DNA of 64,000 nt, taken from positions 3,164,501 through 3,228,500 of the forward strand of contig OX387200.1 in NCBI GenBank assembly GCA_947561715.1, given 5' to 3'. A model generated the notes under the pieces. That model did no database searches and had not been told where the DNA came from. It saw only the letters and a program-made list of their open reading frames with translations. The translations under genes and the position numbers were made by a program. Within the stretch, counting starts at the first letter, position 1. Every line of letters starts with the position of its first letter. Below are positions 1 to 64,000 of the stretch, piece by piece. The DNA comes from Ascidia mentula (taxonomy: Eukaryota > Chordata > Ascidiacea > Phlebobranchia > Ascidiidae).

Positions 1-76
1 GAACCATCGTTGTTCGTGCAATTGGTACTTTGAGGTCCACAGGCAACAGCTGTTCCATTCAGGCATTCGTCGATGT
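1..76 (-). CDS. Partial cbEGF exon at the left window edge
   Basis: Only the upstream 76 nt of a standard exon are present, from the acceptor junction at 76/77 to the window edge. They encode D1 through about residue 25, including the first three Cys and both N-glycosylation sequons. The gene continues beyond position 1, so this is not its 3' end. Confidence 0.9.
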
Positions 77-3000
77 CTAAAATCAAGGAAAGTTTTCAAT
101 TACGAATCCACATACGATCCATTTCAACTGAAAATGAACAAAGCTCTTACCAACGCAATTTCCATTTGTATCTTGGAATCCAACGTTACAATCACAAGTG
201 TATGAACCATCGTTGTTCGTACAATTGGTACTTTGAGGTCCACAGGCAACAGCTGTTCCATTCAGGCATTCGTCGATATCTAAAGTCATGGAATGTTTTT
301 ACAATTACGAATGCATACATAATCTTACATTTCAACTGAAAATGAACAACGCTCTTACCAGCGCATTTTCCATTTTTCACTTGGAATCCAACGTTACAAT
401 CACAAGTGTATGAACCATCGTTGTTCGTGCAATTGGTACTTTGAGGTCCACAGGCAACAGCTGTTCCATTCAGGCATTCGTCGATGTCTAAAATCAAGGA
501 AAGTTTTCAATTACGAATCCACATACGATCCATTTCAACTGAAAATGAACAAAGCTCTTACCAACGCAATTTCCATTTGTATCTTGGAATCCAACGTTAC
601 AATCACAAGTGTATGAACCATCGTTGTTCGTGCAATTGGTACTTTGAGGTCCACAGGCAACAGCTGTTCCATTCAGGCATTCGTCGATGTCTAAAATCAA
701 GGAAAGTTTTCAATTACGAATCCACATACGATCCATTTCAACTGAAAATGAACAATTCTCTTACCAACGCAATTTCCATTTGTATCTTGGAATCCAACGT
801 TACAATCACAAGTGTATGAACCATCGTTGTTCGTGCAATTGGTACTTTGAGGTCCACAGGCAACAGCTGTTCCATTCAGGCATTCGTCGATGTCTAAAAT
901 CAAGGAAAGTTTTACATTACGAATCCATATATGATCCATTTCAGCTGAAAATGAACAACGCTCTTACCAACGCAATTTCCATTTGTATCTCGGAATCCAA
1001 CGTTACAATCACAAGTGTATGAACCATCGTTGTTCGTGCAATTTGTACTTTGAGGTCCACAGGCAACAGCTGTTCCATTCAGGCATTCGTCGATGTCTAA
1101 AATCATGGAATGATTTTACAATTACGAATGCATGCATGATCTTACATTTCAACGAAAAATGAACAACGCTCTTACCAACGCAATTTCCATTTGTATCTTG
1201 GAATCCAACGATACAATCACAAGTGTATGAACCATCGTTGTTCGTGCAATTGGTACTTTGAGGTCCACAGGCAACAGCTGTTCCATTCAGGCATTCGTCG
1301 ATGTCTAAAATCATGGAATGATTTTACAATTACGAATGCATGCATGATCTTACATTTCAACTGAAAATGAACAACGCTCTTACCAACGCAATTTCCATTT
1401 GTATCTTGGAATCCAACGTTACAATCACAAGTGTATGAACCATCGTTGTTCGTGCAATTGGTACTTTGAGGTCCACAGGCAACAGCTGTTCCATTCAGGC
1501 ATTCGTCGATGTCTAAAATCATGAAATATTTTCACAATTACGAATGCATGCATGATCTTACATTTCAACTGAAAATGAACAACGCTCTTACCAACGCAAT
1601 TTCCATTTGTATCTTGGAATCCAACGTTACAATCACAAGTGTATGAACCATCGTTGTTCGTGCAATTGGTACTTTGAGGTCCACAGGCAACAGCTGTTCC
1701 ATTCAGGCATTCGTCGATGTCTAAAATCATGGAAAGTTTTACATTACGAATCCATATATGATCCATTTCAACTGAAAATGAACAACGCTCTTACCAACGC
1801 AATTTCCATTTGTATCTTGGAATCCAACGTTACAATCACAAGTGTATGAACCATCGTTGTTCGTGCAATTGGTACTTTGAGGTCCACAGGCAACAGCTGT
1901 TCCATTCAGGCATTCGTCGATGTCTAATATCATGGAATGTTTTACAATTACGCATCCATATTTGAACCATTTCAACTGAAAATGAACAACGCTCTTACCA
2001 ACGCAATTTCCATTTGTATCTTGGAATCCAACGTTACAATCACAAGTGTATGAACCATCGTTGTTCGTGCAATTGGTACTTTGAGGTCCACAGGCAACAG
2101 CTGTTCCATTCAGGCATTCGTCGATGTCTAAAATCATGGAATGTTTAACAATTACGTATCCATATATGAACCATTTCAACTGAAAATGAACAACGCTCTT
2201 ACCAACGCAATTTCCATTTGTATCTTGGAATCCAACATTACAATCACAAGTGTATGAACCATCGTTGTTCGTGCAATTGGTACTTTGAGGTCCACAGGCA
2301 ACAGCTGTTCCATTCAGGCATTCGTCGATGTCTAAAATCATGGAAAGTTTTTGCAATTACGAATGCATGCATGATCTTACATTTCAACAGAAATTGGACA
2401 ACGCCCTTACCAACGCAATTTCCATTAGTATCTTGGAATCCAACTTTACAATCACAAGTGTATGAACCATCGTTGTTCGTGCAATTGGTACTTTGAGGTC
2501 CACAGGCAACAGCTGTTCCATTCAGGCATTCGTCGATGTCTAAAATCATGGAAAGTTTTTACAATTACGAATGCATACATGATCTTACATTTCAACTGAA
2601 AATGAACAACGCTCTTACCAACGCAATTTCCATTTGTATCTTGGAATCCAACGTTACAATCACAAGTGTATGAACCATCGTTGTTCGTGCAATTGGTACT
2701 TTGAGGTCCACAGGAAACAGCTGTTCCATCCAGGCATTCGTCGATGTCTAAAATCATGGAAAGTTTCACAATTACGAATCCATATATGATCTTACATTTC
2801 AACAGAAAATGAACAACGCTCTTACCAACGCAATTTCCATTTGTATCTTGGAATCCAACGTTACAATCACAAGTGTATGAACCATCGTTGTTCGTGCAAT
2901 TGGTACTTTGAGGTCCACAGGCAACAGCTGTTCCATTCAGGCATTCGTCGATGTCTAAAATCATGGAATGTTTTTACAATTACGAATTCATACATGATCC

Positions 3001-6000
3001 ATTTCAACTGAAAATGAACAAAGCTCTTACCAACGCAATTTCCATTTGTATCTTGGAATCCAACGTTACAATCACAAGTGTATGAACCATCGTTGTTCGT
3101 GCAATTGGTACTTTGAGGTCCACAGGCAACAGCTGTTCCATTCAGGCATTCGTCGATGTCTAAAATCAAGGAAAGTTTTCAATTACGAATCCACATACGA
3201 TCCATTTCAACTGAAAATGAACAATTCTCTTACCAACGCAATTTCCATTTGTATCTTGGAATCCAACGTTACAATCACAAGTGTATGAACCATCGTTGTT
3301 CGTGCAATTGGTACTTTGAGGTCCACAGGCAACAGCTGTTCCATTCAGGCATTCGTCGATGTCTAAAATCAAGGAAAGTTTTACATTACGAATCCATATA
3401 TGATCCATTTCAGCTGAAAATGAACAACGCTCTTACCAACGCAATTTCCATTTGTATCTTGGAATCCAACGTTACAATCACAAGTGTATGAACCATCGTT
3501 GTTCGTGCAATTGGTACTTTGAGGTCCACAGGCAACAGCTGTTCCATTCAGGCATTCGTCGATGTCTAAAATCAAGGAAAGTTTTCAATTACGAATCCAC
3601 ATACGATCCATTTCAACTGAAAATGAACAATTCTCTTACCAACGCAATTTCCATTTGTATCTTGGAATCCAACGTTACAATCACAAGTGTATGAACCATC
3701 GTTGTTCGTGCAATTGGTACTTTGAGGTCCACAGGCAACAGCTGTTCCATTCAGGCATTCGTCGATGTCTAAAATCAAGGAAAGTTTTACATTACGAATC
3801 CATATATGATCCATTTCAGCTGAAAATGAACAACGCTCTTACCAACGCAATTTCCATTTGTATCTCGGAATCCAACGTTACAATCACAAGTGTATGAACC
3901 ATCGTTGTTCGTGCAATTTGTACTTTGAGGTCCACAGGCAACAGCTGTTCCATTCAGGCATTCGTCGATGTCTAAAATCATGGAATGATTTTACAATTAC
4001 GAATGCATGCATGATCTTACATTTCAACGAAAAATGAACAACGCTCTTACCAACGCAATTTCCATTTGTATCTTGGAATCCAACGATACAATCACAAGTG
4101 TATGAACCATCGTTGTTCGTGCAATTGGTACTTTGAGGTCCACAGGCAACAGCTGTTCCATTCAGGCATTCGTCGATGTCTAAAATCATGGAATGATTTT
4201 ACAATTACGAATGCATGCATGATCTTACATTTCAACTGAAAATGAACAACGCTCTTACCAACGCAATTTCCATTTGTATCTTGGAATCCAACGTTACAAT
4301 CACAAGTGTATGAACCATCGTAGTTCGTGCAATTGGTACTTTGAGGTCCACAGGCAACAGCTGTTCCATTCAGGCATTCGTCGATGTCTAAAATCATGAA
4401 ATATTTTCACAATTACGAATGCATGCATGATCTTACATTTCAACTGAAAATGAACAACGCTCTTACCAACGCAATTTCCATTTGTATCTTGGAATCCAAC
4501 GTTACAATCACAAGTGTATGAACCATCGTTGTTCGTGCAATTGGTACTTTGAGGTCCACAGGCAACAGCTGTTCCATTCAGGCATTCGTCGATGTCTAAA
4601 ATCAAGGAAAGTTTTCAATTACGAATCCACATATGATCCATTTCAACTGAAAATGAACAATTCTCTTACCAACGCAATTTCCATTTGTATCTTGGAATCC
4701 AACGTTACAATCACAAGTGTATGAACCATCGTTGTTCGTGCAATTGGTACTTTGAGGTCCACAGGCAACAGCTGTTCCATTCAGGCATTCGTCGATGTCT
4801 AAAATCATGGAATGATTTTACAATTACGAATGCATGCATGATCTCACATTTCAACTGAAAATGAACAACGCTCTTACCAACGCAATTTCCATTTGTATCT
4901 TGGAATCCAACGATACAATCACAAGTGTATGAACCATCGTTGTTCGTGCAATTGGTACTTTGAGGTCCACAGGCAACAGCTGTTCCATTCAGGCATTCGT
5001 CGATGTCTAAAATCATGGAATGATTTTACAATTACGAATGCATGCATGATCTTACATTTCAACTGAAAATGAACAACGCTCTTACCAACGCAATTTCCAT
5101 TTGTATCTTGGAATCCAACGTTACAATCACAAGTGTATGAACCATCGTAGTTCGTGCAATTGGTACTTTGAGGTCCACAGGCAACAGCTGTTCCATTCAG
5201 GCATTCGTCGATGTCTAAAATCATGAAATATTTTCACAATTACGAATGCATGCATGATCTTACATTTCAACTGAAAATGAACAACGCTCTTACCAACGCA
5301 ATTTCCATTTGTATCTTGGAATCCAACGTTACAATCACAAGTGTATGAACCATCGTTGTTCGTGCAATTGGTACTTTGAGGTCCACAGGCAACAGCTGTT
5401 CCATTCAGGCATTCGTCGATGTCTAAAATCAAGGAAAGTTTTCAATTACGAATCCACATATGATCCATTTCAACTGAAAATGAACAATTCTCTTACCAAC
5501 GCAATTTCCATTTGTATCTTGGAATCCAACGTTACAATCACAAGTGTATGAACCATCGTTGTTCGTGCAATTGGTACTTTGAGGTCCACAGGCAACAGCT
5601 GTTCCATTCAGGCATTCGTCGATGTCTAAAATCAAGGAAAGTTTTACATTACGAATCCATATATGATCCATTTCAGCTGAAAATGAACAACGCTCTTACC
5701 AACGCAATTTCCATTTGTATCTTGGAATCCAACGTTACAATCACAAGTGTATGAACCATCGTTGTTCGTGCAATTGGTACTTTGAGGTCCACAGGCAACA
5801 GCTGTTCCATTCAGGCATTCGTCGATGTCTAAAATCAAGGAAAGTTTTACATTACGAATCCATATATGATCCATTTCAGCTGAAAATGAACAACGCTCTT
5901 ACCAACGCAATTTCCATTTGTATCTCGGAATCCAACGTTACAATCACAAGTGTATGAACCATCGTTGTTCGTGCAATTTGTACTTTGAGGTCCACAGGCA

Positions 6001-9000
6001 ACAGCTGTTCCATTCAGGCATTCGTCGATGTCTAAAATCATGGAATGATTTTACAATTACGAATGCATGCATGATCTTACATTTCAACGAAAAATGAACA
6101 ACGCTCTTACCAACGCAATTTCCATTTGTATCTTGGAATCCAACGATACAATCACAAGTGTATGAACCATCGTTGTTCGTGCAATTGGTACTTTGAGGTC
6201 CACAGGCAACAGCTGTTCCATTCAGGCATTCGTCGATGTCTAAAATCATGGAATGATTTTACAATTACGAATGCATGCATGATCTTACATTTCAACTGAA
6301 AATGAACAACGCTCTTACCAACGCAATTTCCATTTGTATCTTGGAATCCAACGTTACAATCACAAGTGTATGAACCATCGTAGTTCGTGCAATTGGTACT
6401 TTGAGGTCCACAGGCAACAGCTGTTCCATTCAGGCATTCGTCGATGTCTAAAATCATGAAATATTTTCACAATTACGAATGCATGCATGATCTTACATTT
6501 CAACTGAAAATGAACAACGCTCTTACCAACGCAATTTCCATTTGTATCTTGGAATCCAACGTTACAATCACAAGTGTATGAACCATCGTTGTTCGTGCAA
6601 TTGGTACTTTGGGGTCCACAGGCAACAGCTGTTCCATTCAGGCATTCGTCGATGTCTAAAATCATGGAAAGTTTTACATTACGAATCCATATATGATCCA
6701 TTTCAACTGAAAATGAACAACGCTCTTACCAACGCAATTTCCATTTGTATCTTGGAATCCAACGTTACAATCACAAGTGTATGAACCATCGTTGTTCGTG
6801 CAATTGGTACTTTGAGGTCCACAGGCAACAGCTGTTCCATTCAGGCATTCGTCGATGTCTAAAATCATGGAAAGTTTTACATTACGAATCCATATATGAT
6901 CCATTTCAACTGAAAATGAACAACGCTCTTACCAACGCAATTTCCATTTGTATCTTGGAATCCAACGTTACAATCACAAGTGTATGAACCATCGTTGTTC
7001 GTGCAATTGGTACTTTGAGGTCCACAGGCAACAGCTGTTCCATTCAGGCATTCGTCGATGTCTAAAATCATGAAATATTTTCACAATTACGAATGCATGC
7101 ATGATCTTACATTTCAACTGAAAATGAACAACGCTCTTACCAACGCAATTTCCATTTGTATCTTGGAATCCAACGTTACAATCACAAGTGTATGAACCAT
7201 CGTTGTTCGTACAATTGGTACTTTGAGGTCCACAGGCAACAGCTGTTCCATTCAGGCATTCGTCGATATCTAAAGTCATGGAATGTTTTTACAATTACGA
7301 ATGCATACATAATCTTACATTTCAACTGAAAATGAACAACGCTCTTACCAGCGCATTTTCCATTTTTCACTTGGAATCCAACGTTACAATCACAAGTGTA
7401 TGAACCATCGTTGTTCGTGCAATTGGTACTTTGAGGTCCACAGGCAACAGCTGTTCCATTCAGGCATTCGTCGATGTCTAAAATCAAGGAAAGTTTTCAA
7501 TTACGAATCCACATACGATCCATTTCAACTGAAAATGAACAAAGCTCTTACCAACGCAATTTCCATTTGTATCTTGGAATCCAACGTTACAATCACAAGT
7601 GTATGAACCATCGTTGTTCGTGCAATTGGTACTTTGAGGTCCACAGGCAACAGCTGTTCCATTCAGGCATTCGTCGATGTCTAAAATCAAGGAAAGTTTT
7701 CAATTACGAATCCACATACGATCCATTTCAACTGAAAATGAACAATTCTCTTACCAACGCAATTTCCATTTGTATCTTGGAATCCAACGTTACAATCACA
7801 AGTGTATGAACCATCGTTGTTCGTGCAATTGGTACTTTGAGGTCCACAGGCAACAGCTGTTCCATTCAGGCATTCGTCGATGTCTAAAATCAAGGAAAGT
7901 TTTACATTACGAATCCATATATGATCCATTTCAGCTGAAAATGAACAACGCTCTTACCAACGCAATTTCCATTTGTATCTCGGAATCCAACGTTACAATC
8001 ACAAGTGTATGAACCATCGTTGTTCGTGCAATTTGTACTTTGAGGTCCACAGGCAACAGCTGTTCCATTCAGGCATTCGTCGATGTCTAAAATCATGGAA
8101 TGATTTTACAATTACGAATGCATGCATGATCTTACATTTCAACGAAAAATGAACAACGCTCTTACCAACGCAATTTCCATTTGTATCTTGGAATCCAACG
8201 ATACAATCACAAGTGTATGAACCATCGTTGTTCGTGCAATTGGTACTTTGAGGTCCACAGGCAACAGCTGTTCCATTCAGGCATTCGTCGATGTCTAAAA
8301 TCATGGAATGATTTTACAATTACGAATGCATGCATGATCTTACATTTCAACTGAAAATGAACAACGCTCTTACCAACGCAATTTCCATTTGTATCTTGGA
8401 ATCCAACGTTACAATCACAAGTGTATGAACCATCGTTGTTCGTGCAATTGGTACTTTGAGGTCCACAGGCAACAGCTGTTCCATTCAGGCATTCGTCGAT
8501 GTCTAAAATCATGAAATATTTTCACAATTACGAATGCATGCATGATCTTACATTTCAACTGAAAATGAACAACGCTCTTACCAACGCAATTTCCATTTGT
8601 ATCTTGGAATCCAACGTTACAATCACAAGTGTATGAACCATCGTTGTTCGTGCAATTGGTACTTTGAGGTCCACAGGCAACAGCTGTTCCATTCAGGCAT
8701 TCGTCGATGTCTAAAATCATGGAAAGTTTTACATTACGAATCCATATATGATCCATTTCAACTGAAAATGAACAACGCTCTTACCAACGCAATTTCCATT
8801 TGTATCTTGGAATCCAACGTTACAATCACAAGTGTATGAACCATCGTTGTTCGTGCAATTGGTACTTTGAGGTCCACAGGCAACAGCTGTTCCATTCAGG
8901 CATTCGTCGATGTCTAATATCATGGAATGTTTTACAATTACGCATCCATATTTGAACCATTTCAACTGAAAATGAACAACGCTCTTACCAACGCAATTTC

Positions 9001-12000
9001 CATTTGTATCTTGGAATCCAACGTTACAATCACAAGTGTATGAACCATCGTTGTTCGTGCAATTGGTACTTTGAGGTCCACAGGCAACAGCTGTTCCATT
9101 CAGGCATTCGTCGATGTCTAAAATCATGGAATGTTTAACAATTACGTATCCATATATGAACCATTTCAACTGAAAATGAACAACGCTCTTACCAACGCAA
9201 TTTCCATTTGTATCTTGGAATCCAACATTACAATCACAAGTGTATGAACCATCGTTGTTCGTGCAATTGGTACTTTGAGGTCCACAGGCAACAGCTGTTC
9301 CATTCAGGCATTCGTCGATGTCTAAAATCATGGAAAGTTTTTGCAATTACGAATGCATGCATGATCTTACATTTCAACAGAAATTGGACAACGCCCTTAC
9401 CAACGCAATTTCCATTAGTATCTTGGAATCCAACTTTACAATCACAAGTGTATGAACCATCGTTGTTCGTGCAATTGGTACTTTGAGGTCCACAGGCAAC
9501 AGCTGTTCCATTCAGGCATTCGTCGATGTCTAAAATCATGGAAAGTTTTTACAATTACGAATGCATACATGATCTTACATTTCAACTGAAAATGAACAAC
9601 GCTCTTACCAACGCAATTTCCATTTGTATCTTGGAATCCAACGTTACAATCACAAGTGTATGAACCATCGTTGTTCGTGCAATTGGTACTTTGAGGTCCA
9701 CAGGAAACAGCTGTTCCATCCAGGCATTCGTCGATGTCTAAAATCATGGAAAGTTTCACAATTACGAATCCATATATGATCTTACATTTCAACAGAAAAT
9801 GAACAACGCTCTTACCAACGCAATTTCCATTTGTATCTTGGAATCCAACGTTACAATCACAAGTGTATGAACCATCGTTGTTCGTGCAATTGGTACTTTG
9901 AGGTCCACAGGCAACAGCTGTTCCATTCAGGCATTCGTCGATGTCTAAAATCATGGAATGTTTTTACAATTACGAATTCATACATGATCCATTTCAACTG
10001 AAAATGAACAAAGCTCTTACCAACGCAATTTCCATTTGTATCTTGGAATCCAACGTTACAATCACAAGTGTATGAACCATCGTTGTTCGTGCAATTGGTA
10101 CTTTGAGGTCCACAGGCAACAGCTGTTCCATTCAGGCATTCGTCGATGTCTAAAATCAAGGAAAGTTTTCAATTACGAATCCACATACGATCCATTTCAA
10201 CTGAAAATGAACAATTCTCTTACCAACGCAATTTCCATTTGTATCTTGGAATCCAACGTTACAATCACAAGTGTATGAACCATCGTTGTTCGTGCAATTG
10301 GTACTTTGAGGTCCACAGGCAACAGCTGTTCCATTCAGGCATTCGTCGATGTCTAAAATCAAGGAAAGTTTTACATTACGAATCCATATATGATCCATTT
10401 CAGCTGAAAATGAACAACGCTCTTACCAACGCAATTTCCATTTGTATCTTGGAATCCAACGTTACAATCACAAGTGTATGAACCATCGTTGTTCGTGCAA
10501 TTGGTACTTTGAGGTCCACAGGCAACAGCTGTTCCATTCAGGCATTCGTCGATGTCTAAAATCAAGGAAAGTTTTCAATTACGAATCCACATACGATCCA
10601 TTTCAACTGAAAATGAACAATTCTCTTACCAACGCAATTTCCATTTGTATCTTGGAATCCAACGTTACAATCACAAGTGTATGAACCATCGTTGTTCGTG
10701 CAATTGGTACTTTGAGGTCCACAGGCAACAGCTGTTCCATTCAGGCATTCGTCGATGTCTAAAATCAAGGAAAGTTTTACATTACGAATCCATATATGAT
10801 CCATTTCAGCTGAAAATGAACAACGCTCTTACCAACGCAATTTCCATTTGTATCTCGGAATCCAACGTTACAATCACAAGTGTATGAACCATCGTTGTTC
10901 GTGCAATTTGTACTTTGAGGTCCACAGGCAACAGCTGTTCCATTCAGGCATTCGTCGATGTCTAAAATCATGGAATGATTTTACAATTACGAATGCATGC
11001 ATGATCTTACATTTCAACGAAAAATGAACAACGCTCTTACCAACGCAATTTCCATTTGTATCTTGGAATCCAACGATACAATCACAAGTGTATGAACCAT
11101 CGTTGTTCGTGCAATTGGTACTTTGAGGTCCACAGGCAACAGCTGTTCCATTCAGGCATTCGTCGATGTCTAAAATCATGGAATGATTTTACAATTACGA
11201 ATGCATGCATGATCTTACATTTCAACTGAAAATGAACAACGCTCTTACCAACGCAATTTCCATTTGTATCTTGGAATCCAACGTTACAATCACAAGTGTA
11301 TGAACCATCGTAGTTCGTGCAATTGGTACTTTGAGGTCCACAGGCAACAGCTGTTCCATTCAGGCATTCGTCGATGTCTAAAATCATGAAATATTTTCAC
11401 AATTACGAATGCATGCATGATCTTACATTTCAACTGAAAATGAACAACGCTCTTACCAACGCAATTTCCATTTGTATCTTGGAATCCAACGTTACAATCA
11501 CAAGTGTATGAACCATCGTTGTTCGTGCAATTGGTACTTTGAGGTCCACAGGCAACAGCTGTTCCATTCAGGCATTCGTCGATGTCTAAAATCAAGGAAA
11601 GTTTTCAATTACGAATCCACATATGATCCATTTCAACTGAAAATGAACAATTCTCTTACCAACGCAATTTCCATTTGTATCTTGGAATCCAACGTTACAA
11701 TCACAAGTGTATGAACCATCGTTGTTCGTGCAATTGGTACTTTGAGGTCCACAGGCAACAGCTGTTCCATTCAGGCATTCGTCGATGTCTAAAATCAAGG
11801 AAAGTTTTACATTACGAATCCATATATGATCCATTTCAGCTGAAAATGAACAACGCTCTTACCAACGCAATTTCCATTTGTATCTTGGAATCCAACGTTA
11901 CAATCACAAGTGTATGAACCATCGTAGTTCGTGCAATTGGTACTTTGAGGTCCACAGGCAACAGCTGTTCCATTCAGGCATTCGTCGATGTCTAAAATCA

Positions 12001-15000
12001 TGAAATATTTTCACAATTACGAATGCATGCATGATCTTACATTTCAACTGAAAATGAACAACGCTCTTACCAACGCAATTTCCATTTGTATCTTGGAATC
12101 CAACGTTACAATCACAAGTGTATGAACCATCGTTGTTCGTGCAATTGGTACTTTGAGGTCCACAGGCAACAGCTGTTCCATTCAGGCATTCGTCGATGTC
12201 TAAAATCAAGGAAAGTTTTCAATTACGAATCCACATATGATCCATTTCAACTGAAAATGAACAATTCTCTTACCAACGCAATTTCCATTTGTATCTTGGA
12301 ATCCAACGTTACAATCACAAGTGTATGAACCATCGTTGTTCGTGCAATTGGTACTTTGAGGTCCACAGGCAACAGCTGTTCCATTCAGGCATTCGTCGAT
12401 GTCTAAAATCATGGAATGATTTTACAATTACGAATGCATGCATGATCTTACATTTCAACTGAAAATGAACAACGCTCTTACCAACGCAATTTCCATTTGT
12501 ATCTTGGAATCCAACGATACAATCACAAGTGTATGAACCATCGTTGTTCGTGCAATTGGTACTTTGAGGTCCACAGGCAACAGCTGTTCCATTCAGGCAT
12601 TCGTCGATGTCTAAAATCATGGAATGATTTTACAATTACGAATGCATGCATGATCTTACATTTCAACTGAAAATGAACAACGCTCTTACCAACGCAATTT
12701 CCATTTGTATCTTGGAATCCAACGTTACAATCACAAGTGTATGAACCATCGTAGTTCGTGCAATTGGTACTTTGAGGTCCACAGGCAACAGCTGTTCCAT
12801 TCAGGCATTCGTCGATGTCTAAAATCATGAAATATTTTCACAATTACGAATGCATGCATGATCTTACATTTCAACTGAAAATGAACAACGCTCTTACCAA
12901 CGCAATTTCCATTTGTATCTTGGAATCCAACGTTACAATCACAAGTGTATGAACCATCGTTGTTCGTGCAATTGGTACTTTGAGGTCCACAGGCAACAGC
13001 TGTTCCATTCAGGCATTCGTCGATGTCTAAAATCAAGGAAAGTTTTCAATTACGAATCCACATATGATCCATTTCAACTGAAAATGAACAATTCTCTTAC
13101 CAACGCAATTTCCATTTGTATCTTGGAATCCAACGTTACAATCACAAGTGTATGAACCATCGTTGTTCGTGCAATTGGTACTTTGAGGTCCACAGGCAAC
13201 AGCTGTTCCATTCAGGCATTCGTCGATGTCTAAAATCAAGGAAAGTTTTACATTACGAATCCATATATGATCCATTTCAGCTGAAAATGAACAACGCTCT
13301 TACCAACGCAATTTCCATTTGTATCTTGGAATCCAACGTTACAATCACAAGTGTATGAACCATCGTTGTTCGTGCAATTGGTACTTTGAGGTCCACAGGC
13401 AACAGCTGTTCCATTCAGGCATTCGTCGATGTCTAAAATCAAGGAAAGTTTTACATTACGAATCCATATATGATCCATTTCAGCTGAAAATGAACAACGC
13501 TCTTACCAACGCAATTTCCATTTGTATCTCGGAATCCAACGTTACAATCACAAGTGTATGAACCATCGTTGTTCGTGCAATTTGTACTTTGAGGTCCACA
13601 GGCAACAGCTGTTCCATTCAGGCATTCGTCGATGTCTAAAATCATGGAATGATTTTACAATTACGAATGCATGCATGATCTTACATTTCAACGAAAAATG
13701 AACAACGCTCTTACCAACGCAATTTCCATTTGTATCTTGGAATCCAACGATACAATCACAAGTGTATGAACCATCGTTGTTCGTGCAATTGGTACTTTGA
13801 GGTCCACAGGCAACAGCTGTTCCATTCAGGCATTCGTCGATGTCTAAAATCATGGAATGATTTTACAATTACGAATGCATGCATGATCTTACATTTCAAC
13901 TGAAAATGAACAACGCTCTTACCAACGCAATTTCCATTTGTATCTTGGAATCCAACGTTACAATCACAAGTGTATGAACCATCGTAGTTCGTGCAATTGG
14001 TACTTTGAGGTCCACAGGCAACAGCTGTTCCATTCAGGCATTCGTCGATGTCTAAAATCATGAAATATTTTCACAATTACGAATGCATGCATGATCTTAC
14101 ATTTCAACTGAAAATGAACAACGCTCTTACCAACGCAATTTCCATTTGTATCTTGGAATCCAACGTTACAATCACAAGTGTATGAACCATCGTTGTTCGT
14201 GCAATTGGTACTTTGGGGTCCACAGGCAACAGCTGTTCCATTCAGGCATTCGTCGATGTCTAAAATCATGGAAAGTTTTACATTACGAATCCATATATGA
14301 TCCATTTCAACTGAAAATGAACAACGCTCTTACCAACGCAATTTCCATTTGTATCTTGGAATCCAACGTTACAATCACAAGTGTATGAACCATCGTTGTT
14401 CGTGCAATTGGTACTTTGAGGTCCACAGGCAACAGCTGTTCCATTCAGGCATTCGTCGATGTCTAAAATCATGGAAAGTTTTACATTACGAATCCATATA
14501 TGATCCATTTCAACTGAAAATGAACAACGCTCTTACCAACGCAATTTCCATTTGTATCTTGGAATCCAACGTTACAATCACAAGTGTATGAACCATCGTT
14601 GTTCGTGCAATTGGTACTTTGAGGTCCACAGGCAACAGCTGTTCCATTCAGGCATTCGTCGATGTCTAAAATCATGAAATATTTTCACAATTACGAATGC
14701 ATGCATGATCTTACATTTCAACTGAAAATGAACAACGCTCTTACCAACGCAATTTCCATTTGTATCTTGGAATCCAACGTTACAATCACAAGTGTATGAA
14801 CCATCGTTGTTCGTACAATTGGCACTTTGAGGTCCACAGGCAACAGCTGTTCCATTCAGGCATTCGTCGATATCTAAAGTCATGGAATGTTTTTACAATT
14901 ACGAATGCATACATAATCTTACATTTCAACTGAAAATGAACAACGCTCTTACCAGCGCATTTTCCATTTTTCACTTGGAATCCAACGTTACAATCACAAG

Positions 15001-18000
15001 TGTATGAACCATCGTTGTTCGTGCAATTGGTACTTTGAGGTCCACAGGCAACAGCTGTTCCATTCAGGCATTCGTCGATGTCTAAAATCAAGGAAAGTTT
15101 TCAATTACGAATCCACATACGATCCATTTCAACTGAAAATGAACAAAGCTCTTACCAACGCAATTTCCATTTGTATCTTGGAATCCAACGTTACAATCAC
15201 AAGTGTATGAACCATCGTTGTTCGTGCAATTGGTACTTTGAGGTCCACAGGCAACAGCTGTTCCATTCAGGCATTCGTCGATGTCTAAAATCAAGGAAAG
15301 TTTTCAATTACGAATCCACATACGATCCATTTCAACTGAAAATGAACAATTCTCTTACCAACGCAATTTCCATTTGTATCTTGGAATCCAACGTTACAAT
15401 CACAAGTGTATGAACCATCGTTGTTCGTGCAATTGGTACTTTGAGGTCCACAGGCAACAGCTGTTCCATTCAGGCATTCGTCGATGTCTAAAATCAAGGA
15501 AAGTTTTACATTACGAATCCATATATGATCCATTTCAGCTGAAAATGAACAACGCTCTTACCAACGCAATTTCCATTTGTATCTCGGAATCCAACGTTAC
15601 AATCACAAGTGTATGAACCATCGTTGTTCGTGCAATTTGTACTTTGAGGTCCACAGGCAACAGCTGTTCCATTCAGGCATTCGTCGATGTCTAAAATCAT
15701 GGAATGATTTTACAATTACGAATGCATGCATGATCTTACATTTCAACGAAAAATGAACAACGCTCTTACCAACGCAATTTCCATTTGTATCTTGGAATCC
15801 AACGATACAATCACAAGTGTATGAACCATCGTTGTTCGTGCAATTGGTACTTTGAGGTCCACAGGCAACAGCTGTTCCATTCAGGCATTCGTCGATGTCT
15901 AAAATCATGGAATGATTTTACAATTACGAATGCATGCATGATCTTACATTTCAACTGAAAATGAACAACGCTCTTACCAACGCAATTTCCATTTGTATCT
16001 TGGAATCCAACGTTACAATCACAAGTGTATGAACCATCGTTGTTCGTGCAATTGGTACTTTGAGGTCCACAGGCAACAGCTGTTCCATTCAGGCATTCGT
16101 CGATGTCTAAAATCATGAAATATTTTCACAATTACGAATGCATGCATGATCTTACATTTCAACTGAAAATGAACAACGCTCTTACCAACGCAATTTCCAT
16201 TTGTATCTTGGAATCCAACGTTACAATCACAAGTGTATGAACCATCGTTGTTCGTGCAATTGGTACTTTGAGGTCCACAGGCAACAGCTGTTCCATTCAG
16301 GCATTCGTCGATGTCTAAAATCATGGAAAGTTTTACATTACGAATCCATATATGATCCATTTCAACTGAAAATGAACAACGCTCTTACCAACGCAATTTC
16401 CATTTGTATCTTGGAATCCAACGTTACAATCACAAGTGTATGAACCATCGTTGTTCGTGCAATTGGTACTTTGAGGTCCACAGGCAACAGCTGTTCCATT
16501 CAGGCATTCGTCGATGTCTAATATCATGGAATGTTTTACAATTACGCATCCATATTTGAACCATTTCAACTGAAAATGAACAACGCTCTTACCAACGCAA
16601 TTTCCATTTGTATCTTGGAATCCAACGTTACAATCACAAGTGTATGAACCATCGTTGTTCGTGCAATTGGTACTTTGAGGTCCACAGGCAACAGCTGTTC
16701 CATTCAGGCATTCGTCGATGTCTAAAATCATGGAATGTTTAACAATTACGTATCCATATATGAACCATTTCAACTGAAAATGAACAACGCTCTTACCAAC
16801 GCAATTTCCATTTGTATCTTGGAATCCAACATTACAATCACAAGTGTATGAACCATCGTTGTTCGTGCAATTGGTACTTTGAGGTCCACAGGCAACAGCT
16901 GTTCCATTCAGGCATTCGTCGATGTCTAAAATCATGGAAAGTTTTTGCAATTACGAATGCATGCATGATCTTACATTTCAACAGAAATTGGACAACGCCC
17001 TTACCAACGCAATTTCCATTAGTATCTTGGAATCCAACTTTACAATCACAAGTGTATGAACCATCGTTGTTCGTGCAATTGGTACTTTGAGGTCCACAGG
17101 CAACAGCTGTTCCATTCAGGCATTCGTCGATGTCTAAAATCATGGAAAGTTTTTACAATTACGAATGCATACATGATCTTACATTTCAACTGAAAATGAA
17201 CAACGCTCTTACCAACGCAATTTCCATTTGTATCTTGGAATCCAACGTTACAATCACAAGTGTATGAACCATCGTTGTTCGTGCAATTGGTACTTTGAGG
17301 TCCACAGGAAACAGCTGTTCCATCCAGGCATTCGTCGATGTCTAAAATCATGGAAAGTTTCACAATTACGAATCCATATATGATCTTACATTTCAACAGA
17401 AAATGAACAACGCTCTTACCAACGCAATTTCCATTTGTATCTTGGAATCCAACGTTACAATCACAAGTGTATGAACCATCGTTGTTCGTGCAATTGGTAC
17501 TTTGAGGTCCACAGGCAACAGCTGTTCCATTCAGGCATTCGTCGATGTCTAAAATCATGGAATGTTTTTACAATTACGAATTCATACATGATCCATTTCA
17601 ACTGAAAATGAACAAAGCTCTTACCAACGCAATTTCCATTTGTATCTTGGAATCCAACGTTACAATCACAAGTGTATGAACCATCGTTGTTCGTGCAATT
17701 GGTACTTTGAGGTCCACAGGCAACAGCTGTTCCATTCAGGCATTCGTCGATGTCTAAAATCAAGGAAAGTTTTCAATTACGAATCCACATACGATCCATT
17801 TCAACTGAAAATGAACAATTCTCTTACCAACGCAATTTCCATTTGTATCTTGGAATCCAACGTTACAATCACAAGTGTATGAACCATCGTTGTTCGTGCA
17901 ATTGGTACTTTGAGGTCCACAGGCAACAGCTGTTCCATTCAGGCATTCGTCGATGTCTAAAATCAAGGAAAGTTTTACATTACGAATCCATATATGATCC

Positions 18001-21000
18001 ATTTCAGCTGAAAATGAACAACGCTCTTACCAACGCAATTTCCATTTGTATCTTGGAATCCAACGTTACAATCACAAGTGTATGAACCATCGTTGTTCGT
18101 GCAATTGGTACTTTGAGGTCCACAGGCAACAGCTGTTCCATTCAGGCATTCGTCGATGTCTAAAATCAAGGAAAGTTTTCAATTACGAATCCACATACGA
18201 TCCATTTCAACTGAAAATGAACAATTCTCTTACCAACGCAATTTCCATTTGTATCTTGGAATCCAACGTTACAATCACAAGTGTATGAACCATCGTTGTT
18301 CGTGCAATTGGTACTTTGAGGTCCACAGGCAACAGCTGTTCCATTCAGGCATTCGTCGATGTCTAAAATCAAGGAAAGTTTTACATTACGAATCCATATA
18401 TGATCCATTTCAGCTGAAAATGAACAACGCTCTTACCAACGCAATTTCCATTTGTATCTCGGAATCCAACGTTACAATCACAAGTGTATGAACCATCGTT
18501 GTTCGTGCAATTTGTACTTTGAGGTCCACAGGCAACAGCTGTTCCATTCAGGCATTCGTCGATGTCTAAAATCATGGAATGATTTTACAATTACGAATGC
18601 ATGCATGATCTTACATTTCAACGAAAAATGAACAACGCTCTTACCAACGCAATTTCCATTTGTATCTTGGAATCCAACGATACAATCACAAGTGTATGAA
18701 CCATCGTTGTTCGTGCAATTGGTACTTTGAGGTCCACAGGCAACAGCTGTTCCATTCAGGCATTCGTCGATGTCTAAAATCATGGAATGATTTTACAATT
18801 ACGAATGCATGCATGATCTTACATTTCAACTGAAAATGAACAACGCTCTTACCAACGCAATTTCCATTTGTATCTTGGAATCCAACGTTACAATCACAAG
18901 TGTATGAACCATCGTAGTTCGTGCAATTGGTACTTTGAGGTCCACAGGCAACAGCTGTTCCATTCAGGCATTCGTCGATGTCTAAAATCATGAAATATTT
19001 TCACAATTACGAATGCATGCATGATCTTACATTTCAACTGAAAATGAACAACGCTCTTACCAACGCAATTTCCATTTGTATCTTGGAATCCAACGTTACA
19101 ATCACAAGTGTATGAACCATCGTTGTTCGTGCAATTGGTACTTTGAGGTCCACAGGCAACAGCTGTTCCATTCAGGCATTCGTCGATGTCTAAAATCAAG
19201 GAAAGTTTTCAATTACGAATCCACATATGATCCATTTCAACTGAAAATGAACAATTCTCTTACCAACGCAATTTCCATTTGTATCTTGGAATCCAACGTT
19301 ACAATCACAAGTGTATGAACCATCGTTGTTCGTGCAATTGGTACTTTGAGGTCCACAGGCAACAGCTGTTCCATTCAGGCATTCGTCGATGTCTAAAATC
19401 AAGGAAAGTTTTACATTACGAATCCATATATGATCCATTTCAGCTGAAAATGAACAACGCTCTTACCAACGCAATTTCCATTTGTATCTTGGAATCCAAC
19501 GTTACAATCACAAGTGTATGAACCATCGTTGTTCGTGCAATTGGTACTTTGAGGTCCACAGGCAACAGCTGTTCCATTCAGGCATTCGTCGATGTCTAAA
19601 ATCAAGGAAAGTTTTACATTACGAATCCATATATGATCCATTTCAGCTGAAAATGAACAACGCTCTTACCAACGCAATTTCCATTTGTATCTTGGAATCC
19701 AACGTTACAATCACAAGTGTATGAACCATCGTTGTTCGTGCAATTGGTACTTTGAGGTCCACAGGCAACAGCTGTTCCATTCAGGCATTCGTCGATGTCT
19801 AAAATCATGGAATGTTTAACAATTACGTATCCATATATGAACCATTTCAACTGAAAATGAACAACGCTCTTACCAACGCAATTTCCATTTGTATCTTGGA
19901 ATCCAACATTACAATCACAAGTGTATGAACCATCGTTGTTCGTGCAATTGGTACTTTGAGGTCCACAGGCAACAGCTGTTCCATTCAGGCATTCGTCGAT
20001 GTCTAAAATCATGGAAAGTTTTTGCAATTACGAATGCATGCATGATCTTACATTTCAACAGAAATTGGACAACGCCCTTACCAACGCAATTTCCATTTGT
20101 ATCTTGGAATCCAACTTTACAATCACAAGTGTATGAACCATCGTTGTTCGTGCAATTGGTACTTTGAGGTCCACAGGCAACAGCTGTTCCATTCAGGCAT
20201 TCGTCGATGTCTAAAATCATGGAAAGTTTTGACAATTACGAATGCATACATGATCTTACATTTCAACTGAAAATGAACAACGCTCTTACCAACGCAATTT
20301 CCATTTGTATCTTGGAATCCAACGTTACAATCACAAGTGTATGAACCATCGTTGTTCGTGCAATTGGTACTTTGAGGTCCACAGGAAACAGCTGTTCCAT
20401 CCAGGCATTCGTCGATGTCTAAAATCATGGAAAGTTTCACAATTACGAATCCATATATGATCTTACATTTCAACAGAAAATGAACAACGCTCTTACCAAC
20501 GCAATTTCCATTTGTATCTTGGAATCCAACGTTACAATCACAAGTGTATGAACCATCGTTGTTCGTGCAATTGGTACTTTGAGGTCCACAGGCAACAGCT
20601 GTTCCATTCAGGCATTCGTCGATGTCTAAAATCATGGAATGTTTTTACAATTACGAATGCATGCATGATCTTACATTTCAACTGAAAATGAACAACGCTC
20701 TTACCAACGCAATTTCCATTTGTATCTTGGAATCCAACGTTACAATCACAAGTGTATGAACCATCGTTGTTCGTGCAATTAGTACTTTGAGGTCCACAGG
20801 CAACAGCTGTTCCATTCAGGCATTCGTCGATGTCTAATATCATGGAATGTTTTACAATTACGCATCCATATATGATCCATTTCAACTGAAAATGAACAAC
20901 GCTCTTACCAACGCAATTTCCATTTGTATCTTGGAATCCAACGTTACAATCACAAGTGTATGAACCATCGTTGTTCGTGCAATTAGTACTTTGAGGTCCA

Positions 21001-24000
21001 CAGGCAACAGCTGTTCCATTCAGGCATTCGTCGATGTCTAATATCATGGAATGTTTTACAATTACGCATCCATATTTGAACCATTTCAACTGAAAATGAA
21101 CAACGCTCTTACCAACGCAATTTCCATTTGTATCTTGGAATCCAACGTTACAATCACAAGTGTATGAACCATCGTTGTTCGTGCAATTGGTACTTTGAGG
21201 TCCACAGTCAACAGCTGTTCCATTCAGGCATTCGTCGATGTCTAAAATCATGGAATGTTTAACAATTACGTATCCATATATGAACCATTTCAACTGAAAA
21301 TGAACAACGCTCTTACCAACGCAATTTCCATTTGTATCTTGGAATCCAACATTACAATCACAAGTGTATGAACCATCGTTGTTCGTGCAATTGGTACTTT
21401 GAGGTCCACAGGCAACAGCTGTTCCATTCAGGCATTCGTCGATGTCTAAAATCATGGAAAGTTTTTGCAATTACGAATGCATGCATGATCTTACATTTCA
21501 ACAGAAATTGGACAACGCCCTTACCAACGCAATTTCCATTTGTATCTTGGAATCCAACTTTACAATCACAAGTGTATGAACCATCGTTGTTCCTACAATT
21601 GGTACTTTGAGGTCCACAGGCAACAGCTGTTCCATTCAGGCATTCGTCGATGTCTAAAATCATGGAAAGTTTTGACAATTACGAATGCATACATGATCTT
21701 ACATTTCAACTGAAAATGAACAACGCTCTTACCAACGCAATTTCCATTTGTATCTTGGAATCCAACGTTACAATCACAAGTGTATGAACCATCGTTGTTC
21801 CCACAATTGGTACTTTGAGGTCCACAGGCAACAGCTGTTCCATTCAGGCATTCGTCGATGTCTAAAATCATGGAATGTTTTACAATTACGTAACCATATA
21901 TGATCTTACATTTCAACTGAAAATGAACAACGCTCTTACCAACGCAATTTCCATTTGTATCTTGGAATCCAACGTTACAATCACAAGTGTATGAACCATC
22001 GTTGTTCGTGCAATTGGTACTTTGAGGTCCACAGGCAACAGCTGTTCCATTCAGGCATTCGTCGATGTCTAAAATCATGGAAAGTTTTGACAATTATGAA
22101 TGCATGCATGATCTTACATTTCAACTGAAAATGAACAACGCTCTTACCAACGCAATTTCCATTTGTATCTTGGAATCCAACGTTACAATCACAAGTGTAT
22201 GAACCATCGTTGTTCGTACAATTGGTACTTTGAGGTCCACAGGCAACAGCTGTTCCATTCAGGCATTCGTCGATGTCTAAAATCATGGAATGTTTTACAA
22301 TTACGTAACCATATATGATCCATTTCAACTGAAAATGAACAACGCTCTTACCAACGCAATTTCCATTTGTATCTTGGAATCCAACGTTACAATCACAAGT
22401 GTATGAACCATCGTTGTTCGTGCAATTGGTACTTTGAGGTCCACATGCAACAGCTGTTCCATTCAGGCATTCGTCGATGTCTAAAATCATGGAACATTTT
22501 GACAATTACGAATGCATACAGGATCTTACATTTCAACTGAAAATGAACAACGCTCTTACCAATGCAATTTCCATTTGTATCTTGGAATCCAACGTTACAA
22601 TCACAAGTGTATGAACCATCGTTGTTCGTGCAATTGGTACTTTGAGGTCCACAGGCAACAGCTGTTCCATTCAGGCATTCGTCGATGTCTAAAATCATGG
22701 AAAGTTTTTGCAATTACGAATGCATGCATGATCTTAGATTTCAACTGAAAATGAACAACGCTCTTACCAACGCAATTTCCATTTGTATCTTGGAATCCAA
22801 CGTTACAATCACAAGTGTATGAACCATCGTTGTTCGTGCAATTGGTACTTTGAGGTCCACAGGCAACAGCTGTTCCATTCAGGCATTCGTCGATGTCTAA
22901 AATCATGGAAAGTTTTGCAATTACGAATCCATATATGATCCATTTCAACTGAAAATGAACAACGCTCTTACCAACGCAATTTCCATTTGTATCTTGGAAT
23001 CCAACGTTACAATCACAAGTGTATGAACCATCGTTGTTCGTGCAATTGGTACTTTGAGGTCCACAGTCAACAACTGTTCCTTTCAGGCATTCGTCGATGT
23101 CTAAAATCATGGAATGTTTAACAATTACGTATCCATATATGAACCATTTCAACTGAAAATGAACAACGCTCTTACCAACGCAATTTCCATTTGTATCTTG
23201 GAATCCAACGTTACAATCACAAGTGTATGAACCATCGTTGTTCGTGCAATTGGTACTTTGAGGTCCACAGGCAACAGCTGTTCCATTCAGGCATTCGTCG
23301 ATGTCTAAAATCATGGAATGTTTTTACAATTACTAATGCATGCATGATCTTACATTTCAACAGAAAATGAACAACGCTCTTACCAACGCAATTTCCATTT
23401 GTATCTTGGAATCCAACGTTACAATCACAAGTGTATGAACCATCGTTGTTCGTGCAATTGGTACTTTGAGGTCCACAGGCAACAGCTGTTCCATTCAGGC
23501 ATTCGTCGATGTCTAAAATCATGGAATGTTTTTACAATTACTAATGCATGCATGATCTTACATTTCAACTGAAAATGAACAACGCTCTTACCAACGCAAT
23601 TTCCATTTGTATCTTGGAATCCAACGTTACAATCACAAGTGTATGAACCATCGTTGTTCGTGCAATTGGTACTTTGAGGTCCACAGGCAACAGCTGTTCC
23701 ATTCAGGCATTCGTCGATGTCTAAAATCATGGAAAGTTTTTGCAATTACGAATGCATGCATGATCTTAGATTTCAACTGAAAATGAACAACGCTCTTACC
23801 AACGCAATTTCCATTTGTATCTTGGAATCCAACGTTACAATCACAAGTGTATGAACCATCGTTGTTCGTGCAATTGGTACTTTGAGGTCCACAGGCAACA
23901 GCTGTTCCATTCAGGCATTCGTCGATGTCTAATATCATGGAATGTTTTTACATTTACGAATGCATGCATGATCTTACATTTCAACTGAAAATGAACAACG

Positions 24001-27000
24001 CTCTTACCAACGCAATTTCCATTTGTATCTTGGAATCCAACGTTACAATCACAAGTGTATGAACCATCGTTGTTCGTGCAATTGGTACTTTGAGGTCCAC
24101 AGGCAACAGCTGTTCCATTCAGGCATTCGTCGATGTCTAAAATCAAGGAATGTTTTTACAATTACGAATGCATGCATGATCTTACATTTCAACTGAAAAT
24201 GAACAACGCTCTTACCAACGCAATTTCCATTTGTATCTTGGAATCCAACGTTACAATCACAAGTGTATGAACCATCGTTGTTCGTGCAATTGGTACTTTG
24301 AGGTCCACAGGCAACAGCTGTTCCATTCAGGCATTCGTCGATGTCTAAAATCATGGAAAGTTTTGACAATTACGAATGCATGCATGATCTTAGATTTCAA
24401 CTGAAAATGAACAATGCTCTTACCAACGCAATTTCCATTTGTATCTTGGAATCCAACGTTACAATCACAAGTGTATGAACCATCGTTGTTCGTGCAATTG
24501 GTACTTTGAGGTCCACAGGCAACAGCTGTTCCATTCAGGCATTCGTCGATGTCTAAAATCATGGAAAGTTTTGCAATTACGAATCCATATATGATCCATT
24601 TCAACTGAAAATGAACAACGCTCTTACCAACGCAATTTCCATTTGTATCTTGGAATCCAACGTTACAATCACAAGTGTATGAACCATCGTTGTTCGTGCA
24701 ATTGGTACTTTGAGGTCCACAGTCAACAGCTGTTCCATTCAGGCATTCGTCGATGTCTAAAATCATGGAATGTTTAACAATTACGTATCCATATGTGATC
24801 CATTTCAACTGAAAATGAACAACGCTCTTACCAACGCAATTTCCATTTGTATCTTGGAATCCAACGTTACAATCACAAATGTATGAACCATCGTTGTTCG
24901 TGCAATTGGTACTTTGAGGTCCACAGGCAACAGCTGTTCCATTCAGGCATTCGTCGAAGTCTAAAATCATGGAAATTTTGACAATTACGAATGCATGCAT
25001 GATCTTACATTTCAACTGAAAATGAACAACACTCTTACCAACACAATTTCCATTTGTATCTTGGAATCCAACGTTACAATCACAAGTGTATGAACCATCG
25101 TTGTTCGTGCAATTGGTACTTTGAGGTCCACAGGCGACAGCTGTTCCATCCAGGCATTCGTCGATGTCTAAAATCATGCAAAGTTTTACAATTACGAATC
25201 CATATATGATCCATTTCAGCTGAAAATGAACAACGCTCTTACCAACGCAATTTCCATTTGTATCTTGGAATCCAACGTTACAATCACAAGTGTATGAACC
25301 ATCGTTGTTCGTGCAATTGGTACTTTGAGGTCCACAGGCAACAGCTGTTCCATTCAGGCATTCGTCGATGTCTAAAATCATGGAATGTTTTTACAATTAC
25401 GAATGCATGCATGATCTTACATTTCAACTGAAAATGAACAACGCTCTTACCAACGCAATTTCCATTTGTATCTTGGAATCCAACGTTACAATCACAAGTG
25501 TATGAACCATCGTTGTTCGTGCAATTGGTACTTTGAGGTCCACAGGCAACAGCTGTTCCATTCAGGCATTCGTCGATGTCTAATATCATGGAATGTTTTT
25601 ACATTTACGAATGCATGCATGATCTTACATTTCAACTGAAAATGAACAACGCTCTTACCAACGCAATTTCCATTTGTATCTTGGAATCCAACGTTACAAT
25701 CACAAGTGTATGAACCATCGTTGTTCGTGCAATTGGTACTTTGAGGTCCACAGGCAACAGCTGTTCCATTCAGGCATTCGTCGATGTCTAAAATCATGGA
25801 AAGTTTTTACAATTACGAATGCATACAGGATCTTACATTTCAACAGAAAATGAACAACGCTCTTACCAACGCAATTTCCATTTGTATCTTGGAATCCAAC
25901 GTTACAATCACAAGTGTATGAACCATCGTTGTTCGTGCAATTGGTACTTTGAGGTCCACAGGCAACAGCTGTTCCATTCAGGCATTCGTCGATGTCTAAA
26001 ATCATGGAAAGTTTTGACAATTACGAATGCATGCATGATCTTAGATTTCAACTGAAAATGAACAATGCTCTTACCAACGCAATTTCCATTTGTATCTTGG
26101 AATCCAACGTTACAATCACAAGTGTATGAACCATCGTTGTTCGTGCAATTGGTACTTTGAGGTCCACAGGCAACAGCTGTTCCATTCAGGCATTCGTCGA
26201 TGTCTAAAATCAAGGAAAGTTTTGCAATTACGAATCCATATATGATCCATTTCAAATGAAAATGAACAACGCTCTTACCAACGCAATTTCCATTTGTATC
26301 TTGGAATCCAACGTTACAATCACAAGTGTATGAACCATCGTTGTTCGTGCAATTGGTACTTTGAGGTCCACAGGCAACAGCTGTTCCATTCAGGCATTCG
26401 TCGATGTCTAAAATCATGGAAAGTTTTGACAATTACGAATGCATGCATGATCTTACATTTCAACTGAAAATGAACAACGCTCTTACCAACGCAATTTCCA
26501 TTTGTATCTTGGAATCCAACGTTACAATCACAAGTGTATGAACCATCGTTGTTCGTGCAATTGGTACTTTGAGGTCCACAGGCAACAGCTGTTCCATTCA
26601 GGCATTCGTCGATGTCTAAAATCATGGAAAGTTTTGACAATTACGAATGCATGCATGATCTTACATTTCAACTGAAAATGAACAACGCTCTTACCAACGC
26701 AATTTCCATTTGTATCTTGGAATCCAACGTTACAATCACAAGTGTATGAACCATCGTTGTTCGTGCAATTGGTACTTTGAGGTCCACAGGCAACAGCTGT
26801 TCCATTCAGGCATTCGTCGATGTCTAAAATCATGGAAAGTTTTTGCAATAACGAATGCATGCATGATCTTACATTTCAACTGAAAATGAACAACGCTCTT
26901 ACCAACGCAATTTCCATTTGTATCTTGGAATCCAACGTTACAATCACAAGTGTATGAACCATCGTTGTTCGTGCAATTGGTACTTTGAGGTCCACAGGAA

Positions 27001-30000
27001 ACAGCTGTTCCATTCAGGCATTCGTCGAAGTCTAAAATCATGGAAATTTTGACAATTACGAATGCATGCAGGATCTTACATTTCAACTGAAAATGAACAA
27101 CACTCTTACCAACGCAATTTCCATTTGTATCTTGGAATCCAACGTTACAATCACAAGTGTATGAACCATCGTTGTTCGTGCAATTGGTACTTTGAGGTCC
27201 ACAGGCAACAGCTGTTCCATTCAGGCATTCGTCGATGTCTAAAATCATGGAATGTTTTACAATTACGTATCCATATATGAACCATTTCAACTGAAAATGA
27301 ACAACGCTCTTACCAACGCAATTTCCATTTGTATCTTGGAATCCAACGTTACAATCACAAGTGTATGAACCATCGTTGTTCGTGCAATTGGTACTTTGAG
27401 GTCCGCAGGCAACAGCTGTTCCATTCAGGCATTCGTCGATGTCTAAAATCATGGAAAGTTTTGAAAATTACGAATGCATGCATGATCTTACATTTCAACT
27501 GAAAATGAACAACGCTCTTACCAACGCAATTTCCATTTGTATCTTGGAATCCAACGTTACAATCACAAGTGTATGAACCATCGTTGTTCGTGCAATTGGT
27601 ACTTTGAGGTCCACAGGCAACAGCTGTTCCATTTAGGCATTCGTCGATGTCTAAAATCATGGAAAGTTTTGACAATCACGAATGCATACATGATCTTACA
27701 TTTCAACTGAAAATGAACAACGCTCTTACCAACGCAATTTCCATTTGTATCTTGGAATCCAACGTTACAATCACAAGTGTATGAACCATCGTTGTTCCTA
27801 CAATTGGTACTTTGAGGTCCACAGGCAACAGCTGTTCCATTCAGGCATTCGTCGATGTCTAAAATCATGGAAAGTTTTGACAATTACGAATGCATACATG
27901 ATCTTACATTTCAACTGAAAATGAACAACGCTCTTACCAACGCAATTTCCATTTGTATCTTGGAATCCAACGTTACAATCACAAGTGTATGAACCATCGT
28001 TGTTCCCACAATTGGTACTTTGAGGTCCACAGGCAACAGCTGTTCCATTCAGGCATTCGTCGATGTCTAAAATCATGGAATGTTTTACAATTACGTAACC
28101 ATATATGATCTTACATTTCAACTGAAAATGAACAACGCTCTTACCAACGCAATTTCCATTTGTATCTTGGAATCCAACGTTACAATCACAAGTGTATGAA
28201 CCATCGTTGTTCGTGCAATTGGTACTTTGAGGTCCACAGGCAACAGCTGTTCCATTCAGGCATTCGTCGATGTCTAAAATCATGGAAAGTTTTGACAATT
28301 ATGAATGCATGCATGATCTTACATTTCAACTGAAAATGAACAACGCTCTTACCAACGCAATTTCCATTTGTATCTTGGAATCCAACGTTACAATCACAAG
28401 TGTATGAACCATCGTTGTTCGTACAATTGGTACTTTGAGGTCCACAGGCAACAGCTGTTCCATTCAGGCATTCGTCGATGTCTAAAATCATGGAATGTTT
28501 TACAATTACGTAACCATATATGATCCATTTCAACTGAAAATGAACAACGCTCTTACCAACGCAATTTCCATTTGTATCTTGGAATCCAACGTTACAATCA
28601 CAAGTGTATGAACCAACGTTGTTCGTGCAATTGGTACTTTGAGGTCCACAGGCAACAGCTGTTCCATTCAGGCATTCGTCGATGTCTAAAATCATGGAAT
28701 GTTTTACAATTACGTATCCATGTATGAACCATTTCAACTGAAAATGAACAACGCTCTTACCAACGCAATTTCCATTTGTATCTTGGAATCCAACGTTACA
28801 ATCACAAGTGTATGAACCATCGTTGTTCGTGCAATTGATACTTTGAGGTCCACAGGCAACAGCTGTTCCATTCAGGCATTCGTCGATGTCTAAAATCATG
28901 GAATGTTTTTACAATTACGAATGCATGCATGATCTTACATTTCAACAGAAAATGAACAACGCTCTTACCAACGCAATTTCCATTTGTATCTTGGAATCCA
29001 ACGTAACAATCACAAGTGTATGAACCATCGTTGTTCGTGCAATTGGTACTTTGAGGTCCACAGGCAACAGCTGTTCCATTCAGGCATTCGTCGATGTCTA
29101 AAATCATGGAATGTTTAACAATTACGTATCCATATATGAACCATTTCAACTGAAAATGAACAACGCTCTTACCAACGCAATTTCCATTTGTATCTTGGAA
29201 TCCAACGTTACAATCACAAGTGTATGAACCATCGTTGTTCGTGCAATTGGTACTTTGAGGTCCACAGGCAACAGCTGTTCCATTCAGGCATTCGTCGATG
29301 TCTAAAATCATGGAAAGTTTTTGCAATTACGAATGCATGCATGATCTTAGATTTCAACTGAAAATGAACAACGCTCTTACCAACGCAATTTCCATTTGTA
29401 TCTTGGAATCCAACGTTACAATCACAAGTGTATGAACCATCGTTGTTCGTGCAATTGGTACTTTGAGGTCCACAGGCAACAGCTGTTCCATTCAGGCATT
29501 CGTCGATGTCTAATATCATGGAATGTTTTTACATTTACGAATGCATGCATGATCTTACATTTCAACTGAAAATGAACAACGCTCTTACCAACGCAATTTC
29601 CATTTGTATCTTGGAATCCAACGTTACAATCACAAGTGTATGAACCATCGTTGTTCGTGCAATTGGTACTTTGAGGTCCACAGGCAACAGCTGTTCCATT
29701 CAGGCATTCGTCGATGTCTAAAATCAAGGAATGTTTTTACAATTACGAATGCATGCATGATCTTACATTTCAACTGAAAATGAACAACGCTCTTACCAAC
29801 GCAATTTCCATTTGTATCTTGGAATCCAACGTTACAATCACAAGTGTATGAACCATCGTTGTTCGTGCAATTGGTACTTTGAGGTCCACAGGCAACAGCT
29901 GTTCCATTCAGGCATTCGTCGATGTCTAAAATCATGGAAAGTTTTGACAATTACGAATGCATGCATGATCTTAGATTTCAACTGAAAATGAACAATGCTC

Positions 30001-33000
30001 TTACCAACGCAATTTCCATTTGTATCTTGGAATCCAACGTTACAATCACAAGTGTATGAACCATCGTTGTTCGTGCAATTGGTACTTTGAGGTCCACAGG
30101 CAACAGCTGTTCCATTCAGGCATTCGTCGATGTCTAAAATCATGGAAAGTTTTGCAATTACGAATCCATATATGATCCATTTCAACTGAAAATGAACAAC
30201 GCTCTTACCAACGCAATTTCCATTTGTATCTTGGAATCCAACGTTACAATCACAAGTGTATGAACCATCGTTGTTCGTGCAATTGGTACTTTGAGGTCCA
30301 CAGTCAACAGCTGTTCCATTCAGGCATTCGTCGATGTCTAAAATCATGGAATGTTTAACAATTACGTATCCATATGTGATCCATTTCAACTGAAAATGAA
30401 CAACGCTCTTACCAACGCAATTTCCATTTGTATCTTGGAATCCAACGTTACAATCACAAATGTATGAACCATCGTTGTTCGTGCAATTGGTACTTTGAGG
30501 TCCACAGGCAACAGCTGTTCCATTCAGGCATTCGTCGAAGTCTAAAATCATGGAAATTTTGACAATTACGAATGCATGCATGATCTTACATTTCAACTGA
30601 AAATGAACAACACTCTTACCAACACAATTTCCATTTGTATCTTGGAATCCAACGTTACAATCACAAGTGTATGAACCATCGTTGTTCGTGCAATTGGTAC
30701 TTTGAGGTCCACAGGCGACAGCTGTTCCATCCAGGCATTCGTCGATGTCTAAAATCATGCAAAGTTTTACAATTACGAATCCATATATGATCCATTTCAG
30801 CTGAAAATGAACAACGCTCTTACCAACGCAATTTCCATTTGTATCTTGGAATCCAACGTTACAATCACAAGTGTATGAACCATCGTTGTTCGTGCAATTG
30901 GTACTTTGAGGTCCACAGGCAACAGCTGTTCCATTCAGGCATTCGTCGATGTCTAAAATCATGGAATGTTTTTACAATTACGAATGCATGCATGATCTTA
31001 CATTTCAACTGAAAATGAACAACGCTCTTACCAACGCAATTTCCATTTGTATCTTGGAATCCAACGTTACAATCACAAGTGTATGAACCATCGTTGTTCG
31101 TGCAATTGGTACTTTGAGGTCCACAGGCAACAGCTGTTCCATTCAGGCATTCGTCGATGTCTAATATCATGGAATGTTTTTACATTTACGAATGCATGCA
31201 TGATCTTACATTTCAACTGAAAATGAACAACGCTCTTACCAACGCAATTTCCATTTGTATCTTGGAATCCAACGTTACAATCACAAGTGTATGAACCATC
31301 GTTGTTCGTGCAATTGGTACTTTGAGGTCCACAGGCAACAGCTGTTCCATTCAGGCATTCGTCGATGTCTAAAATCATGGAAAGTTTTTACAATTACGAA
31401 TGCATACAGGATCTTACATTTCAACTGAAAATGAACAACGCTCTTACCAACGCAATTTCCATTTGTATCTTGGAATCCAACGTTACAATCACAAGTGTAT
31501 GAACCATCGTTGTTCGTGCAATTGGTACTTTGAGGTCCACAGGCAACAGCTGTTCCATTCAGGCATTCGTCGATGTCTAAAATCATGGAAAGTTTTGACA
31601 ATTACGAATGCATGCATGATCTTAGATTTCAACTGAAAATGAACAATGCTCTTACCAACGCAATTTCCATTTGTATCTTGGAATCCAACGTTACAATCAC
31701 AAGTGTATGAACCATCGTTGTTCGTGCAATTGGTACTTTGAGGTCCACAGGCAACAGCTGTTCCATTCAGGCATTCGTCGATGTCTAAAATCAAGGAAAG
31801 TTTTGCAATTACGAATCCATATATGATCCATTTCAACTGAAAATGAACAACGCTCTTACCAACGCAATTTCCATTTGTATCTTGGAATCCAACGTTACAA
31901 TCACAAGTGTATGAACCATCGTTGTTCGTGCAATTGGTACTTTGAGGTCCACAGGCAACAGCTGTTCCATTCAGGCATTCGTCGATGTCTAAAATCATGG
32001 AAAGTTTTGACAATTACGAATGCATGCATGATCTTACATTTCAACTGAAAATGAACAACGCTCTTACCAACGCAATTTCCATTTGTATCTTGGAATCCAA
32101 CGTTACAATCACAAGTGTATGAACCATCGTTGTTCGTGCAATTGGTACTTTGAGGTCCACAGGCAACAGCTGTTCCATTCAGGCATTCGTCGATGTCTAA
32201 AATCATGGAAAGTTTTGACAATTACGAATGCATGCATGATCTTACATTTCAACTGAAAATGAACAACGCTCTTACCAACGCAATTTCCATTTGTATCTTG
32301 GAATCCAACGTTACAATCACAAGTGTATGAACCATCGTTGTTCGTGCAATTGGTACTTTGAGGTCCACAGGCAACAGCTGTTCCATTCAGGCATTCGTCG
32401 ATGTCTAAAATCATGGAAAGTTTTTGCAATAACGAATGCATGCATGATCTTACATTTCAACTGAAAATGAACAACGCTCTTACCAACGCAATTTCCATTT
32501 GTATCTTGGAATCCAACGTTACAATCACAAGTGTATGAACCATCGTTGTTCGTGCAATTGGTACTTTGAGGTCCACAGGAAACAGCTGTTCCATTCAGGC
32601 ATTCGTCGAAGTCTAAAATCATGGAAATTTTGACAATTACGAATGCATGCAGGATCTTACATTTCAACTGAAAATGAACAACACTCTTACCAACGCAATT
32701 TCCATTTGTATCTTGGAATCCAACGTTACAATCACAAGTGTATGAACCATCGTTGTTCGTGCAATTGGTACTTTGAGGTCCACAGGCAACAGCTGTTCCA
32801 TTCAGGCATTCGTCGATGTCTAAAATCATGGAATGTTTTACAATTACGTATCCATATATGAACCATTTCAACTGAAAATGAACAACGCTCTTACCAACGC
32901 AATTTCCATTTGTATCTTGGAATCCAACGTTACAATCACAAGTGTATGAACCATCGTTGTTCGTGCAATTGGTACTTTGAGGTCCGCAGGCAACAGCTGT

Positions 33001-36000
33001 TCCATTCAGGCATTCGTCGATGTCTAAAATCATGGAAAGTTTTGAAAATTACGAATGCATGCATGATCTTACATTTCAACTGAAAATGAACAACGCTCTT
33101 ACCAACGCAATTTCCATTTGTATCTTGGAATCCAACGTTACAATCACAAGTGTATGAACCATCGTTGTTCGTGCAATTGGTACTTTGAGGTCCACAGGCA
33201 ACAGCTGTTCCATTTAGGCATTCGTCGATGTCTAAAATCATGGAAAGTTTTGACAATCACGAATGCATACATGATCTTACATTTCAACTGAAAATGAACA
33301 ACGCTCTTACCAACGCAATTTCCATTTGTATCTTGGAATCCAACGTTACAATCACAAGTGTATGAACCATCGTTGTTCCTACAATTGGTACTTTGAGGTC
33401 CACAGGCAACAGCTGTTCCATTCAGGCATTCGTCGATGTCTAAAATCATGGAAAGTTTTGACAATTACGAATGCATACATGATCTTACATTTCAACTGAA
33501 AATGAACAACGCTCTTACCAACGCAATTTCCATTTGTATCTTGGAATCCAACGTTACAATCACAAGTGTATGAACCATCGTTGTTCCCACAATTGGTACT
33601 TTGAGGTCCACAGGCAACAGCTGTTCCATTCAGGCATTCGTCGATGTCTAAAATCATGGAATGTTTTGACAATTACGTAACCATATATGATCTTACATTT
33701 CAACTGAAAATGAACAACGCTCTTACCAACGCAATTTCCATTTGTATCTTGGAATCCAACGTTACAATCACAAGTGTATGAACCATCGTTGTTCGTGCAA
33801 TTGGTACTTTGAGGTCCACAGGCAACAGCTGTTCCATTCAGGCATTCGTCGATGTCTAAAATCATGGAAAGTTTTGACAATTATGAATGCATGCATGATC
33901 TTACATTTCAACTGAAAATGAACAACGCTCTTACCAACGCAATTTCCATTTGTATCTTGGAATCCAACGTTACAATCACAAGTGTATGAACCATCGTTGT
34001 TCGTACAATTGGTACTTTGAGGTCCACAGGCAACAGCTGTTCCATTCAGGCATTCGTCGATGTCTAAAATCATGGAATGTTTTACAATTACGTAACCATA
34101 TATGATCCATTTCAACTGAAAATGAACAACGCTCTTACCAACGCAATTTCCATTTGTATCTTGGAATCCAACGTTACAATCACAAGTGTATGAACCAACG
34201 TTGTTCGTGCAATTGGTACTTTGAGGTCCACAGGCAACAGCTGTTCCATTCAGGCATTCGTCGATGTCTAAAATCATGGAATGTTTTACAATTACGTATC
34301 CATGTATGAACCATTTCAACTGAAAATGAACAACGCTCTTACCAACGCAATTTCCATTTGTATCTTGGAATCCAACGTTACAATCACAAGTGTATGAACC
34401 ATCGTTGTTCGTGCAATTGATACTTTGAGGTCCACAGGCAACAGCTGTTCCATTCAGGCATTCGTCGATGTCTAAAATCATGGAATGTTTTTACAATTAC
34501 GAATGCATGCATGATCTTACATTTCAACAGAAAATGAACAACGCTCTTACCAACGCAATTTCCATTTGTATCTTGGAATCCAACGTAACAATCACAAGTG
34601 TATGAACCATCGTTGTTCGTGCAATTGGTACTTTGAGGTCCACAGGCAACAGCTGTTCCATTCAGGCATTCGTCGATGTCTAAAATCATGGAATGTTTAA
34701 CAATTACGTATCCATATATGAACCATTTCAACTGAAAATGAACAACGCTCTTACCAACGCAATTTCCATTTGTATCTTGGAATCCAACGTTACAATCACA
34801 AGTGTATGAACCATCGTTGTTCGTGCAATTGGTACTTTGAGGTCCACAGGCAACAGCTGTTCCATTCAGGCATTCGTCGATGTCTAAAATCATGGAAAGT
34901 TTTGAAAATTACGAATGCATGCATGATCTTACATTTCAACTGAAAATGAACAACGCTCTTACCAACGCAATTTCCATTTGTATCTTGGAATCCAACGTTA
35001 CAATCACAAGTGTATGAACCATCGTTGTTCGTGCAATTGGTACTTTGAGGTCCACAGGCAACAGCTGTTCCATTCAGGCATTCGTCGATGTCTAAAATCA
35101 TGGAAAATTTTGACAATCACGAATGCATGCATGATCTTACATTTCAACTGAAAATGAACAACGCTCTTACCAACGCAATTTCCATTTGTATCTTGGAATC
35201 CAACGTTACAATCACAAGTGTATGAACCATCGTTGTTCGTGCAATTGGTACTTTGAGGTCCACAGGCAACAGCTGTTCCATTCAGGCATTCGTCGATGTC
35301 TAAAATCATGGAAAATTTTGACAATCACGAATGCATACATGATCTTACATTTCAACTGAAAATGAACAACGCTCTTACCAACGCAATTTCCATTTCTATC
35401 TTGGAATCCAACGTTACAATCACAAGCGTATGAACCATCGTTGTTCGTGCAATTGGTACTTTGAGGTCCACAGGCAACAGCTGTTCCATTCAGGCATTCG
35501 TCGATGTCTAAAATCATGGAAAGTTTTTGCAATTACGAATGCATGCATGATCTTAGATTTCAACAGAAAATGAACAACGCTCTTACCAACGCAATTTCCA
35601 TTTGTATCTTGGAATCCAACGTTACAATCACAAGTGTATGAACCATCATTGTTCGTGCAATTGGTACTTTGAGGTCCACAGGCAACAGCTGTTCCATTCA
35701 GGCATTCGTCGATGTCTAAAATCATAGAATGATTTTGCAATTACGAATGCATGCATGATCTTACATTTCAACTGAAAATGAACAACGCTCTTACCAACGC
35801 AATTTCCATTTGTATCTTGGAATCCAACGTTACAATCACAAGTGTATGAACCATCGTTGTTCGTGCAATTGGTACTTTGAGGTCCACAGGCAACAGCTGT
35901 TCCATTCAGGCATTCGTCGATGTCTAAAATCATAGAATGATTTTGCAATTACGAATGCATGCATGATCTTACATTTCAACTGAAAATGAACAACGCTCTT

Positions 36001-39000
36001 ACCAACGCAATTTCCATTTGTATCTTGGAATCCAACGTTACAATCACAAGTGTATGAACCATCGTTGTTCGTGCAATTGGTACTTTGAGGTCCACAGGCA
36101 ACAGCTGTTCCATTCAGGCATTCGTCGATGTCTAAAATCATAGAATGATTTTGCAATTACGAATGCATGCATGATCTTACATTTCAACTGAAAATGAACA
36201 ACGCTCTCACCAACGCAATTTCCATTTGTATCTTGGAATCCAACGTTACAATCACAAGTGTATGAACCATCGTTGTTCGTGCAATTGGTACTTTGAGGTC
36301 CACAGGCAACAGCTGTTCCATTCAGGCATTCGTCGATGTCTAAAATCATAGAATGATTTTGCAATTACGAATGCATGCATGATCTTACATTTCAACTGAA
36401 AATGAACAACGCTCTTACCAACGCAATTTCCATTTGTATCTTGGAATCCAACGTTACAATCACAAGTGTATGAACCATCGTTGTTCGTGCAATTGGTACT
36501 TTGAGGTCCACAGGCAACAGCTGTTCCATTCAGGCATTCGTCGATGTCTAAAATCATAGAATGATTTTGCAATTACGAATGCATGCATGATCTTACATTT
36601 CAACTGAAAATGAACAACGCTCTTACCAACGCAATTTCCATTTGTATCTTGGAATCCAACGTTACAATCACAAGTGTATGAACCATCGTTGTTCGTGCAA
36701 TTGGTACTTTGAGGTCCACAGGCAACAGCTGTTCCATTCAGGCATTCGTCGATGTCTAAAATCATGGAATGATTTTACAATTACGAATGCATGCATGATC
36801 TTACATTTCAACTGAAAATGAACAACGCTCTTACCAACGCAATTTCCATTTGTATCTTGGAATCCAACGTTACAATCACAAGTGTATGAACCATCGTTGT
36901 TCGTGCAATTGGTACTTTGAGGTCCACAGGCAACAGCTGTTCCATTCAAGCATTCGTCGATGTCTAAAATCATGGAAAGTTTTGCAATTACGAATCCATA
37001 TATGATCCATTTCAACTGAAAATGAACAACGCTCTTACCAACGCAATTTCCATTTGTATCTTGGAATCCAACGTTACAATCACAAGTGTATGAACCATCG
37101 TTGTTCGTGCAATTGGTACTTTGAGGTCCACAGTCAACAGCTGTTCCATTCAGGCATTCGTCGATGTCTAAAATCATGGAATGTTTAACAATTACGTATC
37201 CATATATGATCCATTTCAACTGAAAATGAACAACGCTCTTACCAACGCAATTTCCATTTGTATCTTGGAATCCAACGTTACAATCACAAGTGTATGAACC
37301 ATCGTTGTTCGTGCAATTGGTACTTTGAGGTCCACAGGCAACAGCTGTTCCATTCAGGCATTCGTCGATGTCTAAAATCATGGAAAGTTTTTACAATTAC
37401 GAATGCATGCATGATCTTACATTTCAACTGAAAATGAACAACGCTCTTACCAACGCAATTTCCATTTGTATCTTGGAATCCAACGTTACAATCACAAGTG
37501 TATGAACCATCGTTGTTCGTGCAATTGGTACTTTGAGGTCCACAGGCAACAGCTGTTCCATTCAGGCATTCGTCGATGTCTAAAATCATGGAAAGTTTTT
37601 ACAATTACGAATGCATACAGGATCTTACATTTCAACTGAAAATGAACAACGCTCTTACCAACGCAATTTCCATTTGTATCTTGGAATCCAACGTTACAAT
37701 CACAAGTGTATGAACCATCGTTGTTCGTGCAATTGGTACTTTGAGGTCCACAGGCAACAGCTGTTCCATTCAGGCATTCGTCGATGTCTAAAATCATGGA
37801 AAGTTTTGACAATTACGAATGCATGCATGATCTTAGATTTCAACTGAAAATGAACAATGCTCTTACCAACGCAATTTCCATTTGTATCTTGGAATCCAAC
37901 GTTACAATCACAAGTGTATGAACCATCGTTGTTCGTGCAATTGGTACTTTGAGGTCCACAGGCAACAGCTGTTCCATTCAGGCATTCGTCGATGTCTAAA
38001 ATCATGGAAAGTTTTGCAATTACGAATCCATATATGATCCATTTCAACTGAAAATGAACAACGCTCTTACCAACGCAATTTCCATTTGTATCTTGGAATC
38101 CAACGTTACAATCACAAGTGTATGAACCATCGTTGTTCGTGCAATTGGTACTTTGAGGTCCACAGGCAACAGCTGTTCCATTCAGGCATTCGTCGATGTC
38201 TAAAATCATGGAAAGTTTTGACAATTACGAATGCATGCATGATCTTACATTTCAACTGAAAATGAACAACGCTCTTACCAACGCAATTTCCATTTGTATC
38301 TTGGAATCCAACGTTACAATCACAAGTGTATGAACCATCGTTGTTCGTGCAATTGGTACTTTGAGGTCCACAGGCAACAGCTGTTCCATTCAGGCATTCG
38401 TCGATGTCTAAAATCATGGAAAGTTTTGACAATTACGAATGCATGCATGATCTTACATTTCAACTGAAAATGAACAACGCTCTTACCAACGCAATTTCCA
38501 TTTGTATCTTGGAATCCAACGTTACAATCACAAGTGTATGAACCATCGTTGTTCGTGCAATTGGTACTTTGAGGTCCACAGGCAACAGCTGTTCCATTCA
38601 GGCATTCGTCGATGTCTAAAATCATGGAAAGTTTTTGCAATAACGAATGCATGCATGATCTTACATTTCAACTGAAAATGAACAACGCTCTTACCAACGC
38701 AATTTCCATTTGTATCTTGGAATCCAACGTTACAATCACAAGTGTATGAACCATCGTTGTTCGTGCAATTGGTACTTTGAGGTCCACAGGCAACAGCTGT
38801 TCCATTCAGGCATTCGTCGATGTCTAAAATCATGGAAAGTTTTGACAATTACGAATGCATGCATGATCTTAGATTTCAACTGAAAATGAACAATGCTCTT
38901 ACCAACGCAATTTCCATTTGTATCTTGGAATCCAACGTTACAATCACAAGTGTATGAACCATCGTTGTTCGTGCAATTGGTACTTTGAGGTCCACAGGCA

Positions 39001-42000
39001 ACAGCTGTTCCATTCAGGCATTCGTCGATGTCTAAAATCATGGAAAGTTTTGCAATTACGAATCCATATATGATCCATTTCAACTGAAAATGAACAACGC
39101 TCTTACCAACGCAATTTCCATTTGTATCTTGGAATCCAACGTTACAATCACAAGTGTATGAACCATCGTTGTTCGTGCAATTGGTACTTTGAGGTCCACA
39201 GGCAACAGCTGTTCCATTCAGGCATTCGTCGATGTCTAAAATCATGGAAAGTTTTGACAATTACGAATGCATGCATGATCTTACATTTCAACTGAAAATG
39301 AACAACGCTCTTACCAACGCAATTTCCATTTGTATCTTGGAATCCAACGTTACAATCACAAGTGTATGAACCATCGTTGTTCGTGCAATTGGTACTTTGA
39401 GGTCCACAGGCAACAGCTGTTCCATTCAGGCATTCGTCGATGTCTAAAATCATGGAAAGTTTTGACAATTACGAATGCATGCATGATCTTACATTTCAAC
39501 TGAAAATGAACAACGCTCTTACCAACGCAATTTCCATTTGTATCTTGGAATCCAACGTTACAATCACAAGTGTATGAACCATCGTTGTTCGTGCAATTGG
39601 TACTTTGAGGTCCACAGGCAACAGCTGTTCCATTCAGGCATTCGTCGATGTCTAAAATCATGGAAAGTTTTTGCAATAACGAATGCATGCATGATCTTAC
39701 ATTTCAACTGAAAATGAACAACGCTCTTACCAACGCAATTTCCATTTGTATCTTGGAATCCAACGTTACAATCACAAGTGTATGAACCATCGTTGTTCGT
39801 GCAATTGGTACTTTGAGGTCCACAGGAAACAGCTGTTCCATTCAGGCATTCGTCGAAGTCTAAAATCATGGAAATTTTGACAATTACGAATGCATGCAGG
39901 ATCTTACATTTCAACTGAAAATGAACAACACTCTTACCAACGCAATTTCCATTTGTATCTTGGAATCCAACGTTACAATCACAAGTGTATGAACCATCGT
40001 TGTTCGTGCAATTGGTACTTTGAGGTCCACAGGCAACAGCTGTTCCATTCAGGCATTCGTCGATGTCTAAAATCATGGAATGTTTTACAATTACGTATCC
40101 ATATATGAACCATTTCAACTGAAAATGAACAACGCTCTTACCAACGCAATTTCCATTTGTATCTTGGAATCCAACGTTACAATCACAAGTGTATGAACCA
40201 TCGTTGTTCGTGCAATTGGTACTTTGAGGTCCGCAGGCAACAGCTGTTCCATTCAGGCATTCGTCGATGTCTAAAATCATGGAAAGTTTTGAAAATTACG
40301 AATGCATGCATGATCTTACATTTCAACTGAAAATGAACAACGCTCTTACCAACGCAATTTCCATTTGTATCTTGGAATCCAACGTTACAATCACAAGTGT
40401 ATGAACCATCGTTGTTCGTGCAATTGGTACTTTGAGGTCCACAGGCAACAGCTGTTCCATTTAGGCATTCGTCGATGTCTAAAATCATGGAAAGTTTTGA
40501 CAATCACGAATGCATACATGATCTTACATTTCAACTGAAAATGAACAACGCTCTTACCAACGCAATTTCCATTTGTATCTTGGAATCCAACGTTACAATC
40601 ACAAGTGTATGAACCATCGTTGTTCCTACAATTGGTACTTTGAGGTCCACAGGCAACAGCTGTTCCATTCAGGCATTCGTCGATGTCTAAAATCATGGAA
40701 TGTTTTACAATTACGTAACCATATATGATCCATTTCAACTGAAAATGAACAACGCTCTTACCAACGCAATTTCCATTTGTATCTTGGAATCCAACGTTAC
40801 AATCACAAGTGTATGAACCATCGTTGTTCGTGCAATTGGTACTTTGAGGTCCACAGGCAACAGCTGTTCCATTCAGGCATTCGTCGATGTCTAAAATCAT
40901 GGAAAGTTTTGACAATTATGAATGCATGCATGATCTTACATTTCAACTGAAAATGAACAACGCTCTTACCAACGCAATTTCCATTTGTATCTTGGAATCC
41001 AACGTTACAATCACAAGTGTATGAACCATCGTTGTTCGTACAATTGGTACTTTGAGGTCCACAGGCAACAGCTGTTCCATTCAGGCATTCGTCGATGTCT
41101 AAAATCATGGAATGTTTTACAATTACGTAACCATATATGATCCATTTCAACTGAAAATGAACAACGCTCTTACCAACGCAATTTCCATTTGTATCTTGGA
41201 ATCCAACGTTACAATCACAAGTGTATGAACCAACGTTGTTCGTGCAATTGGTACTTTGAGGTCCACAGGCAACAGCTGTTCCATTCAGGCATTCGTCGAT
41301 GTCTAAAATCATGGAATGTTTTACAATTACGTATCCATGTATGAACCATTTCAACTGAAAATGAACAACGCTCTTACCAACGCAATTTCCATTTGTATCT
41401 TGGAATCCAACGTTACAATCACAAGTGTATGAACCATCGTTGTTCGTGCAATTGATACTTTGAGGTCCACAGGCAACAGCTGTTCCATTCAGGCATTCGT
41501 CGATGTCTAAAATCATGGAATGTTTTTACAATTACGAATGCATGCATGATCTTACATTTCAACAGAAAATGAACAACGCTCTTACCAACGCAATTTCCAT
41601 TTGTATCTTGGAATCCAACGTAACAATCACAAGTGTATGAACCATCGTTGTTCGTGCAATTGGTACTTTGAGGTCCACAGCCAACAGCTGTTCCATTCAG
41701 GCATTCGTCGATGTCTAAAATCATGGAATGTTTAACAATTACGTATCCATATATGAACCATATCAACTGAAAATGAACAACGCTCTTACCAACGCAATTT
41801 CCATTTGTATCTTGGAATCCAACGTTACAATCACAAGTGTATGAACCATCGTTGTTCGTGCAATTGGTACTTTGAGGTCCACAGGCAACAGCTGTTCCAT
41901 TCAGGCATTCGTCGATGTCTAAAATCATGGAAAATTTTGACAATCACGAATGCATACATGATCTTACATTTCAACTGAAAATGAACAACGCTCTTACCAA

Positions 42001-45000
42001 CGCAATTTCCATTTCTATCTTGGAATCCAACGTTACAATCACAAGCGTATGAACCATCGTTGTTCGTGCAATTGGTACTTTGAGGTCCACAGGCAACAGC
42101 TGTTCCATTCAGGCATTCGTCGATGTCTAAAATCATGGAAAGTTTTGACAATTACGAATGCATGCATGATCTTACATTTCAACTGAAAATGAACAACGCT
42201 CTTACCAACGCAATTTCCATTTGTATCTTGGAATCCAACGTTACAATCACAAGTGTATGAACCATCGTTGTTCGTGCAATTGGTACTTTGAGGTCCACAG
42301 GCAACAGCTGTTCCATTCAGGCATTCGTCGATGTCTAAAATCATGGAAAGTTTTGACAATTACGAATGCATGCATGATCTTACATTTCAACTGAAAATGA
42401 ACAACGCTCTTACCAACGCAATTTCCATTTGTATCTTGGAATCCAACGTTACAATCACAAGTGTATGAACCATCGTTGTTCGTGCAATTGGTACTTTGAG
42501 GTCCACAGGCAACAGCTGTTCCATTCAGGCATTCGTCGATGTCTAAAATCATGGAAAGTTTTTGCAATAACGAATGCATGCATGATCTTACATTTCAACT
42601 GAAAATGAACAACGCTCTTACCAACGCAATTTCCATTTGTATCTTGGAATCCAACGTTACAATCACAAGTGTATGAACCATCGTTGTTCGTGCAATTGGT
42701 ACTTTGAGGTCCACAGGAAACAGCTGTTCCATTCAGGCATTCGTCGAAGTCTAAAATCATGGAAATTTTGACAATTACGAATGCATGCAGGATCTTACAT
42801 TTCAACTGAAAATGAACAACACTCTTACCAACGCAATTTCCATTTGTATCTTGGAATCCAACGTTACAATCACAAGTGTATGAACCATCGTTGTTCGTGC
42901 AATTGGTACTTTGAGGTCCACAGGCAACAGCTGTTCCATTCAGGCATTCGTCGATGTCTAAAATCATGGAATGTTTTACAATTACGTATCCATATATGAA
43001 CCATTTCAACTGAAAATGAACAACGCTCTTACCAACGCAATTTCCATTTGTATCTTGGAATCCAACGTTACAATCACAAGTGTATGAACCATCGTTGTTC
43101 GTGCAATTGGTACTTTGAGGTCCGCAGGCAACAGCTGTTCCATTCAGGCATTCGTCGATGTCTAAAATCATGGAAAGTTTTGAAAATTACGAATGCATGC
43201 ATGATCTTACATTTCAACTGAAAATGAACAACGCTCTTACCAACGCAATTTCCATTTGTATCTTGGAATCCAACGTTACAATCACAAGTGTATGAACCAT
43301 CGTTGTTCGTGCAATTGGTACTTTGAGGTCCACAGGCAACAGCTGTTCCATTTAGGCATTCGTCGATGTCTAAAATCATGGAAAGTTTTGACAATCACGA
43401 ATGCATACATGATCTTACATTTCAACTGAAAATGAACAACGCTCTTACCAACGCAATTTCCATTTGTATCTTGGAATCCAACGTTACAATCACAAGTGTA
43501 TGAACCATCGTTGTTCCTACAATTGGTACTTTGAGGTCCACAGGCAACAGCTGTTCCATTCAGGCATTCGTCGATGTCTAAAATCATGGAAAGTTTTGAC
43601 AATTACGAATGCATACATGATCTTACATTTCAACTGAAAATGAACAACGCTCTTACCAACGCAATTTCCATTTGTATCTTGGAATCCAACGTTACAATCA
43701 CAAGTGTATGAACCATCGTTGTTCCTACAATTGGTACTTTGAGGTCCACAGGCAACAGCTGTTCCATTCAGGCATTCGTCGATGTCTAAAATCATGGAAT
43801 GTTTTACAATTACGTAACCATATATGATCCATTTCAACTGAAAATGAACAACGCTCTTACCAACGCAATTTCCATTTGTATCTTGGAATCCAACGTTACA
43901 ATCACAAGTGTATGAACCATCGTTGTTCGTGCAATTGGTACTTTGAGGTCCACAGGCAACAGCTGTTCCATTCAGGCATTCGTCGATGTCTAAAATCATG
44001 GAAAGTTTTGACAATTATGAATGCATGCATGATCTTACATTTCAACTGAAAATGAACAACGCTCTTACCAACGCAATTTCCATTTGTATCTTGGAATCCA
44101 ACGTTACAATCACAAGTGTATGAACCATCGTTGTTCGTACAATTGGTACTTTGAGGTCCACAGGCAACAGCTGTTCCATTCAGGCATTCGTCGATGTCTA
44201 AAATCATGGAATGTTTTACAATTACGTATCCATGTATGAACCATTTCAACTGAAAATGAACAACGCTCTTACCAACGCAATTTCCATTTGTATCTTGGAA
44301 TCCAACGTTACAATCACAAGTGTATGAACCATCGTTGTTCGTGCAATTGATACTTTGAGGTCCACAGGCAACAGCTGTTCCATTCAGGCATTCGTCGATG
44401 TCTAAAATCATGGAATGTTTTTACAATTACGAATGCATGCATGATCTTACATTTCAACAGAAAATGAACAACGCTCTTACCAACGCAATTTCCATTTGTA
44501 TCTTGGAATCCAACGTAACAATCACAAGTGTATGAACCATCGTTGTTCGTGCAATTGGTACTTTGAGGTCCACAGGCAACAGCTGTTCCATTCAGGCATT
44601 CGTCGATGTCTAAAATCATGGAATGTTTAACAATTACGTATCCATATATGAACCATTTCAACTGAAAATGAACAACGCTCTTACCAACGCAATTTCCATT
44701 TGTATCTTGGAATCCAACGTTACAATCACAAGTGTATGAACCATCGTTGTTCGTGCAATTGGTACTTTGAGGTCCACAGGCAACAGCTGTTCCATTCAGG
44801 CATTCGTCGATGTCTAAAATCATGGAAAATTTTGACAATCACGAATGCATACATGATCTTACATTTCAACTGAAAATGAACAACGCTCTTACCAACGCAA
44901 TTTCCATTTCTATCTTGGAATCCAACGTTACAATCACAAGCGTATGAACCATCGTTGTTCGTGCAATTGGTACTTTGAGGTCCACAGGCAACAGCTGTTC

Positions 45001-48000
45001 CATTCAGGCATTCGTCGATGTCTAAAATCATGGAAAGTTTTTGCAATTACGAATGCATGCATGATCTTAGATTTCAACAGAAAATGAACAACGCTCTTAC
45101 CAACGCAATTTCCATTTGTATCTTGGAATCCAACGTTACAATCACAAGTGTATGAACCATCATTGTTCGTGCAATTGGTACTTTGAGGTCCACAGGCAAC
45201 AGCTGTTCCATTCAGGCATTCGTCGATGTCTAAAATCATAGAATGATTTTGCAATTACGAATGCATGCATGATCTTACATTTCAACTGAAAATGAACAAC
45301 GCTCTCACCAACGCAATTTCCATTTGTATCTTGGAATCCAACGTTACAATCACAAGTGTATGAACCATCGTTGTTCGTGCAATTGGTACTTTGAGGTCCA
45401 CAGGCAACAGCTGTTCCATTCAGGCATTCGTCGATGTCTAACATCATGGAAAGTTTTGACAATCACGAATGCATACATGATCTTACATTTCAACTGAAAA
45501 TGAACAACGCTCTTACCAACGCAATTTCCATTTGTATCTTGGAATCCAACGTTACAATCACAAGTGTATGAACCATCGTTGTTCGTGCAATTGGTACTTT
45601 GAGGTCCACAGGCAACAGCTGTTCCATTCAGGCATTCGTCGATGTCTAAAATCATAGAATGATTTTGCAATTACGAATGCATGCATGATCTTACATTTCA
45701 ACTGAAAATGAACAACGCTCTTACCAACGCAATTTCCATTTGTATCTTGGAATCCAACGTTACAATCACAAGTGTATGAACCATCGTTGTTCGTGCAATT
45801 GGTACTTTGAGGTCCACAGGCAACAGCTGTTCCATTCAGGCATTCGTCGATGTCTAATATCATAGAATGATTTTGCAATTACGAATGCATGCATGATCTT
45901 ACATTTCAACTGAAAATGAACAACGCTCTTACCAACGCAATTTCCATTTGTATCTTGGAATCCAACGTTACAATCACAAGTGTATGAACCATCGTTGTTC
46001 GTGCAATTGGTACTTTGAGGTCCACAGGCAACAGCTGTTCCATTCAGGCATTCGTCGATGTCTAAAATCATGGAATGATTTTACAATTACGAATGCATGC
46101 ATGATCTTACATTTCAACTGAAAATGAACAACGCTCTTACCAACGCAATTTCCATTTGTATCTTGGAATCCAACGTTACAATCACAAGTGTATGAACCAT
46201 CGTTGTTCGTGCAATTGGTACTTTGAGGTCCACAGGCAACAGCTGTTCCATTCAAGCATTCGTCGATGTCTAAAATCATAGAATGATTTTGCAATTACGA
46301 ATGCATGCATGATCTTACATTTCAACTGAAAATGAACAACGCTCTTACCAACGCAATTTCCATTTGTATCTTGGAATCCAACGTTACAATCACAAGTGTA
46401 TGAACCATCGTTGTTCGTGCAATTGGTACTTTGAGGTCCACAGGCAACAGCTGTTCCATTCAGGCATTCGTCGATGTCTAACATCATGGAAAGTTTTACA
46501 TTACGAATCCATATATGATCCATTTCAACTGAAAATGAACAACGCTCTTACCAACGCAATTTCCATTTGTATCTTGGAATCCAACGTTACAATCACAAGT
46601 GTATGAACCATCGTTGTTCGTGCAATTGGTACTTTGAGGTCCACAGGCAACAGCTGTTCCATTCAGGCATTCGTCGATGTCTAAAATCATAGAATGATTT
46701 TGCAATTACGAATGCATGCATGATCTTACATTTCAACTGAAAATGAACAACGCTCTTACCAACGCAATTTCCATTTGTATCTTGGAATCCAACGTTACAA
46801 TCACAAGTGTATGAACCATCGTTGTTCGTGCAATTGGTACTTTGAGGTCCACAGGCAACAGCTGTTCCATTCAGGCATTCGTCGATGTCTAAAATCATGG
46901 AATGATTTTACAATTACGAATGCATGCATGATCTTACATTTCAACTGAAAATGAGCAATGCTCTTACCAACGCAATTTCCATTTGTATCTTGGAATCCAA
47001 CGTTACAATCACAAGTGTATGAACCATCGTTGTTCGTGCAATTGGTACTTTGAGGTCCACAGGCAACAGCTGTTCCATTCAGGCATTCGTCGATGTCTAA
47101 CATCATGGAAAGTTTTGCATTACGAATCCATATATGATCTTTCATTTCAACTGAAAATGAACAACGCTCTTACCAACGCAATTTCCATTTGTATCTTGGA
47201 ATCCAACGTTACAATCACAAGTGTATGAACCATCGTTGTTCGTGCAATTGGTACTTTGAGGTCCACAGGCAACAGCTGTTCCATTCAGGCATTCGTCGAT
47301 GTCTAACATCATGGAAAGTTTTACATTACGAATCCATATATGATCCATTTCAACTGAAAATGATCAACTCTCTTACCAACGCAATTTCCATTTGTATCTT
47401 GGAATCCAACGTTACAATCACAAGTGTATGAACCATCGTTGTTCGTGCAATTGGTACTTTGAGGTCCACAGGCAACAGCTGTTCCATTCAGGCATTCGTC
47501 GATGTCTAAAATCATGGAATGATTTTACAATTACGAATGCATGCATGATCTTACATTTCAACTGAAAATGAACAACGCTCTTACCAACGCAATTTCCATT
47601 TGTATCTTGGAATCCAACGTTACAATCACAAGTGTATGAACCATCGTTGTTCGTGCAATTGGTACTTTGAGGTCCACAGGCAACAGCTGTTCCATTCAGG
47701 CATTCGTCGATGTCTAACATCATGGAATGATTTTACAATTACGAATGCATGCATGATCTTACATTTCAACTGAAAATGAACAACGCTCTTACCAACGCAA
47801 TTTCCATTTGTATCTTGGAATCCAACGTTACAATCACAAGTGTATGAACCATCGTTGTTCGTGCAATTGGTACTTTGAGGTCCACAGGCAACAGCTGTTC
47901 CATTCAGGCATTCGTCGATGTCTAACATCATGGAAAGTTTTACATTACGAATCCATATATGATCCATTTCAACTGAAAATGAACAACGCTCTTACCAACG

Positions 48001-51000
48001 CAATTTCCATTTGTATCTTGGAATCCAACGTTACAATCACAAGTGTATGAACCATCGTTGTTCGTGCAATTGGTACTTTGAGGTCCACAGGCAACAGCTG
48101 TTCCATTCAGGCATTCGTCGATGTCTAAAATCATGGAATGATTTTGCAATTACGAATGCATGCATGATCTTACATTTCAACTGAAAGTGAACAACGCTCT
48201 TACCAACGCAATTTCCATTTGTATCTTGGAATCCAACGTTACAATCACAAGTGTATGAACCATCGTTGTTCGTGCAATTGGTACTTTGAGGTCCACAGGC
48301 AACAGCTGTTCCATTCAGGCATTCGTCGATGTCTAAAATCATGGAATGATTTTACAATTACGAATGCATGCATGATCTTACATTTCAACTGAAAATGAAC
48401 AACGCTCTTACCAACGCAATTTCCATTTGTATCTTGGAATCCAACGTTACAATCACAAGTGTATGAACCATCGTTGTTCGTGCAATTGGTACTTTGAGGT
48501 CCACAGGCAACAGCTGTTCCATTCAGGCATTCGTCGATGTCTAACATCATGGAAAGTTTTACATTACGAATCCATATATGATCCATTTCAACTGAAAATG
48601 AACAACGCTCTTACCAACGCAATTTCCATTTGTATCTTGGAATCCAACGTTACAATCACAAGTGTATGAACCATCGTTGTTCGTGCAATTGGTACTTTGA
48701 GGTCCACAGGCAACAGCTGTTCCATTCAGGCATTCGTCGATGTCTAACATCATGGAAAGTTTTACATTACGAATCCATATATGATCCATTTCAACTGAAA
48801 ATGAACAACGCTCTTACCAACGCAATTTCCATTTGTATCTTGGAATCCAACGTTACAATCACAAGTGTATGAACCATCGTTGTTCGTGCAATTGGTACTT
48901 TGAGGTCCACAGGCAACAGCTGTTCCATTCAGGCATTCGTCGATGTCTAAAATCATGGAATGATTTTGCAATTACGAATGCATGCATGATCTTACATTTC
49001 AACTGAAAGTGAACAACGCTCTTACCAACGCAATTTCCATTTGTATCTTGGAATCCAACGTTACAATCACAAGTGTATGAACCATCGTTGTTCGTGCAAT
49101 TGGTACTTTGAGGTCCACAGGCAACAGCTGTTCCATTCAGGCATTCGTCGATGTCTAACATCATGGAAAGTTTTACATTACGAATCCATATATGATCCAT
49201 TTCAACTGAAAATGAACAACGCTCTTACCAACGCAATTTCCATTTGTATCTTGGAATCCAACGTTACAATCACAAGTGTATGAACCATCGTTGTTCGTGC
49301 AATTGGTACTTTGAGGTCCACAGGCAACAGCTGTTCCATTCAGGCATTCGTCGATGTCTAACATCATGGAAAGTTTTACATTACGAATCCATATATGATC
49401 TTACATTTCAACTGAAAATGAACAACGCTCTTACCAACGCAATTTCCATTTGTATCTTGGAATCCAACGTTACAATCACAAGTGTATGAACCATCGTTGT
49501 TCGTGCAATTGGTACTTTGAGGTCCACAGGCAACAGCTGTTCCATTCAGGCATTCGTCGATGTCTAACATCATGGAAAGTTTTACATTACGAATCCATAT
49601 ATGGTCCATTTCAACTGAAAATGAACAACGCTCTTACCAACGCAATTTCCATTTGTATCTTGGAATCCAACGTTACAATCACAAGTGTATGAACCATCGT
49701 TGTTCGTGCAATTGGTACTTTGAGGTCCACAGGCAACAGCTGTTCCATTCAGGCATTCGTCGATGTCTAACATCATGGAATGATTTTACAATTACGAATG
49801 CATGCATGATCTTACATTTCAACTGAAAATGAACAACGCTCTTACCAACGCAATTTCCATTTGTATCTTGGAATCCAACGTTACAATCACAAGTGTATGA
49901 ACCATCGTTGTTCGTGCAATTGGTACTTTGAGGTCCACAGGCAACAGCTGTTCCATTCAGGCATTCGTCGATGTCTAAAATCATGGAATGATTTTACAAT
50001 TACGAATGCATGCATGATCTTACATTTCAACTGAAAATGAACAACGCTCTTACCAACGCAATTTCCATTTGTATCTTGGAATCCAACGTTACAATCACAA
50101 GTGTATGAACCATCGTTGTTCGTGCAATTGGTACTTTGAGGTCCACAGGCAACAATTGTTCCATTTAGGCATTCGTCGATGTCTAACATCATGGAAAGTT
50201 TTACATTACGAATCCATATATGATCCATTTCAACTGAAAATGAACAACGCTCTTACCAACGCAATTTCCATTTGTATCTTGGAATCCAACGTTACAATCA
50301 CAAGTGTATGAACCATCGTTGTTCGTGCAATTGGTACTTTGAGGTCCACAGGCAACAGCTGTTCCATTCAGGCATTCGTCGATGTCTAACATCATGGAAT
50401 GATTTTACAATTACGAATGCATGCATGATCTTACATTTCAACTGAAAATGAACAACGCTCTTACCAACGCAATTTCCATTTGTATCTTGGAATCCAACGT
50501 TACAATCACAAGTGTATGAACCATCGTTGTTCGTGCAATTGGTACTTTGAGGTCCACAGGCAACAGCTGTTCCATTCAGGCATTCGTCGATGTCTAAAAT
50601 CATGGAATGATTTTGCAATTACGAATGCATGCATGATCATACATTTCAACTGAAAGTGAACAACGCTCTTACCAACGCAATTTCCATTTGTATCTTGGAA
50701 TCCAACGTTACAATCACAAGTGTATGAACCATCGTTGTTCGTGCAATTGGTACTTTGAGGTCCACAGGCAACAGCTGTTCCATTCAGGCATTCGTCGATG
50801 TCTAAAATCATGGAATGATTTTACAATTACGAATGCATGCATGATCTTACATTTCAACTGAAAATGAACAACGCTCTTACCAACGCAATTTCCATTTGTA
50901 TCTTGGAATCCAACGTTACAATCACAAGTGTATGAACCATCGTTGTTCGTGCAATTGGTACTTTGAGGTCCACAGGCAACAGCTGTTCCATTCAGGCATT

Positions 51001-54000
51001 CGTCGATGTCTAACATCATGGAAAGTTTTACATTACGAATCCATATATGATCCATTTCAACTGAAAATGAACAACGCTCTTACCAACGCAATTTCCATTT
51101 GTATCTTGGAATCCAACGTTACAATCACAAGTGTATGAACCATCGTTGTTCGTGCAATTGGTACTTTGAGGTCCACAGGCAACAGCTGTTCCATTCAGGC
51201 ATTCGTCGATGTCTAAAATCATAGAATGATTTTGCAATTACGAATGCATGCATGATCTTACATTTCAACTGAAAATGAACAACGCTCTTACCAACGCAAT
51301 TTCCATTTGTATCTTGGAATCCAACGTTACAATCACAAGTGTATGAACCATCGTTGTTCGTGCAATTGGTACTTTGAGGTCCACAGGCAACAGCTGTTCC
51401 ATTCAGGCATTCGTCGATGTCTAAAATCATGGAATGATTTTACAATTACGAATGCATGCATAATCTTACATTTCAACTGAAAATGAACAACGCTCTTACC
51501 AACGCAATTTCCATTTGTATCTTGGAATCCAACGTTACAATCACAAGTGTATGAACCATCGTTGTTCGTGCAATTGGTACTTTGAGGTCCACAGGCAACA
51601 ATTGTTCCATTTAGGCATTCGTCGATGTCTAATATCATAGAAAGTTTTACATTACGAATCCATATATGATCCATTTCAACTGAAAATGAACAACGCTCTT
51701 ACCAACGCAATTTCCATTTGTATCTTGGAATCCAACGTTACAATCACAAGTGTATGAACCATCGTTGTTCGTGCAATTGGTACTTTGAGGTCCACAGGCA
51801 ACAGCTGTTCCATTCAGGCATTCGTCGATGTCTAACATCATGGAAAGTTTTACATTACGAATCCATATATGATCCATTTCAACTGAAAATGAACAACGCT
51901 CTTACCAACGCAATTTCCATTTGTATCTTGGAATCCAACGTTACAATCACAAGTGTATGAACCATCGTTGTTCGTGCAATTGGTACTTTGAGGTCCACAG
52001 GCAACAGCTGTTCCATTCAGGCATTCGTCGATGTCTAAAATCATGGAATGATTTTGCAATTACGAATGCATGCATGATCTTACATTTCAACTGAAAATGA
52101 ACAACGCTCTTACCAACGCAATTTCCATTTGTATCTTGGAATCCAACGTTACAATCACAAGTGTATGAACCATCGTTGTTCGTGCAATTGGTACTTTGAG
52201 GTCCACAGGCAACAGCTGTTCCATTCAGGCATTCGTCGATGTCTAAAATCATGGAATGATTTTACAATTACGAATGCATGCATGATCTTACATTTCAACT
52301 GAAAATGAACAACGCTCTTACCAACGCAATTTCCATTTGTATCTTGGAATCCAACGTTACAATCACAAGTGTATGAACCATCGTTGTTCGTGCAATTGGT
52401 ACTTTGAGGTCCACAGGCAACAGCTGTTCCATTCAGGCATTCGTCGATGTCTAAAATCATGGAAAGTTTTACATTACGAATCCATATATGATCCATTTCA
52501 ACTGAAAATGAACAACGCTCTTACCAACGCAATTTCCATTTGTATCTTGGAATCCAACGTTACAATCACAAGTGTATGAACCATCGTTGTTCGTGCAATT
52601 GGTACTTTGAGGTCCACAGGCAACAGCTGTTCCATTCAGGCATTCGTCGATGTCTAAAATCATAGAATGATTTTGCAATTACGAATGCATGCATGATCTT
52701 ACATTTCAACTGAAAATGAACAACGCTCTTACCAACGCAATTTCCATTTGTATCTTGGAATCCAACGTTACAATCACAAGTGTATGAACCATCGTTGTTC
52801 GTGCAATTGGTACTTTGAGGTCCACAGGCAACAGCTGTTCCATTCAGGCATTCGTCGATGTCTAAAATCATAGAATGATTTTGCAATTACGAATGCATGC
52901 ATGATCTTACATTTCAACTGAAAATGAACAACGCTCTTACCAACGCAATTTCCATTTGTATCTTGGAATCCAACGTTACAATCACAAGTGTATGAACCAT
53001 CGTTGTTCGTGCAATTGGTACTTTGAGGTCCACAGGCAACAGCTGTTCCATTCAGGCATTCGTCGATGTCTAAAATCATGGAATGATTTTACAATTACGA
53101 ATGCATGCATGATCTTACATTTCAACTGAAAATGAACAACGCTCTTACCAACGCAATTTCCATTTGTATCTTGGAATCCAACGTTACAATCACAAGTGTA
53201 TGAACCATCGTTGTTCGTGCAATTGGTACTTTGAGGTCCACAGGCAACAGCTGTTCCATTCAGGCATTCGTCGATGTCTAACATCATGGAAAGTTTTACA
53301 TTACGAATCCATATATGATCTTACATTTCAACTGAAAATGAACAACGCTCTTACCAACGCAATTTCCATTTGTATCTTGGAATCCAACGTTACAATCACA
53401 AGTGTATGAACCATCGTTGTTCGTGCAATTGGTACTTTGAGGTCCACAGGCAACAGCTGTTCCATTCAGGCATTCGTCGATGTCTAACATCATGGAAAGT
53501 TTTACATTACGAATCCATATATGGTCCATTTCAACTGAAAATGAACAACGCTCTTACCAACGCAATTTCCATTTGTATCTTGGAATCCAACGTTACAATC
53601 ACAAGTGTATGAACCATCGTTGTTCGTGCAATTGGTACTTTGAGGTCCACAGGCAACAGCTGTTCCATTCAGGCATTCGTCGATGTCTAAAATCATGGAA
53701 TGATTTTACAATTACGAATGCATGCATGATCTTACATTTCAACTGAAAATGAACAACGCTCTTACCAACGCAATTTCCATTTGTATCTTGGAATCCAACG
53801 TTACAATCACAAGTGTATGAACCATCGTTGTTCGTGCAATTGGTACTTTGAGGTCCACAGGCAACAGCTGTTCCATTCAGGCATTCGTCGATGTCTAACA
53901 TCATGGAATGATTTTACAATTACGAATGCATGCATGATCTTACATTTCAACTGAAAATGAACAACGCTCTTACCAACGCAATTTCCATTTGTATCTTGGA

Positions 54001-57000
54001 ATCCAACGTTACAATCACAAGTGTATGAACCATCGTTGTTCGTGCAATTGGTACTTTGAGGTCCACAGGCAACAGCTGTTCCATTCAGGCATTCGTCGAT
54101 GTCTAAAATCATGGAATGATTTTACAATTACGAATGCATGCATGATCTTACATTTCAACTGAAAATGAACAACGCTCTTACCAACGCAATTTCCATTTGT
54201 ATCTTGGAATCCAACGTTACAATCACAAGTGTATGAACCATCGTTGTTCGTGCAATTGGTACTTTGAGGTCCACAGGCAACAATTGTTCCATTTAGGCAT
54301 TCGTCGATGTCTAACATCATGGAAAGTTTTACATTACGAATCCATATATGATCCATTTCAACTGAAAATGAACAACGCTCTTACCAACGCAATTTCCATT
54401 TGTATCTTGGAATCCAACGTTACAATCACAAGTGTATGAACCATCGTTGTTCGTGCAATTGGTACTTTGAGGTCCACAGGCAACAGCTGTTCCATTCAGG
54501 CATTCGTCGATGTCTAACATCATGGAATGATTTTACAATTACGAATGCATGCATGATCTTACATTTCAACTGAAAATGAACAACGCTCTTACCAACGCAA
54601 TTTCCATTTGTATCTTGGAATCCAACGTTACAATCACAAGTGTATGAACCATCGTTGTTCGTGCAATTGGTACTTTGAGGTCCACAGGCAACAGCTGTTC
54701 CATTCAGGCATTCGTCGATGTCTAAAATCATGGAATGATTTTGCAATTACGAATGCATGCATGATCATACATTTCAACTGAAAGTGAACAACGCTCTTAC
54801 CAACGCAATTTCCATTTGTATCTTGGAATCCAACGTTACAATCACAAGTGTATGAACCATCGTTGTTCGTGCAATTGGTACTTTGAGGTCCACAGGCAAC
54901 AGCTGTTCCATTCAGGCATTCGTCGATGTCTAAAATCATGGAATGATTTTACAATTACGAATGCATGCATGATCTTACATTTCAACTGAAAATGAACAAC
55001 GCTCTTACCAACGCAATTTCCATTTGTATCTTGGAATCCAACGTTACAATCACAAGTGTATGAACCATCGTTGTTCGTGCAATTGGTACTTTGAGGTCCA
55101 CAGGCAACAGCTGTTCCATTCAGGCATTCGTCGATGTCTAACATCATGGAAAGTTTTACATTACGAATCCATATATGATCCATTTCAACTGAAAATGAAC
55201 AACGCTCTTACCAACGCAATTTCCATTTGTATCTTGGAATCCAACGTTACAATCACAAGTGTATGAACCATCGTTGTTCGTGCAATTGGTACTTTGAGGT
55301 CCACAGGCAACAGCTGTTCCATTCAGGCATTCGTCGATGTCTAAAATCATAGAATGATTTTGCAATTACGAATGCATGCATGATCTTACATTTCAACTGA
55401 AAATGAACAACGCTCTTACCAACGCAATTTCCATTTGTATCTTGGAATCCAACGTTACAATCACAAGTGTATGAACCATCGTTGTTCGTGCAATTGGTAC
55501 TTTGAGGTCCACAGGCAACAGCTGTTCCATTCAGGCATTCGTCGATGTCTAAGATCATGGAATGATTTTACAATTACGAATGCATGCATAATCTTACATT
55601 TCAACTGAAAATGAACAACGCTCTTACCAACGCAATTTCCATTTGTATCTTGGAATCCAACGTTACAATCACAAGTGTATGAACCATCGTTGTTCGTGCA
55701 ATTGGTACTTTGAGGTCCACAGGCAACAATTGTTCCATTTAGGCATTCGTCGATGTCTAATATCATAGAAAGTTTTACATTACGAATCCATATATGATCC
55801 ATTTCAACTGAAAATGAACAACGCTCTTACCAACGCAATTTCCATTTGTATCTTGGAATCCAACGTTACAATCACAAGTGTATGAACCATCGTTGTTCGT
55901 GCAATTGGTACTTTGAGGTCCACAGGCAACAGCTGTTCCATTCAGGCATTCGTCGATGTCTAACATCATGGAAAGTTTTACATTACGAATCCATATATGA
56001 TCCATTTCAACTGAAAATGAACAACGCTCTTACCAACGCAATTTCCATTTGTATCTTGGAATCCAACGTTACAATCACAAGTGTATGAACCATCGTTGTT
56101 CGTGCAATTGGTACTTTGAGGTCCACAGGCAACAGCTGTTCCATTCAGGCATTCGTCGATGTCTAAAATCATGGAATGATTTTGCAATTACGAATGCATG
56201 CATGATCTTACATTTCAACTGAAAATGAACAACGCTCTTACCAACGCAATTTCCATTTGTATCTTGGAATCCAACGTTACAATCACAAGTGTATGAACCA
56301 TCGTTGTTCGTGCAATTGGTACTTTGAGGTCCACAGGCAACAGCTGTTCCATTCAGGCATTCGTCGATGTCTAAAATCATGGAATGATTTTACAATTACG
56401 AATGCATGCATGATCTTACATTTCAACTGAAAATGAACAACGCTCTTACCAACGCAATTTCCATTTGTATCTTGGAATCCAACGTTACAATCACAAGTGT
56501 ATGAACCATCGTTGTTCGTGCAATTGGTACTTTGAGGTCCACAGGCAACAGCTGTTCCATTCAGGCATTCGTCGATGTCTAAAATCATGAAAAGTTTTAC
56601 ATTACGAATCCATATATGATCCATTTCAACTGAAAATGAACAACGCTCTTACCAACGCAATTTCCATTTGTATCTTGGAATCCAACGTTACAATCACAAG
56701 TGTATGAACCATCGTTGTTCGTGCAATTGGTACTTTGAGGTCCACAGGCAACAGCTGTTCCATTCAGGCATTCGTCGATGTCTAAAATCATAGAATGATT
56801 TTGCAATTACGAATGCATGCATGATCTTACATTTCAACTGAAAATGAACAACGCTCTTACCAACGCAATTTCCATTTGTATCTTGGAATCCAACGTTACA
56901 ATCACAAGTGTATGAACCATCGTTGTTCGTGCAATTGGTACTTTGAGGTCCACAGGCAACAGCTGTTCCATTCAGGCATTCGTCGATGTCTAAAATCATG

Positions 57001-60000
57001 GAATGATTTTACAATTACGAATGCATGCATGATCTTACATTTCAACTGAAAATGAACAACGCTCTTACCAACGCAATTTCCATTTGTATCTTGGAATCCA
57101 ACGTTACAATCACAAGTGTATGAACCATCGTTGTTCGTGCAATTGGTACTTTGAGGTCCACAGGCAACAGCTGTTCCATTCAGGCATTCGTCGATGTCTA
57201 AAATCATGAAAAGTTTTACATTACGAATCCATATATGATCCATTTCAACTGAAAATGAACAACGCTCTTACCAACGCAATTTCCATTTGTATCTTGGAAT
57301 CCAACGTTACAATCACAAGTGTATGAACCATCGTTGTTCGTGCAATTGGTACTTTGAGGTCCACAGGCAACAGCTGTTCCATTCAGGCATTCGTCGATGT
57401 CTAAAATCATAGAATGATTTTGCAATTACGAATGCATGCATGATCTTACATTTCAACTGAAAATGAACAACGCTCTTACCAACGCAATTTCCATTTGTAT
57501 CTTGGAATCCAACGTTACAATCACAAGTGTATGAACCATCGTTGTTCGTGCAATTGGTACTTTGAGGTCCACAGGCAACAGCTGTTCCATTCAGGCATTC
57601 GTCGATGTCTAAAATCATAGAATGATTTTGCAATTACGAATGCATGCATGATCTTACATTTCAACTGAAAATGAACAACGCTCTTACCAACGCAATTTCC
57701 ATTTGTATCTTGGAATCCAACGTTACAATCACAAGTGTATGAACCATCGTTGTTCGTGCAATTGGTACTTTGAGGTCCACAGGCAACAGCTGTTCCATTC
57801 AGGCATTCGTCGATGTCTAAAATCATGGAATGATTTTACAATTACGAATGCATGCATGATCTTACATTTCAACTGAAAATGAACAACGCTCTTACCAACG
57901 CAATTTCCATTTGTATCTTGGAATCCAACGTTACAATCACAAGTGTATGAACCATCGTTGTTCGTGCAATTGGTACTTTGAGGTCCACAGGCAACAGCTA
58001 TTCCATTCAGGCATTCGTCGATGTCTAAAATCATGGAATATTTTTGCAATTACGAATGCATACATGATCTTTCATTTCAACCGAAAATGAACAACGCTCT
58101 TACCAACGCAATTTCCATTTATATCTTGGAATCCAACGTTACAATCACAAGTGTATGAACCATCGTTGTTCGTGCAATTGGTACTTTGAGGTCCACAGGC
58201 AACAGCTGTTCCATTCAGGCATTCGTCGATGTCTAAAATCATGGAATGATTTCACAATTACGAATGCATGCATGATCTTACATTTCAACTGAAAATGAAC
58301 AACGCTCTTACCAACGCAATTTCCATTTGTATCTTGGAATCCAACGTTACAATCACAAGTGTATGAACCATCGTTGTTCGTGCAATTGGTACTTTGAGGT
58401 CCACAGGCAACAGCTGTTCCATTCAGGCATTCGTCGATGTCTAACATCATGGAAAGTTTTACATTACGAATCCATATATGATCCATTTCAACTGAAAATG
58501 AACAACGCTCTTACCAACGCAATTTCCATTTGTATCTTGGAATCCAACGTTACAATCACAAGTGTATGAACCATCGTTGTTCGTGCAATTGGTACTTTGA
58601 GGTCCACAGGCAACAGCTGTTCCATTCAGGCATTCGTCGATGTCTAAAATCATAGAATGATTTTGCAATTACGAATGCATGCATGATCTTACATTTCAAC
58701 TGAAAATGAACAACGCTCTTACCAACGCAATTTCCATTTGTATCTTGGAATCCAACGTTACAATCACAAGTGTATGAACCATCGTTGTTCGTGCAATTGG
58801 TACTTTGAGGTCCACAGGCAACAGCTGTTCCATTCAGGCATTCGTCGATGTCTAAAATCATGGAATATTTTTACAATTACGAATGCATGCATGATCTTTC
58901 ATTTCAACTGAAAATGAACAACGCTCTTACCAACGCAATTTCCATTTGTATCTTGGAATCCAACGTTACAATCACAAGTGTATGAACCATCGTTGTTCGT
59001 GCAATTGGTACTTTGAGGTCCACAGGCAACAGCTGTTCCATTCAGGCATTCGTCGATGTCTAAAATCATGGAATATTTTTACAATTACGAATGCATGCAT
59101 GATCTTTCATTTCAACCGAAAATGAACAACGCTCTTACCAACGCAATTTCCATTTGTATCTTGGAATCCAACGTTACAATCACAAGTGTATGAACCATCG
59201 TTGTTCGTGCAATTGGTACTTTGAGGTCCACAGGCAACAGCCGTTCCATTCAGGCATTCGTCGATGTCTAAAATCATGGAATGATTTTACAATTACGAAT
59301 GCATGCATGATCTTACATTTCAACTGAAAATGAACAACGCTCTTACCAACGCAATTTCCATTTGTATCTTGGAATCCAACGTTACAATCACAAGTGTATG
59401 AACCATCGTTGTTCGTGCAATTGGTACTTTGAGGTCCACAGGCAACAGCTGTTCCATTCAGGCATTCGTCGATGTCTAAAATCATGGAATGATTTTACAA
59501 TTACGAATACATGCATGATCTCACATTTCAACTGAAAATGAACAACGCTCTTACCAACGCAATTTCCATTTGTATCTTGGAATCCAACGTTACAATCACA
59601 AGTGTATGAACCATCGTTGTTCGTGCAATTGGTACTTTGAGGTCCACAGGCAACAGCTGTTCCATTCAGGCATTCGTCGATGTCTAACATCATGGAAAGT
59701 TTTACATTACGAATCCATATATGATCCATTTCAACTGAAAATGAACAACGCTCTTACCAACGCAATTTCCATTTGTATCTTGGAATCCAACGTTACAATC
59801 ACAAGTGTATGAACCATCGTTGTTCGTGCAATTGGTACTTTGAGGTCCACAGGCAACAGCTGTTCCATTCAGGCATTCGTCGATGTCTAAAATCATGGAA
59901 TGATTTTGCAATTACGAATGCATGCATGATCTTACATTTCAACTGAAAGTGAACAACGCTCTTACCAACGCAATTTCCATTTGTATCTTGGAATCCAACG

Positions 60001-63000
60001 TTACAATCACAAGTGTATGAACCATCGTTGTTCGTGCAATTGGTACTTTGAGGTCCACAGGCAACAGCTGTTCCATTCAGGCATTCGTCGATGTCTAAAA
60101 TCATGGAATGATTTTACAATTACGAATGCATGCATGATCTTACATTTCAACTGAAAATGAACAACGCTCTTACCAACGCAATTTCCATTTGTATCTTGGA
60201 ATCCAACGTTACAATCACAAGTGTATGAACCATCGTTGTTGGTGCAATTGGTACTTTGAGGTCCACAGGCAACAGCTGTTCCATTCAGGCATTCGTCGAT
60301 GTCTAACATCATGGAAAGTTTTACATTACGAATCCATATATGATCCATTTCAACTGAAAATGAACAACGCTCTTACCAACGCAATTTCCATTTGTATCTT
60401 GGAATCCAACGTTACAATCACAAGTGTATGAACCATCGTTGTTGGTGCAATTGGTACTTTGAGGTCCACAGGCAACAGCTGTTCCATTCAGGCATTCGTC
60501 GATGTCTAACATCATGGAAAGTTTTACATTACGAATCCATATATGATCGATTTCAACTGAAAATGAACAACGCTCTTACCAACGCAATTTCCATTTGTAT
60601 CTTGGAATCCAACGTTACAATCACAAGTGTATGAACCATCGTTGTTCGTGCAATTGGTACTTTGAGGTCCACAGGCAACAGCTGTTCCATTCAGGCATTC
60701 GTCGATGTCTAACATCATGGAAAGTTTTACATTACGAATCCATATATGATCCATTTCAACTGAAAATGAACAACGCTCTTACCAACGCAATTTCCATTTG
60801 TATCTTGGAATCCAACGTTACAATCACAAGTGTATGAACCATCGTTGTTCGTGCAATTGGTACTTTGAGGTCCACAGGCAACAGCTGTTCCATTCAGGCA
60901 TTCGTCGATGTCTAACATCATGGAAAGTTTTACATTACGAATCCATATATGATCCATTTCAACTGAAAATGAACAACGCTCTTACCAACGCAATTTCCAT
61001 TTGTATCTTGGAATCCAACGTTACAATCACAAGTGTATGAACCATCGTTGTTCGTGCAATTGGTACTTTGAGGTCCACAGGCAACAGCTGTTCCATTCAG
61101 GCATTCGTCGATGTCTAAAATCATGGAATGATTTTACAATTACGAATGCATGCATGATCTTACATTTCAACTGAAAATGAACAACGCTCTTACCAACGCA
61201 ATTTCCATTTGGATCTTGGAATCCAACGTTACAATCACAAGTGTATGAACCATCGTTGTTCGTGCAATTGGTACTTTGAGGTCCACAGGCAACAGCTGTT
61301 CCATTCAGGCATTCGTCGATGTCTAACATCATGGAAAGTTTTACATTACGAATCCATATATGATCCATTTCAACTGAAAATGAACAACGCTCTTACCAAC
61401 GCAATTTCCATTTGTATCTTGGAATCCAACGTTACAATCACAAGTGTATGAACCATCGTTGTTCGTGCAATTGGTACTTTGAGGTCCACAGGCAACAGCT
61501 GTTCCATTCAGGCATTCGTCGATGTCTAACATCATGGAAAGTTTTACATTACGAATCCATATATAATCCATTTCAACTGAAAATGAACAACGCTCTTACC
61601 AACGCAATTTCCATTTGTATCTTGGAATCCAACGTTACAATCACAAGTGTATGAACCATCGTTGTTCGTGCAATTGGTACTTTGAGGTCCACAGGCAACA
61701 GCTGTTCCATTCAGGCATTCGTCGATGTCTAAAATCATGGAATGATTTTACAATTACGAATGCATGCATGATCTTACATTTCAACTGAAAATGAACAACG
61801 CTCTTACCAACGCAATTTCCATTTCTATCTTGGAATCCAACGTTACAATCACAAGTGTATGAACCATCGTTGTTCGTGCAATTGGTACTTTGAGGTCCAC
61901 AGGCAACAGCTGTTCCATTCAGGCATTCGTCGATGTCTAACATCATGGGAAGTTTTACATTACGAATCCATATATGATCCATTTCAACTGAAAATGAACA
62001 ACGCTCTTACCAACGCAATTTCCATTTGTATCTTGGAATCCAACGTTACAATCACAAGTGTATGAACCATCGTTGTTCGTGCAATTGGTACTTTGAGGTC
62101 CACAGACAACAGCTGTTCCATTCAGGCATTCGTCGATGTCTAAAATCATGGAATGATTTTACAATTACGAATGCATGCATGATCTTACATTTCAACTGAA
62201 AATGAACAACGCTCTTACCAACGCAATTTCCATTTCTATCTTGGAATCCAACGTTACAATCACAAGTGTATGAACCATCGTTGTTCGTGCAATTGGTACT
62301 TTGAGGTCCACAGGCAACAGCTGTTCCATTCAGGCATTCGTCGATGTCTAAAATCATGGAATGATTTTGCAATTACGAATGCATGCATGATCTTACATTT
62401 CAACTGAAAGTGAACAACGCTCTTACCAACGCAATTTCCATTTGTATCTTGGAATCCAACGTTACAATCACAAGTGTATGAACCATCGTTGTTCGTGCAA
62501 TTGGTACTTTGAGGTCCACAGGCAACAGCTGTTCCATTCAGGCATTCGTCGATGTCTAAAATCATGGAATGATTTTACAATTACGAATGCATGCATGATC
62601 TTACATTTCAACTGAAAATGAACAACGCTCTTACCAACGCAATTTCCATTTGTATCTTGGAATCCAACGTTACAATCACAAGTGTATGAACCATCGTTGT
62701 TGGTGCAATTGGTACTTTGAGGTCCACAGGCAACAGCTGTTCCATTCAGGCATTCGTCGATGTCTAACATCATGGAAAGTTTTACATTACGAATCCATAT
62801 ATGATCCATTTCAACTGAAAATGAACAACGCTCTTACCAACGCAATTTCCATTTGTATCTTGGAATCCAACGTTACAATCACAAGTGTATGAACCATCGT
62901 TGTTGGTGCAATTGGTACTTTGAGGTCCACAGGCAACAGCTGTTCCATTCAGGCATTCGTCGATGTCTAACATCATGGAAAGTTTTACATTACGAATCCA

Positions 63001-63986
63001 TATATGATCGATTTCAACTGAAAATGAACAACGCTCTTACCAACGCAATTTCCATTTGTATCTTGGAATCCAACGTTACAATCACAAGTGTATGAACCAT
63101 CGTTGTTCGTGCAATTGGTACTTTGAGGTCCACAGGCAACAGCTGTTCCATTCAGGCATTCGTCGATGTCTAACATCATGGAAAGTTTTACATTACGAAT
63201 CCATATATGATCCATTTCAACTGAAAATGAACAACGCTCTTACCAACGCAATTTCCATTTGTATCTTGGAATCCAACGTTACAATCACAAGTGTATGAAC
63301 CATCGTTGTTCGTGCAATTGGTACTTTGAGGTCCACAGGCAACAGCTGTTCCATTCAGGCATTCGTCGATGTCTAACATCATGGAAAGTTTTACATTACG
63401 AATCCATATATGATCCATTTCAACTGAAAATGAACAACGCTCTTACCAACGCAATTTCCATTTGTATCTTGGAATCCAACGTTACAATCACAAGTGTATG
63501 AACCATCGTTGTTCGTGCAATTGGTACTTTGAGGTCCACAGGCAACAGCTGTTCCATTCAGGCATTCGTCGATGTCTAAAATCATGGAATGATTTTACAA
63601 TTACGAATGCATGCATGATCTTACATTTCAACTGAAAATGAACAACGCTCTTACCAACGCAATTTCCATTTGGATCTTGGAATCCAACGTTACAATCACA
63701 AGTGTATGAACCATCGTTGTTCGTGCAATTGGTACTTTGAGGTCCACAGGCAACAGCTGTTCCATTCAGGCATTCGTCGATGTCTAACATCATGGAAAGT
63801 TTTACATTACGAATCCATATATGATCCATTTCAACTGAAAATGAACAACGCTCTTACCAACGCAATTTCCATTTGTATCTTGGAATCCAACGTTACAATC
63901 ACAAGTGTATGAACCATCGTTGTTCGTGCAATTGGTACTTTGAGGTCCACAGGCAACAGCTGTTCCATTCAGGCATTCGTCGATGT
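1..63986 (-). CDS. Giant tandem cbEGF-repeat protein, 311 exons, partial at both ends
   Basis: Seen: 310 complete 129-bp exons plus one partial exon, all in the same orientation, each flanked by a 3' splice site ending TTTAG, ATTAG or GTTAG and a 5' splice site reading GTTG|GTAAGAG. Each exon starts with two bases (AC) and ends with one (G), so all splice junctions are phase 1 and every exon adds 43 residues. Numbering from the split-codon Asp: D1-I-D-E-C5, then Cys at 13, 20, 29, 31 and 42. C20-x-N22-x4-Y27-x-C29-x-C31 matches the Asn beta-hydroxylation and calcium consensus of cbEGF domains. C42-V43-D1 leaves a one-residue linker, as in fibrillin-type tandem cbEGF rods. Sequons are N7-G-T and N19-C-T. 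Known of the family: extracellular, calcium-rigidified adhesion or matrix proteins. Inferred: secreted or membrane-anchored matrix megaprotein. Signal peptide and termini are not in the window, so the exact family (fibrillin-like, Notch-like or other) is open. Confidence 0.93.
77..150 (-). other. 74-nt intron class (type example)
   Basis: Donor GTAAGAG, acceptor TTTAG. Length 3n+2, so retention shifts frame, and a stop is met soon after about 20 intron-coded residues. This class, 75 of 310 introns, lacks the UGCAUG hexamer and the internal GTAAGA of the 79-nt class and has ATATATG or ATATGTG-like sequence in their place. It occurs in regions A and C only; region B uses 75-nt introns instead. 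Confidence 0.88.
151..279 (-). CDS. First complete cbEGF exon (type example)
   Basis: Reference exon for the coordinates used here. The donor GTAAGAG lies just below 151 and the acceptor TTTAG just above 279. It differs silently from the consensus in the split Asp codon (GAT instead of GAC) and in Cys20 (TGT). The same variant begins copies 2 and 3 of the region A higher-order repeat at 7141..7269 and 14745..14873, so it marks the repeat boundary. The 14745..14873 copy also has T18 to Ala. Confidence 0.92.
359..487 (-). CDS. cbEGF exon with divergent C-terminal loop (V-K-N-G-K-C-A)
   Basis: Residues 36-43 read Q-V-K-N-G-K-C-A instead of Q-D-T-N-G-N-C-V, so the last loop gains two lysines and the linker residue is Ala. 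Six cysteines and calcium ligands are intact. This is the most divergent exon I saw and recurs only once per region A repeat, at 7349..7477 and 14953..15081. It may be an older unit that escaped homogenisation. Confidence 0.9.
968..1096 (-). CDS. cbEGF exon with Q36R
   Basis: CAA to CGA changes the residue after G-F in the loop between Cys31 and Cys42. The same variant occurs at the equivalent exon ends 3971, 6031, 8086, 10961, 13635, 15690 and 18565, always followed in transcript-upstream order by the N32I exon, so the pair was amplified together. Confidence 0.88.
1176..1304 (-). CDS. cbEGF exon with N32I
   Basis: AAC to ATC gives C-I-V-G-F after Cys31. The adjacent G34-F35, which in cbEGF pairs packs against the neighbouring domain, is unchanged. 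Recurs with the Q36R exon throughout region A, for example at 4051..4179 and 6111..6239; exons 4878..5006 and 12482..12610 have N32I without the Q36R neighbour. Confidence 0.88.
1305..1383 (-). other. 79-nt intron class with two donors and UGCAUG (type example)
   Basis: In RNA sense the normal donor GTAAGAG is at intron bases 1-7. A TTTTCAG tract lies at 17-23, a second donor-like GTAAGA at 31-36, TGCATG at 40-45, and the acceptor GATTTTAG ends at 79. This length class has 175 of 310 introns; most, but not all, keep both the second GTAAGA and TGCATG. Variants with CATACAT or CTTTCAT on the plus strand lose one of them. The branch point is not obvious; no strong CTAAC-type site is visible. Confidence 0.85.
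1339..1344 (-). promoter_or_regulatory. Intronic UGCAUG, possible RBFOX splicing-factor site
   Basis: The minus-strand RNA reads UGCAUG here, four bases downstream of the internal GTAAGA at 1348..1353. UGCAUG is the established target hexamer of the RBFOX (Fox-1) family, and sites downstream of a donor usually favour its use. The hexamer recurs in most 79-nt introns and is absent from the 74 and 75 nt introns. Binding is inference only; the hexamer also belongs to a palindromic ATGCATGCAT stretch and could be chance fixed by amplification. Confidence 0.4.
2128..2202 (-). other. 75-nt stop-free intron class (type example)
   Basis: Normal GTAAGAG donor and TTTAG acceptor. The length is a multiple of three and no stop occurs in the reading frame of the flanking exons, so retention would insert 25 residues between two domains and keep the frame. 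There are 42 introns of this length and 12 of 78 nt with the same property. Neighbouring exons 1923, 2127 and 2331 are linked in this way into one continuous frame. Confidence 0.85.
2411..2539 (-). CDS. cbEGF exon with N32K and a variant donor intron
   Basis: C-K-V-G-F replaces C-N-V-G-F. The donor is GTAAGGG instead of GTAAGAG, and its intron reads AATTTCTGTT in RNA sense. It is the marker that shows segments 19799..20625 and 21242..21653 derive from this part of region A (exons 20210 and 21653 carry the same change). Confidence 0.88.
2619..2747 (-). CDS. cbEGF exon lacking the first N-glycan sequon (N7D, A12S)
   Basis: L-D-G-T replaces L-N-G-T, removing the N7 sequon, and Ser precedes Cys13. 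The second sequon at N19 remains. Recurs at 9609..9737, 17213..17341 and 20290..20418. Confidence 0.88.
4259..4387 (-). CDS. cbEGF exon with N23Y next to the hydroxylation Asn
   Basis: AAC to TAC gives T-N-Y-D-G-S-Y. The ligand and hydroxylation residue N22 is retained, so calcium binding should survive, but the loop gains a second aromatic. Recurs in region A (5214, 6447, 11377, 11991, 12818, 14051, 18981). Confidence 0.88.
7141..14744 (-). repeat. Region A higher-order repeat, copy 2 (37 cbEGF units, 7604 bp)
   Basis: Exon upper ends equal those of copy 1 plus 6990 from 7269 to 11788. Three extra exons follow at 11991, 12199 and 12402. From 12610 to 14665 they equal copy 1 plus 7604. Apart from the 614-bp insertion the copies are almost identical; one seen difference is in the intron after copy 1 exon 4798, where ATCTCACATT (near 4843) reads ATCTTACATT in copy 2. 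Confidence 0.92.
11789..12402 (-). repeat. Three-unit (614 bp) tandem duplication specific to copy 2
   Basis: Exons 11377, 11585 and 11788 recur at 11991, 12199 and 12402 with a constant 614-bp offset, including the N23Y marker of the first of the trio. Copy 1 has the trio once at the corresponding place (4387, 4595, 4798), followed by a separate four-unit duplication shared by both copies. This is a simple signature of unequal exchange between misaligned units. Confidence 0.85.
14745..19669 (-). repeat. Region A higher-order repeat, copy 3 (24 cbEGF units, truncated)
   Basis: Exon upper ends are copy 1 plus 14594 from 14873 to 19392, then 19595. Relative to copy 1, the four-unit (827 bp) internal duplication is single here, so 19189, 19392 and 19595 also align with 5422, 5625 and 5828. 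The copy then stops in the chimeric exon at 19670..19798. Confidence 0.88.
19670..19798 (-). CDS. cbEGF exon at the recombination junction between regions A and B
   Basis: The intron below this exon (19596..19669) matches copy 1 intron 5829..5902. The intron above it (19799..19873) matches copy 1 intron 2128..2202, and homology continues to 20625 versus 2954 (offset 17671). Units far apart in copy 1 are therefore joined through this exon. The exon itself is intact and encodes a standard domain, so the junction keeps frame and splice sites. It lacks the Q36R change found at the corresponding copy 1 exon 5903..6031. Confidence 0.8.
21113..21241 (-). CDS. cbEGF exon with A12D
   Basis: GCC to GAC gives V-D-C before Cys13, adding a negative charge in the first loop. 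Also at exons 24756, 30337 and 37167, always bounded by a 75-nt intron, so it travels with that unit type. Confidence 0.88.
21525..21653 (-). CDS. cbEGF exon with T21R, second sequon lost
   Basis: N-C-R-N-N replaces N-C-T-N-N, which removes the N19 glycosylation sequon while leaving N22. It also carries N32K. T21R recurs at exons 27858, 33439, 40686, 43577 and 43785. Confidence 0.87.
21733..21861 (-). CDS. cbEGF exon with T21G, second sequon lost
   Basis: N-C-G-N-N: two adjacent base changes relative to the consensus ACG (to GGG), probably via the AGG (Arg) variant in the neighbouring unit. Recurs at 28066 and 33647; in the fourth copy the matching exon 43785 has Arg instead. Confidence 0.87.
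22560..22688 (-). CDS. cbEGF exon with V43I linker
   Basis: GTT to ATT in the last full codon changes the single residue linking Cys42 to the next domain's first ligand. Both residues are beta-branched aliphatics, so the rigid linker geometry should be kept. The donor junction reads ATTG|GTAAGAG. Confidence 0.87.
22972..23100 (-). CDS. cbEGF exon with N7K, A10V, A12D
   Basis: The first loop reads L-K-G-T-V-V-D-C. Three replacements sit within six residues, the N7 sequon is lost, and cysteines and ligands are untouched. No second copy was seen in the window, unlike most variants. Confidence 0.88.
24832..24960 (-). CDS. cbEGF exon starting D-F-D-E with T28I
   Basis: The residue between the first two acidic ligands is Phe instead of Ile. 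Its backbone carbonyl, not its side chain, is expected to bind calcium. T28I lies between Y27 and Cys29. Recurs at 30413..30541; exons 27031, 32612, 39859 and 42750 share D-F-D-E but have A12S instead. Confidence 0.88.
25039..25167 (-). CDS. cbEGF exon with N7D
   Basis: L-D-G-T removes the first sequon, with silent changes at A12 and Cys42. The acceptor context above it (TTTGCATGATTTTAG) differs from neighbours by TTGCATG in place of TTCCATG. Copy at 30620..30748. Confidence 0.86.
28557..28685 (-). CDS. cbEGF exon with D24V
   Basis: T-N-N-V-G-S-Y: the acidic residue two after the hydroxylation Asn becomes Val. The consensus C-x-N-x4-Y-x-C-x-C is still met. Copies at exons 34267 and 41302; the fourth copy of the repeat lacks this unit. 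Confidence 0.88.
28761..28889 (-). CDS. cbEGF exon with T18I
   Basis: Q-S-I-N-C replaces Q-S-T-N-C just before the second sequon, which is retained. Copies at exons 34471, 41506 and 44401 make it a reliable marker for the four region B repeat copies. Confidence 0.88.
28969..29097 (-). CDS. cbEGF exon with N32Y
   Basis: C-Y-V-G-F after Cys31. Copies at 34679, 41714 and 44609. The 41586..41714 copy has in addition A12G, not seen elsewhere. Confidence 0.87.
29173..34754 (-). repeat. Region B higher-order repeat, copy 2 (27 cbEGF units, 5582 bp)
   Basis: Exon upper ends: 29301, 29509, 29717, 29925, 30133, 30337, 30541, 30748, 30952, 31160, 31368, 31576, 31784, 31988, 32196, 32404, 32612, 32819, 33023, 33231, 33439, 33647, 33855, 34063, 34267, 34471, 34679. 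The only length difference from copy 1 is one extra base in the intron 33648..33726 (79 nt against 78 nt at 28067..28144), which changes a frame-preserving intron into a frame-shifting one if retained. A few intron substitutions also differ, for example near 26252 versus 31833. Confidence 0.9.
34755..37658 (-). repeat. Region B middle segment with a homogeneous 208-bp run (14 units)
   Basis: Exon upper ends: 34883, 35091, 35299, 35507, 35715, 35923, 36131, 36339, 36547, 36755, 36963, 37167, 37371, 37579. Between 35716 and 36755 five successive 208-bp units are almost identical and share an intron variant (plus-strand CATAGAATGATTTTGC). One of them has a GTGAGAG donor (exon 36211..36339) instead of GTAAGAG. 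The same variant family recurs from 45230 on, where it is scattered among other units. Confidence 0.88.
35379..35507 (-). CDS. cbEGF exon with T28A and T38R
   Basis: S-Y-A-C-D-C and Q-D-R-N-G-N-C. Copies at 41998..42126 and 44893..45021. T38R alone reappears at 61936 and 62347 in region C, either by independent change or by exchange between distant units. Confidence 0.87.
37659..41997 (-). repeat. Region B higher-order repeat, rearranged third copy (21 units)
   Basis: Exon upper ends: 37787, 37995, 38199, 38407, 38615, 38823, 39031, 39235, 39443, 39651, 39859, 40066, 40270, 40478, 40686, 40890, 41098, 41302, 41506, 41714, 41918. The first five units repeat at once (offset 1036 bp: 37787 to 38615 and 38823 to 39651). 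The rest follows the order of copy 2 from 32612 on, but with one unit missing between 40478 and 40890. Confidence 0.87.
41998..45229 (-). repeat. Region B higher-order repeat, rearranged fourth copy (16 units)
   Basis: Exon upper ends: 42126, 42334, 42542, 42750, 42957, 43161, 43369, 43577, 43785, 43989, 44197, 44401, 44609, 44813, 45021, 45229. Units 42334 to 43369 match 39443 to 40478 (offset 2891). The D24V exon present at 28685, 34267 and 41302 is missing here. Units 45021 and 45229 match 35507 and 35715 (offset 9514), so this copy rejoins the middle segment. Confidence 0.87.
45230..49228 (-). repeat. Region C, left segment (19 cbEGF units)
   Basis: Exon upper ends: 45437, 45645, 45853, 46061, 46269, 46477, 46680, 46888, 47096, 47302, 47505, 47713, 47921, 48124, 48332, 48540, 48743, 48946, 49154. 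An acceptor ending ATGTTAG first appears above exon 45437 and stays common to the right edge. The 75 and 78 nt introns of region B are gone; intron lengths are 74, 77 (one, 47097..47173) and 79. Confidence 0.88.
49229..53148 (-). repeat. Region C higher-order repeat, copy 1 (19 units, 3920 bp)
   Basis: Exon upper ends: 49357, 49563, 49766, 49974, 50182, 50385, 50593, 50801, 51009, 51212, 51420, 51628, 51831, 52034, 52242, 52450, 52653, 52861, 53069. Markers shared with copy 2 are the 77-nt intron before exon 49563, the A10I exons 50182 and 51628, and an intron variant with AAAGTGAAC. The offset to copy 2 is 3920 at the left end and 4128 after one unit is added there. Confidence 0.88.
50054..50182 (-). 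CDS. cbEGF exon with A10I
   Basis: N-G-T-I-V-A-C: GCT to ATT needs two changes. Leu6 uses TTA here. The N7 sequon is kept. Copies at 51628, 54310 and 55756 mark the two copies of the 19-unit repeat. Confidence 0.87.
53149..56860 (-). repeat. Region C higher-order repeat, copy 2 (18 units in this span)
   Basis: Exon upper ends: 53277, 53483, 53686, 53894, 54102, 54310, 54513, 54721, 54929, 55137, 55340, 55548, 55756, 55959, 56162, 56370, 56578, 56781. One extra 208-bp unit (exon 53894) relative to copy 1 raises the offset from 3920 to 4128. The acceptor above exon 55548 ends in CTTAG, where the equivalent copy 1 site ends in TTTAG. Confidence 0.88.
57896..58024 (-). CDS. cbEGF exon with T9I, first sequon lost
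   Basis: N-G-I destroys the N7 sequon by one base change (ACA to ATA). It lies at the edge of the divergent patch 58025..59138 and was seen only once. Confidence 0.87.
58104..58232 (-). CDS. cbEGF exon with T38I
   Basis: Q-D-I-N-G-N-C in the last loop. The intron downstream in the transcript (58025..58103) belongs to the CTTTCAT subfamily, in which a TGA follows soon after the donor, so read-through frames from this exon are short. The exon itself is intact. Confidence 0.87.
61194..61322 (-). CDS. cbEGF exon with T38P
   Basis: Q-D-P-N-G-N-C: ACA to CCA. Repeated 2461 bp to the right at 63655..63783. Proline in the turn of the last loop is tolerated in many EGF domains, so the fold is probably kept. 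Confidence 0.87.
62011..62139 (-). CDS. cbEGF exon with A12V
   Basis: V-V-C before Cys13. Seen once. It lies near the left end of copy 2 of the 12-unit repeat, in the last unit of copy 1. Confidence 0.86.
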
Positions 63987-64000
63987 CTAACATCATGGAA
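62219..64000 (-). repeat. Region C 12-unit repeat, copy 2, cut by the window edge (9 units)
   Basis: Exon upper ends: 62347, 62555, 62763, 62966, 63169, 63372, 63575, 63783, 63986. All but the first exon match copy 1 at offset 2461. Exon 62347 carries T38R where exon 59886 does not, so the breakpoint lies at or just above it. The array continues past position 64000, so the 5' end of the gene is further right. Confidence 0.88.
63858..63986 (-). CDS. Rightmost complete cbEGF exon
   Basis: Standard domain with all ligands and both sequons. The acceptor TGTTAG lies just above 63986 and the last 14 bases of the window belong to the preceding intron in the transcript. No signal peptide, start codon context or promoter is near, so the gene continues to the right. 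Confidence 0.9.

Follow-up and report, generated by a model that had tools for sequence, protein, structure and literature searches.

Among the adhesion GPCRs, EMR2 and CD97 carry tandem EGF repeats, five in number, and show force-related activation (PMC8878244, in the part of the text available). The same source, to the same extent, describes ADGRV1 (VLGR1) as a receptor of ~6,300 residues with Calx-beta domains, linked to fibrous inter-membrane links. Drosophila Dumpy, an extracellular protein, exceeds 2 MDa (PMC12456955) and has more than 300 EGF repeats (PMC2930355); the accessible portions of the Dumpy literature give it 78 coding exons, with most of its EGFs interspersed with DPY modules. 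Fibrillin has up to 47 EGF repeats (PMC10336842), and human titin has 363 coding exons (PMC12198301), both as stated in the available excerpts.

The window analysed here, a stretch of 64,000 nucleotides from Ascidia mentula (contig C67, positions 3164501-3228500, in an assembly of 196 Mb in 79 contigs), is very probably the repeat core of one giant predicted adhesion GPCR gene on the minus strand, whose product would extend a tension-activated, calcium-stiffened arm. The predicted gene spans 86,356 bp and comprises 388 coding exons, with a CDS of 50,226 nt encoding 16,741 residues (1.73 MDa); the model includes a start and a signal-peptide-like exon, and its one stop is terminal. From the N- to the C-terminus, the protein would consist of a signal peptide, one EGF domain, 367 near-identical calcium-binding EGF (cbEGF) domains, two diverged cbEGF domains, a SEA-like segment, two further EGF domains, a GAIN/GPS region, seven transmembrane helices and a short tail. 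EGF-like domains in the model total 372, of which 369 are cbEGF. Like ADGRV1 it would be a giant adhesion GPCR whose ectodomain is very long and built of repeats, but ADGRV1 has Calx-beta domains and ~6,300 residues, where the present protein has cbEGF domains and 16,741 predicted residues. Dumpy is likewise a giant extracellular protein with, in the accounts available, more than 300 EGF repeats, yet it has DPY modules, a ZP domain and a role in the matrix, whereas the array described here is uninterrupted cbEGF and is joined to a predicted seven-transmembrane (7TM) receptor. Since Dumpy (>2 MDa) is heavier than the predicted 1.73 MDa, the claim made here is for the largest predicted GPCR and not for the largest EGF-rich protein; we know of no larger predicted GPCR. 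Among the matches listed in a search of open-access literature, covering titles and the beginnings of abstracts, there was no report of a comparable giant or EGF-rich adhesion GPCR or giant EGF protein, and the available portions of PMC13197933, PMC12716839 and PMC2246102 do not mention such a gene.

A single tandem array spans bases 1-64000 of the window, with a period of 208, 310.4 copies and 95% matches (Tandem Repeats Finder). Exon parsing resolved it into 310 complete 129-bp cbEGF exons on the minus strand, 39,990 nt in total, with 76 nt of one further exon at the window edge. The features within the window are as follows:

1..64000, minus strand: inner part of the 367-exon cbEGF array (C67:3164240-3239789), with 310 complete exons.
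63858..63986, minus strand: complete 129-bp cbEGF exon nearest the 5' end of the gene among those in the window, peptide DIDECLNGTAVACGPQSTNCTNNDGSYTCDCNVGFQDTNGNCV.
151..279, minus strand: complete cbEGF exon nearest the 3' end of the gene among those in the window.
280..358, minus strand: example of a 79-bp array intron, GT...AG.
1..76, minus strand: 5' 76 nt of the cbEGF exon C67:3164576-3164448, penultimate in the array and cut at the window edge.

Analysis of the flanks, 80 kb below the window and 120 kb above it in contig coordinates, located both ends of the array beyond the window edges, on one 22.7-Mb contig. In full it contains 367 cbEGF exons in 75,550 bp, from C67:3239789 (the 5' end in gene direction) to 3164240 (the 3' end). 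Over a broader region (C67:2164501-4231000), the array motif was present in one of 20 sampled 1-kb stretches, that at 3232001. The preliminary description had reported 310 complete 129-bp, phase 1-1 exons plus 76 nt, free of stops and frameshifts, which exon parsing reproduced exactly. It had placed the total above 310 with neither end reached; the count within the window stands, and is now extended to 367 with both ends located. Its further proposal, of an animal gene with a giant cbEGF array that ranks with the largest repetitive coding arrays, is supported at the genomic level by 367 in-phase exons and a 16,741-residue model.

The repeat unit is a 129-bp exon encoding one cbEGF domain (consensus DIDECLNGTAVACGPQSTNCTNNDGSYTCDCNVGFQDTNGNCV), followed by an intron of 74-79 bp. 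cbEGF domains have six cysteines and are recognised by a PROSITE-type pattern, D/N-x-D/N-E/Q-C ... C-x-D/N-x4-Y/F-x-C. Exactly six cysteines and this pattern are found in all 367 array units, and all 367 exons are 129 bp long and end in G (phase 1-1), with AG before and GT after and with no stop codon in any. The donor reads GTAAGA at 359 of the 367 exons and the acceptor is AG at every one. Variation is limited: an identical peptide is encoded by 266/367 exons, and the array as a whole holds 33 distinct peptides, 46 distinct exon sequences and 84 distinct introns. It also encodes 719 N-glycosylation sequons. Introns elsewhere in the gene model range from 72 to 588 bp, and those of the 3' part (73-588 bp) are mostly longer than those of the array. 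Within the 79-bp introns, the first ~30 bases are poorer in variants (11 in 30 sites) than the remainder (34 in 49). A loose search for the exon-start motif, allowing up to five mismatches, gave 212 plus-strand matches over 264 kb, mostly within the array and in register with the unit; these are taken as inverted similarity inside the unit. There were no matches to RNA families at gathering score within the 64-kb window.

The distribution of variants along the exon carries the signature of selection. Counted against the exon consensus there are 51 distinct variants, 35 nonsynonymous and 16 synonymous. None of the 35 falls on the 11 residues made up of the six cysteines and five calcium-site residues, where ~27-28% would be expected (P ~1e-5, a value that assumes independent variants, which is not strictly the case as several changes co-travel in one unit type), and the fold is therefore under selection. 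The overall synonymous share (16/51) is not significantly raised (P 0.06-0.33), so that at the sequence level purifying selection is evident for the EGF fold and the calcium site, and not for the surface. Length and divergence were compared between exons and introns: no exon departs from the main length class (0/367), against 163 of 366 introns (main class 79 bp), and any two exons differ on average by 0.93%, any two introns by 4.5-6.8% within the four commonest length classes. Distinct variants per site are similar at synonymous sites (0.59) and in the 79-bp introns (0.57), and fewer in the 74-bp introns (0.28). A chance origin of the array is excluded by its regularity and by this pattern of selection.

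As all array exons share the same phase, both length change and exon skipping preserve the reading frame, and the length of the arm can therefore vary. This bears on the strongest alternative, in which the adhesion GPCR is real and most transcripts skip the symmetric 1-1 exons in large and varying numbers, to yield short arms of differing length. Such an outcome is compatible with the gene model and differs from the preferred reading in the product made. Any skip among the 367 exons would stay in frame, the near-identical 74-79 bp introns could confuse splicing, and ADGRE receptors are known for the alternative use of EGF exons. Set against this, the splice sites counted above are uniform and consensus-like, no mark of exons destined for skipping was noticed in them, and the array is under selection; we consider such a set of shortened products possible but rather unlikely.

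The order of units within the array records how it grew. The 366 full units sort into 120 kinds, and runs of units recur 12 to 71 units apart, shorter ones at distances such as 12, 14, 20 and 27. One run of 37 units is seen again 37 units further on, the two copies showing three differences over 7,604 bp, and another run, of 22 units, occurs in three identical copies. Any two of three zones along the array have only one or two unit kinds in common. These recurring near-identical blocks point to unequal crossing-over as the route of growth, and the block pattern, judged from the unit sequences, is the mark of its repeated occurrence, perhaps with conversion. Near-identical blocks of 7.6 kb also mean that the assembled copy number could be off through misassembly. 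It could accordingly be argued that the real array is far shorter, the assembler having miscounted units across the duplicated 37-unit run and the thrice-identical 22-unit run, or that the copies are mostly untranscribed repeat. The 120 distinct kinds among 366 units, and the three zones with so few kinds in common, speak instead for an array that has been resolved. A satellite or other non-coding repeat is ruled out by the constant exon length, the intact splice sites and the spared residues: it would neither spare cysteines and calcium ligands nor hold exon length constant with introns varying. Taken together, an assembly or satellite effect is improbable.

The preferred reading, of one giant receptor gene, depends on exons lying outside the array, which are listed here in gene order:

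C67:3240408-3240357, minus strand: signal-peptide-like exon MCMLWLVLLLGTVRGLE, whose first ATG is preceded by an in-frame stop; the signal peptide was read by eye.
C67:3239951-3239862, minus strand: N-terminal EGF exon, with a 72-bp intron between it and the start of the array.
C67:3164166 down to a stop near 3154053, minus strand: 19 exons 3' of the array, a hand-chained model.

The signal-peptide-like exon lies 405 bp further upstream of the N-terminal EGF exon, and the junctions are in phase. The 133-residue N-terminal stretch matches Pfam EGF_CA with 58.6 bits (cut-off 27). EGF and cbEGF modules identified by Pfam form a long modular N-terminal region behind the exon read by eye as a signal peptide. 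At the other end, the last array exon is followed by a 73-bp intron and, in phase, by a diverged cbEGF exon (DVDEC), from which the 3' order runs through a second diverged cbEGF exon, the SEA-like segment, two EGF domains, a long region, the GPS and the transmembrane exons to the stop. Assembly of the 3' part was manual, guided by phase, by the domain motifs to be expected and by an ad hoc splice score; the open frame of this part is thus partly a product of construction, as in-phase sites were chosen near expected motifs, but the domain matches are not. Six of the 33 splice sites chosen there are not the best-scoring among those listed: the SEA acceptor (-2.5 vs -1.6), the GPS donor (3.6 vs 5.2), an acceptor in the HRM region, one GAIN acceptor, and the TM4 and TM5 acceptors. 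Exons of the 3' part may therefore be missing or misplaced, and the SEA, GAIN and TM5 exon borders are the weak points of the gene model. The whole reading rests on the linkage of array to receptor, which is a predicted exon chain. Open frames upstream, at C67:3249000-3252000, and downstream, at 3153050-3153529, would bound the giant gene; by eye we take the former to resemble a CNOT10-type protein and the latter another conserved protein.

The 913-residue tail of the model identifies the family. Pfam 7tm_2 matches it with 103.7 bits (cut-off 20.6; E=1.3e-29) over positions 3-250 of 250, GPS with 48 bits (cut-off 22.5; E=1.8e-12), and EGF_CA is also matched. GPS cleavage follows the tripeptide rule HL-S/T, with a Stachel-like sequence after the cut. 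The sequence CNHL-TNFALIV is found at the GPS, before TM1, and its CNHLTNFA is common to ADGRL3 in the PDB alignment. In the PDB, the GPS-7TM part matches 29 distinct sequences, and every one of them is named as an adhesion GPCR or contains one. Judged by the GPS and the 7TM region, the two features that are best defined, the gene is predicted to encode an adhesion GPCR (class B2), an assignment made at family level. Other parts of the tail gave matches below their cut-offs: SEA (E=0.016), GPR128_N (E=2e-5, 25.0 vs 27.2 bits, just below) and the GPR128 GAIN subdomain A (E=0.16), so that of the GAIN domain the GPS alone is recognised. Scanned against Pfam at E<=0.01, neither the 133-residue N-terminus nor the 913-residue tail matched TB (8-Cys), hybrid or Calx-beta domains, the remainder of the protein being the uniform cbEGF array. 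A fibrillin-type matrix protein was rejected as a candidate, since no TB or hybrid domain was matched in these two parts and the model runs into GPS-7TM. An arrangement of two genes, in which the array would encode a secreted matrix protein of the fibrillin or Dumpy kind and the downstream GPCR would be independent of it, is very improbable: long EGF arrays do occur in the fibrillins and Dumpy cited above, and of all acceptors used in the model the weakest by score belongs to the exon that follows the second diverged cbEGF, but the two diverged cbEGF exons are in phase, have AG/GT borders and lead to the SEA, EGF and GPS exons, the 913-residue tail has no Pfam match to ZP any more than to TB or hybrid domains, and no second signal-peptide exon was noticed by eye between the array and the GPCR exons.

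The EGF-TM7 (ADGRE) receptors CD97 and EMR2 share the layout, their tandem cbEGF domains likewise preceding a GPS-bearing region and 7TM. When two adjacent array domains were compared with the PDB, eight sequences matched, the best being CD97/ADGRE5 (E=2.7e-17), followed by EMR2, uromodulin, NELL2 and fibrillin (fibrillin-1, E=4.6e-7). ADGRE5 also matches the 7TM region; in this PDB comparison, however, the best match of GPS-7TM is ADGRL3 (E=1.6e-31), then ADGRG2 and ADGRG6, with ADGRE5 first appearing at row 6 of 29, so the 7TM region is not closest to ADGRE. The likeness to ADGRE is one of layout and EGF-pair match, and this comparison does not support orthology. The two also differ in scale, with 372 EGF-like domains here against five in EMR2 and CD97 (PMC8878244, available part), and in the SEA-like segment found here. 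Fibrillin, to which the array had initially been compared, is similar in its arrays of calcium-binding EGF domains, as are the LTBPs. Fibrillin is not a receptor, its EGF repeats number up to 47 in the excerpt available, and the TB and hybrid domains are unmatched in the tail here; as the gene is predicted to encode an adhesion GPCR, a receptor seated in the membrane, fibrillin is the wrong comparator.

Other loci in the genome carry related domains. Among the matches listed from 150 of 2,964 candidates, C69:2556480-2568284 holds a cbEGF array with a 123-bp period that, in contrast to the array of the window, seems to lack introns, its open frame running through 4,113 residues without a break. 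Strong cbEGF matches with roughly regular spacing were also listed at C2:12711166-12733612, possibly another exon array. At C71:3554701-3604960 and C67:15982294-16019952, cbEGF matches lie on the same strand as a 7tm_2 match and within tens of kb of it, and these are possible further EGF-bearing adhesion GPCRs. In a genome-wide 7tm_2 scan with 150 of 454 candidates scored, the matches listed include dense clusters at C2:415399-1797162 and other places on C2, which suggests an expanded family-B/adhesion receptor set. The 7TM exons of the giant gene itself are absent among the matches listed from that scan.

A mechanism can be proposed for the predicted receptor. A cbEGF domain is 2.5-3.0 nm long, so that 369 of them would form an arm of ~0.9-1.1 micrometres. 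Calcium bound between adjacent cbEGF domains stiffens the chain, as in fibrillin, and may make this one a rod or spring. The N-terminal tip of the arm could then contact a distant ligand, and the receptor, as its cleavage motif suggests, would be self-cleaving at the GPS. Once the arm came under tension, the N-terminal fragment would be detached and the tethered agonist (TNFALIV...) uncovered, and the agonist would activate the seven-helix domain. The array itself would have been grown and kept uniform by block duplication, through unequal crossing-over and perhaps conversion. A long arm on a GPS-cleaved receptor fits a force-released tethered-agonist mechanism, by analogy with EMR2, CD97 and ADGRV1 as portrayed in the accessible part of PMC8878244. 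If the full-length protein is made, it would be the largest known GPCR and among the largest known cell-surface proteins, its micrometre-long, calcium-stiffened and heavily glycosylated arm serving as a long-range tether or force line, with a length that varies between individuals or cells by repeat number or exon skipping; we put this forward tentatively, as a substantial possibility rather than an expectation.

Should it be made as predicted, the protein would be ~2.7 times the length of ADGRV1 (~6,300 residues, PMC8878244), its 372 EGF-like domains would compare with the 'more than 300' of Dumpy (PMC2930355), and its count of 388 coding exons would surpass the 363 of human titin (PMC12198301), each figure for comparison being taken from the available portion of its source. 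It would then provide an extreme natural test of force sensing by adhesion GPCRs, in which the length of the arm sets reach and tension, and a test of the ordered splicing of hundreds of near-identical exons. It would equally be a test of how a protein can be lengthened one domain at a time by unequal crossing-over, with selection keeping every domain functional.

Follow-up and report, generated by a model that had tools for sequence, protein, structure and literature searches.

The window, the 64,000-bp stretch of DNA analysed here (C67:3164501-3228500 of a 195.8-Mb genome in 79 contigs; window position equals genome position minus 3164500), is filled by a tandem array of exons encoding cbEGF domains. 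Tandem Repeats Finder reported the whole window as one array with a period of 208, 310.4 copies and 95% matches, and three array units joined into one query matched Pfam EGF_CA at 3.1e-27. An earlier note on this DNA had counted 310 complete cbEGF exons plus 76 nt in one orientation; exact parsing gave the same count, on the minus strand, and the exonic total of 39,990 plus 76 nt claimed there equals the 40,066 exonic bp that we obtained. The note had also stated that neither end of the array is reached. This is true within the window, but with 100 kb of flanking sequence examined on either side both ends were located, 11.3 kb beyond the right window edge and 261 bp beyond the left one. An array without ends was rejected on these grounds, both ends being at most 11.3 kb from the window.

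The cbEGF exon array and the predicted receptor gene

The full array comprises 367 exons over 75.6 kb, from C67:3239789 to 3164240 on the minus strand. The exon length of 129 bp, the phase 1-1 and the lack of stops described for the window hold for all 367 exons, each of which also has its donor at the same place and encodes six cysteines, and the 366 introns between them are all GT-AG and 74-79 bp long. The description of the exons as near-identical was likewise accurate: there are 46 distinct exon DNA sequences among the 367, a single identical sequence is common to 232 exons, and one peptide is encoded by 266. The motifs D-x-[DN]-E-C and C-x-[ND]-x4-[FY]-x-C are each present in 367/367 units, and these motifs and the six cysteines identify the units as cbEGF domains with predicted calcium binding. 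When the 264 kb were scanned with a cbEGF pattern, 369 domains were found, namely the 367 near-identical ones and, towards the C terminus, two divergent ones. They all lie on the minus strand within 3163552-3239790, with no further domain outside these limits. A 31-bp motif from the intron of the unit, searched in the 195.8-Mb genome with up to 3 mismatches, had 361 matches on one strand, all within the array, 0 on the opposite strand and 0 for a reversed control. A dispersed repeat or a satellite elsewhere was thus rejected, since this motif has no copy outside the array.

Positions of the array and of the modelled exons of the receptor gene, in window and genome (C67) coordinates
Feature	Window	Genome	Strand	Basis
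Array interior, array exons 56-366 of 367	1..64000		-	Parsing, Tandem Repeats Finder, Pfam EGF_CA
310 complete cbEGF exons (array exons 56-365), 129 bp each, phase 1-1, with GT-AG introns of 74-79 bp between them	151..63986		-	Parsing
Array exon 366, first 76 nt, cut by window edge	1..76		-	Exon spans window-relative 76 to -52
Example unit: array exon 56, first complete exon in reading direction	63858..63986		-	Parsing
Block of 22 exon-intron units (4.5 kb), middle of three copies	7270..11788		-	Unit comparison
Exon 1, signal-peptide-like: start codon and hydrophobic leader, donor GTTAGT		3240408-3240357	-	By eye
Exon 2, one EGF		3239951-3239862	-	By eye
Two cbEGF exons after the array		3164166-3164050, 3163676-3163548	-	GT-AG joining, Pfam EGF_CA
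SEA-like exons		3163128-3162957, 3162839-3162730	-	Pfam SEA E=0.017 alone (below cut-off); Clavelina alignment
EGF, EGF-like and GPR128_N-like exons		3162276-3160660	-	Pfam
GAIN-region exons		3160386-3158433	-	phmmer to ADGRG6 and ADGRG2 chains
GPS exon with CQCNHLTNFALIV		3158247-3158107	-	Pfam GPS, direct reading
Six 7TM and tail exons		3157636-3154053	-	Pfam 7tm_2

The array very probably belongs to the coding sequence of one adhesion GPCR gene. Our model of this gene has 388 exons and 50,259 nt of coding sequence over a span of 86,356 bp, with 387/387 introns GT-AG and 0 internal stops, and predicts a protein of 16,752 aa and 1.73 MDa. It reads in order a putative signal peptide, one EGF, the 367 cbEGF and 19 C-terminal exons (3164166-3154053). 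These last exons encode two further cbEGF, then a SEA-like part, EGFs, a part resembling GPR128, a GPS motif and a secretin-type 7TM, and are joined at GT-AG with consistent phases down to a stop codon at 3154053. In the 924-aa product of this C-terminal part, Pfam found EGF_CA (2.8e-13), EGF (2.2e-4), GPS (1.8e-12) and 7tm_2 (1.6e-26, profile positions 3-250 of 250), as well as GPR128_N at 4e-4, under its cut-off. Pfam GAIN had no match in the 924 aa; phmmer aligned the GAIN region to ADGRG6 (21du_R, residues 336-875) and ADGRG2 (7xke_R, 477-875). The GPS motif, read directly from its exon, carries an HL/T site (CQCNHLTNFALIV), and a cut there is predicted to leave 16,424 residues in the outer and 328 in the membrane part.

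Since the GPS and 7TM follow the array in frame, the gene product is read as an adhesion GPCR and not as a fibrillin, and a fibrillin or another secreted matrix protein was rejected for the same reason. The comparison with fibrillin implied by the earlier note does not hold: a search for the TB domain (PF00683) gave no match in the 924-aa unique C-terminal part, which ends in GPS and 7TM, and the array units are all six-Cys cbEGF. The note was right in expecting an exceptional run of cbEGF exons in an animal gene, and the protein, predicted at 16,752 aa, would rank with the largest and most repetitive ones.

Exons 1 and 2 were chosen by eye. Exon 1 is the weakest part of the model, and we somewhat favour the start exon as modelled. 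The best Pfam matches of the two exons joined were EGF_Teneurin (1.9e-4) and EGF (0.0033), all under the Pfam cut-offs. Further upstream, at about 3246267-3244190, lie exons that look CUB-like by eye. They were set aside as a receptor N-terminus because they have an apparent start of their own at 3246267 and possibly their own last exon, with a stop read near 3243139; their exclusion from the receptor is uncertain, as the last donor that can be read in them has phase 1 too and might be spliced to exon 2. NDUFV1 adjoins the receptor gene, and among the best 120 of its 7,997 matches the closest named ones are those of Clavelina lepadiformis (86% identity) and Styela clava (85%), while other records listed there reach 85-88%. 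The genome is thus likely that of an ascidian different from these two. The second neighbour, recognised by eye, is presumably a CNOT10-like gene. A tRNA suspected in the 3' introns from a B-box-like string was not found by ARAGORN in the 3 loci scanned.

Variation among the copies and growth of the array

The single-base variants seen among the copies were counted against all those possible in the exon. Of 81 possible silent variants 16 were seen, and of 210 possible missense variants outside the key residues 35; none of the 79 possible missense variants at 11 key residues and none of the 17 possible stops was seen. The key residues (the six cysteines plus five residues involved in the calcium site or in packing) were taken from the cbEGF consensus, and their list was fixed after the variant list had been seen. 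Key and stop variants together (0/96) differ from silent ones (16/81) with a Fisher p of 1.5e-6, and in shuffles within transition/transversion classes 11.6 of them were expected, with zero reached in none of 20,000. The test restricted to cysteines and stops is free of the choice of residues and is weaker but holds (0/59 seen, 7.0 expected, zero in 0.035% of shuffles; Fisher p=8.6e-5 vs silent). All of these tests treat possible variants as independent. Missense variants overall are only 0.56-fold as frequent as silent ones, which is not significant (Fisher p=0.10), and two consensus-neighbour positions vary, D24 to V in 3 copies and G25 to S in 1. The contrast between 0/96 key or stop changes and 16/81 silent ones indicates selection for a working cbEGF, under which the cysteine, calcium-site and stop positions appear to be protected.

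The exons stay alike while the intron middles diverge. Among the copies, pi is 0.0094 in the exons and 0.015 at their silent sites; in the introns it is 0.083 for a joint alignment of all and 0.045-0.049 when each length class is taken by itself. Bases 7-31 of the intron vary less than its middle in the 79-bp class (0.026 vs 0.068) and in the 75-bp class (0.007 vs 0.084), and hardly different from it in the 74-bp class (0.038 vs 0.044). Because the silent sites are also quiet in comparison with the introns, the sameness of the exons must partly come from homogenisation or from constraint on silent sites, and since intron bases 7-31 are quiet too in two of the three length classes, the low diversity of exons relative to introns is by itself no proof of selection on the protein.

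The 366 exon-intron units fall into 120 distinct ones arranged as an irregular mosaic, and our reading of the intron-length string divides the array into three zones with differing intron classes. Exact unit identity has modest peaks (9-13% of unit pairs) at lags 27, 37, 71, 34, 14 and 30. One block of 22 units (4.5 kb) is present three times, at lags 34, 37 and 71, its copies starting in the reading direction at genome positions 3183892, 3176288 and 3169298; the longest exact repeat, of 4,706 bp, is shared by the copies at 3184029 and 3176425. The array is likely to have grown by block-wise unequal exchange of exon-intron units, and because both borders of each array exon are in phase 1, units can be added, lost or skipped without a change of frame.

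That the array is a satellite with a chance open exon, from which no protein is made, is highly improbable, and we disfavour it. The tandem units are indeed strongly homogenised, and their silent sites vary only slightly more than other exon positions, but the intron motif of the unit occurs at one genome site only (361/361 matches) and in a single orientation, exon pi is 0.0094 against 0.045-0.049 within the intron classes with 0/96 disabling or key changes, and both neighbours join the array in frame, with the GPS-7TM behind it. It is also quite unlikely that the true array is far shorter or longer and that its copies were multiplied or collapsed by the assembler. Such an error could be favoured by near-identical tandem units, by the 22-unit block found three times and by the 4,706-bp exact repeat; against it speak the 120 distinct units among 366, the irregular mosaic, the three intron-class zones and the finding of no N in 264 kb. 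The usual long reads exceed the longest exact repeat of the array, which counts against an assembly error as well, and reads longer than 4,706 bp could therefore order the units.

Relatives of the receptor and further arrays in the genome

The 924-aa C-terminal query, searched against proteins of up to 1,617 aa, had 777 matches. Among the 120 listed, E-type adhesion GPCRs are at the top (sloth ADGRE1-like, lancelet ADGRE2-like and turtles), and fibrillins and LTBPs are mixed in, matching the EGF units of the C-terminal part. A query from the GPR128_N-like part to the 7TM, searched against proteins of 1,596-5,078 aa, had 16 matches led by two forms of LOC143445512 of the ascidian Clavelina lepadiformis. 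The 2,875-aa form matched with an E of 3.9e-143, followed by a brittle-star protein (2.1e-71) and weaker ones. This Clavelina protein resembles the receptor from the EGF/GPR128_N-like part through the GAIN region, GPS and 7TM, with 42% identity (306/735 aligned columns), and shares with it the domain order cbEGF, SEA, GPR128_N, GPS, 7TM. Pfam found SEA in 2 stretches of the homologue, the best at 1313-1367 (E 3.7e-7), and its two cbEGF-SEA segments align with that of the receptor at 30% and 28% identity. The outer part of the Clavelina protein differs, with other large repeats besides the two cbEGF-SEA pairs and no cbEGF array. The array is therefore not conserved, and its absence from a homologue with the same C-terminal order suggests that it is likely a lineage-specific expansion within an existing type of receptor.

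The receptor resembles the EGF-TM7 group (ADGRE: EMR1-4 and CD97/ADGRE5) in its tandem EGF/cbEGF domains followed by a putative GAIN region, GPS and secretin-type 7TM. In the classical layout of that group, each EGF is encoded by its own symmetric exon. It differs from ADGRE in the SEA-like, two EGF and GPR128_N-like parts between the array and the GAIN region, and its 367 plus 2 cbEGF contrast with the three to five EGF repeats given for CD97 isoforms in PMC9101421. Among solved structures, ADGRL3, ADGRG6 and ADGRG2 lead the matches to the C-terminal part, with ADGRE5 next, and ADGRE5 is the best match for the array unit. For Ciona, PMC2396169 gives 30 adhesion GPCRs, of which 24 are unclassified and two of those carry EGF repeats, and Table 1 of that paper assigns none to CD97/EMR. 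On its sequence, we file the receptor as a putative adhesion GPCR without assignment to ADGRE.

ADGRV1 has a stalk of Calx-beta repeats, unlike the cbEGF stalk of the receptor. ADGRV1/VLGR1, described as the largest of 33 adhesion GPCRs at up to 700 kDa, is otherwise similar in being a giant adhesion GPCR with a long stalk (PMC9496679, PMC13197933); at a predicted 1.73 MDa, the receptor would have some 2.5 times the mass of this largest human receptor of its class (700 kDa after PMC9496679). Fibrillins and LTBPs share with it long cbEGF runs stiffened by calcium (PMC7545174) but are of a secreted microfibril type, whereas the receptor is a predicted membrane protein with near-identical copies. 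Halocynthia VC70/VC120 of the egg coat is likewise an ascidian EGF-repeat protein, with 12-13 repeats and a ZP domain in its precursor according to PMC9265791, where the receptor instead has GPS-7TM; a ZP domain, sought in the unique C-terminal part with E values up to 1 allowed, was not found. The component parts are thus known ones, namely cbEGF, GAIN-GPS-7TM, symmetric EGF exons and, in the account of PMC9101421, CD97 isoforms of varying EGF number. Among the papers listed in searches of the open PMC library, none reports a comparably large array in an adhesion GPCR.

Searches of the genome scored 150 of 979, 118 of 504 and 149 of 1,352 candidates, and the last two revealed further cbEGF arrays, at least those given here. 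A second locus at C67:20.197-20.208 Mb has a cbEGF array with one frame open for about 3,878 aa; the 9 kb that were read contain 1,560 aa of cbEGF (38 EGF_CA stretches) in a single open exon. Frames for a GPS (CNHLTNFALLV) and a 7TM lie behind this array, with matches at 20210579 and 20210941, and because order and strand agree we infer that array and frames form one gene. If so, a giant cbEGF adhesion GPCR would be present twice in the genome, once with introns and once with its array in a single exon, for which no question of splicing arises. Another cbEGF array, at C69:2.557-2.568 Mb, has an open frame of about 4,113 aa. Behind it we read fibronectin-like sequence, additional cbEGF and just one hydrophobic segment, for which reason the gene is probably not a GPCR.

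Possible roles of the stalk

Adhesion GPCRs are thought to convert pulling into signals. We consider it probable that the window is the interior of a 388-exon gene for a predicted adhesion GPCR whose long cbEGF stalk likely acts as a pull-switched tether. The particular tension-tether mechanism outlined here is drawn by analogy, and we regard it as possible and hold it with reserve. The introns would be spliced and most array exons would enter the mRNA; the GPS would cut itself at HL/T into an outer fragment of 16,424 residues and a receptor of 328 residues; calcium would stiffen the stalk to a rod estimated at about 1.1 micrometres (369 cbEGF of about 3 nm each); its far end might bind matrix or another cell; and tension would pull out the tethered agonist TNFALIV and switch the receptor on. 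Tandem cbEGF are made rod-like by calcium, with a pair length near 60 angstrom, as reported in PMC7545174. The tether logic is transferred to the receptor because EMR2 and CD97, which bear EGF domains, act in a force-dependent manner: PMC8878244 describes responses to vibration or shear that depend on GPS cleavage, with the outer fragment shed.

The tether has to be weighed against two other uses of the array. One, somewhat unlikely in our view, is that the array serves as a store of symmetric exons from which exon skipping yields a small and variable subset, with no 1.7-MDa protein being made. All array exons are 129 bp long and of phase 1-1, and any subset of them stays in frame; on the other hand, 0/367 copies have lost a cysteine, one of the other five key residues or the frame, and in the second locus, where the cbEGF array is a single exon, there are no exon borders at which individual units could be skipped. 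The other, which we judge unlikely, is that cleavage at the GPS or the SEA-like domain frees the cbEGF filament as matrix or coat and leaves the 7TM as a separate signal or anchor. The two halves of cleaved adhesion GPCRs usually remain together, which counts against such a release, as does the lack of any match to a matrix domain of the ZP or TB type in the unique C-terminal sequence. Consistent with it are the standard HL/T GPS and the SEA-like domain, and the major place of EGF-repeat proteins in the ascidian egg coat described in PMC9265791 (HrVC70 with 12 repeats, HaVC80 with 13 and CiVC57 with 24).

A receptor with a stalk of 367 near-identical domains would make stalk length a measurable natural variable, and since the array is a tandem repeat, animals should differ in copy number. 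It would also be an extreme case of a coding sequence that evolves as a tandem array, with 387 splices in one predicted transcript. Tentatively, we suggest that the receptor may be the largest GPCR yet modelled, a micrometre-long single-molecule, calcium-stiffened tether whose reach would be set by exon copy number, encoded by a satellite-like array under cbEGF selection, and one of several independent ascidian giant cbEGF receptors with and without introns.

The units of the stalk also carry motifs for modification. An N-glycosylation sequon is present in 359/367 units. The strict POGLUT2/3 motif given in PMC8405936, which also gives the hydroxylation motif used in this analysis, occurs in 0/367 units, and its relaxed form in 366.

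Other cbEGF loci and 7TM clusters in the genome

A genome search followed by reading of the frames identified a second locus (L043) that combines a cbEGF array with GPS and 7TM frames. Its array is a single open exon of about 3,878 aa according to the open-frame column, 1,560 aa of which were read, and the GPS and 7TM frames come after it as separate frames. Judged from these unspliced frames, L043 is likely a second giant cbEGF adhesion GPCR of the same genome. At another one-exon cbEGF array (L044), fibronectin-III-like segments, further cbEGF domains and one hydrophobic segment were recognised by eye after the array.

The secretin-type 7TM part of the receptor was also used as a query against the genome, and 118 of the 504 candidates were scored. 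The tandem repetition of the resulting matches suggests a large adhesion/secretin GPCR expansion in this genome.

Coordinates of the features, by contig of the genome under study (G000)
Feature	Location	Strand	Basis or position
L043, one-exon cbEGF array, then GPS and 7TM frames	C67:20196736-20212242	+	genome search, frames read
L044, one-exon cbEGF array, about 4,113 aa	C69:2557218-2573000	+	open frame
Additional long cbEGF frames	C69:2.45-2.50 Mb	-	genome search
Additional long cbEGF frames	C69:6.457-6.460 Mb	+	genome search
CUB-like gene	C67:3243139-3246267	-	by eye; directly upstream of receptor, outside window
Large inverted repeat	C67:3247300-3248300		by eye; outside window
Tandem clusters of 7TM-part matches	C67:15.97-16.02 Mb; C69:3.18-3.32 Mb and 15.47-15.57 Mb; C2:11.18-11.24 Mb; C71:7.2-7.9 Mb; C73:3.84-3.95 Mb		genome search, 118/504 candidates scored

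Region upstream of the receptor

The CUB-like gene appears to carry a separate leader, contains a furin-like RVKRS site and may include a stop exon; three of its pieces had no Pfam match up to E=1. Between this gene and a CNOT10-like gene sits the large inverted repeat, which is probably a mobile element.

Variation within the array

Diversity (pi) among the array exons (window 1-64000) was 0.015 at silent sites, which are almost as uniform as the remaining exon sites, and each exon variant occurred in at most 5% of the copies. In contrast, the intron middles were variable, with values of 0.04-0.08 within classes of equal intron length. Several columns near 50% appeared in the joint intron alignment, partly because of these length classes. 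Homogenisation or constraint spans the entire exon and spares the intron middle.
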